The notes under the pieces: generated by a model
What the model was told of the DNA's origin: nothing
Databases searched by the model: none
The model's input: only the letters and a program-made list of their open reading frames with translations
Translations under genes and position numbers: made by a program
DNA from: Asterochloris sp. CNOR1
Taxonomy: Eukaryota > Chlorophyta > Trebouxiophyceae > Trebouxiales > Trebouxiaceae
NCBI GenBank assembly: GCA_963969365.1
Contig: OZ017749.1
Span: 496,001 to 560,000 of the forward strand
DNA length: 64,000 bases
Reading direction: 5' to 3'
In this document: positions 1 through 64,000 of the stretch, piece after piece
Layout of the letters: each line of letters starts with the position of its first letter
Numbering within the stretch: position 1 is the stretch's first letter

Positions 1-513
1 GCAGAGTGATCAAGGGGCGGGAATGTCAGCAACTGTCATTCAGGCGCAAGGGAGGCAGGAGGTACAGGGCAGAGCTACTCAGTGCAACCTGCAGCAAGCC
101 CAGGCAGGCCTGTGCACCACACAGATTCATGATACAATGCTCCACGGTGCAGGCCCTGATACCTTGGGAGCTGGAGCACTGCGGGGCTTGCTTTGTGCCT
201 TGCGCTTGGCAGCCAGCCCCTGAGCCAGTGTGCTTGATATCTGCAGGGACGGGGCGCAAGTGGTCAGGTGCATGGTGAATGTTGCAATCTTCAACCTCCC
301 GGCCTCTGCAGCTTTCCGGCTTTTGGGACCGAGCAGAGCATGTTAGCAGGGACCCCTCTGAAGGGGACATGCTGACAGAATCGAGCGGCATGATGCGGGA
401 CAAGCATTGACCTGTCTTGGTGATGAACACCTTGACTGGCATGTTTCCGGTGCCTTAGCCCAGTCTGCTGCCCTGACTCCATGCAGGGGCTCGTGAGGAA
501 GGCAGGAACCCAC

Positions 514-588
514 CTGGCTGAGCTGCATTTCCCTCATGCGCTTCTTGTTCTCGGCGATTCGCTGAGCGCGTTGCTCCTCATAGCTCAT
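514..588 (-). CDS. First exon of an unknown protein, gene runs off the left edge
   Basis: An ATG at 588 opens a 25-codon exon whose product begins MSYEEQRAQRIAENKKRM and is strongly charged, like the helical N-terminus of a nuclear or coiled-coil protein. The exon ends at 514 with a good donor (CAG, then GTGGGT) in phase 0. It diverges from LTN1, with 283 bases between the two start codons, so the two probably share a promoter. I could not place a second exon with confidence between 1 and 513: several frames are open there but none has convincing protein character, so the next exon may lie outside the window. The family is not recognised. Confidence 0.55.
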
Positions 589-871
589 GGTGATGGGGTG
601 TATTGTGGGTGACCGCCACCGATTGAGGGGGCGCTTGGGAGCTGAGGAGGACGGTGTGCTTGGGAAAATGGAAGTCTGGCAGATGTGGCAGATGTGGCAT
701 CGGCGGTGGCCCACACAGCACTCTGGCAACGAGCAACATCTCTGATCAATATGCTCTCCTCGTTGTTATCGTTGTGACATTGACCATGTGCATCTTGATT
801 TCCCACACCTGATCGCCACTCCTGCATCCGTCATCAGATCTGACCTTATTTTGATCCCTGAGGGAACTGCC
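589..871. promoter_or_regulatory. Divergent intergenic region upstream of LTN1
   Basis: These 283 bases separate two start codons facing away from each other. No open frame of protein character is visible. The stretch must hold both 5' untranslated regions and probably a shared promoter. No TATA-like element could be assigned. Confidence 0.45.
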
Positions 872-3800
872 ATGGGAAAAGACAAGGAGAGAAAGTCCTA
901 CCAGCCCAGCAGCAGCGCCAAGGCAGCTGAGCAGCTAGCATCCGGCGGCCCCAAAGCTGCAGGATTTGCATTTGGCGGGTGGGCATACTTCTTATGGCCT
1001 CCCCTCTCTGCAAGGACTTCTTTGTTATACCGAATTGTCATGTTCTGCCAAAGTCTGACATATACATGTGGGCATGCAGGTTCATGGGCGCCCAGCCGGT
1101 GACAGGAATTGCTGCTGGCCTCAGCTTTGCTCAAAAGCAGCAGCAAGCTGCCGCAGGCAGTAGTGAGGCTGCAGCCAGCAGCGAATCGGACTCTGCGGAG
1201 ACTACCGGGCTGCTCACTGCTGACGTGGACAGTGAAATGGTGCAGCACCTGAGGCGTCTGTCAAAGAGGGACGCCACCACTAAGCTCAAGGCTCTGCAGG
1301 CATGCTGAAAATCAGTTCCCCTACAGCGTGGACGATCTGAACTTGTGTCAATGCAAAGCCTGTTTGCATGGGCTGCATGCATGCTGTGTCAGTTGCCACA
1401 TTACACATGAGCTGCCCGCATTGCGCCTGGAGCCACGGCTGAGACACGGCCATGTGCTTGCTGTTCCAAGCACACAGTGTCATGCGTGCGCTTACAATTT
1501 GAACTCCAAGCCTCGCCATGCTGTGCTTGAGTCGTGCCTTGACATGTCGCACGCCTGCCTCACCTAGAGCGCTGCCTGCTGCAGGCCCTGCGGACCCTCG
1601 TTCATATTAAAGATCCAGCCACACTTGCAGCTGCAATGCCTGCCTGGATCTACATATACAACCGTCTGGTCATGGACAACAGCAGGTGAGGCCTTGCACA
1701 AAACGCAAAGCAGAGCGAGGAAACTGACATTGCCTTCAATCATGACAGTAGCAGTGGATATGCGTGAGCCACTGAAGGCAGTGCGTCCTGTGCCCTCCAC
1801 CATCTTGGCATGGGTCTGGCAGGGGCCTACACAATGCCTGGAAACGGGCATGTGCCGGCGCGACAACGATGCTTCAGTCTGTCAGGGCTTGAGGAGCTGT
1901 AAGCTGCAGTTCAATGCAATGAGGGCGAGCGTGACAGCAGTGTTGCGACCAGTGCTCTATGCCCTGCTCCATTTGCTGCCAGAGCAAGCTTGGCAGCCTC
2001 ACTGAGGGGCCCATTTAGTGCTCTGTGCCCTACTCCACCTGACCGCAGCAAGCCTGGCAGCCAGACTGAGCCAACAATGCAAAGCTCATAGGCTCGTCGC
2101 GACTGTGGGAGCGGGTGCATGGCAGTATTGCTAGGGTCCTGTTCCCAATGCCAGCTGATGCAGGCTGAGGCACACCCCATCCCACTGTCACGAGCCCTGC
2201 ACCCTGACAGCAATGCACATGACTCCCGTATGACAGCACCGCGCACTGCCTTCCAGGATGGTGCGGGTAGAGGCATCCGCTGTTCTCAAGGAACTCGTGA
2301 CCGGCGTGGGGAAGGGGCTGGCTCCCTTCCTGAAGCCACTGGCAGGGGCTTGGTGGCTGGCTCAGTTCGACCCGCACAGCGACGCGGCGGCGGCGGCACG
2401 GCAGGCATTCCAGGCAGCCTTCCCGGGGCCCAAGCAGAGAGAGGCCCTCGCCTTCTGCCGGCAGCAGGTGTGCTGGAGGGCCTGCCGCCCTGAGCCACTG
2501 GGGGGCCTTGTGAGCCCCAGCAATCAAGTATGCATGCTCTTGCCCAAGCAGGGAGCCAGCAGCCAGGGGACAGCATGCATGCAGTTGCTCCAAGCAGAGG
2601 GCGTCTCTCTTGTATACGGCAAGGTCTGGTGTACAGGTATGCCAACTGCAACGAGCCGCTTGCAGGGCGCTTGAGCCCCAGAGTAAGCAATGCTGCACAC
2701 CTCCTTTTTGGACCGCCCAATGGCATTTCATAGTCAAAGCATGCTGCTTGTGTTCTGCTGCAGACAGTGCTGCACGATGCCTGCCATGGTGCCTCTTAGC
2801 CAGGCTACCACTGCCATCATGCTGCAGATCCTCACAATGCTGGACGACAACCTGGCTGCTGCGCCTGACACGCTGGGAGACTCCAGGAAGGAGACACCTG
2901 AGGAGCTGGCAGAGAGGCACACGAGGGTCCAGGCAGCCAGCCTGCTGGCGCTGTCCTCCCTGATTGATCTTACCGCAGGCGGTGAGTCTGGCGTGAGTGG
3001 TGGGCATGCTGTTGGGCTGATATGGGGCGGGCAGGCAGCTGTCCTCCCTAATCAGCCTGACTGCGGGGGCTGATGCAGTAGGTGGCTCTTGTGTCGGGTA
3101 GCTGCAGAGCAGACCAGGCTGCTGGTTGTTGTGACGTGCCACTGAATTTACATGCACTGCTCATCCTGTTTGCAGATAATGCAGAGGATGGCTCCAGCAT
3201 TGACAAGCTGCTGAGCAAGCAGGGCTTCTGGAAGAAGGTGCTGGCCAGCAAGGCAGCTCCTGTCAGGGGTGCCGCTTACGTCCTGGTCGCCCATACAGCT
3301 CAGCAGTGAGTGTCAAGCTGCCTTGGCACTCTGCAGCCGCTGAGGTCGCAGCGCTGCTGATCAGCTGCAAGGAGGGCTCGTTGTCAGTGTTGGCCTATTT
3401 TCAGCCATACCATTGATGGTGTTTTCAGCCATACCAGTGATGGTGTGATCAGTCATTCCAGTGATGGTGTGATCACAACCTCCGCGCTTGGCCAACAGCA
3501 GCACATCGCAGTGCCAGTCAGGTATGAAGTGCCCAATCTGATGACCCACATAACTCTGCACAGACTACTCCTGCGCTGCACCTTATTCAGGGGTTGCTAA
3601 CTTCAGGCCTTGTACCAACATATCTAGGCTAATGCTTTGACTCAGGGCAGCTGCTTACGCTACCGTTTCAAAGTGCTGTCTTGACATGTGGCTGGCACTG
3701 CCCCATTCTCAAGTAAGCTGGTGCACCAGATGGTGAAGGCTTTGCAATGCATGCTGCCCATGTGATAGTCAGTGCCAGGCAGCCCGCGCAGCGCTTGCAC

Positions 3801-6800
3801 AGGGCCGGCCCCAGGTCACCACCGCAACAACCCAGCACATGGCCCCTGCAAGCAACATGCTGCAGTGTGGAGACTGCACATCCTCCTACCTGCAGGGCCA
3901 CCCAGTTGCTGGAGCCCCACCTCAGCACATTGGCACCCTTAGTGCTGGGGGCCTTTGGTGACAAACATGCAGGTAACCATGCCAGCTTGTGGGACATGGT
4001 GCTCAACTTTCTGAAGGCCTTCCCCAGAGCCTGGCATCAGGTGGACATCCGCAAGGCCTTCCTGCTCAAGCTGTACAGTTTTCTGAGGTCAGTGCAGCTG
4101 CAGCGTCCAACACATTGCATGGCAGCTGCAGCAGCACGCATCCTGCATGGCATTGTGCTCATCACAGCATAGTGGCAAGGGCGGCATAGAACCTTGAAGC
4201 AGTGCACTGGCACATCTATGCGGGCAGAGACGGCTCTCGCTTAAGATTGGGTGGTGGGCTCATGACTGCCTTGCAACTTAAAGACCCCAAAGCAGCTGCC
4301 AGCTTCTGTAACCGCTACGCCTTGCTGATTGCAGGGGAGCTGCATATGGCTCTGCCACCGGTTCTCTCCCAGCAGTGCTGCCCTTGGTCAACATGATGCC
4401 CAAGGTGAACAGACTGACTGTGGCAGTGCAAAGGCCGTCCTTGTAACCTGTCAGAGTCCTTGGCAATTGCCCTGAGGTCTCGTTCAGGTTGCTTGTGTGG
4501 AGCTTGTGCTGAGGCATCTGACAGCTGTTTACGTACTCTGTCCAATCTGTCTGCAGGCCATGCTGGGCCCATCTCCTCAGGTGCTGTCTGAGCTGCTGAA
4601 CAGTACATGGGCAGGGTGGGAATCCCAGCCTGCTGGCGCCTCCAAGGAGGCCACTGCCGCCTGTTTCGAGGATCTCTTGGTGTGGGGCTTGACCAAGGTG
4701 AGGCAACCGATGCCACAAGCCATGCCACTTGCTAATGAGCTACAAGTGCAACTTTCGATCTGCTGCTGTCAGGTCATGCAGCGTGCTACGCCGACCGCCA
4801 CTCGACATCTCTTCTTGATGCCTGTCCTGGGCTGCATGATGTTCGGAGTTCTGGCTCAGCACAACCACTGCGCTTGCTCTACAACACTGTGCTGATGTCC
4901 AGGATGGTGTTCAGCCATGATGGGACTCTGTCATGGCCTGTCGACCTGCAGGCCTCAGAGCTGGCAGGCAGCGCAGCACAGGCACAGGCCTACGTGGACA
5001 GCCTGCTGCAAGGCGCACTGAGCAGCAGGGTCATCCCGGCCGCGCTGCATGCCAGCATGGTAGGGAGCGCCAGCGCCTGCAGTCTGCTGAGCCAGGCAGC
5101 AGCAGGCTTACAGAGGACGCAGACAGGTACACTTCTTATCAAGTCAGCCAGCCTGCTTCTTAACATGCCACTTGGCACGCAACATCAATGTCATCCCGCC
5201 TCCTGCTGGCAACAAGCAAAAGGCTGTGGGCTTGTCTTTGCAGCACTGAGTGGGTGGGTGAGACCGCCCACTTTGCTAAGTTGCTCTTTGGCAAACGCAT
5301 GCCTGATGCTGGACGATGATCTTGCCTGCAGAAGCAGCTAGCCAAGCCCCGCTTGATCAGTACCTCACGCAACTGGGGCAGACGCTGGCTGCCCAGCTGC
5401 AACCCATGTTGGCCTCACAGGACCCCTCGGCGCAGCAGCAGGCTGCGTTTCTGCGGACGGAGCAGCTGCTGGCTGCACTGCTGTCGAGGCTGGGTGCCAG
5501 CAGCCAGGACGTCCTGCTGCAGCAGACTGTGGCCCCGGTGGCGGCTGCACTGCTGGGCCCAGTGCAGGCCGGGTCAGCCCCGCCCAGCGCAGCCACCTGC
5601 CTGGCTGACCTGGTGAGGGGCTTCGGCCCAGAGGTCATGGCAGTGGCTGCTGCGCGGCAGGAGGGGCGTGGCAGGACCACAGGTTTGTGCCATATTGGCC
5701 AGCCGGCAGAGCTCAGCTGCCTGCTGAGCATAGCACCAGCCAGCACCTCAAGTGCCAGCTGCTCTGAAGCACCCAGCCCAAAGTGTGCCTTTGATACTTC
5801 TGGGGCATTGTCCTCCTGGTTGGGCAGAATTTTCTTGCTCATCTCGAGATTCCCTGGGACCTCATCATTGCCTGGCAGTAGGCAAGGTGCTGGAGGTGCT
5901 CACAGAATGCCCGCATGCACACTACAATTGGCGGCAGGTTTTGTAGGAGGAGGTCGCTTTGCACTGGCTCCCATGTTGCTGGAAAGCAAGGTGCTGTGCA
6001 GGCCCTATGGAGCTGGACCTGGAGTCAGTGGCCTCGGCCTGCCTGACACAGTCCGGCGAGGCTGCAGCCAACGTCGGCCTGCTCAGGTCCTGCATCCAGG
6101 GCAGCCCTGACCCCGCAGCAGCCCTCGTCAAAGCCCTGAAGGTCTTCACAAGTAAGACTTTCTCAGCTTGCAGCCCTTCAGAGGGGCCAGCAGGCTGCTG
6201 TCATGCCAGCAGTGGCCGTGTGTTGCAGCAGAGCAACTACTGCCTGACAGCTGTGATTCAGCTTCCCATTGCTGCTGAGGTTCCCTTTTGAACATATGTT
6301 GACGCTGTGAACCGCTCAGTAGCCACATCATAATCCCCAGTGTCTTTGGCAGCTCCCAGGCATGTGCAGCTTGCCTCTCTCAGGATGTCCCCTTTTGTCC
6401 ATCTGCTGAGGCTGCAGACTGCTCTGCAGCCACACCATCATCCACTGACTCCTGTATGGCTTCATGCAGAAAGCACTGGACAGCCAAAATTACACGCGCT
6501 GGGTGCCTATGCTTATGTGTGAATCTCGACTGTTCTGCTGCAGGTGCAAAGCGAGGGGCGCCTTTAGACAGGAGCTTTAGCCTGGCCGCTCAGCTTCTGA
6601 GCGGCTTGCTCCAGGGAGCTACGGACAGTGATGGCGCTCAGTGGCGCTCAAGCGGCCTGGACAGGCTCGCCCTTGACATGGCACAGCGCTGGGTGCTGGG
6701 GCAGAGGGAGGTCCCAACAGATTTGTGTTGCAGCCTAGCCCTGCTGCTAGGAGGCTCTGGCAGCCTGCCGCTAGGGCACAAATGCGCCGAGGATATTGTG

Positions 6801-9800
6801 GGCAGGCTTTGCAAAGCAGTGGGCAATTCCAACCCAGGTGTGGCAGGTTCTGTGCTCTGTGCACGTGCTATCTCGTGGACAAGTGCTCTGCTCAAGCCTG
6901 CAGACAAACGTAATGCAATGTCTGCGTATGCAGAGGTGCATGCGTCTTCGCCGGCGCTGGATGTCCTGTCTGGCTGCCTGTGGTCTGCAGCGCTGGCTGG
7001 GCAGCTGCCAGAAGACTGGGTCGAGGCGGTGGCTACTGTGTTCATATTGGTAGCCACAGAGGTGAGCAAGTACAAGAGCATGCGTCGCGTGCCTGAATGT
7101 GATGTGTCCATTGCCTATGTCGTCTTGACAGCCTGCACGGTTGCATATCAAGCAAGGTGTTGTCGGGTGGTTCAGGCAAGCTGATCAGCTAAACATCTGC
7201 GCAATGGTTGGCCTTTGGTGTGCTGCATTTGCCAGGTGCCCCTTTGGGGTTTTGGCGCTTGAGCTTGGTGCTGAGGCAATCAGAAGGCCACAAAAAGGGA
7301 TGGCGTGCCGCTTTCTGGTCGCAGTGCATGTCTGTAGAGTGAGTGCAGTGTGTGTCTGTGCAGGAGTGGCCACAGGCTGATGCTGTCTGGGGCCACGGAG
7401 AGCAACTGGCTGCCATGCACCAGCAGCTGGCACCAGACCAGGCACATCATCTCAGGAACTCCCTGCTGGCTGTTTTGACACAGCGCGCTCAAATACAGGA
7501 GGTGAGCTTAAGACTCCAAGGCCATCAACTATGGTGGTGCAGCACCGTGTTGCAAAACAGCACTGCATGGCTCTGGCAAGAGATGAACCTGAGACCGATT
7601 GTACCTTGCCAAGGCAGCACAACGGGCAAGCTCAGCATGGGCACGTCCCATGTCATTCCCAGGGCTGTGCTCATGATTTCACGCTGGCCAAACAAACCTC
7701 TTTGTGTATAAAACTGCCAAATGAGGGATGCGTATTGCTGTCTTTTACATAGACAGTCAGCTACAGGCAACAGTGACTGCAGGGACATGACCAGCTGTGG
7801 TTTAGCCCAGACTTTGCAAAGAACAGGCCCAAGGGGGGCTTGCAGGGCAGTGGCCCTCTCAACAAAAGGTGGTGTGCCTTCCTTGGCGGGGGAGTCTCAT
7901 CGCACAGCACGGTAAGCGCCTCTGGCCTGACATACTGTGGAGACCTCTGCCATCCCTCACAGCAGAGGCTTTACTTCTGACCTGGGCTTGCAAATTGGGC
8001 AGGTCCATAATTTCTGATGCAAATGAGCAATTCCTCCGCGCTGCCCTCACACACATGATCGACGAAACAGGACAACACCCCATGGCTACCTGCAGGGGGC
8101 TGTATGGGCTGACAGCACCGCTAAGCGGCTGCGTGAGGTCACCACAGCATGTGCCCTTTCCTCAGAGCAGGTGCACGCTGCAATAGCACAGCTTCTGAGG
8201 ATTGCAGAGGCAGAACTTGAGATCGATGCCGAGGATCTTCCAGGCAGAACTGCCCTGCTGTTGGCCATAACCCGCCACTTTGGGTTTGAGGAGGTATTTG
8301 GAGGGGAGGACGGCCACCTCGACAGGTGAGCAAGCACAGCTTTGTCTGCCACTGCCCATCTTGGAAAGTGTGACAGCACTGCGCTGCCTGCGGGCTTGCC
8401 AGCTGGATGCCTGGACCTCTGAAAGGCGATTTATTGATCCCACCTGGTCTTGGACCGGGCTCAAACAGAGCTGACTGGCCTGCAGATCAAGCCTTTCAGC
8501 TGTGTCTCTCCGTCTTCGTGCTGCAGCAACACCAGCTGAACCAGGCCAGCACCCACCTCTGGGTTCGCTGCAGGCCAGGTCTTCTGGCAGATCTCATGCG
8601 GGCCTTCCGCATCATGGGCCAAGCTGGGTTCAGCCCGCTACCGGCCCCGCACTCCCATCAGCCACTGGAGCACCCTGTGGCCAGGTGGCTTGTGGAGGCA
8701 GCCGCGTCAGACCCCCCAGATCCCACAGCTGCGCTCTGCAAGGCAACACTGCAAACGTGAGTTGTTGAGCCCCTGTTTGCTGGTGCATGTCGGGCCGGCT
8801 GGGCTGTCCCTTCCATGTTGTAGAGTCCACCGGCCAGTGCTTGTGCTCCTGATCTGTGAGCGCCTGGCAGGGGAAAAGCAAATCCTGGCTGGGCAGGGTC
8901 TTTGCTGAGCCCTACCTGTATGCGTTCACTGAAGTAGAGGCACCAGCCCTGCTGATGCCCCACAGCCATCTTGAATGCAGGCTCATGGACAGAGTATGGA
9001 AGTCCAACATCTTTGGCGAGGACCTCTTCAACGTCCTGGACGACTGGGCCGCCACAAGGTACCGCTCAATTTGAGGTGTACCCTGCCACTGTTGCTCACC
9101 GCTATCTCGTTCCACAGTGAGCTTCCCTTTGTCAGCCGTGGAGCAGCACATCTCAGACTCAGGATCCCCAGCGACTCTCTTGCCTTTAGTTGGCATCCCT
9201 TGTTTTGCCAATCAAGTGGTAGTGCAGCAGTGCCTCTGTATCAGGCAGTGCACATGCTGCAGCCGCCTCACTAACCCCCATACCTGCCTGCAGAGTCCTG
9301 CGGCCGTTGCTGATGCCCATCAAGCCTCTGTGCCACATGTGTGGCGCAGGCTGTGTGATCAGTGGGGCTTTCTCACAGACCCTGATTGCTTTTTGCAGAG
9401 TCCTGCAACTGCTGCCTGTGGTCACTGAAGCCGCATCCTCTCGGCCGCACCCAGCAGGCTGTGCAAGCACTGCAGCATCCACACAATGGGTCATACCTGT
9501 CTGCAGGATCCTGCGCCCACTTCCCATGGCCATTGAGCCCCTGTGCCACATCCTGTGTGGCTGTGCAGCAGCCGCCACCCCCAGCCACCTGCGCATATTG
9601 CAGTGGTTCCTCAGGGTGCCTCTGCAGGCAGCCATGCAGGACGAGTTGCCGCCGGCCTGGCTGCTGGTGCTGCAGGACTGCATCATGCCAGCTCTCAGGT
9701 TTGTCCATTGACGCATCTCTGCATCGCCTGCCTGCCTGCCTGCCTGCCGGCCGGCCACCGGCCTGGCTGCTAGTGTTGCTGGACTGCATCATGCCAGCTC

Positions 9801-12800
9801 TAAAGTTTGTCTGTCAGTCTATTGAGGCGTCTCTGCATTGCCTGCCTGCGCATAACCACTTGCCATGTGCTGTGCCTAGCCTGCCCATTGGATGGCAGTT
9901 TGCATGCTGCCACCAGCATGACTGCTGGTGCTGCTTCTTGGGGGTGTGTCTGCATGGCCGGCCGGCCTTTGCCACTTGTTTGCCGCTCTTCATGTTTTGT
10001 GCTCCAGCTGCTTGGTGGGAGGCTATTGGCGTGCTGCCATTGGCATGGCTGCTGGTGCTGCTCGACAGCAGTATGTCACTGCTGATGATGTCTTGCTCCA
10101 CCTACCTGCCAGCAGCACATGGTTTTTGCCAGGTCGCAAGACATTGCGTGTTCGCCACCTGTCCTGCATGCTGGGCTTTACCATTGACTAGCACTGATGA
10201 TCTTGCCGTGTCTTCAGGCCTGTCAAGACGTGGTACTGCAGTCCTCAGCCCGCCTTGCCGCTGTGCAGGCACCCCCAGGCAAAAGCTGCTCTGGGCCCTG
10301 AAGGTCTGGCAGGCACTGCAGCCTTCACTGAGCCCCTTCTGCGGCAGGCTGCGGCTCTGCCTTCTGGGCGGTCCCTGGCAGAGCTCTGCAGGAGGAAGTC
10401 CTCTGGGGCGCAGCCAGGTGCCGAGCAGCCTGGTTCCAGCAGCCAGCAGTCTGACAGCCGGGACAACATAATGTGCACTTCCCCACTGTCTCCTGAAGAG
10501 GCTCAGGTGAGATACTGGGCCCCGGTAGAGTACTGGCTGGCCTCCAAATCAGCTCCCATCCTGCGGCCTGTTGTGGGATGGTCTTTCCCTCAGCTCAACA
10601 TGAATTGAGCTGCAAGCACTGCCTTGGAGCAGGCCTGGCCATGCCCTGCAGAAGGCACACCCACGATCTTCTGGCTGTGCTTGTGCTGCAGATACAGGTG
10701 ATTGCCCACTGCTTCCCTGCCCCAGTGAACCTGCAAGCAGATCCTCAGCTGGTGTCTACCGAAGGGGAGCAGCATCAGCTTCTGGCTGCCGCCCAGCGCC
10801 AGCTGCAGGGAGAGCGGGCTGCCACAGTTGCGGCGGCCACTGCCAGGCGGCTGACCGCAGCAGATGGCAGTGCCCCGGCGGCAGGGTGGGTGCTAGCGCT
10901 GTTGAGCAGTACAGGGCCCCTGTGAGACTGCTTACATGTGGCGCTGTTGAGGCGGCCTTGGGCATGGCTGGCAGACAATTCTAACACGCTGCCTGCCAGT
11001 GCAGGGCAATTCTCAGCAGAGCCAGCTGTACGTCTTGCACCTGTCCCCAGCACATGTCTGACTTGAGAGCTGTTTCCTGTGCAGCTGTTCTCATCATGGG
11101 CTGCCTTCGTATGCAGGGAGCGTCTCAGCAAGGAGGCAGATGGTGCGCTCAGTGGGCTGATGTGCTCGACAGTGTGCTACTGCTGGCCCCTTCTTTCCTC
11201 TGAGGTACAGCAGCAAGGCCCACACCAGCTGTTCACAGCTGTGCACCAGACTTTCCAGGCACAATCGCCTGTACGTGCTGCAGCACCTTTTTGCTGCTCT
11301 TGCCGTACAGCAGACAGCGCTCCTACCCACTTTGTGCGTGAGCACAGTTACTGTACAAAGAGACTGTGGAAAAGGTGCCCTGTCTGCTGACACCCAACTC
11401 GGCTCAGGCAAAATTCTTCAGAGCCTGCAACGCACACCTTGCATCAGCAGCATTGCACTTGCAGGCGTACTGAGGCTGCTCCCCATGGCTGTGCAGGAGG
11501 CCAGAGTAGTCGTTCAACGCCTGATGGCCAAGGCTGCAGCCACAGCTGTGGCGCTGGAGGACTTGGCAGAGGAGGCCTCTCGTCTGGTGCATACAACCTA
11601 TGCTGACATGACAGGATGCCCTGCAGACCCCAGCGGGACTGTTCTGTTTGCCTTCCGTGTGCAGCAGGACCCAGTGCTTGCCGCCAGCGCTGTCCCAAAG
11701 GTGGGGTTGCTGTTGGCCCTTCTCGACCTTCAAGAGCTGAGCGTACCTCTCAGCTGTGCTTTGGTGCTAGTCTGCTTGCAATAATCCAGTGCTGGCTGCC
11801 AGCACTGTGCCTGTACGAGAGCACATGGCATTGCTTCTGAGCTGGGCCTGCCTTTCGGCTGGCTTGATTGTGGCACAAGTCTGTTGGCGGTCTGCAAGCA
11901 GACAGCGCAAGCGTGTATTGCTGGCAGCCTGCATGCTGACTGGGGTTTCTCCAAGTGCCAGCCAGCCAAAGCGGCTGATGCTGAGAGGGATGACCTGTTG
12001 CCAAGCTGATGCATAGCATGCTGCACTCTCCGGCTACCATGCGCTGCTGATCAGCAAGCAGCTTGGTTCTATATGGCTGCTGACAGCCATGTGCTGCCTT
12101 ACAGCAGACTACTACATGCTCCTGCAGCTGACCACTGCCTGTTGCTCACATCCCGGCTGCCTGTGTGCTTCAGGATCAGCAAGAGGTGATGGCTGCCCTA
12201 TACAAGCAGGAAGGTACAAAGCGCCAGCTGGAGACAGTGGGACTCAGCAGCCTGCGGGCCTTGGCTGTGGTGCAGCAAGCTGTTCCAACGGGTGCACACA
12301 TTGCTGAGCAGAGTGCAGAGGCTGGCCTGCAGCAGTCTCTGGCAGAGGCGCAGGGAGAGGCCCTCAGGCAAGCACAGTCTCTTTGTAATGCAGACTGCCT
12401 TGGAAGCTGGCAGGTCACAATGCTCAACTGCTGTCCTTTACATGTACCAGCACCGTCTGCCCTGTGATCACTGCCTGTGGGGAATCTGCAGCATTGCCTC
12501 AACATGCTCCCATGTAGCTTTGCAACAAGCTGTCTGACCCACCCAAGTGCCGTCAGCCTGCCACCACTGGCATGCTCCAGCCCGAGCATGGTCCCACCAT
12601 ATATGTGTGTGTGTTCACATGCGATACCTTGCCTCAGCCCTCAAGGTGCCAGGCTGGCCTGTTGGCTTCTCTCTCCTGCTGGGTAGCACAGAGATCTGCT
12701 GCTGTAGTTGACGGTCCACGCTGCGCTGCAGGGTACTCCTGGCTGCCCTGTGCGAGCAGTCATGAACACATTGAAGTGCTGCAGCGCAAGTCCAGCTGGC

Positions 12801-15800
12801 TTGCAGGGTCATCTTTGCTGCGTCCTGAAAGCATGCACACCCGTGGCTGCTTCAGCACCTCTCACTGGTCCGCGCTGCCCGCAGGGTCCTCTTCGCGGCT
12901 GGTGTCCTGGGCTACTCAGCCATGCTGATGCACAATGCGGCTGCTGCTGAGTGCCTGAGGTGGCAGGCAGCCTTGGACGGCTTATGGCGTGGCACCAGGG
13001 TCCTGGCCGCCTCCGCCAGCACTGAGACAGTGGCCACTTCCGCACAGGAGGCCGCCACCTGGGCTGCTGACACCGGTGAGATGGGGTGTGGATTTGATCC
13101 ACACGTTTGGACCAGCTGCCAGCAGCACTGGGGCTGCTAGGCCAGCCACAATCTGGTCAAGCATGCAACATCCTTTGCCTGTACAGGCTTGTGATGCATG
13201 ATCCTGCTCTGCGATTGTCTCTACGTGTCCGGCGTTCCCCTGTGTCTGCCATGCACTGTGCTTTCGACAGCCTGATCCCGCCACCCTGCCATGTGCCAGG
13301 CACCCGACCAGTCACCCCCAGTCAGCCAGGAGCCCTCAGCTGCACCTCTCCCCTTTGCACTCGCACCTGTGTCGACAGCACGCTTGATGCTGCAGGTGTC
13401 TCTCGCCAAAGCACTCCCATTTGCTACTTGACAAACAATGTTTTCTTTTTGGAAGTTGTCCGTTTGATGCTGCAGGTGTGGGCCCCTGTAACTGCACTTC
13501 TCCCCGCAGTCCTCCCCTGTGCACTTACACCTGTGACGTGACCACAAGTGCCACTGGCTTTGATGGTGCAGGTGTGGACCCCTGCAGCGCACTGCTGTCG
13601 CTGCCCTTTGCAGCTGTGGCGGGCTCCCCGGCTCTTGCGCAGACAGCCATGCACGTCCTACTGAGCCCCGCCATGCTGCCCCGCCTGACCACGGCTGCTG
13701 TGCTGGCGGTAAGCCGTCCATGTTGCAGAAGCTGGACAGCTGACTGCCTCTGGAGTGCTATGCATTGCTTGAGGAAAAAGAACTGTGCTCAAATCTTCTG
13801 CTTCAAGATTTCCCGGTGCTAGGTAGCATGCCAAGCAGGGTTCCTGTTAGCTCTGTTGATATTGCAGGTCAAACTGGATGCAGCAGAATTCCTGCAGTAA
13901 GCCTGCCCGGACTGCATTCCTGCATCCTGTTCCACCCAGTGTCTTCACTGCCAGAGGAGATGGATCCTGCGGAACCCCACATAAGTTACTCTGTTTGCCC
14001 AGCAGTGCACACTGCGGCCATGGAGACGCTACCCGCACCAATGCCTATCATGCGCCTTACTGGCTGACAAGCGTCAATTTGCTTCGCAAGATGAGCTGAA
14101 TGCAGATGATGCTTACCCCCACAGTGGCTGCAGTGCTGCCATAGACACAGGACCTGCACCAAAGCCCTTCACAGGGCCTTGCTAGCATGCGAGCTGACTC
14201 ACAACACATTTGCTGTGCAGGACGAGTTAGATGTTGCAGACCCTCCCAGCAGCAGTGGCCCAGCCAGAGGTGGCACATTTGCAGCCCTCTCCCGCGCGGG
14301 CGTGACAGATTTGCTGGCCCGCGAGTTGGCACAGCCAGTCGACCTGCGGAAACCCCACTCGCGGCAGCGCTGCCTGGCGGCCTGGGGCCTGCTGCTGTCT
14401 CACATGCTGGCGCTGCCAGAGGGCAGTTCAGGACGCCCTTTTCTGGCGCAGGCACTGAAGGAGGAGTATGGGTGAGCAGTGCTTTGCAGGTCGGCAAATT
14501 GCTGGCGGCCTGTAACCTGTTGCTGTCCAACATGCTGGAGCTCTCACAGGGCAGCCTGCCCCCCCCCCCCGCCGGCACAGGCGCTGCCAGACACTTATTG
14601 CTGAGCATTGCTTTGCATGTACACAGGCACAGAAGGAATGCTGATAGCATTTTGATCCAGTTTTGACTTAAGTTCTCCTTGCGCTGTGCCTCTCCCCCTG
14701 GGCCTTGTTGGTCATCACATTGGCTGCCGAGTTGTTTCAGGCGGAGTCTGAACCGTCACCCTGCAGCTCTGTGCACCTGATGGCTACCCTGTCACTGCAG
14801 ACTGGTGCCTGCCCTGTCTGACACTTGAGCCAAAGGGCTGCAGCTGGCTGACTGCATGCAGAGCTGGGCAGAGAGCGTCCAATCTTTACAGGCTGGCGCC
14901 TGCCCTGCTGAACGTACATGAGGTGCTACAGCTGAGCACTGCCTTCGTAGCTGTTTTAACAAGCTCCACTGAAGCTTCAGCCTGGTGCCTGTCTTGCTGG
15001 GCATTGTAGCTGGAATGATGCAGCTCAGCAACACCATCACAGCTGTATCTTGAGCTAAATGCCGATACTGCAGGCTGGTGCTATCATCGCTGACATGAGT
15101 GCTGACATTGCAGGCTGGCGCTATCATCACTGACATAGGTGCGGACGCTGCACGCTGGCGCTGTCATCACTGCTGTTTGGGCCTGCTGCAAGAGTGCTGC
15201 CTTCCTGCATGCCCTGCAGGCTAGTGCCAGCTTTGCTGGACGTTGTGGTGGAGGTACTACAGCTGAGCGACACCAGCGCCTACTATCGGGAGCTGTCTGA
15301 TGAGGAGGAGGCAGCTGTGGGGGCGGTGGTCGCAGCCAGCAGGGATTCAGGGCGCAGCCCCAGCAGCACCTGGAGCCTGCCCGCGGAGCTGCAGCAGCTG
15401 GGTGAGGCAATGTGGTGGCTAAGTGGGTGTGTGCTGGCACTGTCACCCATGGCGGCCTGCCGGCCAAGGTACAGTGGCCAGGTGAGGCACAGTGGGGCAT
15501 GTCAAGCTGATGATATACTTTTTGGTACACTATGTAGCCTGACTCTAAAGCTGTGGTGCGAGGCAGCTGGTCAGTTGAATGCACACAGACAGCATTGGGG
15601 ACAGTGGTGACATGCTGCACATATGCCTTGAAGCGCCGCCACATCGGCCCTGCCTGTAGAGATGTAATGGGCGACCAGGTGGGATGATTGACAGGGCGTC
15701 TCAGCAGTGGCAGCAGCAACAATGTTAATTGTGGTGGCCATTGGGCAGGCTGGGCGCATCCCTGGCATGCCTAGGGGTTGCCTGTGGAGCTGCAATCGTC

Positions 15801-18201
15801 AGGTGGGAGAGCCAGCACTGAAAGCCAAGCTGGGCACTGCAGCCTGAGACACGCTGTCCGGCTGCATCGTGAAAACTATCTGAGGCTGGCCAAGCGCAGC
15901 AGGAGGCCATGGCCAATGCACATGCAAGTGCCAGGTGCCAGTGCCTGCTGGCTGGCTGCCTGCAGGTCTGTTTGAGGCTGGTAATGTGCGGCAGGAGGCG
16001 CGCTGGGCCGTCCAGGTGTACCGGGGAGTCCTTCATGCGCTGCCAGCCAGCGTGCGCATCTGGTATGGCGATCTCCGTGACAAGGCGATGGCGTCCGCCT
16101 TTGAGGTGAGCAGCATATTCCTGACACTCCCAACACATTTCAGCACTGCTCAAGCTCAGCAGATGTATCTTTTGGGGAATGCAGGTGACAAGACAATCTC
16201 TGCCTTAGAGTTAGGCGGCAACAGCACATTTGACTGCTTCTGCATGCCTTGGTTGGGGGTGCATTGCCTTTGGGACCTCATGCCATGCACACTCTGCTCT
16301 GAGGTCCACCGGGCCTCTTGCCAGGCAGTACTTGGTTGAAGGTCGATGCAGAAAGGCCCTGGCCGCTGCCTTGTGAGGTGAGCTGCAGCCGTCCGGGGGG
16401 GTGTGAGCACCACTTAGCCTCAGCAGGTGCATCTGACTTAAGGACTAGATGGACAAGGCTGTGGCCTATGGAGGTGAAGCATGCTGCCTTGAAGGATGCA
16501 CTCCTCAGGTCTCCAGCAGCAGGCAAATTCTGCTGTTGAGTTGTGCTCTGGGAAAGCTCGGGCGACATTGCCCCGCACTGCACAGCTTCCCCACATGGTG
16601 GCTGGACCTGCCAAGCCTGCATGCCACCTCCGGATGCTTGCAACAGTGCCAGGTTCTGCATGCACGTCTCAAAAAAGATCACACTGGCTACTGCTGCTGG
16701 TGGTTGGACTGCCCCTGTCTGCAAGCCATTTGTTGCTGCCTGCAGACCTGCACAGGTCAGGTACACAGCCTCCAGCTGGAGGCCAAACTCACTGACTTCC
16801 TTCCTGCAGACCTCCACTGCCCTAAGTGGAGGGGGCTCTTGCCTGCCTCTGCAAGTGACCTGTCACTGCCTGCAGACCCAGTCAGGCGCTGGCGGAAGCG
16901 CCTCTAGCTGCAGTGGCAGCAACTCAGTGTGGCGTGCCTCAAGCTGCCAGCTAGACTTCGATGGCCAATACACTCATCCCTGCCTGCAGACCTATACGTC
17001 TCAGGTGGAGAGTCCCCTGCTGCTGAAGCGGGAGCTGAATGTGACCCCCCAAGCCGCCACTGAGGACGAGGGGTTCAGCCTGAAGGCCAATGCCCTCACG
17101 CGTGAGGTCACCGCCACCATGCGTGTGGAGGACGGAGCTGCCCTCGAGATGGTCATCAAGCTGCCCCTCAGCTGGCCTCTCAAGACCGCTGACGTGGAGT
17201 GCAGGCGCACGGTGAGGCAGCAGCTGTGTCGTGCTCCTGCATACAACCCTTTGTGGAAAGCATGCGGTCTCCAGCAGTCCTATTGGTGCACGGTGAGGCA
17301 GCAGCCGTGTTGTGCATGTCTGTGGACTCAGAGGGGACCGCTGAGCAATGTCTGGCCCTCACCCGGCCTCTGAAAGACAGCTGTTGAGACCCTGCACATG
17401 GTGAGGCAGAGGATTGCTGCGACGTTGGCTCATGCAAACTTTTGCTGCTCCTGCTGATGATCACTGCTCACTGTGGCTGATGCACAAGCTCAAAAGCATG
17501 CTTTCTCTGACTGGTGAGACTGAGCGCTCTGCGCGGCAGCAGGTTCTGATCAAAAGGCGCTGTGTGCATGTCCTGCAGAAGTGATCTCAGATTTTTCTGT
17601 GGCGCAAACGTTGCCACTGGAGGCACTGTCTGCCATGAAGGGCTCATGCAGCCTGCATGTGCCCTGCAGCGCATGGGCGTCCCCTAGGTGCCTGCACAAG
17701 CGGCGGCTACTCATGTGTTGTGTTTTTGTTCTGCACAGAGTTGTGGTGCTCTCAAGGTGCTCTGGACAGACTTTGCGAGCAGCCACGGCGGCACAATGCA
17801 CCATGTGTGTGTGCCCTGCTGCAGGTAGGCACAGGCCTGGGACACCTGCCAAGTGGCTGCATCCGCACTTTACAAAGCTGCTGCAGCGTGCACCTGCCCT
17901 GCTGCAGGTTGGCGTCCCCCAGGGGCGCCTGCGCAAGTGGCTGCTCTCTGTGGCTGGCTTCCTGCGAAATCAGAATGGCAGCGTAGCCGAGGCCATCGCC
18001 CTCTGGCAGCGCAATGTGGTCAAGGAGTTTGAGGGGGTGGAGGAGTGTCTCATCTGCTACACCATCGTGGCTGCCAGCAATGGCAAGCTGCCCAAGCTGC
18101 AGTGCCACACCTGCAGCAAGCGCTTCCATGCAGCCTGCCTGTACAAGTGGTTCCAGTCCTCTGGCAAGTCCAACTGCCCCCACTGCCAGTCCCCCTGGTA
18201 G
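872..18201 (+). CDS. LTN1: Listerin, E3 ubiquitin ligase of ribosome-associated quality control
   Basis: Listerin binds stalled 60S ribosomes and ubiquitinates the trapped nascent chain. The N-terminus (MGKDKERKSYQPSSSAKAAE, then LRRLSKRDATTKLKALQ) matches the family's conserved start. The last exon has the family's C-terminal block (LRKWLLSVAGFLRNQNGS, NVVKEFEGVEECLIC) and an atypical RING: CLIC, CHTC, FHAAC, CPHC. Between them lie HEAT-like helical repeats. Exons I could phase: 872-978, 1080-1299, 1585-1685, 2257-2467, 2828-2981, 3176-3305, 3896-4087, 4335-4404, 4557-4697, a segment ending 5126, 5332-5682, 6544-7061, 7364-7501, 8171-8325, ... 16990-17211, 17908-18201. Clear coding segments also lie near 9500-9705, 10200-10510, 12850-13070, 14218-14470, 15222-15480 and 15965-16106, but their joints are not all solved. 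The intron after 1299 appears to use a GC donor. Several introns hold decayed copies of exon edges. Confidence 0.93.
3398..3469. repeat. 24-base minisatellite, three copies
   Basis: Three consecutive 24-base units lie in the LTN1 intron after exon 6. Each resembles TTTTCAGCCATACCANTGAT followed by GGTG; the third is the most diverged. Each unit carries TTTTCAG or a variant, which looks like a splice acceptor. Confidence 0.85.
9291..9860 (+). repeat. Exon-edge duplications inside LTN1 (two families)
   Basis: An acceptor-plus-exon-start unit occurs three times: near 9291 (GCAGAGTCCTGCGGCCGTTG), near 9393 (GCAGAGTCCTGCAACTGCTG) and near 9506 (GCAGGATCCTGCGCCCACTT). Only the last continues into a long good reading frame ending near 9705. 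The end of that exon plus its donor region (9654-9735, containing GACTGCATCATGCCAGCTCT) is then repeated almost intact at 9763-9850, separated by a CCTG/CCGG simple repeat. Weaker copies follow to about 10080. Confidence 0.8.
13335..13600 (+). repeat. Diverged tandem repeat around a LTN1 exon start
   Basis: Units containing TTTGATGCTGCAGGTGTG or close variants recur at about 13384, 13459 and 13558. They are linked by a shared upstream stretch (CTGCACCTCTCCCCTTTGCA near 13340 and CTGCACTTCTCCCCGCAGTC near 13491). The right-hand copy leads into the best reading frame (about 13580-13710). Confidence 0.6.
14374..14590 (+). repeat. LTN1 exon end copied into the following intron
   Basis: The coding stretch from 14374 (CTGGCGGCCTGGGGCCTGCT...) recurs at 14501 (CTGGCGGCCTGTAACCTGTT...). 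The similarity runs over about 85 bases, including the shared CACATGCTGG/AACATGCTGG and GGCAG segments. The second copy has acquired a run of about 11 C residues and no longer fits the reading frame. Confidence 0.8.
14799..15275 (+). repeat. Array of decayed copies of an LTN1 exon start
   Basis: The exon beginning after the acceptor near 15218 (CTAGTGCCAGCTTTGCTGGA..., with GGTACTACAGCTGAGCGACA) is preceded by earlier copies near 14802, 14890, 14979, 15072, 15111 and 15150. The 14890 and 14979 copies retain both the start and the downstream CTACAGCTGAGC or ATGCAGCTCAGC segment. The later three keep only about 40 bases. Confidence 0.8.
16737..17030 (+). repeat. Repeated acceptor-proximal segments before LTN1 exon 16990
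   Basis: CTGCAGACC-type acceptors recur near 16739, 16804 and 16869 before the true exon acceptor at 16989. The copies keep short matches to the exon start (ACCTATACGTCTCAGGTGGA), such as ACCTGCACAGGTCAGGTACA. Divergence is high, so this is less certain than the other arrays. Confidence 0.5.
17200..17440 (+). repeat. LTN1 exon-end plus donor copied twice into the intron
   Basis: The exon end and donor at 17200-17240 (GGCGCACGGTGAGGCAGCAG) recur at about 17286 (GGTGCACGGTGAGGCAGCAG) and about 17394 (TGCACATGGTGAGGCAGAGG). Each copy keeps a usable GTGAGG donor, so decoy 5' splice sites are present. Confidence 0.8.
17664..17945 (+). repeat. Three copies of the last LTN1 exon start
   Basis: The acceptor and start of the last exon (17895: TGCCCTGCTGCAGGTTGGCG, then TCCCCCAGGGGCGCCTGCGC) are echoed near 17660 (TGCCCTGCAGCGCATGGGCG, then TCCCCTAGGTGCCTGCACAA) and near 17813 (TGCCCTGCTGCAGGTAGGCA). 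Only the last copy stays open through the RING region. Confidence 0.8.
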
Positions 18202-18456
18202 TCACACCCTCCTCTTGATGGTGTACTTCATGCTGAGCACCAGGTACTGAGTTGGACGCAATGTCACTTTGGACCCAGATTGAGACAGGGTTAGGTTGGA
18301 ATCGCATACTCCCTTATTGTTTCTGGCTTGACCCCCTATATGCTTCAAATGCTCAAAGGATGCTCATAAGGGCAAGTCAGTGATGCAGCGTGTCGGCGTC
18401 AGCCCACTGCATATCATGAAATGAACTCAGAACTGAAAGGGATTCAATGAGCAGCC
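18202..18456. other. Convergent 3' region between LTN1 and the folate-receptor-like gene
   Basis: 255 bases between two converging stop codons. No coding frame is visible; the stretch should hold both 3' untranslated regions and polyadenylation signals. I could not identify the signals. Confidence 0.5.
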
Positions 18457-19679
18457 TCAGTCAGTCAACCGCCGACTCTGCCCAGGAAAGCGGGCACTGC
18501 CTGCGGATGGCCCTGTGCGTCTTAAGCGCTGAAGCAGCCTCAGCCCCAGCAGGAGAGTCAACAAGCCACCCCACAATGGAAAATACTTCATCACTGTGTC
18601 CAGCAGGCCTAAGCCACCAGGCGCCCGTTGCTGGGCAGATTGTCTCCGATGTGTTAAGGCAGGGCTCTGGGGACGCCTGCAAGACTCATGTGGCTCCGGC
18701 ACAGAGCCATCATAGCATGGAGACTGTTGTTGAACAGCAAAGCCAGCATCGCTGCAGAATTCTTCGGCGCCTCCAGAAAGCTCCTGAGCCTGTGCACAGA
18801 TCAGCGCTCCCATGCGGCAGGGCACCAGGCGCGAGTCTGCGCGGCTCTGCTCAAAGTACGACGTCCTGCAGCTGCGGAACCACTGCCTGCACAGGCTGCG
18901 GCACAGCGCTGGCTTCTGTCCGGTGCCCACGTCTGGATCGCAGGGGTGGCAGGCCACCACCTCAGTCCAGCGCCTGCAGGGCAACGGGCGCCAGGGTCTG
19001 GGCATATGCTATGCACTGTCACTGGGTGGGGGCTTGGACTTGTGTCAAGCAGTTTATGTGTGAAGTGCAATGCCTGGAGTCCATCAGGCAGCCACCGCTC
19101 AGGCAGCGCTTGTAAGTGCTGACTGCATCTGCCTGCATTGCAGCGACAGAGTTGGTCAGCCTCTTGCACCTGCGATGCTGACTCACATGGCATGCAGAGA
19201 AGCCACTGATTGCAGGCAGGTCTGGGCCATCTGCCATGGGACTGTCATGCATCAACAGCAACGCCTGGGAGCGCACACGAGCCTGCAGCATTCCGTGGCT
19301 GACACTTGCCTGCATGCCTCGGATTCAGTGAAGCTTGAGGATTCCTCTAAAGCTTTGCGGATCCCAGCAGCATGGCTCGCATTGCAGCATGTGCAGGCCT
19401 GGAACTCCTGGCAGACGGGCAGCAGGCCAGCCTTGCTGGGCGGCCTGGTTGGCTGGGACAGAGGCAATCCAACCTGCACACAAATAATACAAAGTTGCCG
19501 ATCTGGGCCAGGCAGCCCTGAAGCCACTGCCAGGACGTTGCAGAACTTGGGCAGCAAACCTGAGGCTGGCAAATGGCCTCCCGTTGGGCTGCCCTTGCAA
19601 GTGTGCCCATTAGCAGGCAGCAGAACAGAAGCTCCACAAGGGAGCTTTGCCCAATCCAACAGCTGCTACTCACTGCCAT
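18457..19679 (-). CDS. Folate-receptor-like, cysteine-rich membrane protein (plant type)
   Basis: Three exons on minus (19679-19560, 19473-19310, 18973-18457) give 266 residues in consistent phase. Residues 1-30 form a signal peptide (hydrophobic LVELLFCCLLMGTLARA). The body has the folate-receptor-like cysteine pattern: CQEFQACTCC, SEACRRWTEVVAC, HPCDPDVGTGQKPALCRSLC, WFRSCRTSYF, LVPCRMGALICAQA, EEFCSDAGF. This follows the order in plant proteins annotated as folate receptor family. A hydrophobic segment (KYFPLWGGLLTLLLGL) lies near the C-terminus, followed by an Arg-rich tail, suggesting a type I membrane protein of the secretory pathway. The ligand is unknown; plant members are not proven folate receptors. 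The second intron uses a GC donor (GCAG, then GCAAGT), required by phase and cysteine spacing. A TTG three codons upstream is not the start; the ATG at 19679 is. Confidence 0.85.
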
Positions 19680-19827
19680 TGGCCTCAATCAGCACCTCCC
19701 AAGCTGCATGGCATCCCTGTACAGCGATACTAGCTATTGTTTCTCTTCTGCTTCTAGCGTGCTGCGTTTTGCCAGGCACACACAAGTTCATCAAGCAGCT
19801 CAGATCCAGGCCCCAGCAGTAGGCACC
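19680..19827. promoter_or_regulatory. Divergent promoter region of the folate-receptor-like gene and RPA3
   Basis: 148 bases separate the two start codons, which face away from each other. No further gene fits, so both core promoters and 5' leaders must overlap here. A pyrimidine-rich stretch (TTGTTTCTCTTCTGCTTCTA) lies around 19740 on plus. Confidence 0.55.
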
Positions 19828-20296
19828 ATGCCTGACATCCGGTATGAGTTCAAGCCTCGTGTCAATGCCGCGCTCATGAGCCGGTTCCAAAACAAGACTG
19901 TCCTGCTGGTGGGGCAGGTCCTACCCTCTCAGCAGCCTGGCATTGGCTTGCTGAGAGCACCAGATGGCCAGACGGTCACAGTGCAGCTCGCGCCGGGCAG
20001 CACCTTTCAGCAGGACTTTGTGGAGGTGGAGGGCACCGTAGTGGGGCAAAACAGGCTCCAGGAAGCCAATCACCATGAGATATATGAGGCAGTGGGTATG
20101 TCCTGTTGCAGAGCACGCATGTCGAGTTGGGTGCGTTCCCGCAGCGCCTCCTGGGCTGAACCCCCTGTCACTGTGCAGATACGCCTTGGATCCTGCACCC
20201 TGACTGACTCACATGACTGTGATGGCTGCAGACATGGGCGTCGCCAACGAGATGTGCAAGATCTCAACCATGGACTTCCCAGGCCTTTTCTCTTAG
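19828..20296 (+). CDS. RPA3: Replication protein A 14-kDa subunit
   Basis: This is the smallest subunit of the RPA heterotrimer, which coats single-stranded DNA during replication and repair. Two exons (19828-20095 and 20232-20296) encode 110 residues, the usual size for plant and algal RPA3. The OB-fold is seen as VNAALMSRFQNKTVLLVGQV, then PDGQTVTVQLAPGSTFQQDF and VEVEGTVVGQNRL. The second exon supplies the C-terminal trimerisation helix (ANEMCKISTMDFPGLFS). Intron phase and consensus agree (GG, then GTATGT; acceptor GCTGCAG). It shares its upstream region with the folate-receptor-like gene and converges on the next gene, with 64 bases between stop codons. Confidence 0.92.
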
Positions 20297-20360
20297 AGCA
20301 CGGGGAACTCACAAGCCTTCGGCAAGTCACATTCATTCAAATGTCGTTACGCAACGACAA

Positions 20361-22743
20361 TCACTCAGCATCCAACATGTCAGACTTCCACTTGGCAACC
20401 TTGACTCTGGTGGTCACTTCCTTGACACTGTCACCCTCCTGCTCTGTCTGAACCTTAGTGGTGGTTGACTCCACATGATCACCCCTGTCCTGACTGTGAG
20501 TCTCCTGGGAGGTGCTGGGCTCAAAGCTGCTGCCTGCTGGCCTGTGCTCAACAGTCTGGCTCTCTGAAACCTCTGTCCGGGTGTCATCCTCCCTTTCGTG
20601 ACGAGCTGCTGCATCAGCTTTGTTGTTCCCAGGCCGCTTCTGATGCTGAGCTCCTGAAGTGTCCTCTGCCACAACCTCAGCGCCGATGGCATCGGCCTCC
20701 TGCCTCTGACGTTTGGCATCGCTGGACAGCGCCCTGGGGGTACCAGCCCACGAGACAAACCCCTCCTGCGACACGCCGGGGCCAGCTGCGCCTTGCACCC
20801 GCCTGCTGTTGCCTGGTCGACTGCTGAGGGGCACCTTGTCAGCCACATCAGGCCCCTGGCTCCGTGCCTCAGCAGCGCGCTGCTCACGGCGCCTTCTGAT
20901 CTCCTCCGCAGCAGCCCTCTGTATCTGTGTTGCAGGTTCCTGCAGGTTAGAGGCCACAGCGTGAGGTCTTCAGCACAGCACACAGACAGAACGCTTGAAG
21001 CACCTCCGTTTCAGTGACCGCCTGCTCCTGTCAGCCTCTGTCTATGACACTGTGCTCCTTTTGAGAGTCTATGTGGAGATGCTCCCTCCCAACATCTCAT
21101 GCCGTGCTCAGCAGGATAGCCATGTTTGCCAATGACTGGTGGGGCCCTGTGCAGAATAGCTGTATTCGTCGCGCCTGGTGTTGAGGCTGCAAAGGAACCA
21201 GGCAGCTGCCGCAGTAGTACCGGACTGCCGTTGAGCCGCGTGCTGTGGAGGTCGTGGAAGAAGCACCTACCACCTGCCCAGTGCTTCATGCACATGGCTC
21301 TCAATGCTGAGGTGTTGATCCCACCTGGGCTGCCTGCTGCATGATGTCCTGAGACTCGCGCTGCATACGGGCGGTGGACTCCCCAATGTAGCCCTCCCTG
21401 TAGCCTTCGATGAAGGCTTGCAAGGCATCCTTGTAGCCTTGGGCTCTGGTCTGGTACAGGTTCTGCAGGGAGGGGCGCAACCCCTCCTTCCCAGCGCGGG
21501 CTGTGGCCACTGCAGCACAAAGGTTGGGTTTTGAGTGCACTTCTGCAGCTCTGGCAATACCTGAAGGGTGGGGTGCAGCCCTCCTCCTCCCTCCATCCCG
21601 TTCCAAGCTGTGGCCAATGCAGTGCAGGAACGCTTGGGTCATGAAGTCTGCATGGGCAGCCCTGTAAGAGTAGAAGGGCCGACCATCAGGGCAGCCCTGG
21701 TGGAGTTTGCGGGCCAAGCCCACCCTCTCCTGGTCAGAGCGGGCTGCCGCCAATTTTTTGCAGTGCAAGCATGATGATCAATGCTGTCCTCATGCACAGC
21801 TCTGGCGGGCGACCTCTGCACCCCGCTGCATGTTGTAGGCCTTGCAGCACAGAGACCTCATCGTGGGGCAGCCTGCAACGGCGCCTGTGCGCAGATTGGA
21901 GGGCAGAGGCTTTTCCCCAGTTCACAACACCAACTGGGTTTATCCACAGTGCAAAAACTGGTTGTGAGGGCAGTCCTACAAAGTTTCGGGAATCTGTCGG
22001 TTTGGCCAGAGTTATGCGTGAGCCACAGGACCACACCAGAGCAGAGTTCTGAGGTTAAGAGCAGTCCCAGAGCGCGTACCATGCCCTATGTCCCACCTGT
22101 GGCGGTGACACATGAGCTCAAACTCAAGGCATTGTGCGCTCCTGCTTGCCAGCACGGGCAGTTGTGAGAACAAGATTGGGTGGGTGACTGGCTACAGTGA
22201 GATGATCAGCAGCAAAAGCGCATGCGCACAGGTGCAAAGTCCGTTATGGGGCTGCAGGAGCAGCTGGGCCTGTCAGTATTGCTTTGCTGGCGTATCACTC
22301 AAATCTAGCAGGGGCCTCTCCCCAAGGTGGACCGCAACCCCCTTGTGGTGCAAGGACACTCACTGAGCTCCTCCTTCAAGCCGGATCCTGCAGCCTCCTC
22401 CTGCTTTGGAGAGGTGCCTTCAGCCACTTTCGGGCTGGTCCAGGACTCTCTGTAGCGCTCGTTGGCATACTGAATGGCCTGTGAAGCAACGCAAATGCAA
22501 TCATGTTCCTGTGTTCAGCCAAACAATGCTGCTGTGCATGCATTGGCTGCATGATCTTGCCTGCCCCCACTGCTTCCAGGTCCAAGGCTTTTTAGCAGGG
22601 TCATAATCTGGGGGATCTGGCAAGGGCCGGGGCCAGGCAATATCTTTGAACTCGTATCTCAGGTAATGCCGAGCACGGCGTACAACCTTCATGGCCCTCA
22701 TTAAGGAGATCTGGAGATGTAGTAGCCTATCTGAGCGACGCAT
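20361..22743 (-). CDS. Unrecognised basic and charged protein, multi-exon
   Basis: Supported exons on minus are 22743-22561, 22478-22364, 21509-21325 and 20939-20361 (stop at 20361). An extra exon just above 21509, ending near 21570 with TCAG then GTATTG, fits phase; the link between 22364 and about 21770 is unsolved. The N-terminus is basic (MKVVRRARHYLRYEF), then proline-rich (WPRPLPDPPDYDP) with aromatic KKPWTWKQWGQAIQYANERY. The middle exon has ALQAFIEGYREGYIGE. The last exon begins with a basic helix (IQRAAAEEIRRRREQRAAEA) and ends in a low-complexity Glu/Thr/Ser/Gln-rich tail. The short aromatic N-terminus would suit a small organelle-membrane-associated protein, but I do not recognise the family. 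The first intron uses a GC donor (CAG, then GCAAGA), which joins WKQWGQ to AIQYAN in frame. The start could be the second Met (residue 15). Confidence 0.6.
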
Positions 22744-22923
22744 GTCTCATTCCTGATTGCCGGTGTTGTAGGCAATGTGCCTGACCGTCTCCAATGACCC
22801 TTATAGCAACAGCTCCTTAAGGTCTCCAGCTAATTGTGCCAAATCATTAATGAGTTGATCAGTGTTCTCTGCAGCAGATCAGCCTTGTCAGGGTCGCACA
22901 GAACCACTGCTGGCTACAGAGTT
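22744..22923. promoter_or_regulatory. Divergent region between the unknown minus gene and the Rtt106-like gene
   Basis: 180 bases separate the two divergent ATG codons. No coding frame of protein character is visible. The stretch is AT-richer than its surroundings and probably contains both promoters. Confidence 0.4.
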
Positions 22924-25900
22924 ATGTCAGTGGCCATTCCTACAAACATGGCCACTGCCGGCCATCCTGCCTCCCCTGGCGCAGCAAAGGCTCTGACAGC
23001 CCTCAAGCAGGCTCTGCATGGCCTGCAGAGCGGTCAGACGCTGGTGCAGCTTGTCCAGGGAGCTCCGAACAACGGCGAGCTTGCCTCCGCAGTCTGCGCC
23101 TGCATGCAGGAAGCCTGCGGTGAGCTGATCGCCGTGTGGCATAGGTCGCCTGCATTGCAAGCGCCAAGCAAAAGTGCTGCCTGGCCAGCATCACTGCCTG
23201 TCTGCTGCAGGAAAAGCACACACGCCCACTGATGCTGCTCCCTGCAAACAGGACCTCGGCAGCGCACTCAGCACCACCCAGGTGTCCTGCCTCCACCCCA
23301 GGTGACTGCCGAGCAGGGCAGGCAGCTACCTGCTGCATTGGCAGCTGAGGTTTGAGCATGTCATTTGTGCGTCCTTCAGGACCTAGTCCTGCAGCACCCG
23401 CTGCTTGCAATCTGTACCCAACAGGGGTGCTGCTTGAGAAACTCCCTGTCCATGCTGTGCTGCAGGGGCAAACAAGAGTTGGCCTTTGTGGAGGACAGGA
23501 TGGTGCTCCGCACCAAGGCACATGATGTCGCTGTCCCATATAGTGCCATCAAGCACGTGGCTGTGAGTTGTTTTGTTTGGCTGGCTGGTGGTGTTGACCT
23601 TGGCCGGGCATGGGTCCATTCCTGCTGACATGACCTGCCACAGCATGTTCGACATGTGTGAGCTCATTGCTGGCTAGAGGCTGCCACAGTGTGCATGCGT
23701 GCGGGCGTGGGTGCTCCTCCAGGCTGCCATGAAGCCAGGGCTGCCACTCAGGCATGTATGATGCGCTGCAGATCCTTGAAAGATTGCCAGGGGACACAAA
23801 GGGGCAGGTGCTGCTCTTCATTCACCTTGACAGGTAGACGCAGAGGGCACCGAATACCCTGTAGCAAGGTTCGAGCCTGCTTTGCCTGGAAGCACTAGCA
23901 CAGACATCAAGAAGGGGGCTGCTGCCATGCAGGTCTGCACACATCATGAATGGCAAGACTTCACTGCCTGCCATCATAATGCAGGTGGGCTTTTGCCAGG
24001 GACCCATGTCTTGTTTGCTGGATGTACCGTGGCACAGGCCGATATGCTGGCAGGTGGCTGGTGACCTCATCTGGCTGCATGCTCGGTGCACTACACGGCA
24101 GTTGTAGCTTGCTGGGCCCTTGTGCAAGGTAGAGCTGACAGGCTGTGCACCCTGTAGTGCAGACCCTGACGACTGACAAGGTGGACCTGCCACACCCCAA
24201 GACCGCTGGGGGGCGTGTGCAGGGCCTGGCGTCTGTGGTGCTTTGCCAGATATTTGGGTGAGGATTGCACTGGGAGGAGCTTTATGCTGGCTGCTCACCT
24301 GGTGTGACCATCTGCCGCCTTGGGCAGGCAGCAGACTTGGCCTGTGCCTGCCCATTGCTGGGCAAGTGGGCTGTGCGCCTGCCCAGCCCATTGCCATGTC
24401 CTGCAAATCCTGTCCTGCTGCTGCTCAGGATCATGGGCGTCAAGACCTTTGTGTCTCCTTCAGAGGATGTGTTCAGGGCCAGCGCAGGCAGCATGGGCAT
24501 TGAAGCTTTTGTGAAGGTCAGAGCAGCCCTGCATGCAGGCACTGCAGCCTTGCTATGGAACAGTGCCTGACATGAGGCTCATGTAGGTCTGGGGACGGCC
24601 CAGCACCTGAAACCCCCGCCAGCAAGCTCTGAGAGGCTGCGGCTGTGGGTTGGGACGCTGACTAGGTGTGGGAGCATTCAGCCGATGTCATAGGCTGCAT
24701 GAAGGCCGCCTCTTTCCAAGCCTCAGTTGTAGCAGCTTGCCTCCTACAACCTGCCAACAACTGCTGTAGGTGACTCAGGGAAGCCTCTTCCTCATGAGCA
24801 CCGCGATTTGCTTCATCCCAAAGGTCAGTCGGTGGCAAGCCCACATCTGTGCTGTACACTTGGTGGCAGGCTGTCAGCTCAAAAAGCCTTTTGATGCCTA
24901 GATTAGCATGCAGCAGACCAGGGGAGCCGCTCGGATGACAGCACCAAGTGTGTGGAACAGTGCTTCTGCGTGGGTGCAGCCGCAGCTGTTCATCCCCCTG
25001 AGTGACGTGAGGACAGTGGAGGTGGCCAGAGCTACAGGGGGTTCCTCCACCTTTGATTTATATGTGTACCTCAATGATGGCACTGCGCATGAGTTCAGTC
25101 AGATCAGCTGCCAGGAGTTGAATGGGTGAGGTCTCTTTCCAGGAGCCTGTCTGCTTCACATCTCTGACAGTGAGAATGCCCTTTGAGAGCTTGTTGGACT
25201 GTGACTGCATTGTGCAGCTTGCTTTCATTGACAGCTCCCGTGTCCTTGACCACCTTCAGCTGAGCAGCTTGACTGGTGAGGTGTTGAGCCTGGAAGTGCA
25301 GCTGCAGGTGAGCAGCTCGGCTTGTGAGACTTTGAGCCTATGTCTGCAGAGTGATGTACTACATTAGTAGCAGGCATCTGAAGCAGGGGCACGGCGATGA
25401 GGGCTCCTCAGATGACAATGAGCCACCTGCTGCCACCGCCTATGCCAATGAAGGGGCAAATGCTGACATGTCAGATGACGAGGTCAGCCGTCAGGGCAGC
25501 CAGCATGTTTGCAACAGGATGGTCTGTGGGCCTCCTGGACCGTCCGCGTCATGTGCCAGATGGTTACTGCTGGGGCCCAGTGCCAAGGCATGCTGGACAG
25601 CAAACTGGAAAGGAGTGGTGTTGTGGCCAGTGTTTGCGTCAGGGGCCTGCTTCCGCTTTGTCAGATGACTTCAGCTACCTCACCATGTTGGCCTGCCTGC
25701 AGTGCTTGCTGATGGCTGCTTGGCCGGACATTGGCTCTTGCTGCAGCTGTTGCGTGCCCACAAAGATGCATTGGCACGCTGGGGAAAGGGCCTTGGCCCT
25801 TGCTTAGATGCCTCCCAGACTTGACATGCAGGACAGCGACTTTGACCCTGAGGGCTCTTCAGATGGTGAGGCCAAGCCGGCAGCCAGGCGACAGCAGTCT

Positions 25901-26233
25901 GAGGGTGTGCAGGGCTCCACACGTAAAGAGGAGGACGATGCAGAGGTGTGCAGTGTGTCGTACACATGCAAATTAGCAGTCAATGCAGTAACTCTCCTTA
26001 TGTCAAGCGTAAAGCAGGCAGGCCTTGTCCCCGCTTGTTGAACAAAGTGCTCAGGCTTTTTGTATTGCCTTGTGCAGGCAGCTGAAGAGCCTGAGGACTC
26101 AGATCAGGAGAGCGATGAGGACGAGGACTCTGAGATCGAGCTGGTCAGCGATGAGGACCTGCCCTCAGCTGCGGTGCAGCGTCGGATTGTGGCAGAGGAG
26201 CAGGCACTGCCCATCAAGAAACGCAAACGCTGA
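22924..26233 (+). CDS. Histone chaperone with Rtt106-type PH domains and acidic tail
   Basis: Rtt106/Pob3-family chaperones bind H3-H4 through tandem PH domains. Exons, phased by hand: 22924-23119, 23380-23413 (34-base mini-exon, tentative), 23466-23562, 23772-23833, [one small joint unsolved], 24163-24257, 24429-24516, 24980-25125, 25350-25482, 25832-25945, 26078-26233. Diagnostic segments are LAFVEDRMVLRTKAHDVAVP, LERLPGDTKGQVLLFIHLD, DKVDLPHPKTAGGRVQGLAS, VSPSEDVFRASAGSMGIEAF, PLSDVRTVEVARATGGSSTF and FDLYVYLNDGTAHEFSQI, in the order expected for the Rtt106 domain. The C-terminus is acidic (DSDQESDEDEDSEIELVSDE) and ends in a nuclear-localisation-like KKRKR. About ten residues expected between the 24429 and 24980 exons were not found, so a small exon is probably missed. 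It could instead be described as FACT Pob3/SSRP1-like. Confidence 0.78.
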
Positions 26234-26700
26234 CATGTCCTTATGCCCTGCCGATTCGTTTTGAATCCTTGAATGCTTCTGCCTGCTTGAGCCAGAACCC
26301 TCTAAGCCCACCATGGAGCCAGAACATCATATAGGCGTTCAGGAGGGACATACTCCTGCATCAAATGAGGAATGCTGAGGTCCTGAGCGTGCTGTATGGG
26401 CAGATGTTGCAGAATGGTGATTTCACTATGGATGGTGCTCAGGCAGTATTTGCACATCTGGAGTCCTCAGCAATAGGAGCCCTGTCAAACATTCGAGAGG
26501 GACTGCTGGGACCTGACAGGCAGCGTAAAAATGGGTGCCCATCAGCAGATCGCACCGTTGGCAGTTCCCAGCATGGATGATCAATTTGAACTATACCTGC
26601 AACGTTGCAAGTTAGCAGCTGACCAGCTTATGAATTAGCTTGAGTCTGATGATTCCATTGCAGAAATGCGCAAGCCTGCATGAAGTCATCAGCTTTACAT

Positions 26701-26792
26701 GTCTTGGTCTGCTTTGGTGCATCTGCTACCAGGACTCAGCATAAGCGTTATGCTGAACCAGGGCGGCAGATAGCATCAAAGCAGACCAAGAC
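26701..26792. repeat. Long near-perfect hairpin, 45-base arms, 3-base loop
   Basis: The left arm starts GTCTTGGTCTGCTTTGGTGC and ends CTCAGCATAA. After a GCG loop, the right arm runs TTATGCTGA ... GCATCAAAGCAGACCAAGAC. Read as reverse complement, the right arm matches the left over about 45 positions with a few mismatches and one-base bulges; the outer 16 bases and inner 9 bases pair perfectly. It sits about 470 bases downstream of the Rtt106-like stop. It could be a microRNA-type precursor, a miniature inverted-repeat element, or a 3'UTR stem. No flanking target-site duplication was obvious. Confidence 0.85.
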
Positions 26793-28450
26793 ACATAAGG
26801 CTGAGGATCACATGCATGCTTGCAAAGTTGTGTGCAAATTCAACTTGCAGCATACCAGGCAATGCCAGGTTTTGACAAAAGATGTCCTGAGCACTTCTAG
26901 ATGTGAAATTCCTTATAAAGACATGACTTGCTCTGACAGGCATAGGGTGGGCGATCGAGCCCTGGCGACGTCCATGCTGCTGGAAGATGGGCTGTAGCGG
27001 TAATCACACCCGCAGCGGGGGCCACATGGGGTGGAGAACCCTGGAGCAGCCTGCTGCTGTGTCAGACCCTGGGCAGCATGCCCTGTCTGCTGTGATGCTG
27101 TATGGGCTGCCGCCTGCCCAGTCTGCTGTAGAGCTGTATGAGCCGCCGTTGCAGAGCACATGCTAAAGGCTGTGATGTGCACTGAAAGCAGTCAGCAGTG
27201 GGGCAGCCAAGAGCAGAGGGGCCAATGAGCCACCTGCTGCCTTGGCCATAGCGTGCAGTGCATTGCACGCTGAACGCCTTTCAGCAACTGTGATGAGGCC
27301 CAAGCCATACTGGCACCACTTGCCATGTCACTGTCTGTATAGTTCCAGATCCGACACACTCAGTCCTGAAATAAGCCACGTCGAAGCCTGACATGGCAAC
27401 TGCAACTCAAGGCCAACTGCAGCCTGAGCAGGCTCCCCACCATCCACATTTAAGCTCGTCATGCACCCCTGCAGTGCCATTTAGCGCCTGCCCACCTGAG
27501 GCCAACGCCCTGTTGCCTTATATGCTGCCGCCGCCAGGGCTGGGTGCCACCTGCTGCTCCTCTGCCTGAGCTCCAGGCCCTACTGGCCCCTGGGCTGCTC
27601 CAGAGCCCTGGTGGGCGGCATCAGGGCTCCTTGAGGGCACATGCGGAGCAGGGGACTGCTCATTTGGGTGATGCTATGTGGCTCGGCAGAGGTGTTGCGC
27701 CCCCTGTGCCCCCCTATACGGTCTTATTGTCTGGCAGGCATGCAGGCAGGGATGCCAGAAGCTGACGATTCAGTCTGTCGATGATGCTTGGCAACCCTTC
27801 AGCTGAAGCGCTCACTCTTGGGTCTATGTAGGGCTGTTTTGCCTTTTTCGCCGAGCAGCTGCTCTGTAGATGTGGCAGCCCCACCTGCAACGCCCATCCA
27901 GTACACCAACCCACTTTGCTCTGCCTCGGCACCTGCCTCCTGGGGTGCCACTCACCGTTACCAAGGGCTCCTGTCATGATGGCACTCGGGCTTCCTCCAG
28001 CAGCCCTGGGGACAGCAGGCAAGAAAGGGATGGATTCAGCTGTAGCAGCATCTGACATCTCAAAGCCTGGTTGCATAGAAGCCACCACCCCTGGCAAAGG
28101 CAGGGGCATCGCAGATGCCCACAGCTGACCACCCCGGCCAATACTAGCTCTGTTTGAGGGACAGCCAGGGGCCCAAAGGCACTGCCCAGCTCAGCTGACT
28201 CAGCTTCATGGGCCAAGAACCAGTTCATCTAAGCATGAATCGTGTACATCTTTGTCTGGGAGGCATACACAGGCAGCATGGCTGCCTTATATCACCTCCC
28301 TACCTGGAATGTTGGCCCTGCCTGCAAAACACTCCCTTGTGAAGATCTGATTGCTGACAGTCTTGATCTCCCCACCGGGGTAGATGGAGACCTGCAGGTA
28401 TCCACTTGCGCCAAGGAATCTGGGCACTGATGACCAATTCTCAAGTCAAC

Positions 28451-28494
28451 GATGTGGCCCTGAGGGGTCACACCATACCCCTCAGGGCCACATC
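28451..28494. repeat. Perfect 18-base inverted repeat with 8-base loop
   Basis: GATGTGGCCCTGAGGGGT is followed after CACACCAT by its exact reverse complement ACCCCTCAGGGCCACATC. The arms are GC-rich and would fold stably. It lies in the unresolved region and is not obviously within a coding exon. Confidence 0.9.
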
Positions 28495-29347
28495 AATGCC
28501 ATTGAATGTGGTCCTCAGTACTCTGCATTGAAGGACAGAGTGTTTGGGAACCAGGTGACATCACAACTCTTGTATACAGAGTGCTGCCAAGGAAATGTGC
28601 TCATGTCACGCTTTCAATCTTGGATCCATCCCAGGACAGCTGGACTTTAGTTTGCTTTCGGCCAGGAGACATCAGCACGCCACAAGCGGCTTGGCAGGCT
28701 CTGCCAGAGCTGCACTTGCCCCCTGACAGAAATTTGCCTCACAGTTGACCCAGGCAGACAGCATAGACAGCAGATAGACCTTACATTTGGCTTATGACAG
28801 ACCTGATATTGCCCCACAGAGCACCCCCATCAGGGTTCAGCCCGGGCATGGCAACCCAGCACAGTGCTGAAAAGCATGGCTGACCTCATCAGACTTGTTA
28901 AGGGCAGCCTCTTCTTGAGTGCAATGCCGCCTTCTCCCCTCTGGCGCCCCTGCTCTCTGAGCTGCATCCAGCTCAAAGGTGACAGCAGCATGCGACCTGT
29001 CCACAGGCCTTCAGATCTTGGGCAGCAATATGTGAAGGTCGCCCACAGCTCCCTTCCATTGCTGGCTGCAACACAGGGTGGCAGGCTGAGTTCGATGAGG
29101 ACTCCGCAGCTGTGACCGCTGGCACCACCTGAAGGGCTTCCACACCACACTTGAGAAGGGTGGCGGGAGGTCTGCAAAAGCACACCACCTCCAGCAGCAC
29201 AAAGACAACACACATGCACTTGCAAGGTCTGGCAAGTGCTGCATTAGCAGCTCGTTGCAGCCAAGCGCCTTGCTGCACCTACCCCCTTACAGGACCTTCA
29301 GTGAACAGCCCCAGAAAGACAGAGCACCAACTCCAAAGGGTTTGCAC

Positions 29348-29581
29348 CAAATGCAAGGCGCCTTGCTGCATGTAGCGTCGGAGCTTCCACAGCAGCTCCC
29401 ATGCCGGCATGTGATCGTCCTGCCCATAAGTCCAGGACTGCAGAGTCGTCTTGGCAAGGTCCTCTCTCTGCTGCTTGTTGAGCCTGCCTGCAATGACTGA
29501 CCCTTGCCTGTCTGCCAGCACCTGCAGGATGGCCAGGCCGTCTGCTAACCGCTGGGCCACAGCTGGGTGATTGAGAGCCAT
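29348..29581 (-). CDS. Probable first exon of an unknown minus-strand gene
   Basis: An ATG at 29581 opens 78 codons starting MALNHPAVAQRLADGLAILQ. The protein is helical and amphipathic (including LNKQQREDLAKTTLQSWTYG and PAWELLWKLRRYMQQGALHL), with codon use like the neighbouring real genes. A donor-like GTGCAA follows at 29347, in phase 0. The segment ATGCAGCAAGGCGCCTTGCA near its end is echoed downstream on minus (about 29275-29250) as GTGCAGCAAGGCGCTTGGCT, the exon-edge duplication seen beside genuine exons elsewhere here. I do not recognise the family; later exons are unresolved. Confidence 0.5.
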
Positions 29582-29633
29582 GCATTAGCGAGGCACCTTA
29601 TTGCACATATGCTTGCAATGCAAACGACAGATG

Positions 29634-29940
29634 ACACAGCATCTGAGCCGGGTGTTCAGCTGGCCAGTGGCATGTGCAGGCAGGGGCAATGCACCTGGAG
29701 ACGTGCGCGAGAGTGGCATACACAGACAGGGCCGCGCAGCAGCTGAAGCTATGTCATGCTAGCCAGGGACATGTGCATGCAGGAGCAATAAGCCTGGGTT
29801 GTGGGCTAGCCACTAGCACACTCAGACAAGGCCAATGCAGCATCTGAGCCTGGCGCGCTGCTAGCCAGTGGCGGGTACAGACATAAACAATGCAGCATTT
29901 GAGCCTGATGATGTGCCAGCCAGTGACATTTGGGGCGCTG
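29634..29940. repeat. Diverged tandem repeat, about four units of 55-90 bases
   Basis: Units contain GCATCTGAGCCTGG or variants, then GCTAGCCAGTGGC or variants, then a CAGACA...CAATG stretch. Copies begin near 29639, 29757 (partial), 29839 and 29893. The array lies between the unknown minus gene's start (29581) and the fatty-acid hydroxylase gene, so it is probably intergenic. Confidence 0.7.
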
Positions 29941-30513
29941 CATGCATTGAGACATGATCAGCATGAACTTGGCAGTGTGAGCCACTGCCAGCAACACCCA
30001 ATGAAGCTGTGCAATGATCAGAGCCTCACATGAGCTGAGCAGATCTGGCTTGAGCCAAATCTCACAGCAGAGTCCCTCCTGAAAGCCTATCTGATGTCCT
30101 GGCACAGCTGTCCGCCCTCCATTTGCGCCAGCAGAGACCTGTGCTGATAGCACGGGGGTTTCATGCTAGAACTGGGAGCGCATGCCCCCGGAGCATCGGT
30201 GCCATCACAGCTTCTGAGTACAAAGGCATCATCGGGCCACAGCTGAAGTTGATGCCAAGCAGTTTCAGCGGCACGGGAGGCCACTGACTGGGCACAACAC
30301 ACCATCAATCACAGCAGAGGTGTACATCGTAGATCAGACCATATATTGTCAGCATCTGTGCTGTCCAGACAACATCAAATCATGGTGCTCGGCGTGCAGG
30401 TGGGCATGTATTGCTGCCACAGCAACTGTCTGCATGCTGAACTGTTGTGCTAAAGCTGCAGAATCTGGTAACACCCTCCACCGCACACTTACTGCATAAA
30501 GCTGGCACTGCAG

Positions 30514-32056
30514 GAGGCTCTCATAGGTGTGGGTGGAGGGCTTGCTGTGGCATCAGGCAGCTGGGTGGCTGAGGAGGCAGGATCTCTAGTCTGCAAGACT
30601 CTCTGTCGACATGGCATCATTTCACGCTTCAGTGCAAGGCCACCTCTGGACCAGCATGCCCCAGACAACTTCTGGTCCATTGCAATCCCATACACGGGCC
30701 TCTACTGGGTTGGTGAGCACCTGCCTGGTACAGACCTGAGCTGCTTGGCCTGCACGCCTATACCATACAGCTGTGACGCTGTGCTGCATGCATGGCCCCC
30801 TGCAAGCAGCTCTCTGGCCTGCACGCATGCGCCATGCCCGTCCTGACATTGCGCTGCATGCATGGGCCCTCCACTGGGCTGGCAGGCAGCTCGCTGGCCT
30901 GCATGCATGCACTCCACCTTCCCTGCTCTGATCGTCAACTGCATGTCTACAGTGGCTCGCAACTGGAACCAGCTGGCTGCGACAGCCCAGCCAAGTTTCT
31001 CCCCTCTCCATATCTGGCTCTTTGTGCTGGTTGCAATGATTGCACACGACGCTTGGTTCTTCCTGACCCACACAGCCATGCACCGATTCAAATGGCTGTA
31101 CAGGCATGTACATGCCAAGCACCACACACTAGGCAGCAATTGCTCACCATTAGGTGAGAGAGCCCCATTCCTGGGCCGGCCCTTTCTGTGGCACCTTGGG
31201 ACTTGCTGTGCCCTCAACCGACCTGGTTGGGCCTGTGCTGAGCTGTTTGCTGCGCCCGTGCAGGCACAGCATTCACAGACGCCGCTGATGTAGGTCTCTG
31301 CTTTGCAGCCTTCCACGCTGCACTCATGCTCTTCCTCCTTCAACTCCCCTCCTGGAACCCAGTCGCTGTAGTGTGCCTCATTGCAATTGAGGTGAGCCCC
31401 CGCTTGTGACTGTCCATGCGCACAAGTGAGCTGTACGGCAGGGGCACCATGGGCTCGGAGAGGAAGGCAGGGCTTTTGGCAAGCTGCCTGCAAGAGGCAA
31501 TGCTCAGACAGCTGTTGCGGCTGCTCCCTCAATGGGAACAATTTGCATTGGCAACCACGATCAGCCCCTCATACAGCTGCTGCAGTTGCTGCTGATGATG
31601 TTCTCCCTTGGCATGTGCAGGTCGTCACAAATATTGAAGGGCACTGTGGGTACCGCTTGCCCTTGTGGCTACATCTGATCTGCACAGGTGAGTACTGAGC
31701 CTGTGCTACTTGCCTGACACTAAGTGCTGGCACATCATAATCAAGCATACTACCAGAGTGTTGGACCACTTCTGCTTGACCTCTCAACAACAGCAGGGGA
31801 ATGCGCTGCCTAGCTTGGAATGCTTGCAGTTGTCAAGCCTGCACTCGGCAAGCGCTGTGGCCCGCCTCTCAGAAGGCTGCTTCAAGACGTGCTCTCTCCC
31901 ACTGCAGGTGGCATAGGGCTTCTCCCCTTTGCTGCATCTGCAAGGACACACTACATCCACCACATGGAGCCCAGACAAAACAAGGCTCTGTACTTCACAC
32001 ATCTTGATAGGTTGGCGGGTACATTCTCTGATACACATTGCCTCATCAAGGATTGA
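30514..32056 (+). CDS. Fatty-acid hydroxylase / sterol-desaturase superfamily membrane enzyme, 5' exon missing
   Basis: Members are di-iron membrane oxygenases that hydroxylate or desaturate lipids, usually in the ER. Exons: about 30514-30712, 30953-31153, 31309-31391, 31621-31687, 31908-32056, all phase-consistent. The histidine boxes are clear: HDAWFFLTHTAMH, then HVHAKHH, then HYIHHMEPRQN, with EGHCGYRLP between them. Hydrophobic segments (IWLFVLVAMIA and AALMLFLLQLPSWNPVAVVC) are as expected for membrane insertion. The first listed exon has no in-frame ATG and begins after an acceptor (CACTGCAG), so at least one 5' exon lies upstream and was not found. The protein stops six residues after DTHCL, typical of the smaller members. 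Substrate (sterol, fatty acid or ceramide) cannot be told from sequence. Confidence 0.87.
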
Positions 32057-32324
32057 CCCCAGCTGATGTGAGTATGTGTCTGTTGACGCCCAGAACTGCA
32101 CATTGCACCCCATGGCCCCTGCTTTGCTGAGAGGCATACAAAACCAAATGTTCGAACCCAGCTGATGCTGCAAACAGTGTTGACTTGTATCCCCCTTCGT
32201 ATATATGCTTTGAATTTAGGTCAACAACAGTGGGCAGTGTGGAAGTCAACAGAAAGTAACCAGAACTCCCTATAGCCTGCGCAATGGGGATGTGTTCAGT
32301 GTGTTTAAAGACTGGTTCGGGATA

Positions 32325-35300
32325 ATGAATGGCAAGCCCATGGCGGTCGACAAGCTTGAGCTGGCGGCAGCACTGCCCCAGCAGGAAGCAGAACCCGCTG
32401 CAAATGATGAGGTCCTCCTCCAGCATCAAAAAGGTTTTGGGCTGCTTCATCTGCAGGTGAATGCTGCCTGAGCATATATCTCTGATCACGAAGATCTAGA
32501 CAAGCTGTTCAAACTTCAGCAGGGGTGCCCTGCCTGTCAGATGTCATTGAAGAAGTGGCTACCGCAACAGTAAATGTGTTTGCAGGTGCAAGCCCTGCTT
32601 GCACATCTCAGGGTGGCGGCAGCGGACTTGGATGTGCTGCAGTCTGCTGTCGACAGGCTGGCCAAGCTGCTGAGGGGCATGCCAAATGCTGAGGTGGACC
32701 CAGCCCTGGCCGGCGGCCTCCTGCAAGATCTTGGCCTGGCAGACATGGTGAGCAAGCTGCAATATCGTCTTGCAATGCAGATGTCATCTTGCTGCTGCCT
32801 TTCCAGACAGTAGGGCCTCCTGCAGACCTCCTCCCAGCAAGGAGCAGTCACTCCTGGGCCTGCCCCCCTGGCTCCCTCTGCTGAACTAGCAGCAGCTGAC
32901 CTATCTCGCCTACCAACAACCTCGTTTCTCTGCTCCTGCAGAAGCCGATGCCCTTCAAGGCGCCCCAGGCCATTGCCCTGGCAGGCACCTTTGCCTGGGG
33001 CACCGCCTCAAGGGCAGTCCGCACAGTGGACATCGCAGTGCAGGTGCCAGCCAAGTGCCTGTTCCACAAGGACCACCTGGGGCACCGCTGGCACGGCAAG
33101 CGGGCTCTGTACCTGGTCGCGCTGGCTCAGCGCCTGCAACGCAACAAGGTGTTCAAGCAGCAGGAGTGGGGCCTGCTGGACTCGGACCCAAGGTGAGTGG
33201 CATGATTGTGTCGGTCCCTGTAAGCAGGTTTCAAGCAGCAGGAATGACGCCTGCTGGACACCCCCCAGGTGAGTGGCCAGACCGGAAGCATGTCCAGGCA
33301 GCAGGAGAGGGGCCGGCTGGAATCAGATCTTGGCTCAATGAAGCTGACAGGGTTGCAACGGTGCTGTGCATGCCTGATGCGGCTGTCTGCTCAGTGTGTC
33401 CATCAACAGGCAGCCAGGTCTCTGCCTAGCCGTACCAGTTGCAACATGCCTGATGTGGTTGCAAGCTGGTGCCTGGACACAGGCATCTACTGTCACCAAC
33501 CCTTTGTGAGCAAACCACCTATGGCATGCAGATGCAGCTGCTTGGGTGCTACTTGAGAGCATGCTTCCACCTACATAAAGGTGCCCTGTCCTGCCCACAG
33601 GAAGCCTGTGCTGATCCTGCACCCCCAGGTGCCAACCCAGGAGGGGCAGCACCAGAAGCTTGGCTGGGCCATCAGGCTGATCCCCACGTTGCCAGAGGAC
33701 CTGTTCCCCTTGGCCAAGCTCCGCCCAGAGCGCAACAACCTGCGGTCTGCCACATTTGCAGCGCTCCACGCAGCTCAGCATACCCTAGGGGGTCAGGCCG
33801 CAGGCCGCAAAGCAGCTGCAGGGGCCTCAGGGAGCAGCAGGGCAGGGCTGGGCAATCCTGCTCGCAAGCGCAAGCAGCCTGCTGCAGATAAGGCAACAGC
33901 AGCACAGGGCAGCCCTGGCAGTAGTGTTGCTGCAGGCAGCCCCGCTCAGAAGCGCAGCAAGCTGGCAAATGGGGGCACTGCACCTCCAGCAGGGGCCTCA
34001 GCTGTGGCTGCCGCTGAGGCAGATGCAGGGCTGCTGCCCACGCCGCTGTACAATGCGGGCGTGCTGCAGGACATGCTGCAGCAGCAGCAGGACACCTGGC
34101 TGGGTGAAGGGCTGCAGAGGCTGCCGCGGTTGAGGGAGGTAGTGATGCTGTTGGAGGTGAGGGCCCAGCACTCACTACAAATGCATTGACCATACTGCTA
34201 CTCGCCTGTGCTCAACACTGCGACTAGGGAACTGGTGCCTCCACAACAATTCAGGACACATTTCCTGAGAAACACAAAAGCTTGACATTCGCAAGCTGTG
34301 TCGCAAGCAAGCTGCAGATGCGGCTGAGAGAGGGATTGATCTCTTCGCAGTGATGCACACATTCCATCACTGCTGTGTGCATGCTTCATCGTGTGACTTG
34401 TCTGATGCAGATTGCCCTGACAGAGTCAGCTCTTGAAGGGGCCCTCTTTACTTGCAATGCTGTGAAATGCAGAGCTGCAGACAGCCTGCAGAAATATCGC
34501 ATCTTGTTGCATTGTGCTGCCCTGCCTGGCCTGCTCAGCAGCCCTGCTGGGCAAGCCGCCTGTGCAGCATCACCAGCAGTCTGCTTGTGGCTGCAGGTGT
34601 GGGCTCGCAGGCTGAACCTGTCTGCCCAGCCAGATGGCTTGACCGCGCGGATGCAGGCTGCACTGGTTGCTCATCTAGCCCAGACAAGCGTCTTGGTGAG
34701 CCTATGCTTTTCATGCAGATCAAGTTCCAAATGCATTCCTTTTAGTGTCTTCTGCATCCTTCAGGCCCTCCTGCGGGGTTCACAGTTGACGTGTAATCAG
34801 GAGGTTTGACAGTCGAGCATACCACAGGCCCTGCCTTTAAATGGAAGAAGTCATTCAGCAAGTGCCTGCAGCCCATGCCCCTGCCTGCAGCACCTGCCTG
34901 CACCCATGCTGGCAGCTTCATCCCCTCATGACAACAGCTTGCACCGCTCGTCTGTTCCCCAAGGCACAGGTTGCCTGCACCCTGCAGCCCATGCCAGTTG
35001 CCTGCAAATGTGCCTGCAGCCCATGCCTGCACCTCTGGCGCCATGTGCCTGCAACCCAGCACTGAGGGCAGGCCCTGGACTGCTTTGTCCCAACACACTA
35101 TGCAGCAGAGCCTTGAAGGCCTGCTGGCCTGGCGCTCACCAGCCCTGAAATGTGTGCACTGCTGGGCTGGATGCAGTCTCACATCTGCAGCACCCAGAGC
35201 ATCTGCTACCTCGCATGCCTGCAGAATGAGGCCATGAGCCACCAGCAGCTACTGCGCAGCGTCTTGGCTGCCCTGGCAAACCCCGCAACCTTCAGCAAGG

Positions 35301-38300
35301 GGCTATTCATGGCTTGGCAGCAGCAGTCAGAGGAAGCGGAAGGCACGGGCGCACCTGCTGCCAGGCAGCCCCCCATGCAGGCAGCTTGGCGCAAGCACTG
35401 CCCTGTTGTCTTTGTGGATGCCACGGGGTGGCTCAACCTTGCTGGCAGCATGTCCAGGGCGGCCCTTGCGCAGGTGCGTTGCTCCCTGCGGCACACCCCT
35501 GGTCTGCAAATCCCAGGTGGCATGGTGTCAACTCCCTGCCTGAAAGTGGGGGTGCTCATGCATATGGGTGTCCTGCTTCAGGTGCGCCCGAGCCACCAGG
35601 GACACGCATGCAGAACACTTTGCTCAGGCCACCAGCTTGTCATTGGAGCTGGTCCCCTTAGCATTGCCTACCCAATGTCATGCTCCTGAGGGCTCTGCCA
35701 TGTCATGTATCCAGCCCACCTGGTCATTGCCCGCTCCCTGGGCGCAAGGAGCTGCAGCAGGCATTTCAAGAGTGCATGCAACTTGAACCCCGGCCTGTTC
35801 TGTCCCAGGTCCTGCAGTAGGTCCTCTCAAGGCTGTGTCTTCTTAGCGGCAGGCGCTCCCCTGTATCCAGGCCGAAGACCCTGCCCTGCAGGTTCAAGCC
35901 TGCGCCCAGCAGTCAGTCTGCGCCCTGGATGGGGCCCCCGATGCTGCCTTTGATCAGCTGTTCCTGGAGCAGCAGAGCGCCAGCGTGGCTGCTGACTGCA
36001 CTGTCCTTGTCACGCTGCCTGGGACAGGTCTGCAAGAGTTTGAACTGGACAAGTCAGCCAGCAGGCTGGCAGAGGACCATATGGAACAGGTTGCCAAACA
36101 GGTGACAAATCTCAGCATTGCATACATTTGGACGCTGCCAAATTGCTATGCACACCGGAGGTCGTGCATGCAGCGTTTGCCCCACAGGTTGTACCTGCTC
36201 CAGCTTTGCATACATGTGCACAGGATTCTGTAGTAGGCATCTGGCAGACAGAGGAGTCATGTTGCTAGCTGGTTTGGGAACCGACAGGCATCTGTCACAG
36301 CGTGTTTGCATGTTTAATGTGGACTGCCACGTGTCACGTGGGCATCCTGGGCGCACTGCTTGTGTGCAGCACTTCCCTGAAAGGTCATGCTACTCCCGGA
36401 CATTGCCTGCACATGCCGTATTCATGCTGACGTGAGGGAGATTGCTAGCACCCAGTACAGAGTCTTCACAAGGGATGCTTGAGGCAGCGCCAGTGCCAAC
36501 TCAAACGACAGCTGTCCCCTGCAATTGTAGGCTCTAGGCACGCGCGCACGTAAGTTACAAGTGGAGCACCAGGTGACACCCTGGGATCACCCCAGCCAGC
36601 CCCAAGCCACAGCGCCACCACGCTGCGTCCGGCTGCTGGTGTGGCTGGACCCTGCTGCAGCCCTGCGCATGGTGGACATTGGGCCCCCTGCAGATGACGC
36701 TGGTGCCGCTAAAGCCTTCAGGGCGTTTTGGGGGCATCGGGCGGAGCTGCGGCGCTTCCAGGTCTGTCTTTTGTGCACGTGCTGCTTGAATAGGGGTGAG
36801 GGGGTCTGCAATCGCAATGCTCGGGCTGAGGTTTGTGATTCGCAGGTGTCAGGCTGGGTGTTGGCAGAATGGGCATTGGCCTGCCCACACTTGCTGCTGC
36901 TGCTGCGCTATCTGTCATGGCCATTTGAGGAAACAACCGTGAGGGAGGCTGGCTGATGGCGAGTCTGCAGTGGGGAATGATACCCTTGGGACAGATGCAT
37001 GAGCCGGGGTGCATCTTGATCCTGTGATGCGTTTCAGAACCTCCGGCAGTTGCCACCCTTGTGTAACTGCATGTTGGACCTGAGTCACAGCCAAGAGCAG
37101 CTGCCTGCGTAGTGTCTGGCTTGTCATGTGCCTAGTTGGCTGATGCTGCTGCCTGACAGAGGCTCACAAAGCAGTGAGAGCTAACCCAGGCGGCTTTAGT
37201 CCTGTCCACTGCGCTGCAGGACGGCAACATCGCTGAAGCTGTGTCCTGGGAGTGCAGCCCTGCACAGCGTCACTGCATCGTTGACAGGTCAGTGATTGCC
37301 TCCTACAAAAGATGTGACACTGTGCACTGCAGCAACTCAACATCGTCTCAACTATCTGTCGAGTGGCTGACTGCTTGAATTATCGTGTCCATAGAGCTCC
37401 CCAGAGAGGCCCCAAGGCACCAAGATCTGATGCAAAGCGACTGTCAGATGCTTCTGGGCTGTCACTGTGCCCAGGCTGCATCCAGCTCTGAAGCTCACAG
37501 GCTGCCACTGTCTGCACTCACACTCTCACAAATGCAGGTTGCTGCAAAGCTCCCTCACTGCCTGCAGGGTGCTGGAGTATGCTCTTCAGCAACATCTCCC
37601 AGCAGGCGCTGCAGTGGAGGGCTTCGCTGGCAGCCTGGATGCAGCGCTGCAGGGGAAGGCAGCCAGCTTGGATGCCCAGGTCTTGGCCAGCAGGTAGAAA
37701 GGCTGCCTGCTCAAGCAGGCATGTCTCACTGACAAGCCTGCTTGTTGAGTGCCGATGTTGTTCGCTGTTCTGGGTGTCCAGCTCAGCCCTTCTGCCTACG
37801 CAAGCTTGCCTGCCTGAATCATGGCGGAGGTGAAAGAGGCTGCGCCATGCTGATGCCCCTTCACTCTGCCGTGTTGGGGCAAAGGTGTGGACTTATGGAC
37901 TCAAGTCTGCACTCAACTGCGCTGCAGGCAGTTGGGCAGTGCAATGGACAAGCTGAGCAAGCAGCTGCGCAGTCTCAGCACGCTGGCTCTGCGAGTCATC
38001 AGCACGCAGCCCCTGTCTGCTGCCTCGCGCCACACAGCCCCCTTCGTCCCCCTGCCTCACCCCCTGGCAGGCGCTGCGGCTGCTGCAGCTGGCCAGGGCC
38101 GCTTGCCCCGCTGCTTGGAGCCGTTGGACGTCTTGCTGCAGCTGGAAAGCTCAGGTCAGCTCACAGCCTACAGGGTGCCTCCTCGCCATCTGCCTGCTGC
38201 GCATGACTGCCTGTTGATGTCCTGCTGTGCATACGGTGCTGCAGCTGGATAGCTGAGGGGTGCCAATCCGCTTACAGTAAGCCTACTACGCAGCCTAAAT

Positions 38301-41300
38301 GTATTGCAGTGTGCTCGTGGTGCAACAAGCCCCAGCCGCCCGGCGTTCAGCTGGTGGCACCAGTCTGGGAAGCCTGCACTTTTGTAGGACCACGAGTGTC
38401 ATGAGCTGCCATGTAGGAACCCAGGTTGCCATGCCCAGCAGTGTGTATGCTGGTCGCTGGCTCATCTTGGCATGCTGTTGCTGTCAATGCTAGACTGCAA
38501 GCTTATGGGTGCTGCAGGGCGGTGGCCAGACAGCCACGAGGCCTTCCTCAAAACCAAGGCCTCCATGGGCGTTCAGCTGGCCGAGGCTCTGCAGAGCAGC
38601 TTTGGCCTAGACGCCACCGCAACAGAGCAGTATGTGGACGTCCTGGCCGAGGGATTTGCCTTCCGCCTCTTCCTGTGGAGCGACCGGTGAGCACCTACTG
38701 TGATGTTTGATGGCTCCCCTGACTTGCTGTGTGGCAGTGATCAGCGACTGCTGTGTGACAGCAGCTGCATTTCTGTCATGCTGCACTGCCACGGCTTGGG
38801 GGCAGCTGCTGTCATACCTGTCCCTTCTCTGCATTGCAATTGTGACCTTGATTTCAAGTGACGGCCTCAATGTTGATCAATAAGTCCGATGCAGACTTTG
38901 TAGCATCCTCTAGGACACAAAACAGCAGACAGTCCATCCAGGAGTCCTGCAAGTCGCTCTGCAGCGTGCTGCCCACCCGTCAGAAAGCATCCATCATGAC
39001 ACTCAGAGGGTCTGTGACCTTACAGACCCCACTGATAGCAGCACTTGCCCTTTGCAGGGATGAAGCCATGGCTGCCAAGGCTGCGCAGGCTCCTGCAGCA
39101 CTGCAAAGCACCGAGTCTCCCCCCCTGCCCCAGCGGGCCCAGCACCACGGCCTGATAGCGGGGCTGGCAGGCGAGAACCCAGCCTTCAGCCTGGCTGCCC
39201 GCCTGGCAGTGCGCTGGGTGGCGGCGCACCTGTGCCTGGGCTGCCATGTGGCCCCGGAGGCTGTGGAGCTGATTGTCGCTGCTGCATTTGAACATACCCC
39301 GGGGGCCCCAGCACCAGGTGGGCTGCATGGGGTTGCTCTGGGGGTACAGGAAGGGTGCTGCAGGCCTTGGGCAGCATGCTGTTGGCAATCCATGCACAGT
39401 CACCTGTACCTGGGCTGCCATGCGGCTCTGAGGCAGTGGAGCTGGTTGTGTTGGCTGCGTTTGGGCCTGCGCCGGCAGCACCAGGTGGGCTCCTCGGGAC
39501 TGCTCATGCCACTGAGGAAGATGCTATACATGTTGGGCAGGACGCCAGGGACAGCCTGCAGAAATGCATGCACGTCCTCCTGTGCCGGGGCTGCCATGTG
39601 GATTCAGGAGTTGTCGAGCTTAATGCTGGCAACTGCTTTGTGCCTGTGGCCATGGTGCCAGTATCAGCCGGGCGCCAGGCAAATGCCTGCCTATTAACCT
39701 TGAGCAGCAGCAATCTGTGGGTCACAAGCGGGTCTAAGCTCTGCCAGAATGTCATGCTGCGATGCAAGGCACCTCCCGGCCAGCTTCCTGCGCTTTCCTG
39801 CAGCTGCCAGGCACTCTCAACATGACTGTGCACCCCAGCTCCGTCCTCTGCTCTGCAGGGCACCCCCTGGCTGGCTTCCTGCGCTTCTTGCAGCTGCTGG
39901 GCACCCACCCCTGGCAGGAGCGGCCCCTCGTCATCGGCTCAGCCCATGAGCTGCTGCCGGCCCAGCGCAGCACGCTGGCCAACCTGTTCACTGCGGGGCG
40001 CCAGGCTGGCACGCTGCCCGCTGTGGTGCTGGCCACTGCCAAGGATCCACAGGGCACCGCCTGGACGCAGCGGGGGCCCTCTGGTGACGTGTGGCGGCGC
40101 TTGGTGCTGCTGGCGCGGCGGGGGCTGCAGGCTCTGCAGGTGGGTACAAGCAGCCCCACAAGGGCCTTTGGGCATTTATTCAGAGAGTGCCTCGTGCTAG
40201 TGAACAGGTTGTGCAAGCGCTTGCATTTCATATACCTAGGCTGCACAGCGTGCAGGGGGGCCCCTTACGTGAGTGATGGGTGTGCCGCCATGGCTGGGGA
40301 TGCAGAAAATTGAAACTGGGTTGTCGTGGGGCATCCGGGCAGGCATACATGCTTCCTTTGGCCAAGCTCTTCCTCCATGATGGGCTGTCCAGAGGGCCCT
40401 GTCTTCTCTAGAGTCAGGCCTATACGAGGGATGCCTGAGATGCACAATCTGCCCCGTGCCACCAGAAGATCGTGCCCTCAGCCTCAGGGTGCAGTGATCA
40501 GAGGGATTGCCGGCCATTCCCTGGGCCATTCCCTGGGCCATCCCGTTGGCGGACAAGGCAGCTCGTGTGTCTCTTGCCGTACTGCTTAGCCGTGCTAATC
40601 ATCTTCAATAGCTGCTGCAGGACAATGGCGGACCCTGCTCTGAGGGTTTTAGTTAGACGCATGTACTGATCTGGGGTGACTCCTGCTGCTGCAGGGCATG
40701 CTGGATCCTGCCATCCACACTCCAGCACAGGAGGCCCTGGTGGTGTTTCACACGCCGCTGGCTGACTTTGATGGGCTCATCACCCTTCGCAAGGAGGCCC
40801 TGCCTTTCCTGGAGCGGGCGCTGCCTGCCTCAGCTGCGCAGCTGGCAGGTGCCCTCAAGGAGCAGGGCAGAGCTGGCCAGGATGGGGCGGTGGCTGAGCC
40901 ACACAAGATGAGCAGGGCCACACTACGGGGCTTTCCCCAAGGTGGGGATCTTGATCAAGGGGGTTTCCATCTGAATCTAGAGATGGAAGAAGCTGCAGAG
41001 CTCCTGCTGCCCACCGGACATCCACCCCAGCAGACTGCTGACCGGCCTCCTGCTGTCTGCAGAGCTGCTGGCGCTGCAGGGCACTGCCAAGCTGCGGCAG
41101 GAGCTGCTGGTGGGCTTTGACCCCGTCCAGCTGCTGGTGACCAAGCTGCAGGCGCGCTTTGCGCACGTTGCTTCCTTCTTTGCAGACGAGGTCGGAGGGC
41201 GAGCAGTAGCCTTCAGGTGGGAGTTGATGCAGCAGCATGGCGCCATATCTGTAAGTGCTTTCGTGCGGGAATTTGTGTAGGAGGGAGCCTGTCATGCATG

Positions 41301-41777
41301 CTTCTCTCCTTGATGACACCTCGTGGCTGATCTACGAGCAGAGATTCTCACCAGCAATTCACAAGAGCTGCTTGGCTGAGCTGACGCTGCCTCCAAAGCT
41401 TGAGCACTGCATCCCTCTATGTATGCCACCTGCTCATAATGAGCTGGCTGCCTGACGCCTGCAGCCCAGACAATCCCTGTTCTGTAGATGCAAGCCCTAA
41501 GCTCAGAGCCGCCACTGCCTGCAGGTGGCGGCACAAGGCTGATGCGCCAGCAGAGCTGCAGCTGGACCAGGCTCACACCACCAAGCCCGCTGCAAAACAG
41601 CCGCCCAGGAACGGCATGCTGGAGCCTGCTAGCCTTCTGTGTGTAACTGATGTCGAGGCCATCATGGCTGACATCAAGCACATTGGGTCTGGCCTGGTGC
41701 AGGATTTGCTTGTATTGCAGCACCATGTTCCTGCTTTTGGTTCCCATACAAGTGCTCAGACATCTGAACATGCATGA
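32325..41777 (+). CDS. NOL6: Nucleolar protein 6 (UTP22/Nrap), ribosome biogenesis factor
   Basis: NOL6/UTP22 is part of the UTP-C module of the small-subunit processome in the nucleolus. Seventeen exons phase perfectly into 1,231 residues: 32325-32456, 32586-32747, 32942-33192, 33601-34156, 34597-34695, 35225-35473, 35871-36101, 36531-36761, 37220-37287, 37568-37693, 37928-38154, 38518-38686, 39058-39317, 39859-40139, 40695-40941, 41063-41216, 41525-41777. Diagnostic blocks: VDIAVQVPAKCLFHKDHLGH, HGKRALYLVALA, LPTPLYNAGVLQDM, VVFVDATGWLNL, VDIGPPADD, FRAFWGHRAELRRFQDGNIA, AVSWE, WTQRGPSGDVWRRL, ELLVGFDPVQLLVTKLQARF and IMADIKHIGSGLVQDLL. A low-complexity Ala/Gly/Lys-rich insert (about residues 240-315) is extra compared with the animal protein. 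Introns 3 and 13 contain copies of the adjacent exon edges. The cyclophilin gene starts only 107 bases downstream on the same strand. Confidence 0.95.
33152..33330 (+). repeat. NOL6 exon 3 end with donor, copied twice into intron 3
   Basis: The exon-3 end and donor (33152-33202, TTCAAGCAGCAGGAGTGGGG ... then GTGAGTGGC) recur at 33230-33280 (TTCAAGCAGCAGGAATGACG ... CAGGTGAGTGGCC) and, more decayed, from 33292 (TCCAGGCAGCAGGAGAGGGG). Spacings are 78 and 62 bases. The second copy keeps a perfect-looking GTGAGT donor. Confidence 0.9.
39227..39670 (+). repeat. NOL6 exon 13 end copied twice into intron 13
   Basis: The exon segment from 39227 (CACCTGTGCCTGGGCTGCCA, ending in the donor CACCAGGTGGGCTGC) recurs at 39401 (CACCTGTACCTGGGCTGCCA, also ending CACCAGGTGGGCT) and at 39571 (CACGTCCTCCTGTGCCGGGG, then CTGCCATGTGG). 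Spacings are 174 and 170 bases, so this is a decayed tandem array with a unit of about 172 bases. Confidence 0.88.
39768..39907 (+). repeat. NOL6 exon 14 start duplicated in the preceding intron
   Basis: GGCACCTCCCGGCCAGCTTC at 39768 is a diverged copy of the exon-14 start GGCACCCCCTGGCTGGCTTC at 39859, with similarity continuing through CTGCGCTT...GCAGCTGC...GGCAC. The spacing is 91 bases. The upstream copy lacks a good acceptor. Confidence 0.85.
40527..40553. repeat. Short tandem repeat in NOL6 intron 14
   Basis: GGCCATTCCCTG is repeated directly twice, followed by a third partial unit (GGCCATCCCGTTGG). It is intronic, with no evident function. Confidence 0.6.
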
Positions 41778-41884
41778 ATATCTCCTCAACTGCTCAATCG
41801 ACTGAACCAGATATTAATATCTTAAACGGCTCTCAGTTTTCGCCGGCTTGCAGACCACTCAAAAGATCAGATCAGCTTGTTACC

Positions 41885-43919
<2,035 letters not shown>

Positions 43920-44166
43920 GCAGCCCACATGATCGAGTCAGTCTACTGTATTGTCTTTATGCATGATCAAGGCCCGCTGCTTGCCAGTGCAAAGGTGTAC
44001 GCTCACCACCTGACTGCTGAAAGTGCTTGTGGCAATCACTGACATCTTCGTGTTAAGCTTAAGGATACTGGCTTGCAGCGCAAGGGTGCTTTTCATCCTG
44101 TAGGATGCGCAAGTCACATAGTCAAACCAAATTATGAGGTGGGGCAGAAAGCAGGAGTATAGGCAG
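43920..44166. other. Convergent 3' region between cyclophilin and the HMG-histone-fold gene
   Basis: 247 bases between two converging stop codons, with no coding frame. It holds both 3' untranslated regions; signals were not identified. Confidence 0.45.
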
Positions 44167-46798
44167 TCAGGCTGCAGCAAAGAAGGACTTGATGTTGCGA
44201 GTGTTCTCTGCAGCCTTCTCCAGGGGGTCTGGTTTGCCAGCCTTCTGTGGGCCACCATTCTCCTTGTTGCTGGTGGCTCGTGCGTCCGCAAACACGCTGT
44301 CAGCCAGGAGCATATCCCTGAAACCCATCTCCACCAGTCGCCGGTCTGCTTGTACTGCCTTCTGAATGTCTGCAGGCAGCACTGTGCTGACACGGACTGC
44401 AGGTCACATGGGCGTGTCTGTAAGCAGCCTGCCAAGAGCTGCTGCTAGACAGAGACCAGGGATGCATGCTGATGGGCCTTGCTCACATCAGCCTGCCAAG
44501 CGTTGCTGACAGGCAACTCTACACCTGGGCCAGCCGGAGAGAGGTGCTGCACCTTGACAGCTGCCTGACAAGGGCTTGGCATGCGCAAGCCCTGACATGC
44601 TTGTTGGTGTGACATGCTTGGCAGCAGCTCAGCTGTGCATGGCACAATGTGCAAGGCAAAGCTAGGGACCCAACTGTACAATGACCTTTCATCGGGCTGA
44701 ACTTGGATGCCAGGGAAGTGCAATGTCAGCACAGACAGAGCACACCTGCTTGGCCGTTGCTTCCATTGCAGCTGTCAGCAGTGCCCAGGTGCCCCAACAC
44801 AAAATTTAGCCCAAATCGGACTAGGAATCCCCCTGATAATGTTGATTGTGCCTCTCTCACCAGTCATTGCCGCTTGGGCAGCGATGATCTCACCAAGTCG
44901 ACTCGCTGAGAAATTGTCTGGTCAGCATTCTGCCAGTCCTGTTGCATCATCACAGTGTATGCAGGACACAGGCATGAAGTGCATGGCTTGCGATCACATT
45001 GCGTGCATCACGCTGCACAGCCAGCTGCCACTGAACCATGGCTGGCATGAGCAAATCAGCCTCCCCTGCAATCGTGCCAACTGCACACATGTGTGCATAG
45101 GGACAGTGTGAGCCTGCCTGGGCAGCGGAGCACCAACCTGAGAACTTGATGGTGCTGCGCTTGGCGGCAGTTGCCGCCTCAGCAGCCTGCACCGCAAGGC
45201 GCTGTAAAAAATGCTCTGTGGCTGCAACCACCGCCTTAAGCCCCTCTGCTGAGACTCGGCTGACGTCTGGGTCTAGACACATGATTCGCTTGACCAGCGA
45301 CAGGGGCAGGTGGCCTGTGCTGGCAGCCGTGCCCTCCTGGTCACTGCAGCACCAAGCACAAAATCGTAGCTCCCTTTGAAGCCAGCGTCAGGTGCAGTTG
45401 CGCTGGCAACTCCCAAGGTCTGGGTACTGCAGCCGCAAGCTGGGTGTGCGGCGTCTGTCTAAAGCAAGAGGCAGGGGTAGCAGGCAGCCCCTCTTGACTG
45501 CAGCAGCAAGTGTGGTTGTGTGGCCCCCTGTGAGGCCAGCGCTAGGGGCAGGGGTGCTGCCATGGCAGCCTTGCCCTCCTGCAGTATGTGAGCATGCCAT
45601 TTGCGGCTGAGGCTAGAACCAGCCGGGCCGCCAGAATGACTGCAGCAGCTGCAGCTGAGCCTGAAGCAACAGCTGCTGAGAGCTTGGGGGCAATAAGGCT
45701 CAGGTCCTCTGCACCTAAGGCCATGTAGATTCAGTAAGCAACAGGGTCAATGGCCTTTCAAAAGTACCAAGCGGTATGCTGTGCAGGGTCCCCCAGGCGT
45801 CTGGTGTTGAAGCCCCGGAGGCTGCTGCAGTTGCAGACATAAGTACAGCAGCAGTACACGGTGCGACATCCAACAACATCAAGGGCTGTGAAAACCCATT
45901 GTTGCATGCTGTGCAGAAACCCCAAAGCTGTCTTCTGTTGTGGCCTCAAAACAAGGCTAGAGGTCCTGTGTTACCAAGGGGCGTGAATGCAGAGGCAAAG
46001 TGACGTACGCACCCAATAATGGTCTCAAGGGGTGAGGCTTACATATCCACAGAGTAGCATACTGGGCAAATCCACCAGTCATCTGCCGACCGCCCCGCTC
46101 ACAGGGCTGGACATCCTGTGCGGACAAGGCTGTGTCAGTGGCACAGCTAGCGTGCTGTGCAGGACTCACCAGCCTTCTGCTGTCTCAGCTGCTGGCTGCG
46201 ATGCAGGTTCTGCATGCTCGCCATCCGCTGCGTCCAGGCCCTGGCTGCTGCCTGGCTGAGAGCCCTCCGCAGCTTCCTGGCTGCCAGCAGCAGCATCCTG
46301 GTGTGCAGCCTGGACTGTGCTGGCTGCTGCTGCGGCGGCCTGCAGCTCTTGAGCTTTTGCCAGAGCTGCAGTCTTGTAGGGCTGCCGCCCTGCAGGCCCA
46401 TGACGCACAGCTGGGCTTGCTGCAGACAATGCTCAGTTCTGAAACAGTTTTGCACTGCAAGCATTGTGCCTCTGACATCTGTGCAGCCACTCTTTGCATC
46501 ACACTGGCGCTGGGGCATCGCAGCGCAAAGATGGGCATCCCCCTGGTGACAGTGCAGCCTGCAGACACTCACCAGCCTCGTCTAGCGCTCTCCACTTTGC
46601 ACCCAGTGCCTTGGCCACCTGCAGCCAGGCATGCCACGGTGCTGTGGAACCGGTGCATCACAAACTTAGAAGGGTTGAGGGAGCGAACTTCACCTGCGCC
46701 ACTCCAATCTTAGCAGCTGGATCAGACTGCACCAGCTCTGCCTTGACAGCAGCACGATGCTGATCCATGAACATGAAGTAGGCAGTGGGGGCCTTCAT
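44167..46798 (-). CDS. HMG-box plus histone-fold protein with PIP-like C-terminus
   Basis: Five minus-strand exons (46798-46694, 46618-46573, 46389-46170, 45343-45138, 44369-44167) phase cleanly into 259 residues. Residues 1 to about 63 form an HMG box (MKAPTAYFMFMDQHR, then VAKALGAKWRALDEAGRQPY and KTAALAKAQEL). Residues 64-123 are an Ala/Gln/Glu/Ser linker. From about 136 there is a histone fold of the CHRAC/Dpb3/NF-YC kind: LPLSLVKRIMCLDPDVSRVS, EGLKAVVAATEHFLQRLAVQ, then TIKFSDIQKAVQADRRLVEM. The protein ends NTRNIKSFFAAA, resembling a terminal PCNA-interacting motif (x-x-x-I-x-x-F-F) without the usual Gln. It is probably nuclear, acting in chromatin or DNA polymerase epsilon-linked nucleosome handling; that role is inferred. 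The long third intron carries echoes of the exon-4 start. The joint of HMG and histone-fold parts rests on phase (TG plus T) and consensus sites, not on transcripts. Confidence 0.8.
45286..45595 (-). repeat. Copies of the histone-fold exon start in the preceding intron
   Basis: On minus, the exon-4 start (CTGCAGTGACCAGGAGGGCA, then CGGCTGCC ... CTGCCCCTGTCGCTGGTC) is echoed at about 45590-45535 (CTGCAGGAGGGCAAGGCTGC ... CTGCCCCTAGCGCTGGCC). A more decayed copy lies at about 45505-45455 (CTGCAGTCAAGAGGGGCTGC ... CTACCCCTGCCTCTTGC), and a further weak copy near 45430-45385. Confidence 0.75.
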
Positions 46799-49700
46799 CA
46801 GAATTACAGGGTGATATGCCAGTAGCCAATGCAACAATCTGTTTTTGCCTGAGCTAGGCGATCAACTTTACAGGCTGATGTCATGCAGCTGAGACATGCG
46901 CTCCAGTCAAAAGATCCTTTCTTTCTTGCAGCTTCCCACCAAATTCTGACAGAGCCAATGCAAGGACTGCTGCAGCCTACTTTTGGGCATCAAACTTGCT
47001 GAACCATTAGCGCAGATGAATGCACTGCAAGCTGAAAGCTATGAGAACCAGCCAGCGTGAAGGAGACACTGTGACAAGGCACATCATCTCTGTCCAAAAT
47101 GGTATGGATCCATGCCTAGCAAAATGCGCCACTGCACCAGCCAGTTGCCCGCACTTCAGCTGTTGGTGGAGTACAGCAGGCCCTGTCAGTGTGCCAGCAG
47201 GGTGCCCGTGATGTTACAGCCAGGTGCAGTTGTTGCGCTCTTTAACAGCCTGTGGCAGTTTGCGCAATTTAAGCAACTTGCACAATGAATTGCAGAGGTT
47301 CTGAACAAACTTCAAGTGGCTGCAGCTGATTGGCTGCCAGGCGTCAGCTGGCATCAGAGGGACTTCATGCGTTGCAGACAGACAATAATCAATTTGTTAT
47401 GTCAGGCATGTCCTCATTCTGTTGCCGTTCGGGGGCACCCACAGCAGCACCTGCAGGACAGGGGGCCCAGATGTGTGATGCCTGGGGCTGATACTCAACA
47501 AAACTGATTGCTGAACTCCCCACAGGATGGCCAGAAATATCACTTACCGGCATGGGCATCAAAAGATCACCTGTAAGAGAAGTGACAAGTCAATCAGCAG
47601 ACGAACAAGCGAGAAGAAGACATGTTACTGAGACAAAAGCAGACATCAGCGAGGAGATGCTTACTCACCACCAAAGCATCCACCAAGGCTTCAAGACATC
47701 TACATGGTAGGCAGCAGACATCAGAAACACAGCCCATCTTTGCTTGTTGCTGGAGAGGACCTGCAGATCAATGCACACTGACACAACATCTTTGAGTATC
47801 ACAACTTAGCTCTGTGAAAAATCAAGCTGTTGCTCAGAAGAAGTGCCGATTTTGTCTGTTGCTGTTCAAAGCATCTGCAGCTGCACTTGCTGCTGGCTCT
47901 GGGGTCCCTGGCATTGGTGCTCAGCAACAAAGAATACTTTGCTGATGGCATGCAAGGGAGCTTGATGCTGGCCTGCGCTTGGTAAGATGAATGCTACAAA
48001 AACGCAAATGACCTGAGGGAGAGACGACCTGTCTGCCTCCTTCTGTTTGCTTCCTCCAAGGCACGTCTCAATGGTGAGCTGGCCGATTCCAATGAATCGC
48101 TTCAGAAGTTCAGGTGGCTTATTGAAACCTTCTGAAGCTGGCTGATGCTGGTCATGACCTACTCAGGCCCATGGCAAACTTTTGAGTCATGTTGCTGTTG
48201 AGCCGTTTCTTTCAGGGGCCCTGGTCATCACTCTAGTGTCCAGGGAACTGCCATTCAATCGGACAGCCTGTGCATCCGCCTGGTCACATGGCACCCTGAA
48301 GGGACGCCTACATTTCATGTGACATGCCCAAGCACACTTGTTGGAAGATGCTGCAGGATAACACACTTGCTGAAATCCACAGCCCTGGTGGGTTGGGTGC
48401 AGCGGCGCTCAGGCTGCTCCAGGCGGTTGCCTCCTACACATGGGGCATACAAGGGGGAGCATACGAGGCCAGGCAGTGCTGGCGTGTGTCAGCCCCAGAG
48501 CGTCAGCCTGGGCAACTAAAGCAGGGCTGACATAGAGCCATACCTGTATTATAGATACCCATAGTGTGTTGTGCACACCTGAATGTGCCAGCTGGCAAGT
48601 GGGTGTCAGCTGCCTCTGGCATGTTGCTCAGTCCTCTTCTGTCAGATGGGCACCCAAACAGCAGCTGTTCAACTGCTTCCTCAGAAAACATAGGTGTCAC
48701 ATCAACTGCAGGTGCGCCACCTGCAGACATTGGTGCTCGCATCTCTCATCAGCCCTGGCAGCAGAATAACCAGTCAGCAAGACAGTTCTGAGGAAAATGT
48801 CCGTTGTGCTCCAACAAGCGACACCTCAATGGTGCAAAACTTAAAAAGCCCCTGCCTGCTCCTGCCGGCGGCGGCCTGCTTCTGAGCATAATCAATTCTA
48901 GCTTTAATGAGCAGGCTGCGTGAGCACTCAGGCTCTGCTGTGCGCTCGTTCCTGATATTATCTCATAAGAGGTCTGCATCAGCTGACTGAGGCATGCAGG
49001 GTAACAATGCAGCCAGATGCACTCTGCGGCTTGGTCTGCTTTTGGCATGCCACCTGAGACCAGCTCTTTGACAAAGCCGCCGACTGTGCCAGATAACTGG
49101 CTCATGTTGTACTCCAGCAATGACTGCAGCACATCAATGGGAGGGTCAGCACGATCTGCACAGCAGGCCAGGGTGAGGCAGCTTGCAAGAATGTTGGAGC
49201 CACAAGCCAACTGCAGACTCCAGTGACTTGACTCCCTCAGCTGGAGCCACAAGCTCTGATCATGCAGCCAGAGTGTGCTCCCAAGTGGCCCAGCACAGCA
49301 ACAGACACAGCGTCAGCATGCAGGCACCCAATTGCCACTGGGATTCCACAGGCTTGCACACATATTGCACAGACTGGAGAATTTTAGATGAGATCAACTG
49401 AGGCTGCAGTGACAAGTGTTTCCTGCCCACGCCACCAAAGGAACGTACAGGGATAAGAGCAAGACCATGTAGATTGCCGCTTATCATGAGTGTACTGCCT
49501 TGGACCTGATGTCATATCCAACTCAGCGTTGATCCAGCCCATTTTGTGAACTGCCTAAAAGTCAATGTATTTCCTTTCTGGCTACAGGGACATTCAGGAG
49601 CTCAGCAAGGCAGCGCGGGCTCTGGCAGCAGCTCCTTGGTTCAGCTAAACGGAGCAACAGGTGCATGCTCTCCAAGTCCTGACTTATCTCGACCAGGCAA

Positions 49701-50555
49701 GCCCCACAGGAGACTCCCATCGATGTAGCTCTCCCATGAATAATCCTGCTCTGCTGTGCTGCAATTTTTGGTCATGAATATGGGAGCCTGCAATGTTGAT
49801 GCCGGCTGGCCTGGCCTGCAGTCTGCCCATTTGCTGTGTTGCCACGGGTTGAATGCGTGATCTAGTCACGCAAAAGGCCTGCTGGTATACAAGTGGATAT
49901 TGTGACACCTGCGTGGCCTGCTTTATGCAGCTACACAGCCGTCAGGCCGGGCTCTCCTGCTGCTGGTCTTCTTGACACAGAGGAACAACATCCCACAAAC
50001 ACACAACTAGCGACCAGAATCTTCAATCGAGCTGCAGCAACATCCAATAGCCAGAGCATAGTGCTATAGTGCTGCAGGCATGCCCTGGGACTGCTGCCAT
50101 TTCATATGATCCAGAATGCGGGCAACAGCCTCCCCTATTGTAAAGGCATTCCCAGCACACAATGCTGGCTGCAGGGATAGGATAAGTGGCCAGAAAGATG
50201 ACAGAGAGCAAGCACTCTGTGCCAGAGCCCAGTCTCGAGAAGCCCAGTACGTTCCTCTGCGGAGTGGCTGTCTCGGTCTATCAGAACAGTGGTGAGTGTG
50301 TGCAAGGACTTTAAGATGCTCTGCCCCTGGGAGTGCCTGCCTTGCCTTCATTAAGGCGTCATTTTACAGATTTCTTCATGCAAACGTGAGGCAGTATGTG
50401 GGCTGCATGAGGGCTGCTGAATGCTTGGCCTGCATGCCTACCTTGTCTTGGCAGTGTTCCCAGGCCAGTTTTTGTTGGCCACTGCTGCCACCTGCACAGA
50501 TGCACCTGATCTGCACTGCAGCAAGGCCCATGCTCCTGCTCCCTGCCTCCCGCAG
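46799..50555. other. Largely unresolved region with possible minus-strand exons
   Basis: No confident gene. Minus-strand stretches with protein-like sequence and plausible splice borders are: 49758-49641, beginning after an acceptor and ending in a stop (residues TAEQDYSWESYIDGSLLWGL, then GRDKSGLGEHAPVAPF); 49155 to about 48960 (DVLQSLLEYNMSQLSGTVGG, then FVKELVSGGMPKADQAAECI); and 48705-48579 (VTPMFSEEAVEQLLFGCPSD, then a donor). They may belong to one or two genes reading leftward. The stretch 46900-48500 is AT-richer and shows nothing convincing. The first exon of the GH1 gene probably lies between about 50360 and 50555. Confidence 0.35.
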
Positions 50556-53500
50556 GCGACCCCAACTCCAACTGGGCATGGTTTGAGAAGCAGAAGTCGG
50601 CCAGCGTGGACTTCAAGCTGCGCTTCTCCACTGGGGACACCTCCCAGATCGACCACATGAACCACAACGGAGTCACAGCGAGCGCCACATGGCGCAACGC
50701 AGGCGGGTACCTTTGCAGTCACCTTGTGGCTGCAGGGCTTGAGGCTGCAAAGTTCCTCTGGGCTCAGGAGTGTGCCTCCAGGGTGTGCAGCTTCCACTAA
50801 GCATTTGTGTCGGTTGTGCCGGCAGGTGCAGGGTAGCCTGTGCAGGCTATGCTCGTAAAGGCCAGCCCCAATCATTGCACAACAATGCTCGGCACCTCTG
50901 CTTTACTTTACTGTGTGACCAGCCAACTCCAGCTTGGAGCTGACAGCCTGTACACCATGCCGGGTCTCGGGCAGAACTAACAAGTACGCAATGAGTACTG
51001 GCCTCTGACACTGGCCAGGCCATAATGACTGTGCTCGATGGTACTTGCAGTAGGGTATGCCGGCAGTTTCTCTGCACGCTTTAGGGCCTGCACTGAGTCA
51101 ACATCATTGCTGCAGGTCCCTCAGTCATCATCAAGGGGGAGAAGATTGGCTGCAGCAGCGACTTCTGGAACAACTACAAGCAGGACATCAAGCTGGCAGC
51201 AGACTTGGGTAAGGCCCCAGCCTGCTGCCTGCTGCCCTGTGCTGGGTTGTTGCAGGCAAAGAATCACAATGGCAGCTGACCTGGTCAAGCCCCACACTCT
51301 GGGTCTCTGCATGGAGCACACTCTCCTCAGGATGCAACGTTCATTCGCAGCTGTCCCCGATTGTGTTGCAGCCTGTTGTCCGGCTGCCGTGCTTGGGCGA
51401 GAACCACACAACAATTTGTGCCTGGCTGTCTGCTGCTCTCTGTGCTCTGAAGGGGCCCAGCCTCCCAGAAAGCCAAGCTGCGGCAGCGCGCGTGCACCAA
51501 GACAGAAGCCACTCCCCTGTGTTTCCTGGCCAATGCCGTCTTGTAATTATGCTTTTGCAGGGGCCAATGCTTTCAGGCTTTCGCTGGAGTGGAGCAGGAT
51601 CATGCCCCGGCAGGGGGTGATCGATGAGTCAGCCATTCGCCGCTACCACCAGATCTTTGACTGCATAGAGAGGTGAACGGCATCGACTGCATGCATGGCT
51701 GGGCCGAAGAGAAGGCACGCCAGCAGCCTGGCATCATCAAGGGTTCAAGAGCAAAATGGTGCATCAGATCTGCCGCTGCCAGCAGCCTGCCCAATACCAT
51801 GGGCTGCATTGCTGATGTCCAGCAGGTCATGCATCCTGTGGTGAGAGCAGGTGCCTGCTGCTCGGCCACACATGGGTCCGTCACCCAGGGCTTGCTCTCG
51901 GAATTCCTGCAGCCTGCAACCATGACATGGACCTGCAAGGCTGCAACGGACAGGCATGCTGGAGGTTTGTCCTGTGTCCAGGCGCATGCAGCCGCCTGGC
52001 ATGTGTGACTGAGCAGCAGGCACCTGCCCTGGACGTAGCAGCTGCATGCGCACGGGCGCAGGGCTTCTCTGCAGCAAGCCTGTCCCTTGCAGCCTCAGCA
52101 GGGACCCAGGGGCCTTCACCCAGGGGTCTTGCCCTCTGATTGCCTGCCGCCTGCCACTGGGACATGGACGTGCAAGGCTGAGTCACCATGCAAGCAGGGC
52201 TCACCCCATCGCCTGCTCCCTCCTGCAGCCACAGGATGGAGGCCAACGTGACCCTGCACTGGTTCGTGCACCCCCGCTGGTTTGATCTGGTGGGGGGCTT
52301 CACCAAGGCTGAGAACATCAAATACTTCCTGGACTGGGCCAAGCTGGCCTTTGAGAACTTTGGTGAGGGCTGGCTGTTGCTGCAGACACCAGCACACTGT
52401 CTGCTCAGCAACCGCCTCTCTTTTCGGGCATGTGTACCTCCCAGAGACTTGGCTTTCTGACTGGCTGTGACGCTCCAAGCTGTACTGGTGCTGAGCACCA
52501 TGTCGTCTGGATATGTCTGGGGTGTGATGGCTGTGGAGACTGGTCACCACTTCATGATCCACACTCTGCAGCTTGTAGCCTGGAGCAGTTTGTGGCCTGG
52601 TTTCATTGGGTGCTGGAGTTGCCTGGCTTTTGCATGCGCAAGCCCAAGCCCTGACTGCTTACACGTCATGTCTGTCACTGCAGGGCGCCGCAGCAAGTTG
52701 TGGGTGACCTTCAATGAGCCAGCAGTGGCGGCTCTGTGTGGATGGATTGCTGGCAACCACCCCCCTGGCAAGCTGATGCACTTCGGGGTGAGCCCCATGC
52801 CCTGCAGCTGTGATGCAAAGGCCTGCCTGCTCCTGCTTGGCTCTTGTGCTGCACTGCACCAGACGTGTGCTGCCGCCATGACCAGCCAAGTTCTTGTCAG
52901 GCACGTGACATGGCCACCAGCTTGCGCGCAGCCACCTGAACTGTGCCGTGATGTCAGCAACCATCCCTTGCCACACTGCTGTACAACCTGGTACAAGAAA
53001 GCAATTGAGCCTGGCAGGCGGCTATTGGCAAAGCACTGACTTGCCTGGCTGGCTGTGTCTGACTGACTGTGTCACCACTTGTCCTGCAGACGGCAGCCAA
53101 GGTGCTGCGCAACATGCTCTCGGCCCATGCGCAGGCCTACAAGGTCATCAAGGGCATGCCGAACGCAGAAGGAGTGCACGTGGGCCTGGTCCACAATGTG
53201 TTTTGGACAGAGCCCAAGCGACACAACCCGTTGTATGGCCACGTCAGGTGGGGTGCCGGTCTGCACTGCTGCCCTGGATTTGTTTCTTTGAGCTTGACAT
53301 TATTGGGACAAAGTGTGGCCACCCAATGATTGCAAGGGGCGCCTGCATGACAGTGGGACACCTGCAGGCTTCACTCTGCTTTTCAAGGTTGCAACTCTCT
53401 GCCTCCTGCGCTGCAGGCTGCCCACTGCATCTGCCGCCCTAATGTGCGACTGCTGGATGCTTCTGACAGCCAGCTGCTATATGCCCCCCTGAAACTGATC

Positions 53501-56500
53501 TGATACCCTTCCCTTGCCCTGCAGGTCTGCCTTTACCTTCGCCGATTCAACAGGAGGCATTCACCCAGTGTTCCTGTCCAGTCCTGGTCCCCTTTTGCCT
53601 CTTTATTTTCTGTCCACTGCTGCGAGCTAGCCATTGCCAAAGCTACCTTAGTGTGGGGCAAGACAACTCTGCTGTCGCTAATCTGTGGCCATTTCTGTGC
53701 CCCTCGGCCCCGATGCCACTGTTGAGACCAGCGCCCTGTGCTGCTGGCTGGCCAGTGCTGTTGCAGACCAGGTGTCGGACGCTGCTGACACCGCTCCCAC
53801 TCATGACTACCTCTGGGCACCTTGTCTCTCAGGGGTCAAATGCTTTGTTCCATGCTGCAGGCTGGCCATTGCCTTCTCCAACAGGATCTGGGGGAATGAG
53901 ACGGTGATGAACTACCTGAAGACGGGCACCTTCCACCACTGGCTGCCCATTGGGCGGGCCTGCCACTGGGAGGACCCTGCTGGCCAGCCAGGCTGCGACT
54001 TCTTTGGCCTCAACCACTACAGCAGGTGAAGCCCCCAGGGCTTTCATGAAAACAGACAGCACTTGAGTCCCTGCTGCAATACCTGCAGCACGTGACATTC
54101 AAGGTGCTGTCCATGCCTGCAGGGGTGTGGTGGACTTCTTCCTGAGGCCAAGCAACAAGGGACCCCGCGGCATGTCCGACATGGGCTACCCCATCTACCC
54201 ACCCTCCATCTACAGGTGCGCCCTGTTGACCTGATTGCCCGGTCTCCAAGTGTGGATGTGTGTCCGTGCATGCTTCAGGCCCAGCAGACAGCTTCTCTTG
54301 TTGCAGACACGCATGCCTTACAGCAGACCAGCCCCTGCATGGTGATGTGTATTCAAACTTCTTGTGCAATACCATGGCGCACATGCTTCAGGCCCTTATG
54401 CAATAGATCACAGGATGCAGCAGCCCCTTTGTTCTAAGGTCATCAGTGGGGCAGGCATGAGCATGTATGAGGTGCACACCCAGGCAGACGCTGGCTGAGT
54501 TTTGCCACTGGAACCAGGAGGCTTGGCTTTGCCTACTGGGCAGCTCAGTGGCACAGGCTGCTGCTTCATTGGTGCCGCGTCGTCAGCTATAGCAGGATGC
54601 TGCGCCGATCTGGGCTGGATCAGGCTGCCTGCATGTGGCATTGCTTGCACATCTGACGAGCTTGGGCATTGCCTCTGGCATGCGGCATTGGCTAGTGCAG
54701 TGCCATCAGCTACAGCCTGATCAGGTCGCCTGCATGTGGCACTCATCGCCTGCACAAGGACTGCACAGCAGCAGTGCAATCGGCACGCAGTGGTTGTTGG
54801 CAGAGTGCCATTAGCTGCAGCAGCACACCTGGAGCGAGCAGATCAGGCTGCCTGCATGTGGCATGTGCTGTTGCTAGGCGCTGAGTTGCATCTGACACAA
54901 GCCTGCCCCTGCCTTGTGCAGGGCCATCAGCTACAGCAGCACGCTAGGGGTGCCCATCTACATCATGGAGAATGGGGCTCCCTACTCGGACGGCGACGAT
55001 GACAGGCGGGCACAGTGGATCAATGGCTACCTGGGGCAGGTGCGCAGCTTCCACATGTTGCCCCTTGTGCCGGGGATTTTCAGTCTCTTATTCAAGCTGC
55101 CAGGGGTGCAAGCGAATGCTCACACTGGCTGTGTTGCCTGAAAGTGGGCGCACCTGGCTCTCAGCTGGCCCTGAACCCTGGCTTTCAGCGGGTGTATGGC
55201 CCTGCTGTGCTGCCCTCCTGTGCATGCTGTCACTCAAGTTCAAAACAGATTTTGGCCCCGTGCTTGCAGGTCCAGAAGGCTGTGGAGGATGGGTATGATG
55301 TCAGAGGCTTCATGTACTGGACGCTGGTGGACAAGTGAGGTCCTGAATGCCTTGTCTGTGGTTCAGTGCTGCATCAGATGGCTCTTTCAACGCGGTTGGG
55401 ACTGCTGAGGAATGGCAGTTTGCGTAAGGCCCGCATGCCTTGCCACACACTTGTCTGGGCAGCATAAGGCTTGCCTGCCTACTTTGTGCGGTGCCGCGCT
55501 GCTTGTGCTGGCTGCCTCCTGCCCAGGCTGCCATTGCAGATCCTGACTTGGCCACCTTGGTGTCACTGCCTGGATCCTGTGCCTGTCCCCGTGCTGCAGC
55601 TTCGAGTGGAACTTCGCTTTTGAGCTGTGCTTTGGCCTGTACGAGTGGCGCCCCGAGTGGAATGACCCAAAGAAGCGTGTTCTGCGGCAAAAGTCCAAGG
55701 TCAGCACCTGACAATCATGACTTCTTTTCGGTAGCAGGCCGTTGCGTAGTATTGCTGCCTCCAGCTTTGGGTGGTGGTGCTGGGCGCGCACAGTGTCTCT
55801 TGGCAACTTTGCAGCTGCCTGCCAGACTGCGTGCAGCTATCAACTTGACTGCAGTGCTGCCGGCTGAGCGCAGCATCTTGCGCAGCTGCCGTTCGCCTCA
55901 ACTGCCTGCCAGGCCGCATGCAGTCTGCAATTCTGAACTGCAGTGCCGGCTGGCAGGGGTGCCATTGCCTCAAGGGATTGTTAGCCAGACCGACTGCACC
56001 TGTGCAGCCCTGCCTAAAGTGACCACCTGCTTCCCTGTCATGTGCAAAAGTTGCCAGCCCAAAATTGTCAGCCTGCTTCCCTGCATCTGCAAGATTTGCA
56101 GCCTGAATTGTCAGCCTGCTTTCCTGTCATGTGCAAAAACTTTGCCTGGAGACCTGGCAGGCTGAGGAACCCTGCATGGCATGCCCATTGAATACTGCCC
56201 TGCTCAATAAAGCCCATCTGACAGTGTGTCAGTACACCCCTGCAGCGCGTCCAGGTCTGCTTCAGAGCTGGGGCATCATTTTGAAGATTCCTGCAGTGCA
56301 ACAGCAACTTAGTGCCTTCAATCGCGCCTGTACAAGTCTGACTCCGTCTTTGTGTGCCTGTGCAGCCCATCCCTGAACCTCTCCCCAGCAAGCTGGGACA
56401 GGGCTGCGTGATCATTCAGGTCAACAGCAGTGGCTGAAGAGGCCCTTGTGGCTGTGCAGCCTCTCTGACGGCACCTGTTTCCTGCCTGTGCAGCCCATCC

Positions 56501-57287
56501 TGGAGTGGTACAAGGAGCTCCCCGACAAGCTGGGCAAGATCATCGATGCCAACAAGGGCAACACAAAGCGGGCGCCTGGGCACGATGTGCAGACGCGCCC
56601 CCAGCTGGGCAAGGAGAGCGCTGTAGAGAAGGAGTACCTCAAATCGGAGGGCATGGATGACGAGCAGATAGACAACTACGTGGGGCCTGAGGTGAGAGCT
56701 AGATGTGTGGGCAGATGTCGGCTGTTTAAGTGCCTTGCAGTTGGTCAGGAGCTGCAACAGAAGCATGACCAAGGAGCAGGCAGTGGACAATGTGGTGAGC
56801 TAGATGTGTTTTAGTGCTTTCCAGGACACCTGACCGTGAAGGGCCTAGGTAGATGACTGCATGAAGCCGGGGGGGACTGCAATGCCATGTTCGGGGAGCA
56901 GGTACTTCTATTTGGGACCCGCAGCCTGATAAAGGAGATGCTTTCGCATCTGAGGGAGTCATTTAAACTCATTTCAAGCAATGCTTCAAGGGTAGGTAAG
57001 TAAGTCAGTAGTGGACACAGGACTCAAAATGTGTGCATGCTGTTAGGCTGCAGTGAGCATGTTGACCACACAAAACACAATCAAAACTGAGTTCAAGGCA
57101 TTTGTGTCTTGGTGCTGAGAAGTAGCACCAGCTAGAAGTTGAGTGCTGCGAGCTCCCCACTGCAACATGTCCAGTGCTGATAAGTCTGCAAGTCTCTTTG
57201 CAAGGCTGCTCATGTCTGTGGCTGCAGGATAAGGACCCGGTGACAGTTGGCGTCCACACAAATGAGGACGGCAGCAAGCGACTCTAA
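50556..57287 (+). CDS. Glycoside hydrolase family 1 (beta-glucosidase-like), 5' exon missing
   Basis: GH1 enzymes are retaining beta-glycosidases with a TIM barrel and two catalytic glutamates. Exons: 50556-50702, 51116-51208, 51561-51672, 52235-52362, 52684-52787, 53090-53247, 53861-54025, 54123-54215, 54922-55039, 55270-55334, 55600-55699, 56494-56691, 57228-57287, giving 512 residues plus an unfound start. Landmarks are GANAFRLSLEWSRIMP; HWFVHPRWFD; the acid/base site WVTFNEP; FFGLNHYSR; the nucleophile site YIMENGAPYSDGDDDRRAQW; FMYWTLVDNFEWNFAFELCF; and FGLYEWRPEW. After the barrel (about IDANKG) a hydrophilic 60-residue tail (EKEYLKSEGMDDEQIDNYVG ... EDGSKRL) is unusual. The first listed exon seems to end at a GC donor (GCAG then GCGGGT), because only that fits phase. 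Substrate is not predictable; plastid SFR2-like transferases also belong to GH1. Confidence 0.9.
53620..53900 (+). repeat. Copies of GH1 exon-7 start in the preceding intron
   Basis: The true exon start after the acceptor at 53860 (GCTGGCCATTGCCTTCTCCA, then ACAGG) is preceded by GAGCTAGCCATTGCCAAAGC near 53626 and GGCTGGCCAGTGCTGTTGCA, then GACCAGG near 53745. Spacings are about 115-120 bases. Confidence 0.65.
54577..54965 (+). repeat. Copies of GH1 exon-9 start in intron 8
   Basis: The exon-9 start (from 54920, GGGCCATCAGCTACAGCAGC ...) is echoed near 54577 (CGTCAGCTATAGCAGGATGC), near 54700 (GTGCCATCAGCTACAGCCTG) and near 54806 (AGTGCCATTAGCTGCAGCAG). The copies also share GATCAGGCTGCCTGCATGTG or a near variant, so the repeat unit is about 105-125 bases. 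Confidence 0.8.
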
Positions 57288-57649
57288 AACAAGCAGCCTA
57301 GGATGTGGCAGCCTGCCTTGTGATATGTCTTTTGGCAAAACAATAGTCGCCTCCATTGATCTGGATGTTGATCACAGCCCTAAGCTGCTGCTGTGCCAAC
57401 TTTGCAGCGACTCTGTTTTTGCGCTTGCTTATCAACTTACAGATAGCTATACCTGAGACAACACTTGTGAAACACCTGCGATCACGAAAGAGCACCCAAA
57501 ACAGGCACGCTACTTCAAACTGACTGTTTCCAAAACTTGTTGGGCGGGGGAGGGTCGGCACACTTGATGTGTGGCTAGGAAAAAAGGGGTATCAAGCATG
57601 CCAGCATTGGCATGACAGATGAATCGGATGCTCATGTTGCAGAGCACTG
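57288..57649. other. Convergent 3' region between GH1 and the carrier gene
   Basis: 362 bases between converging stop codons, AT-richer than the flanks and with no protein-like frame. It should contain both 3' untranslated regions. Confidence 0.45.
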
Positions 57650-60600
57650 TCAGAGCGTGGAGGCGCCGAAGAAAGACTTCAGCAAATCAAAGCAGGCAAA
57701 AGACACTGCGTTCTGTGGCACCTGCTTGAGCCAGGTGAGGCCAAGGCCTGCATATAGAGCTCGCCACCCCTCCTTCTCAACAATCTGCTGCATGACCGTG
57801 AAGGTGGGGCCCCGGGCTGCACCTGACATTAGACGCCGCCTGCAGCACAACAGCATCCACCAAACATCAATCACAGGGTCAGGGGAGATGCAGGGCAGCC
57901 AGGCGTGGTGCAAGCTCCTGCCCAGCTGGACTGCTGCTGGAAGGGCTCACCTGACTGTCTCTACTGGGAAGGTGGCGGTGGCTGCCAGCAGGCCTGACAC
58001 CGCCCCAAAGGCCATGCTGTGGCCAGTGGGAACGGTTTCCTCGCCAGTGGTGCGCCTGTAGACCAGCTTGAAGCCTGCACAACACATTTTGTGAGTAAAA
58101 TTGGGGGCCTTGGACCTCTCAGGCAGTGTGCACCCGCTGAGCTGCTGCCCACCTTTGGAGCAGCTCTGCCCCTCCACTCAGCTGTGTACACCTCGCTAAT
58201 GTGCAGAGCTGAGTGGAGTGGCAGTGCTGCTCCAAAGGTGGTCCTTCAAAAGGAGCACAGCTTGTTGATCTGCTGCAGAGCTGAGGAGCAAGCTGACCAA
58301 GCCACTGCATGGTGGCCACCCAGACCAACACCTGCCACCACAGCACTTGCAACTTGCTCACCGTCGTAGAGGCCAAGGCGCAGGGCAGCATAGGGGAGCA
58401 CTCCAATCAAGCTGGCTGCCATACCCTGCACACCAGGAATACAGATCATCTTGGACATTGTACAGAGGAGCTGAGCTCAGCACAGGAGGCCACCCTTCAC
58501 TCAGGCTTCCTCTGCTGAATACAGGGTCAATCCACACTGCAATCTGATGCCCTCCCCTGACTGCGGCTGAGCCAGCAGATCACCTTCTCTTGCACAGAAG
58601 TGAGTCGAGATGAGACAGGGCATGTGCTCACCCCATACAAACCGCCAAAGCCCTCCTGGCGGATGATGCCACGCGCAGCGTCAACGATCCCCTTGTACTC
58701 TCCCTCTGCGAGGTGAGTCCTGATGGTTTCCAAAGGGTACAGGCCCACAGTGGAAGTTGCTCCTGCAGGCAGAGCAAGGGCTGTCAAGCTGGGAAGTCCA
58801 GGGGCAAGAGCAGCGTTCAAGTGCCTGGCACAGCGACACATCAGAGTACAGCAGCATCAGGTGCATGGTCAGCAGAGGTAAAAGCAGAGCTGGTATTTTA
58901 GTGCAATTCTCGCAGCTTTTCACTGCCGGGGGCCCATGGGAAGTGCTGTCTCCAGTAGGAAGCGATGCATATGTGCTGCTCAGGTTGACGCGCAGATGTG
59001 CAACAGCCAGCCAGACACCCATGAGCAGGCACTACACAATCTGTGGCACTGCCAACATCGTCATGCATTCAAAAACCGAGTCTTGAGACATGGATTCAGC
59101 TTTCGGTGTGGCTCCCCTGCAGCTGCAGCTGTGCCTGCTGGCCCAGTCAAGCTCAGCACTGCCGCATTGGGGTTTGTTCCTCAACACATTCAGCATCCCC
59201 TCGTGTTTGCCAGCAGGCACTCGTGTTGAGCAAAGCAACCAGCAGCCGAGCCTGCCAGCCAATGCAGCTCAACACTGCAGCACTTGTGGGCTTTTCTTGT
59301 GCATGGTCAAGCAACTGACCTGCAGCTGCGCCCGCCAGCCCAGTCAGCAGCGCTCCTGGCCGCGAGACCTTGCCGGTCTCTTCATTTGTGGAGGCGAGCA
59401 GGCCCTTGAAGATGTCAAATGCTGCCAGCTCCACAGCCTTGGAGGGTATCACGCGAATGATATCTGCAGGCAGCACACACCATGTCAAGGCTGGGGGGCA
59501 CAAGCAGCTCCTGCTGCGCATAGCTTTGACTGCTGTAAGGGCTGATGATGCATGACCCATCCCCCAAATCAGTTGCCAGGCTGTGCAAAACTTGCAGAGA
59601 GCTCAGGGATTGCTTGGTAAAACATAAGTGCCAGGGCTACAGCAGTTTTGCAGAGCAGCATGTCCAGGCTGCAGCCCTGTGCAGGAAGCTAGCTGCCAGC
59701 ACAGACCTGCACTGTTCCCAGAGAAGAACCCCAGGATGCCCCCGCGCTTCCAGGTGCGTGCGAAGCACTGCCTCATGTTGCCGTTCTGCAATGCACAGAC
59801 AGAGATTTGCTGCATCTTGTGTGCCTTGGCAAGGCAGCGGGACGGCTGACTCAGGCAGGACACCAATGACGGGGCAGGAGTAGTAGAAGTGAACCAGCCA
59901 GGAGCATGAACGGCTGTGTGGCGCAGCACACACCTACTGCATGTTTCAGCTGCGCACACATGCAGCGACGGCAGGGTCTCACCTTTCCAGACATGACCTG
60001 CATCCGCAATGTCTCCACGGGCGCTGTGACTGTCTTGCTGATGGCACCTGCAGGCAAGATTGCACAGCCCAGATTTGCAGACATGCCTTGCAGCACCTGA
60101 GATGCATCACTGAGGCGGAACCTTCGGGCCAACACCACTGACACTGCACAGGCTACACAGCCAACTTGCGCCCAGCGGCGGCTGGCAGAACTCATAGAAG
60201 ACAGGTAGATCTGTCGTGCACTTCAGACTGCTGCATTTTACCAGGTCGCCCAGCACGGCCTTGACATGCCAAATGCACTGAAGCCCTGCAGCGCATAAAA
60301 TGCAGAGCCCAGGCTAACCTGCCAGGCCTCCAGCCAACAGGCGGCGCACGCCCACAGGCAGCCTCAATGCCCACTGCTGCAGATCATCCCTGGCTGTGTT
60401 GCCGACTGAGGCAGCAGTCTGAAGAGCCTCCCCAACCTCCTCTTGGAGAGATGCCTCTGCCAGCTGCAAGCAGAAAGTCAATGCAGTGCTGAGATGACGG
60501 CAGCCAGATTGCTGGTGATTGCTTGAGAGTTGCTCCAGGCAGCTGCAGCCCAGTAAAGGTGGCAGAAGTGGGGCGGCAGGCAGCCCTCCTACAGATAGCG

Positions 60601-62417
60601 CGGTCCTCCAGGTGGAGTGCTTGAGGGGCACCTCAGCCAGCTGCAGCATAGTAAGGGTGGCAGGGGTACTGTGAGGCAGGCAATGCTCCTGCAATGACCC
60701 AGGCCAGGAAACCTGCTACAAGACTGCCTGAGCAGCTGCAGTACGGGGGTCCCACAACAACTCAAAGGCAACTGCAACAGCAGGCAGGCCCTGCACAGCA
60801 GTCTCAACCTCCCCGTTTGCCAGCTTGTATGCAGTACGGGGGGCTGCTCTAAAGGGACTGCAGACAGGCACTGATGGGTGAGGTTGAGAGCGGCTGGACT
60901 GAGGGGCTGCCCTCGTGCCCAGCAGGTGCTGACGGGCATGTGGACAAGCTTGCAGGCAGCTCCTGGAATGGAAGAGGGCACAAGCCTGGGGGTGGCAAGC
61001 ACCAGGAGGCAGGTATTGGCAGCTCCCTGGGTCCATGGGAATCAGGATGAAAGCGCTCTGTGCTACCCTCGCTGCAGTGCACGGCCATGACCCTGTCACC
61101 CATCATGACTCAGATGGTAGCACTGCACTTGACTGGCAGCCCATGACATTTCCGTTGAGCCGCTGGCTACATGATGCAAAGCGACTCCTAAGGCAGCCGG
61201 CCAGAGCAGCATAGTATTATTTATCCGGGAACCATTCCAGCACCATCTGCTCCAAATGGTGCTGCAGCTCTGCCCGCACCGTCTAATCATTGCACCATCT
61301 TGACCCCCCCTGAGCACCATTGCTCCGCTAGCAGAGCACCATCTGAGAACATTCTCCTGCTGTAACATGGTGTGATCTTTGATGCTAGTGCAGCATGCAG
61401 CCTCACCTCAAAGCTAGCAACTGGCGCCGCCTGCAGGCGGCGCGTGTGGCGGCGCTGCTTGCGCGTGGGGGCCCCGACAGTGATGTGGGCAAAGGTCGCG
61501 CCGGGGCGCCCAGGCTTGGCTGCTGCTGCCTGCGCTGATCCCTGTGAGGTCACCTCCCAGTCCTCTGGCTCAGTGAGATCTGCCGGCGGCTGCAGGGGGT
61601 GGCTGCTGGGCCGCCGCCGCTTGCGGTCCCCTGTGATAAGGGCAGAGGCGTTGGTGAGCAGCAGATCACAGGCTTGACAGACAACATGCAGGGAATCTGG
61701 CAATGTTAGGGCTGATTGTGCATCTGCGGGAAAAGGCCAGTCCGACAGCAGGCAAACCAGTCCTGCACATCCTGAGATGTGGTCTGGCACAACCGCGCAA
61801 CAACCCAAAACCCGACAGCAGTCCGTCACAGGCATCCCTTGGCTGCTATGCACGGTATGCATGGTCCTTGCTCCTCAAAATGACACTGGCCTGCCCTGAG
61901 CTGAGCTCCCACTCATGCAATGCGAAGTAGCTGAGCTGTAGGCACCCACACTGACAGCGTTACACGACTGCGGCCTCTGGGCCGCCTGCTCTGTCTGCGT
62001 AACACCAGGCCCCTGCTGCAGCTGCGGCATCTGTGCCACGGCACCTGCCATCTGCCCTCATCAAGTGCAGGCAACTAATGCCCAGGTCAAGCCTTACCTG
62101 CACGCCGTTGCAGCCCCGCCTGCTCTGCCTGCGTGACACTCTGCCGCTGCTGCAGCGTCTGTGCCACAGCACCTGCCACCCACGCCATTGGTGCCGGCAG
62201 CCACTGTGCCACCTCAGATGCCCGCCAAGTGCTGGCTGCCTGCTGTGAGAAGGGCTCCAGCAGGGCATTCGCAGCCCTACGCTGCTGCAGGCCTTGCACA
62301 GCGCTGGCAGTGATGCTGGCCATGAGGCCTGCCCGGGGTGCATTCTTCTGCTGGGAGGGGCTGGTCTGTGGTGGGACGGTGAGGGTGGGGTGTGCGGCGA
62401 ATGTCGCCTGTCCACAC
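57650..62417 (-). CDS. Brittle-1-like mitochondrial-carrier-family transporter, 5' end unresolved
   Basis: Mitochondrial carriers are six-helix exchangers; Brittle-1 relatives move adenine nucleotides or ADP-glucose across plastid or mitochondrial inner membranes. Exons on minus: 62417-62098, 61630-61407, 60463-60319, 60047-59983, 59785-59707, 59463-59320, 58762-58632, 58425-58362, 58074-57951, 57839-57650, 494 residues plus an unfound start. The three carrier repeats show the signatures KTVTAPVETLRMQVMSGK, GLYPLETIRTHLAEG and TATFPVETVRRRLMSG. Brittle-1-like blocks include LLAGGLAGAISKT, IIRVIPSKAVELAAFDIFKG, SLIGVLPYAALRLGLYDG and GWRALYAGLGLTWLKQVPQN. The carrier core is preceded by about 240 residues of Ala/Gln/Arg-rich sequence, more than a simple transit peptide, with basic clusters (DRKRRRPSSHPL, RKQRRHTRRL). 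Substrate and organelle are inferred from the family only. Intron 2 (943 bases) contains echoes of exon 3. Confidence 0.88.
58149..58241. repeat. Long hairpin inside a carrier-gene intron, 35-base arms, 23-base loop
   Basis: The left arm starts CCACCTTTGGAGCAGC and ends CTCCACTCAGCT; the right arm is AGCTGAGTGGAG ... GCTGCTCCAAAGGTGG. As reverse complement they match at 33 of 35 positions, with the outer 16 and inner 12 perfect. It lies within the intron between exons 58425-58362 and 58074-57951. The geometry suits an intronic microRNA or small-RNA precursor, or an inverted duplication; nothing in coding sequence constrains it. Confidence 0.88.
60524..60660 (-). repeat. Copies of carrier exon-3 start in intron 2
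   Basis: The true exon start on minus (60470-60444, TTGCAGCTGGCAGAGGCATC, then TCTCCAAG) is echoed upstream in the intron as CTGCAGCTGCCTGGAGCAAC (about 60550) and CTGCAGCTGGCTGAGGTGCC (about 60650), each followed by a CTCAAG. Spacings are about 80 and 100 bases. Confidence 0.7.
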
Positions 62418-62970
62418 CTGCAGGACAAGACACACTACACGCTGGGGAAGCTGGCGTGTAGCAGGTGCAAAGTCGGCAGACACAACTTCATGGTGATGAT
62501 GTGGCAGACCACGTTACACTTGTGAAAGGCGCAAATGGCGCCAATGACAGGAGGCAGCAAGAGGTGGCCACTGAGGAAGTCTGCAGGAGCTGAATATTCA
62601 CCTGTCTGAATGTTTCACTGCGCTGAATGCGGACCTATGTTGCCTGGTGCTGCTGAGCCTTTGCCTGGCCTGCAGCGTCTGGCGCTGAGCATCCAGCTCA
62701 AAGTCTCCAAGCCTGAACTGGGATATGTGATGCAACTGCCTGTCAGCCATTGGAGTCTGGCAGGCAGACTCTAGGACCTCCTGCTGTATTGCCAGGCCCG
62801 ACTAGGAAGGTGTCCTGCTGTCTTATAACTTTGGCCTTCGGTCTGCCTGAATGGCGGTCTCGCCTTCCGTGGTGAGATCAATGGGGGTCCTATAGCACCG
62901 ACAAACAGCAGCAGCACGGCTTCTTTACTTATTTCCTGGTCCCACAGGGCGCAAGCCTCAGGAGCTGGCC
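62418..62970. other. Divergent region between the carrier and DUF819 genes
   Basis: This must contain the carrier's missing first exon or exons (minus) and the promoter of the DUF819 gene (plus). A minus ATG near 62490 opens MKLCLPTLHLLHASFP, but its donor phase does not match the next exon, so I do not adopt it. Nothing else is clear. Confidence 0.35.
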
Positions 62971-64000
62971 ATGCAGGCTGCTGCATGGCATGGCTGCCTT
63001 CACAGAGTATGGCCACCAGGCCAGCGTCACACTGACGCTTGCCTCATGCATCTGCAAATTGGGAGGTCAAGGCCTAGATCAAACATCAGGCGGAAGCAGT
63101 GCGTGAAGCCTGCTGCCGCTTTGATGGGAGCTGCAGGCGCTCAGGACTGGGGACTCTGGGCTTTACTGGCGGGATGCGGAGCCTGCGGACAGGTGAGGGA
63201 ATCTGCTGCTGCCTGCACGCCCTTGCTGTCCTTAAGCAGTGCAGGCATGACTATTGGCATTGTTGCATGCTGTCTCCGGGCGTCTCAGCTCGTCAAACAA
63301 GCCGTGGGCATGCAGCCTAAGCATGGCAGTTGGCGAGCACCGTCTTGCTCATGGGCTTTCCACTGCACTGAGGTCTTCCACTGTTGCAGCAAGGGCCCCC
63401 TCGCAACTCGCCTCCCAGAGTCTGAACTGCTGCTTGCTCGGAGAAGAAAGACCGGCATCATGTTCCCTTCTTCACATGCAGATCTTGGAGCAACGCACCA
63501 CTTTCGGCGCACTCCTGTCTGCTCCACTGCTCTCAATGATGGCCGGCCTGCTGCTGGCTACAGCTGAGGTGTTGCCCACTGCCAGTCCAGCCTATGGCAT
63601 CATCTTCACACACTTGATGCCGCTGGGGGCCGCCCTGTACCTCCTAGAGTCGGATCTGCGCCAGTGAGCAGCCTGGCTGACCTGCTGGGGGGCTGTTGCA
63701 CCACACTGCTGGGGATGGCATAGGGCGTGCCTGCTACGCTGTTGCAGCCGCCACAACTGCATGTGCTGCTGTGGCCCATGCCCTCGTGGTCCACCAGCTT
63801 TCCATCTTGAGCTTCATCGCAATTTCGTGCTGTCAGGGGGCCCGGTCCTGGCTGTCTGCATGTGACTCTGCAGTTCTAGGCCAGTGCATCGACCTCTGGC
63901 TGGCGCTGGCAGCCAGCCTACCTATGCACCCATTGGTGCCCAGGCGTTTCAAGCTCGCCTCAGTGTGTACAAGCTGGCTGGCAGTGTTGGCTCCACGCCA
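62971..64000 (+). CDS. DUF819 family membrane protein, 5' part, runs off the right edge
   Basis: DUF819 proteins are polytopic membrane proteins found in bacteria and, nucleus-encoded, in plants and algae; their function is not established. Exon 1 (62971-63192) starts with a basic, Ala/Ser-containing leader suitable as a plastid targeting peptide (IGRSRPRSNIRRKQCVKPAA), then QDWGLWALLAGCGACGQ. Exon 2 (63482-63663) joins in phase 0 and gives RTTFGALLSAPLLSMMAGLL, then TASPAYGIIFTHLMPLGAAL and YLLESDLRQ, the family's first helices and its L-D/S-D-L-R turn. A second possible start is the ATG at 63043. The next exon, between 63664 and 64000, could not be fixed: an acceptor near 63836 is possible. 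Confidence 0.75.

Follow-up and report, generated by a model that had tools for sequence, protein, structure and literature searches.

The 64,000-nt stretch of the Asterochloris sp. CNOR1 genome analysed here (contig OZ017749.1, positions 496,001 to 560,000; hereafter the window) raises the question of whether introns grow by acquiring copies of the exon edges that adjoin them and, if so, by what process. The analysis covered 314 kb from three contigs (the window, C1 and C6) of a 56.4 Mb genome. Genes were predicted ab initio with a gene finder trained on the same 314 kb, and exon borders outside Pfam domains are ab initio predictions made without RNA support; for LTN1, the Pfam check covered residues 1-452 and a C-terminal piece of 161 residues. 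Predicted genes with fewer than 300 coding nt and introns shorter than 120 nt were dropped before echo counts and simulations. The retained genes have 704 introns, 565 of which are at least 120 nt long. An echo was defined as a copy of an intron's own exon edge with a score of at least 36; echoes were required to contain at least 12 aligned exon bases, a requirement that was not imposed on the controls.

Exon-edge copies in adjoining introns

Seventy-eight echoes (41 donor, 37 acceptor) were identified in 57 of the 565 introns, compared with two control matches: one across the 565 introns when reverse-complement flanks were used, and one in 542 trials in which flanks were swapped to another gene's intron. 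At a score of at least 40, 25/565 donor and 22/565 acceptor edges matched, and each of four controls gave 0/565. The own intron also outscored all of approximately 40 length-matched other introns for 57/565 donor and 63/565 acceptor edges, where about 14 were expected. The echoes are therefore real, and same-strand copies of exon edges occur in adjoining introns far above chance, as originally predicted; in the sampled parts, about a tenth of the longer introns hold a decaying copy of a neighbouring exon edge. Echo-bearing introns are present on all three sampled contigs (16 in the window, 33 on C1 and 8 on C6), which agrees with the expectation of a pattern that extends beyond a single locus. 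The middle 90% of echo offsets fall between 78 and about 350 nt, with medians of 134 and 139 nt.

Other parts of the original prediction had to be revised. It described arrays of two to seven copies, but 51 of the 63 echo-bearing edges hold a single echo at this threshold (ten hold two, one holds three and one holds four). Echoes were also proposed to be the usual mode of intron lengthening, yet any clear local repeat is found in 96 of the 565 introns. The alignment runs at least 5 nt into the intron in 60 of the 78 echoes (29/41 donor, 31/37 acceptor), so the splice site is included in most copies, although "nearly always" is too strong. Six genes in the window were said to carry echoes, and this was borne out for LTN1, NOL6, GH1, the carrier and the HMG-box/histone-fold gene. 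At the sixth, the exon-edge region at 29581 scored 20 against the neighbouring repeat array (29637-29932) and its reverse complement scored 22. The features of the window are as follows:

9267-9310, forward strand: LTN1, degraded copy of an acceptor and exon start, about 213 nt upstream of the edge at 9507
9372-9415, forward strand: LTN1, second degraded copy of the acceptor edge at 9507, about 108 nt upstream
9648-9705, forward strand: LTN1, source sequence comprising the end of exon 9507-9698 (from the trained model) and its donor
9754-9811, forward strand: LTN1, donor-edge echo of exon 9507-9698, offset 106, 90% over 58 nt
10030-10078, forward strand: LTN1, older echo of the end of exon 9507-9698, offset 388, 76%
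14502-14620, forward strand: LTN1, donor-edge echo of exon 14221-14471, offset about 129
14975-15036, forward strand: LTN1, acceptor-edge echo of exon 15220-15481, offset 239
17642-17691 and 17812-17849, forward strand: LTN1, two acceptor-edge echoes of exon 17908-18163, offsets 235 and 83
29637-29932, strand unassigned: local direct-repeat array, no copy of the exon edge at 29581
33230-33259 and 33291-33327, forward strand: NOL6, echoes of the exon end 33150-33186
39401-39505, forward strand: NOL6, donor-edge echo of exon 39058-39317, offset about 173
39757-39795, forward strand: NOL6, acceptor-edge echo of exon 39859-40139, offset 91
45536-45581, reverse strand: HMG-box/histone-fold gene, copy of the exon 45138-45343 start at an offset of 242
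54689-54716 and about 54794-54821, forward strand: GH1 gene, two echoes of the acceptor edge at 54922
59123-59149 and 59238-59268, reverse strand: carrier gene, echoes of the end of exon 59320-59463
61982-62050, reverse strand: echo of exon 62098-62417, offset about 128-134, 85-87%

In LTN1, positions 9242-9338 match 9455-9551 at 72% over 97 nt, and a gapped search extended the alignment of the 9754-9811 echo to 81 nt. Of the two carrier echoes, 59123-59149 alone passed the gapped search, with a score of 38 that is close to the threshold. Exon 62098-62417 belongs to a gene model with the carrier at its end, but lies outside the carrier domains.

The exon part of the first LTN1 echo (9294-9338) and two NOL6 pieces (33242-33268 and 39437-39484) were predicted as exons by the gene finder, and an open frame and splice sites are retained in LTN1 9294-9338 and NOL6 39437-39484, as could be expected if the copies were functional alternative or mutually exclusive exons. 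We consider this very unlikely to be the general explanation, because mismatches are nearly even across codon positions (0.22/0.19/0.28 and 0.21/0.21/0.29), with the third position favoured only slightly, and because splice dinucleotides are kept (GT in 20/31, AG in 22/33) at a frequency near that expected from the surrounding identity of about 80%. The NOL6 domains also score higher without the echo pieces: omitting 33242-33268 lifts Nrap domain 1 from 86.5 to 98.8 bits, and omitting 39437-39484 lifts Nrap_D5 from 107.1 to 111.4 bits. The copies thus decay in a near-neutral manner; the proposal that they act as a source of new splice sites could hold in principle, although neither coding nor splice-site conservation is evident in the echoes. 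That the matches arise from dispersed repeats, introner-like elements or low-complexity motifs is more improbable still. Introns are indeed rich in TGCAG (6.2 per kb), but the swapped flanks contain the same motifs and gave their single match in 542 trials, compared with 78 echoes in 565 own introns; on these and the reverse-complement controls, low complexity (CTGCAG, GCCTGC) was rejected as an explanation. Genome-wide searches with two arrays, from the 57 echo-bearing introns, found no unlinked copies: the LTN1 9754-9811 intron had no match other than itself and the edge of its own exon, and the second array matched only itself. This search skips very common words and missed 69-78% echoes already known for the second array, and old copies could therefore escape it.

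Tandem duplication as the probable source

Local direct repeats are abundant throughout the sample. At offsets of 20-600 nt and a score of at least 18, 222 were counted in 314 kb (summed over the three stretches), and the controls gave one repeat at offsets of 5000-5580 nt and 21 inverted repeats, which demonstrates that the repetition is local. A young case at C1:1,112,562 consists of an exact head-to-tail 79-nt unit, 94% identical, that spans the predicted acceptor of an M20-peptidase exon and whose ends carry an imperfect direct repeat of 10 nt. The head-to-tail layout at one locus is directly seen in this pair, and the two window arrays that were searched are each confined to a single locus. 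The median ratio of alignment length to offset is 0.37 (0.45 for the 34 echoes with a score of at least 50); most alignments therefore fall short of filling the unit, and a strict head-to-tail origin is directly visible only in the best-preserved case, from which we infer the same origin for older copies.

Offsets of intron-intron repeats are evenly distributed modulo 3 (27, 24, 27), and those of repeats within single exons are 41, 14 and 0, with an offset of 1 modulo 3 in 14 of 55 pairs. Echo offsets divisible by 3 appeared somewhat rare in one count (11/63), but this depletion weakened to 17/71 (p = 0.10) once echoes overlapping predicted exons were added (11/53 intron-only, p = 0.058), and was rejected as a feature of the pattern.

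The best explanation, which we regard as probable, is ordinary tandem duplication in which border-crossing units are spliced out and the copies then decay. Small head-to-tail duplications, with units mostly of 50-250 nt, would occur throughout genes at a broadly similar rate. Where a unit spans a donor, use of the first donor would leave the mRNA unchanged, and where it spans an acceptor, use of the last acceptor would do the same. Units that cross a splice site would be tolerated like purely intronic ones, since splicing at the outer site would preserve the protein. Each such event would add one unit to the intron, in which a copy of the exon edge with its splice site would remain; the exon copy would remain under constraint and the intronic copy would decay neutrally. 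Which splice site is used after duplication is presumably as described, and the molecular cause may lie in slippage during replication or in end joining at short direct repeats. The layout suggests that existing introns were lengthened, rather than new introns gained.

Possible preferential duplication at exon-intron borders

A repair, replication or transcription-linked process that duplicates preferentially at exon-intron borders, atop a general background, would also generate echoes. Comparison with rotated annotation gave 49 edge-intron repeat pairs against 36 ± 8, in the direction expected of such a process; the other classes were intron-intron (86 against 95 ± 11), within-exon (68 against 31 ± 8), exon-intron (52 against 68 ± 8) and exon-edge (5 against 19 ± 6). 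The observed ratio of edge to intron-only repeats was 1.08 (bootstrap 0.78-1.53). When duplications were simulated at a uniform rate, with a repeat density close to that observed, all 12 settings fell below this value (0.67-0.95; P 0.005-0.29, with four settings below 0.03, four at 0.03-0.04 and four at 0.22-0.29). A first simulation with three settings gave 0.68-0.79, and a mixed-density simulation with real exon-flank lengths gave 0.59-1.21 over 12 settings, most of which produced fewer intron-only repeats than observed. Simulation settings were picked by hand and unfitted. As the density-matched simulations fall below the observed ratio, most, though perhaps not all, edge echoes are attributable to a uniform process. 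The shape of the repeat cover also favours some border preference: it peaks at 5.5% in the last 20 exon nt, compared with 3.0-4.1% in the first 60 intron nt, and this peak in the last 20-40 exon nt is narrower than simulated, with cover dropping into the exon faster than in any of the 12 mixed-density settings. The exon part of echoes is correspondingly short (median 28.5 nt versus 31-43 nt simulated), and echoes lie closer to the exon border than simulated ones.

Nevertheless, we consider a border-directed process unlikely. The excess is small (1.1-1.6 fold) and four of the 12 density-matched settings gave P values of 0.22-0.29, intron-intron and exon-exon repeats are about as frequent as edge repeats, and donor and acceptor edges are symmetric (41 versus 37). 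The TGCAG/CTGCA core is found at 0.236 at alignment ends, hardly above the 0.214 of alignment middles (0.172 in random intron), and TGCAG cores were therefore rejected as breakpoints. Gene-finder errors could also contribute to the apparent border excess, since predicted exons overlap 18 of the 71 echoes. The gene finder fused neighbouring genes (LTN1 with an RPA3-like gene; NOL6 with both a cyclophilin and an N-terminal stretch), and some intergenic DNA is therefore counted as "intron". A related but more doubtful idea is that tandem duplication in this lineage prefers the 40 nt at either end of an exon, so that exon borders form hot spots that steadily supply introns with spare splice sites, where frame-changing units would be best tolerated because nonsense-mediated decay would destroy mis-spliced products. 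The suggestion in the original prediction of a repair process favouring borders thus retains a possible mild excess in its support, while most of the pattern needs no border-aimed process, and ordinary duplication appears to proceed at a broadly uniform rate. Intergenic DNA has 2.2% repeat cover over 14.7 kb, compared with 5.2% in introns, a sample too small for a rate comparison.

Intron growth and relation to known systems

Duplication over a splice site offers a simple, countable route of intron growth that is invisible to the protein. Exon-edge copies therefore preserve a record of earlier growth, and their age can be estimated by comparison with a constrained reference. Such genomes would allow direct measurement of the duplication rate, of splice-site choice after duplication and of the role of nonsense-mediated decay. 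They also carry a warning, as ab initio gene finders can predict echoes as exons, as in NOL6 and LTN1.

The Asterochloris glomerata genome is comparable, at 56 Mb with a GC content of 56-62% and approximately nine introns per gene; the word "tandem" has no occurrences in the main text of that paper (PMC6652019). Among the titles and abstract beginnings of the matches listed in a literature search, none described the exon-edge echo pattern. Boundary-crossing tandem duplication as such is already described. In the potato RdRp gene (PMC4974935), a tandem genomic duplicate likewise crosses one intron-exon boundary and carries splice signals along, and work on intron gain by tandem duplication, as cited there and in PMC3443670, stresses new introns rather than decaying edge copies in old ones. 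In the potato gene a new intron arose, whereas in Asterochloris sp. CNOR1 an existing intron seems to have been lengthened by an apparently inert copy, with detectable cases in about 10% of the introns that are at least 120 nt long.

Gene models and exon-edge copies

The window (positions 496001–560000 of contig C4) belongs to a genome of 56.4 Mb in 21 contigs (GC ~58%), similar in size, GC content and intron density to that of Asterochloris glomerata, for which an excerpt of the genome report gives 56 Mb, 56–62% GC and ~9 introns per gene (PMC6652019). For comparison, 200 kb of contig C1 and 50 kb of contig C6 were analysed beside the window. Gene models were predicted ab initio using a small hidden-Markov gene finder trained on this 314 kb sample itself, which settled on 49 genes containing 706 introns of median length 232 nt; certain adjoining genes were joined into one model. 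The trained splice consensus was CAG/GTGAGC for donors and CTGCAG/G for acceptors. Across the sample, the acceptor core TGCAG (6.2/kb) and its complement CTGCA (7.7/kb) are both enriched inside introns, where base composition predicts roughly 1/kb. Pfam families were found for eight of the nine predicted window proteins or pieces submitted; the protein of model 27518–29581 had none.

Predicted window proteins with a Pfam family
LTN1, both ends
Rttp106-like protein
HMG-box/histone-fold protein
GH1
Mitochondrial carrier
RPA3-like protein
NOL6, Nrap domains 1–6, fused to cyclophilin in the prediction

The three stretches contain 222 local direct repeats (66 + 96 + 60; offset 20–600, ungapped score ≥18), compared with one at control offsets of 5000–5580 and 21 inverted repeats. 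When 80-nt exon-edge flanks were matched to the interior of their own intron, 25/565 donor edges and 22/565 acceptor edges scored ≥40, while each of four controls gave 0/565 at this score. A more sensitive search identified 78 such same-strand copies (echoes) in 57 of 565 introns, distributed over all three contigs (16 in the window, 33 in C1 and 8 in C6), against one reverse-complement and one swapped-flank match. The own intron was the best match among ~40 length-matched others for 57 and 63 of 565 edges (13.8/565 expected), which is 4–5 times the expected frequency. Introns with an echo tend to be longer, with medians of 400 vs 260 nt. The noted copying of exon edges into adjoining introns is therefore borne out, as own-intron matches far exceed reverse-complement and swapped controls. 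Arrays of such copies had been proposed for six genes; echoes are confirmed for LTN1, NOL6, GH1, the carrier and the HMG/histone-fold gene, but the array at 29637–29932 does not reproduce the exon edge at 29581.

Local duplication and exon–intron borders

The edge copies are part of a broader set of local duplications, whose offsets are widely spread with a mode at ~80–120 nt.

Repeat pairs by class at score ≥17 (observed; mean with rotated annotation)
Intron–intron: 86; 95
Exon–exon: 68; 31
Exon–intron: 52; 68
Edge–intron: 49; 36 ± 8
Edge–edge: 8; 6
Exon–edge: 5; 19
Intergenic: 5; 10
Exon–intergenic: 1; 5

The cleanest case, at C1:1,112,562, is a head-to-tail 79-nt unit (94% identity) that spans the acceptor predicted for an M20-peptidase exon and has an imperfect 10-nt direct repeat common to both its ends. 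In a second well-preserved case, an RNB-domain exon has its donor edge copied at offset 91. In LTN1, exon 9507–9698 is echoed on both sides: two degraded copies of its acceptor edge lie upstream, and its end recurs downstream at offsets 106, 261 and 388; genome-wide, the only other match to the downstream intron is its own exon edge. LTN1 introns also contain shorter-period tandem arrays at 15051–15172 (40 nt) and 3398–3475 (24 nt), unconnected with exon edges.

There may be a slight preference for exon–intron borders, as the 49 edge–intron pairs compare with 36 ± 8 under rotated annotation. Duplication was simulated at a uniform rate, with purely exonic duplications rejected, exons constrained and introns decaying. 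The edge/intron-only ratio was 0.59–1.21 across twelve mixed-density settings and 0.67–0.95 across twelve nearer the observed density (10.8–19.4 intron-only pairs for every 100 introns, where the real sample has 13.5), compared with an observed 1.08 (bootstrap range 0.78–1.53). In the nearer-density settings, simulated samples attained the observed ratio with a probability of 0.005–0.29, depending on the setting; when the ratio was taken over introns that carry each class, the probability was 0.007–0.55. A uniform process therefore accounts for most edge echoes, possibly with a border excess of 1.1–1.6-fold on top. Observed repeat cover is more focused on the last 40 nt of exons than in simulation. 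With 18 of 71 echoes overlapping exon predictions, false exon calls could shift both the amount and the shape of the border signal.

Fate of the copies and intron growth

Judged from their sequence, the copies look inert. Mismatches by codon position in the exon part are 0.22/0.19/0.28 for donor echoes and 0.21/0.21/0.29 for acceptor echoes, and splice dinucleotides are retained (GT 20/31, AG 22/33) approximately as expected from the median echo identity of 0.79–0.81. The gene finder called echoes as coding exons at 39437–39484 and 33242–33268 (NOL6) and 9294–9338 (LTN1). Removing the two NOL6 exons raised the Pfam scores of Nrap_D5 (107.1 to 111.4 bits) and Nrap domain 1 (86.5 to 98.8 bits), respectively. 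Automatic annotation of genomes with such echoes may include false small exons.

An intronic hairpin lies in the carrier gene model at 58149–58241; its arms, each of 42 nt, are 90% complementary, and its folding z-score is −11.5. It was found at a single locus in the genome, had no Rfam match at the gathering score, and is a candidate small-RNA precursor or inverted duplication. Two further long hairpins (z ~−8.6 each) lie at 28426–28519, with a weak 66-nt partner on contig C15, and at 26661–26832, scored by folding 26655–26795 only.

Local repeats (score ≥17) make up 5.2% of intronic sequence, 5.4% of exonic sequence and, in the 14.7 kb that falls outside the gene models, 2.2%. Among the 565 introns with flanks, 96 carry one at this score and 130 at score 15. 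At score ≥17 the proportion of introns with a repeat is 6–8% for lengths below 250 nt, 44% at 500–800 nt and 35% in the 17 introns longer than 800 nt, a trend that in part reflects opportunity. In introns without any score-15 repeat, 7-mer sharing within the intron exceeds sharing with other introns by 22% (4047 vs 3323), which suggests older, unreadable duplications, although local composition may contribute. The near-density simulations would imply that roughly 0.14–0.22 bases are inserted for each intron base per substitution per site, a substantial rate at which such duplication could be, though need not be, the usual way for introns to lengthen, as had been proposed.

This type of event is already known; its density, as counted in 314 kb of this one genome, appears notable. 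The consulted sections of two sources describe a tandem duplication spanning an intron–exon boundary in potato RdRp (PMC4974935) and, in a review, tandem genomic duplication as a documented route of intron gain (PMC3443670). Compared with the cases in those sections, the events here are of the same type, but existing introns have apparently been lengthened.
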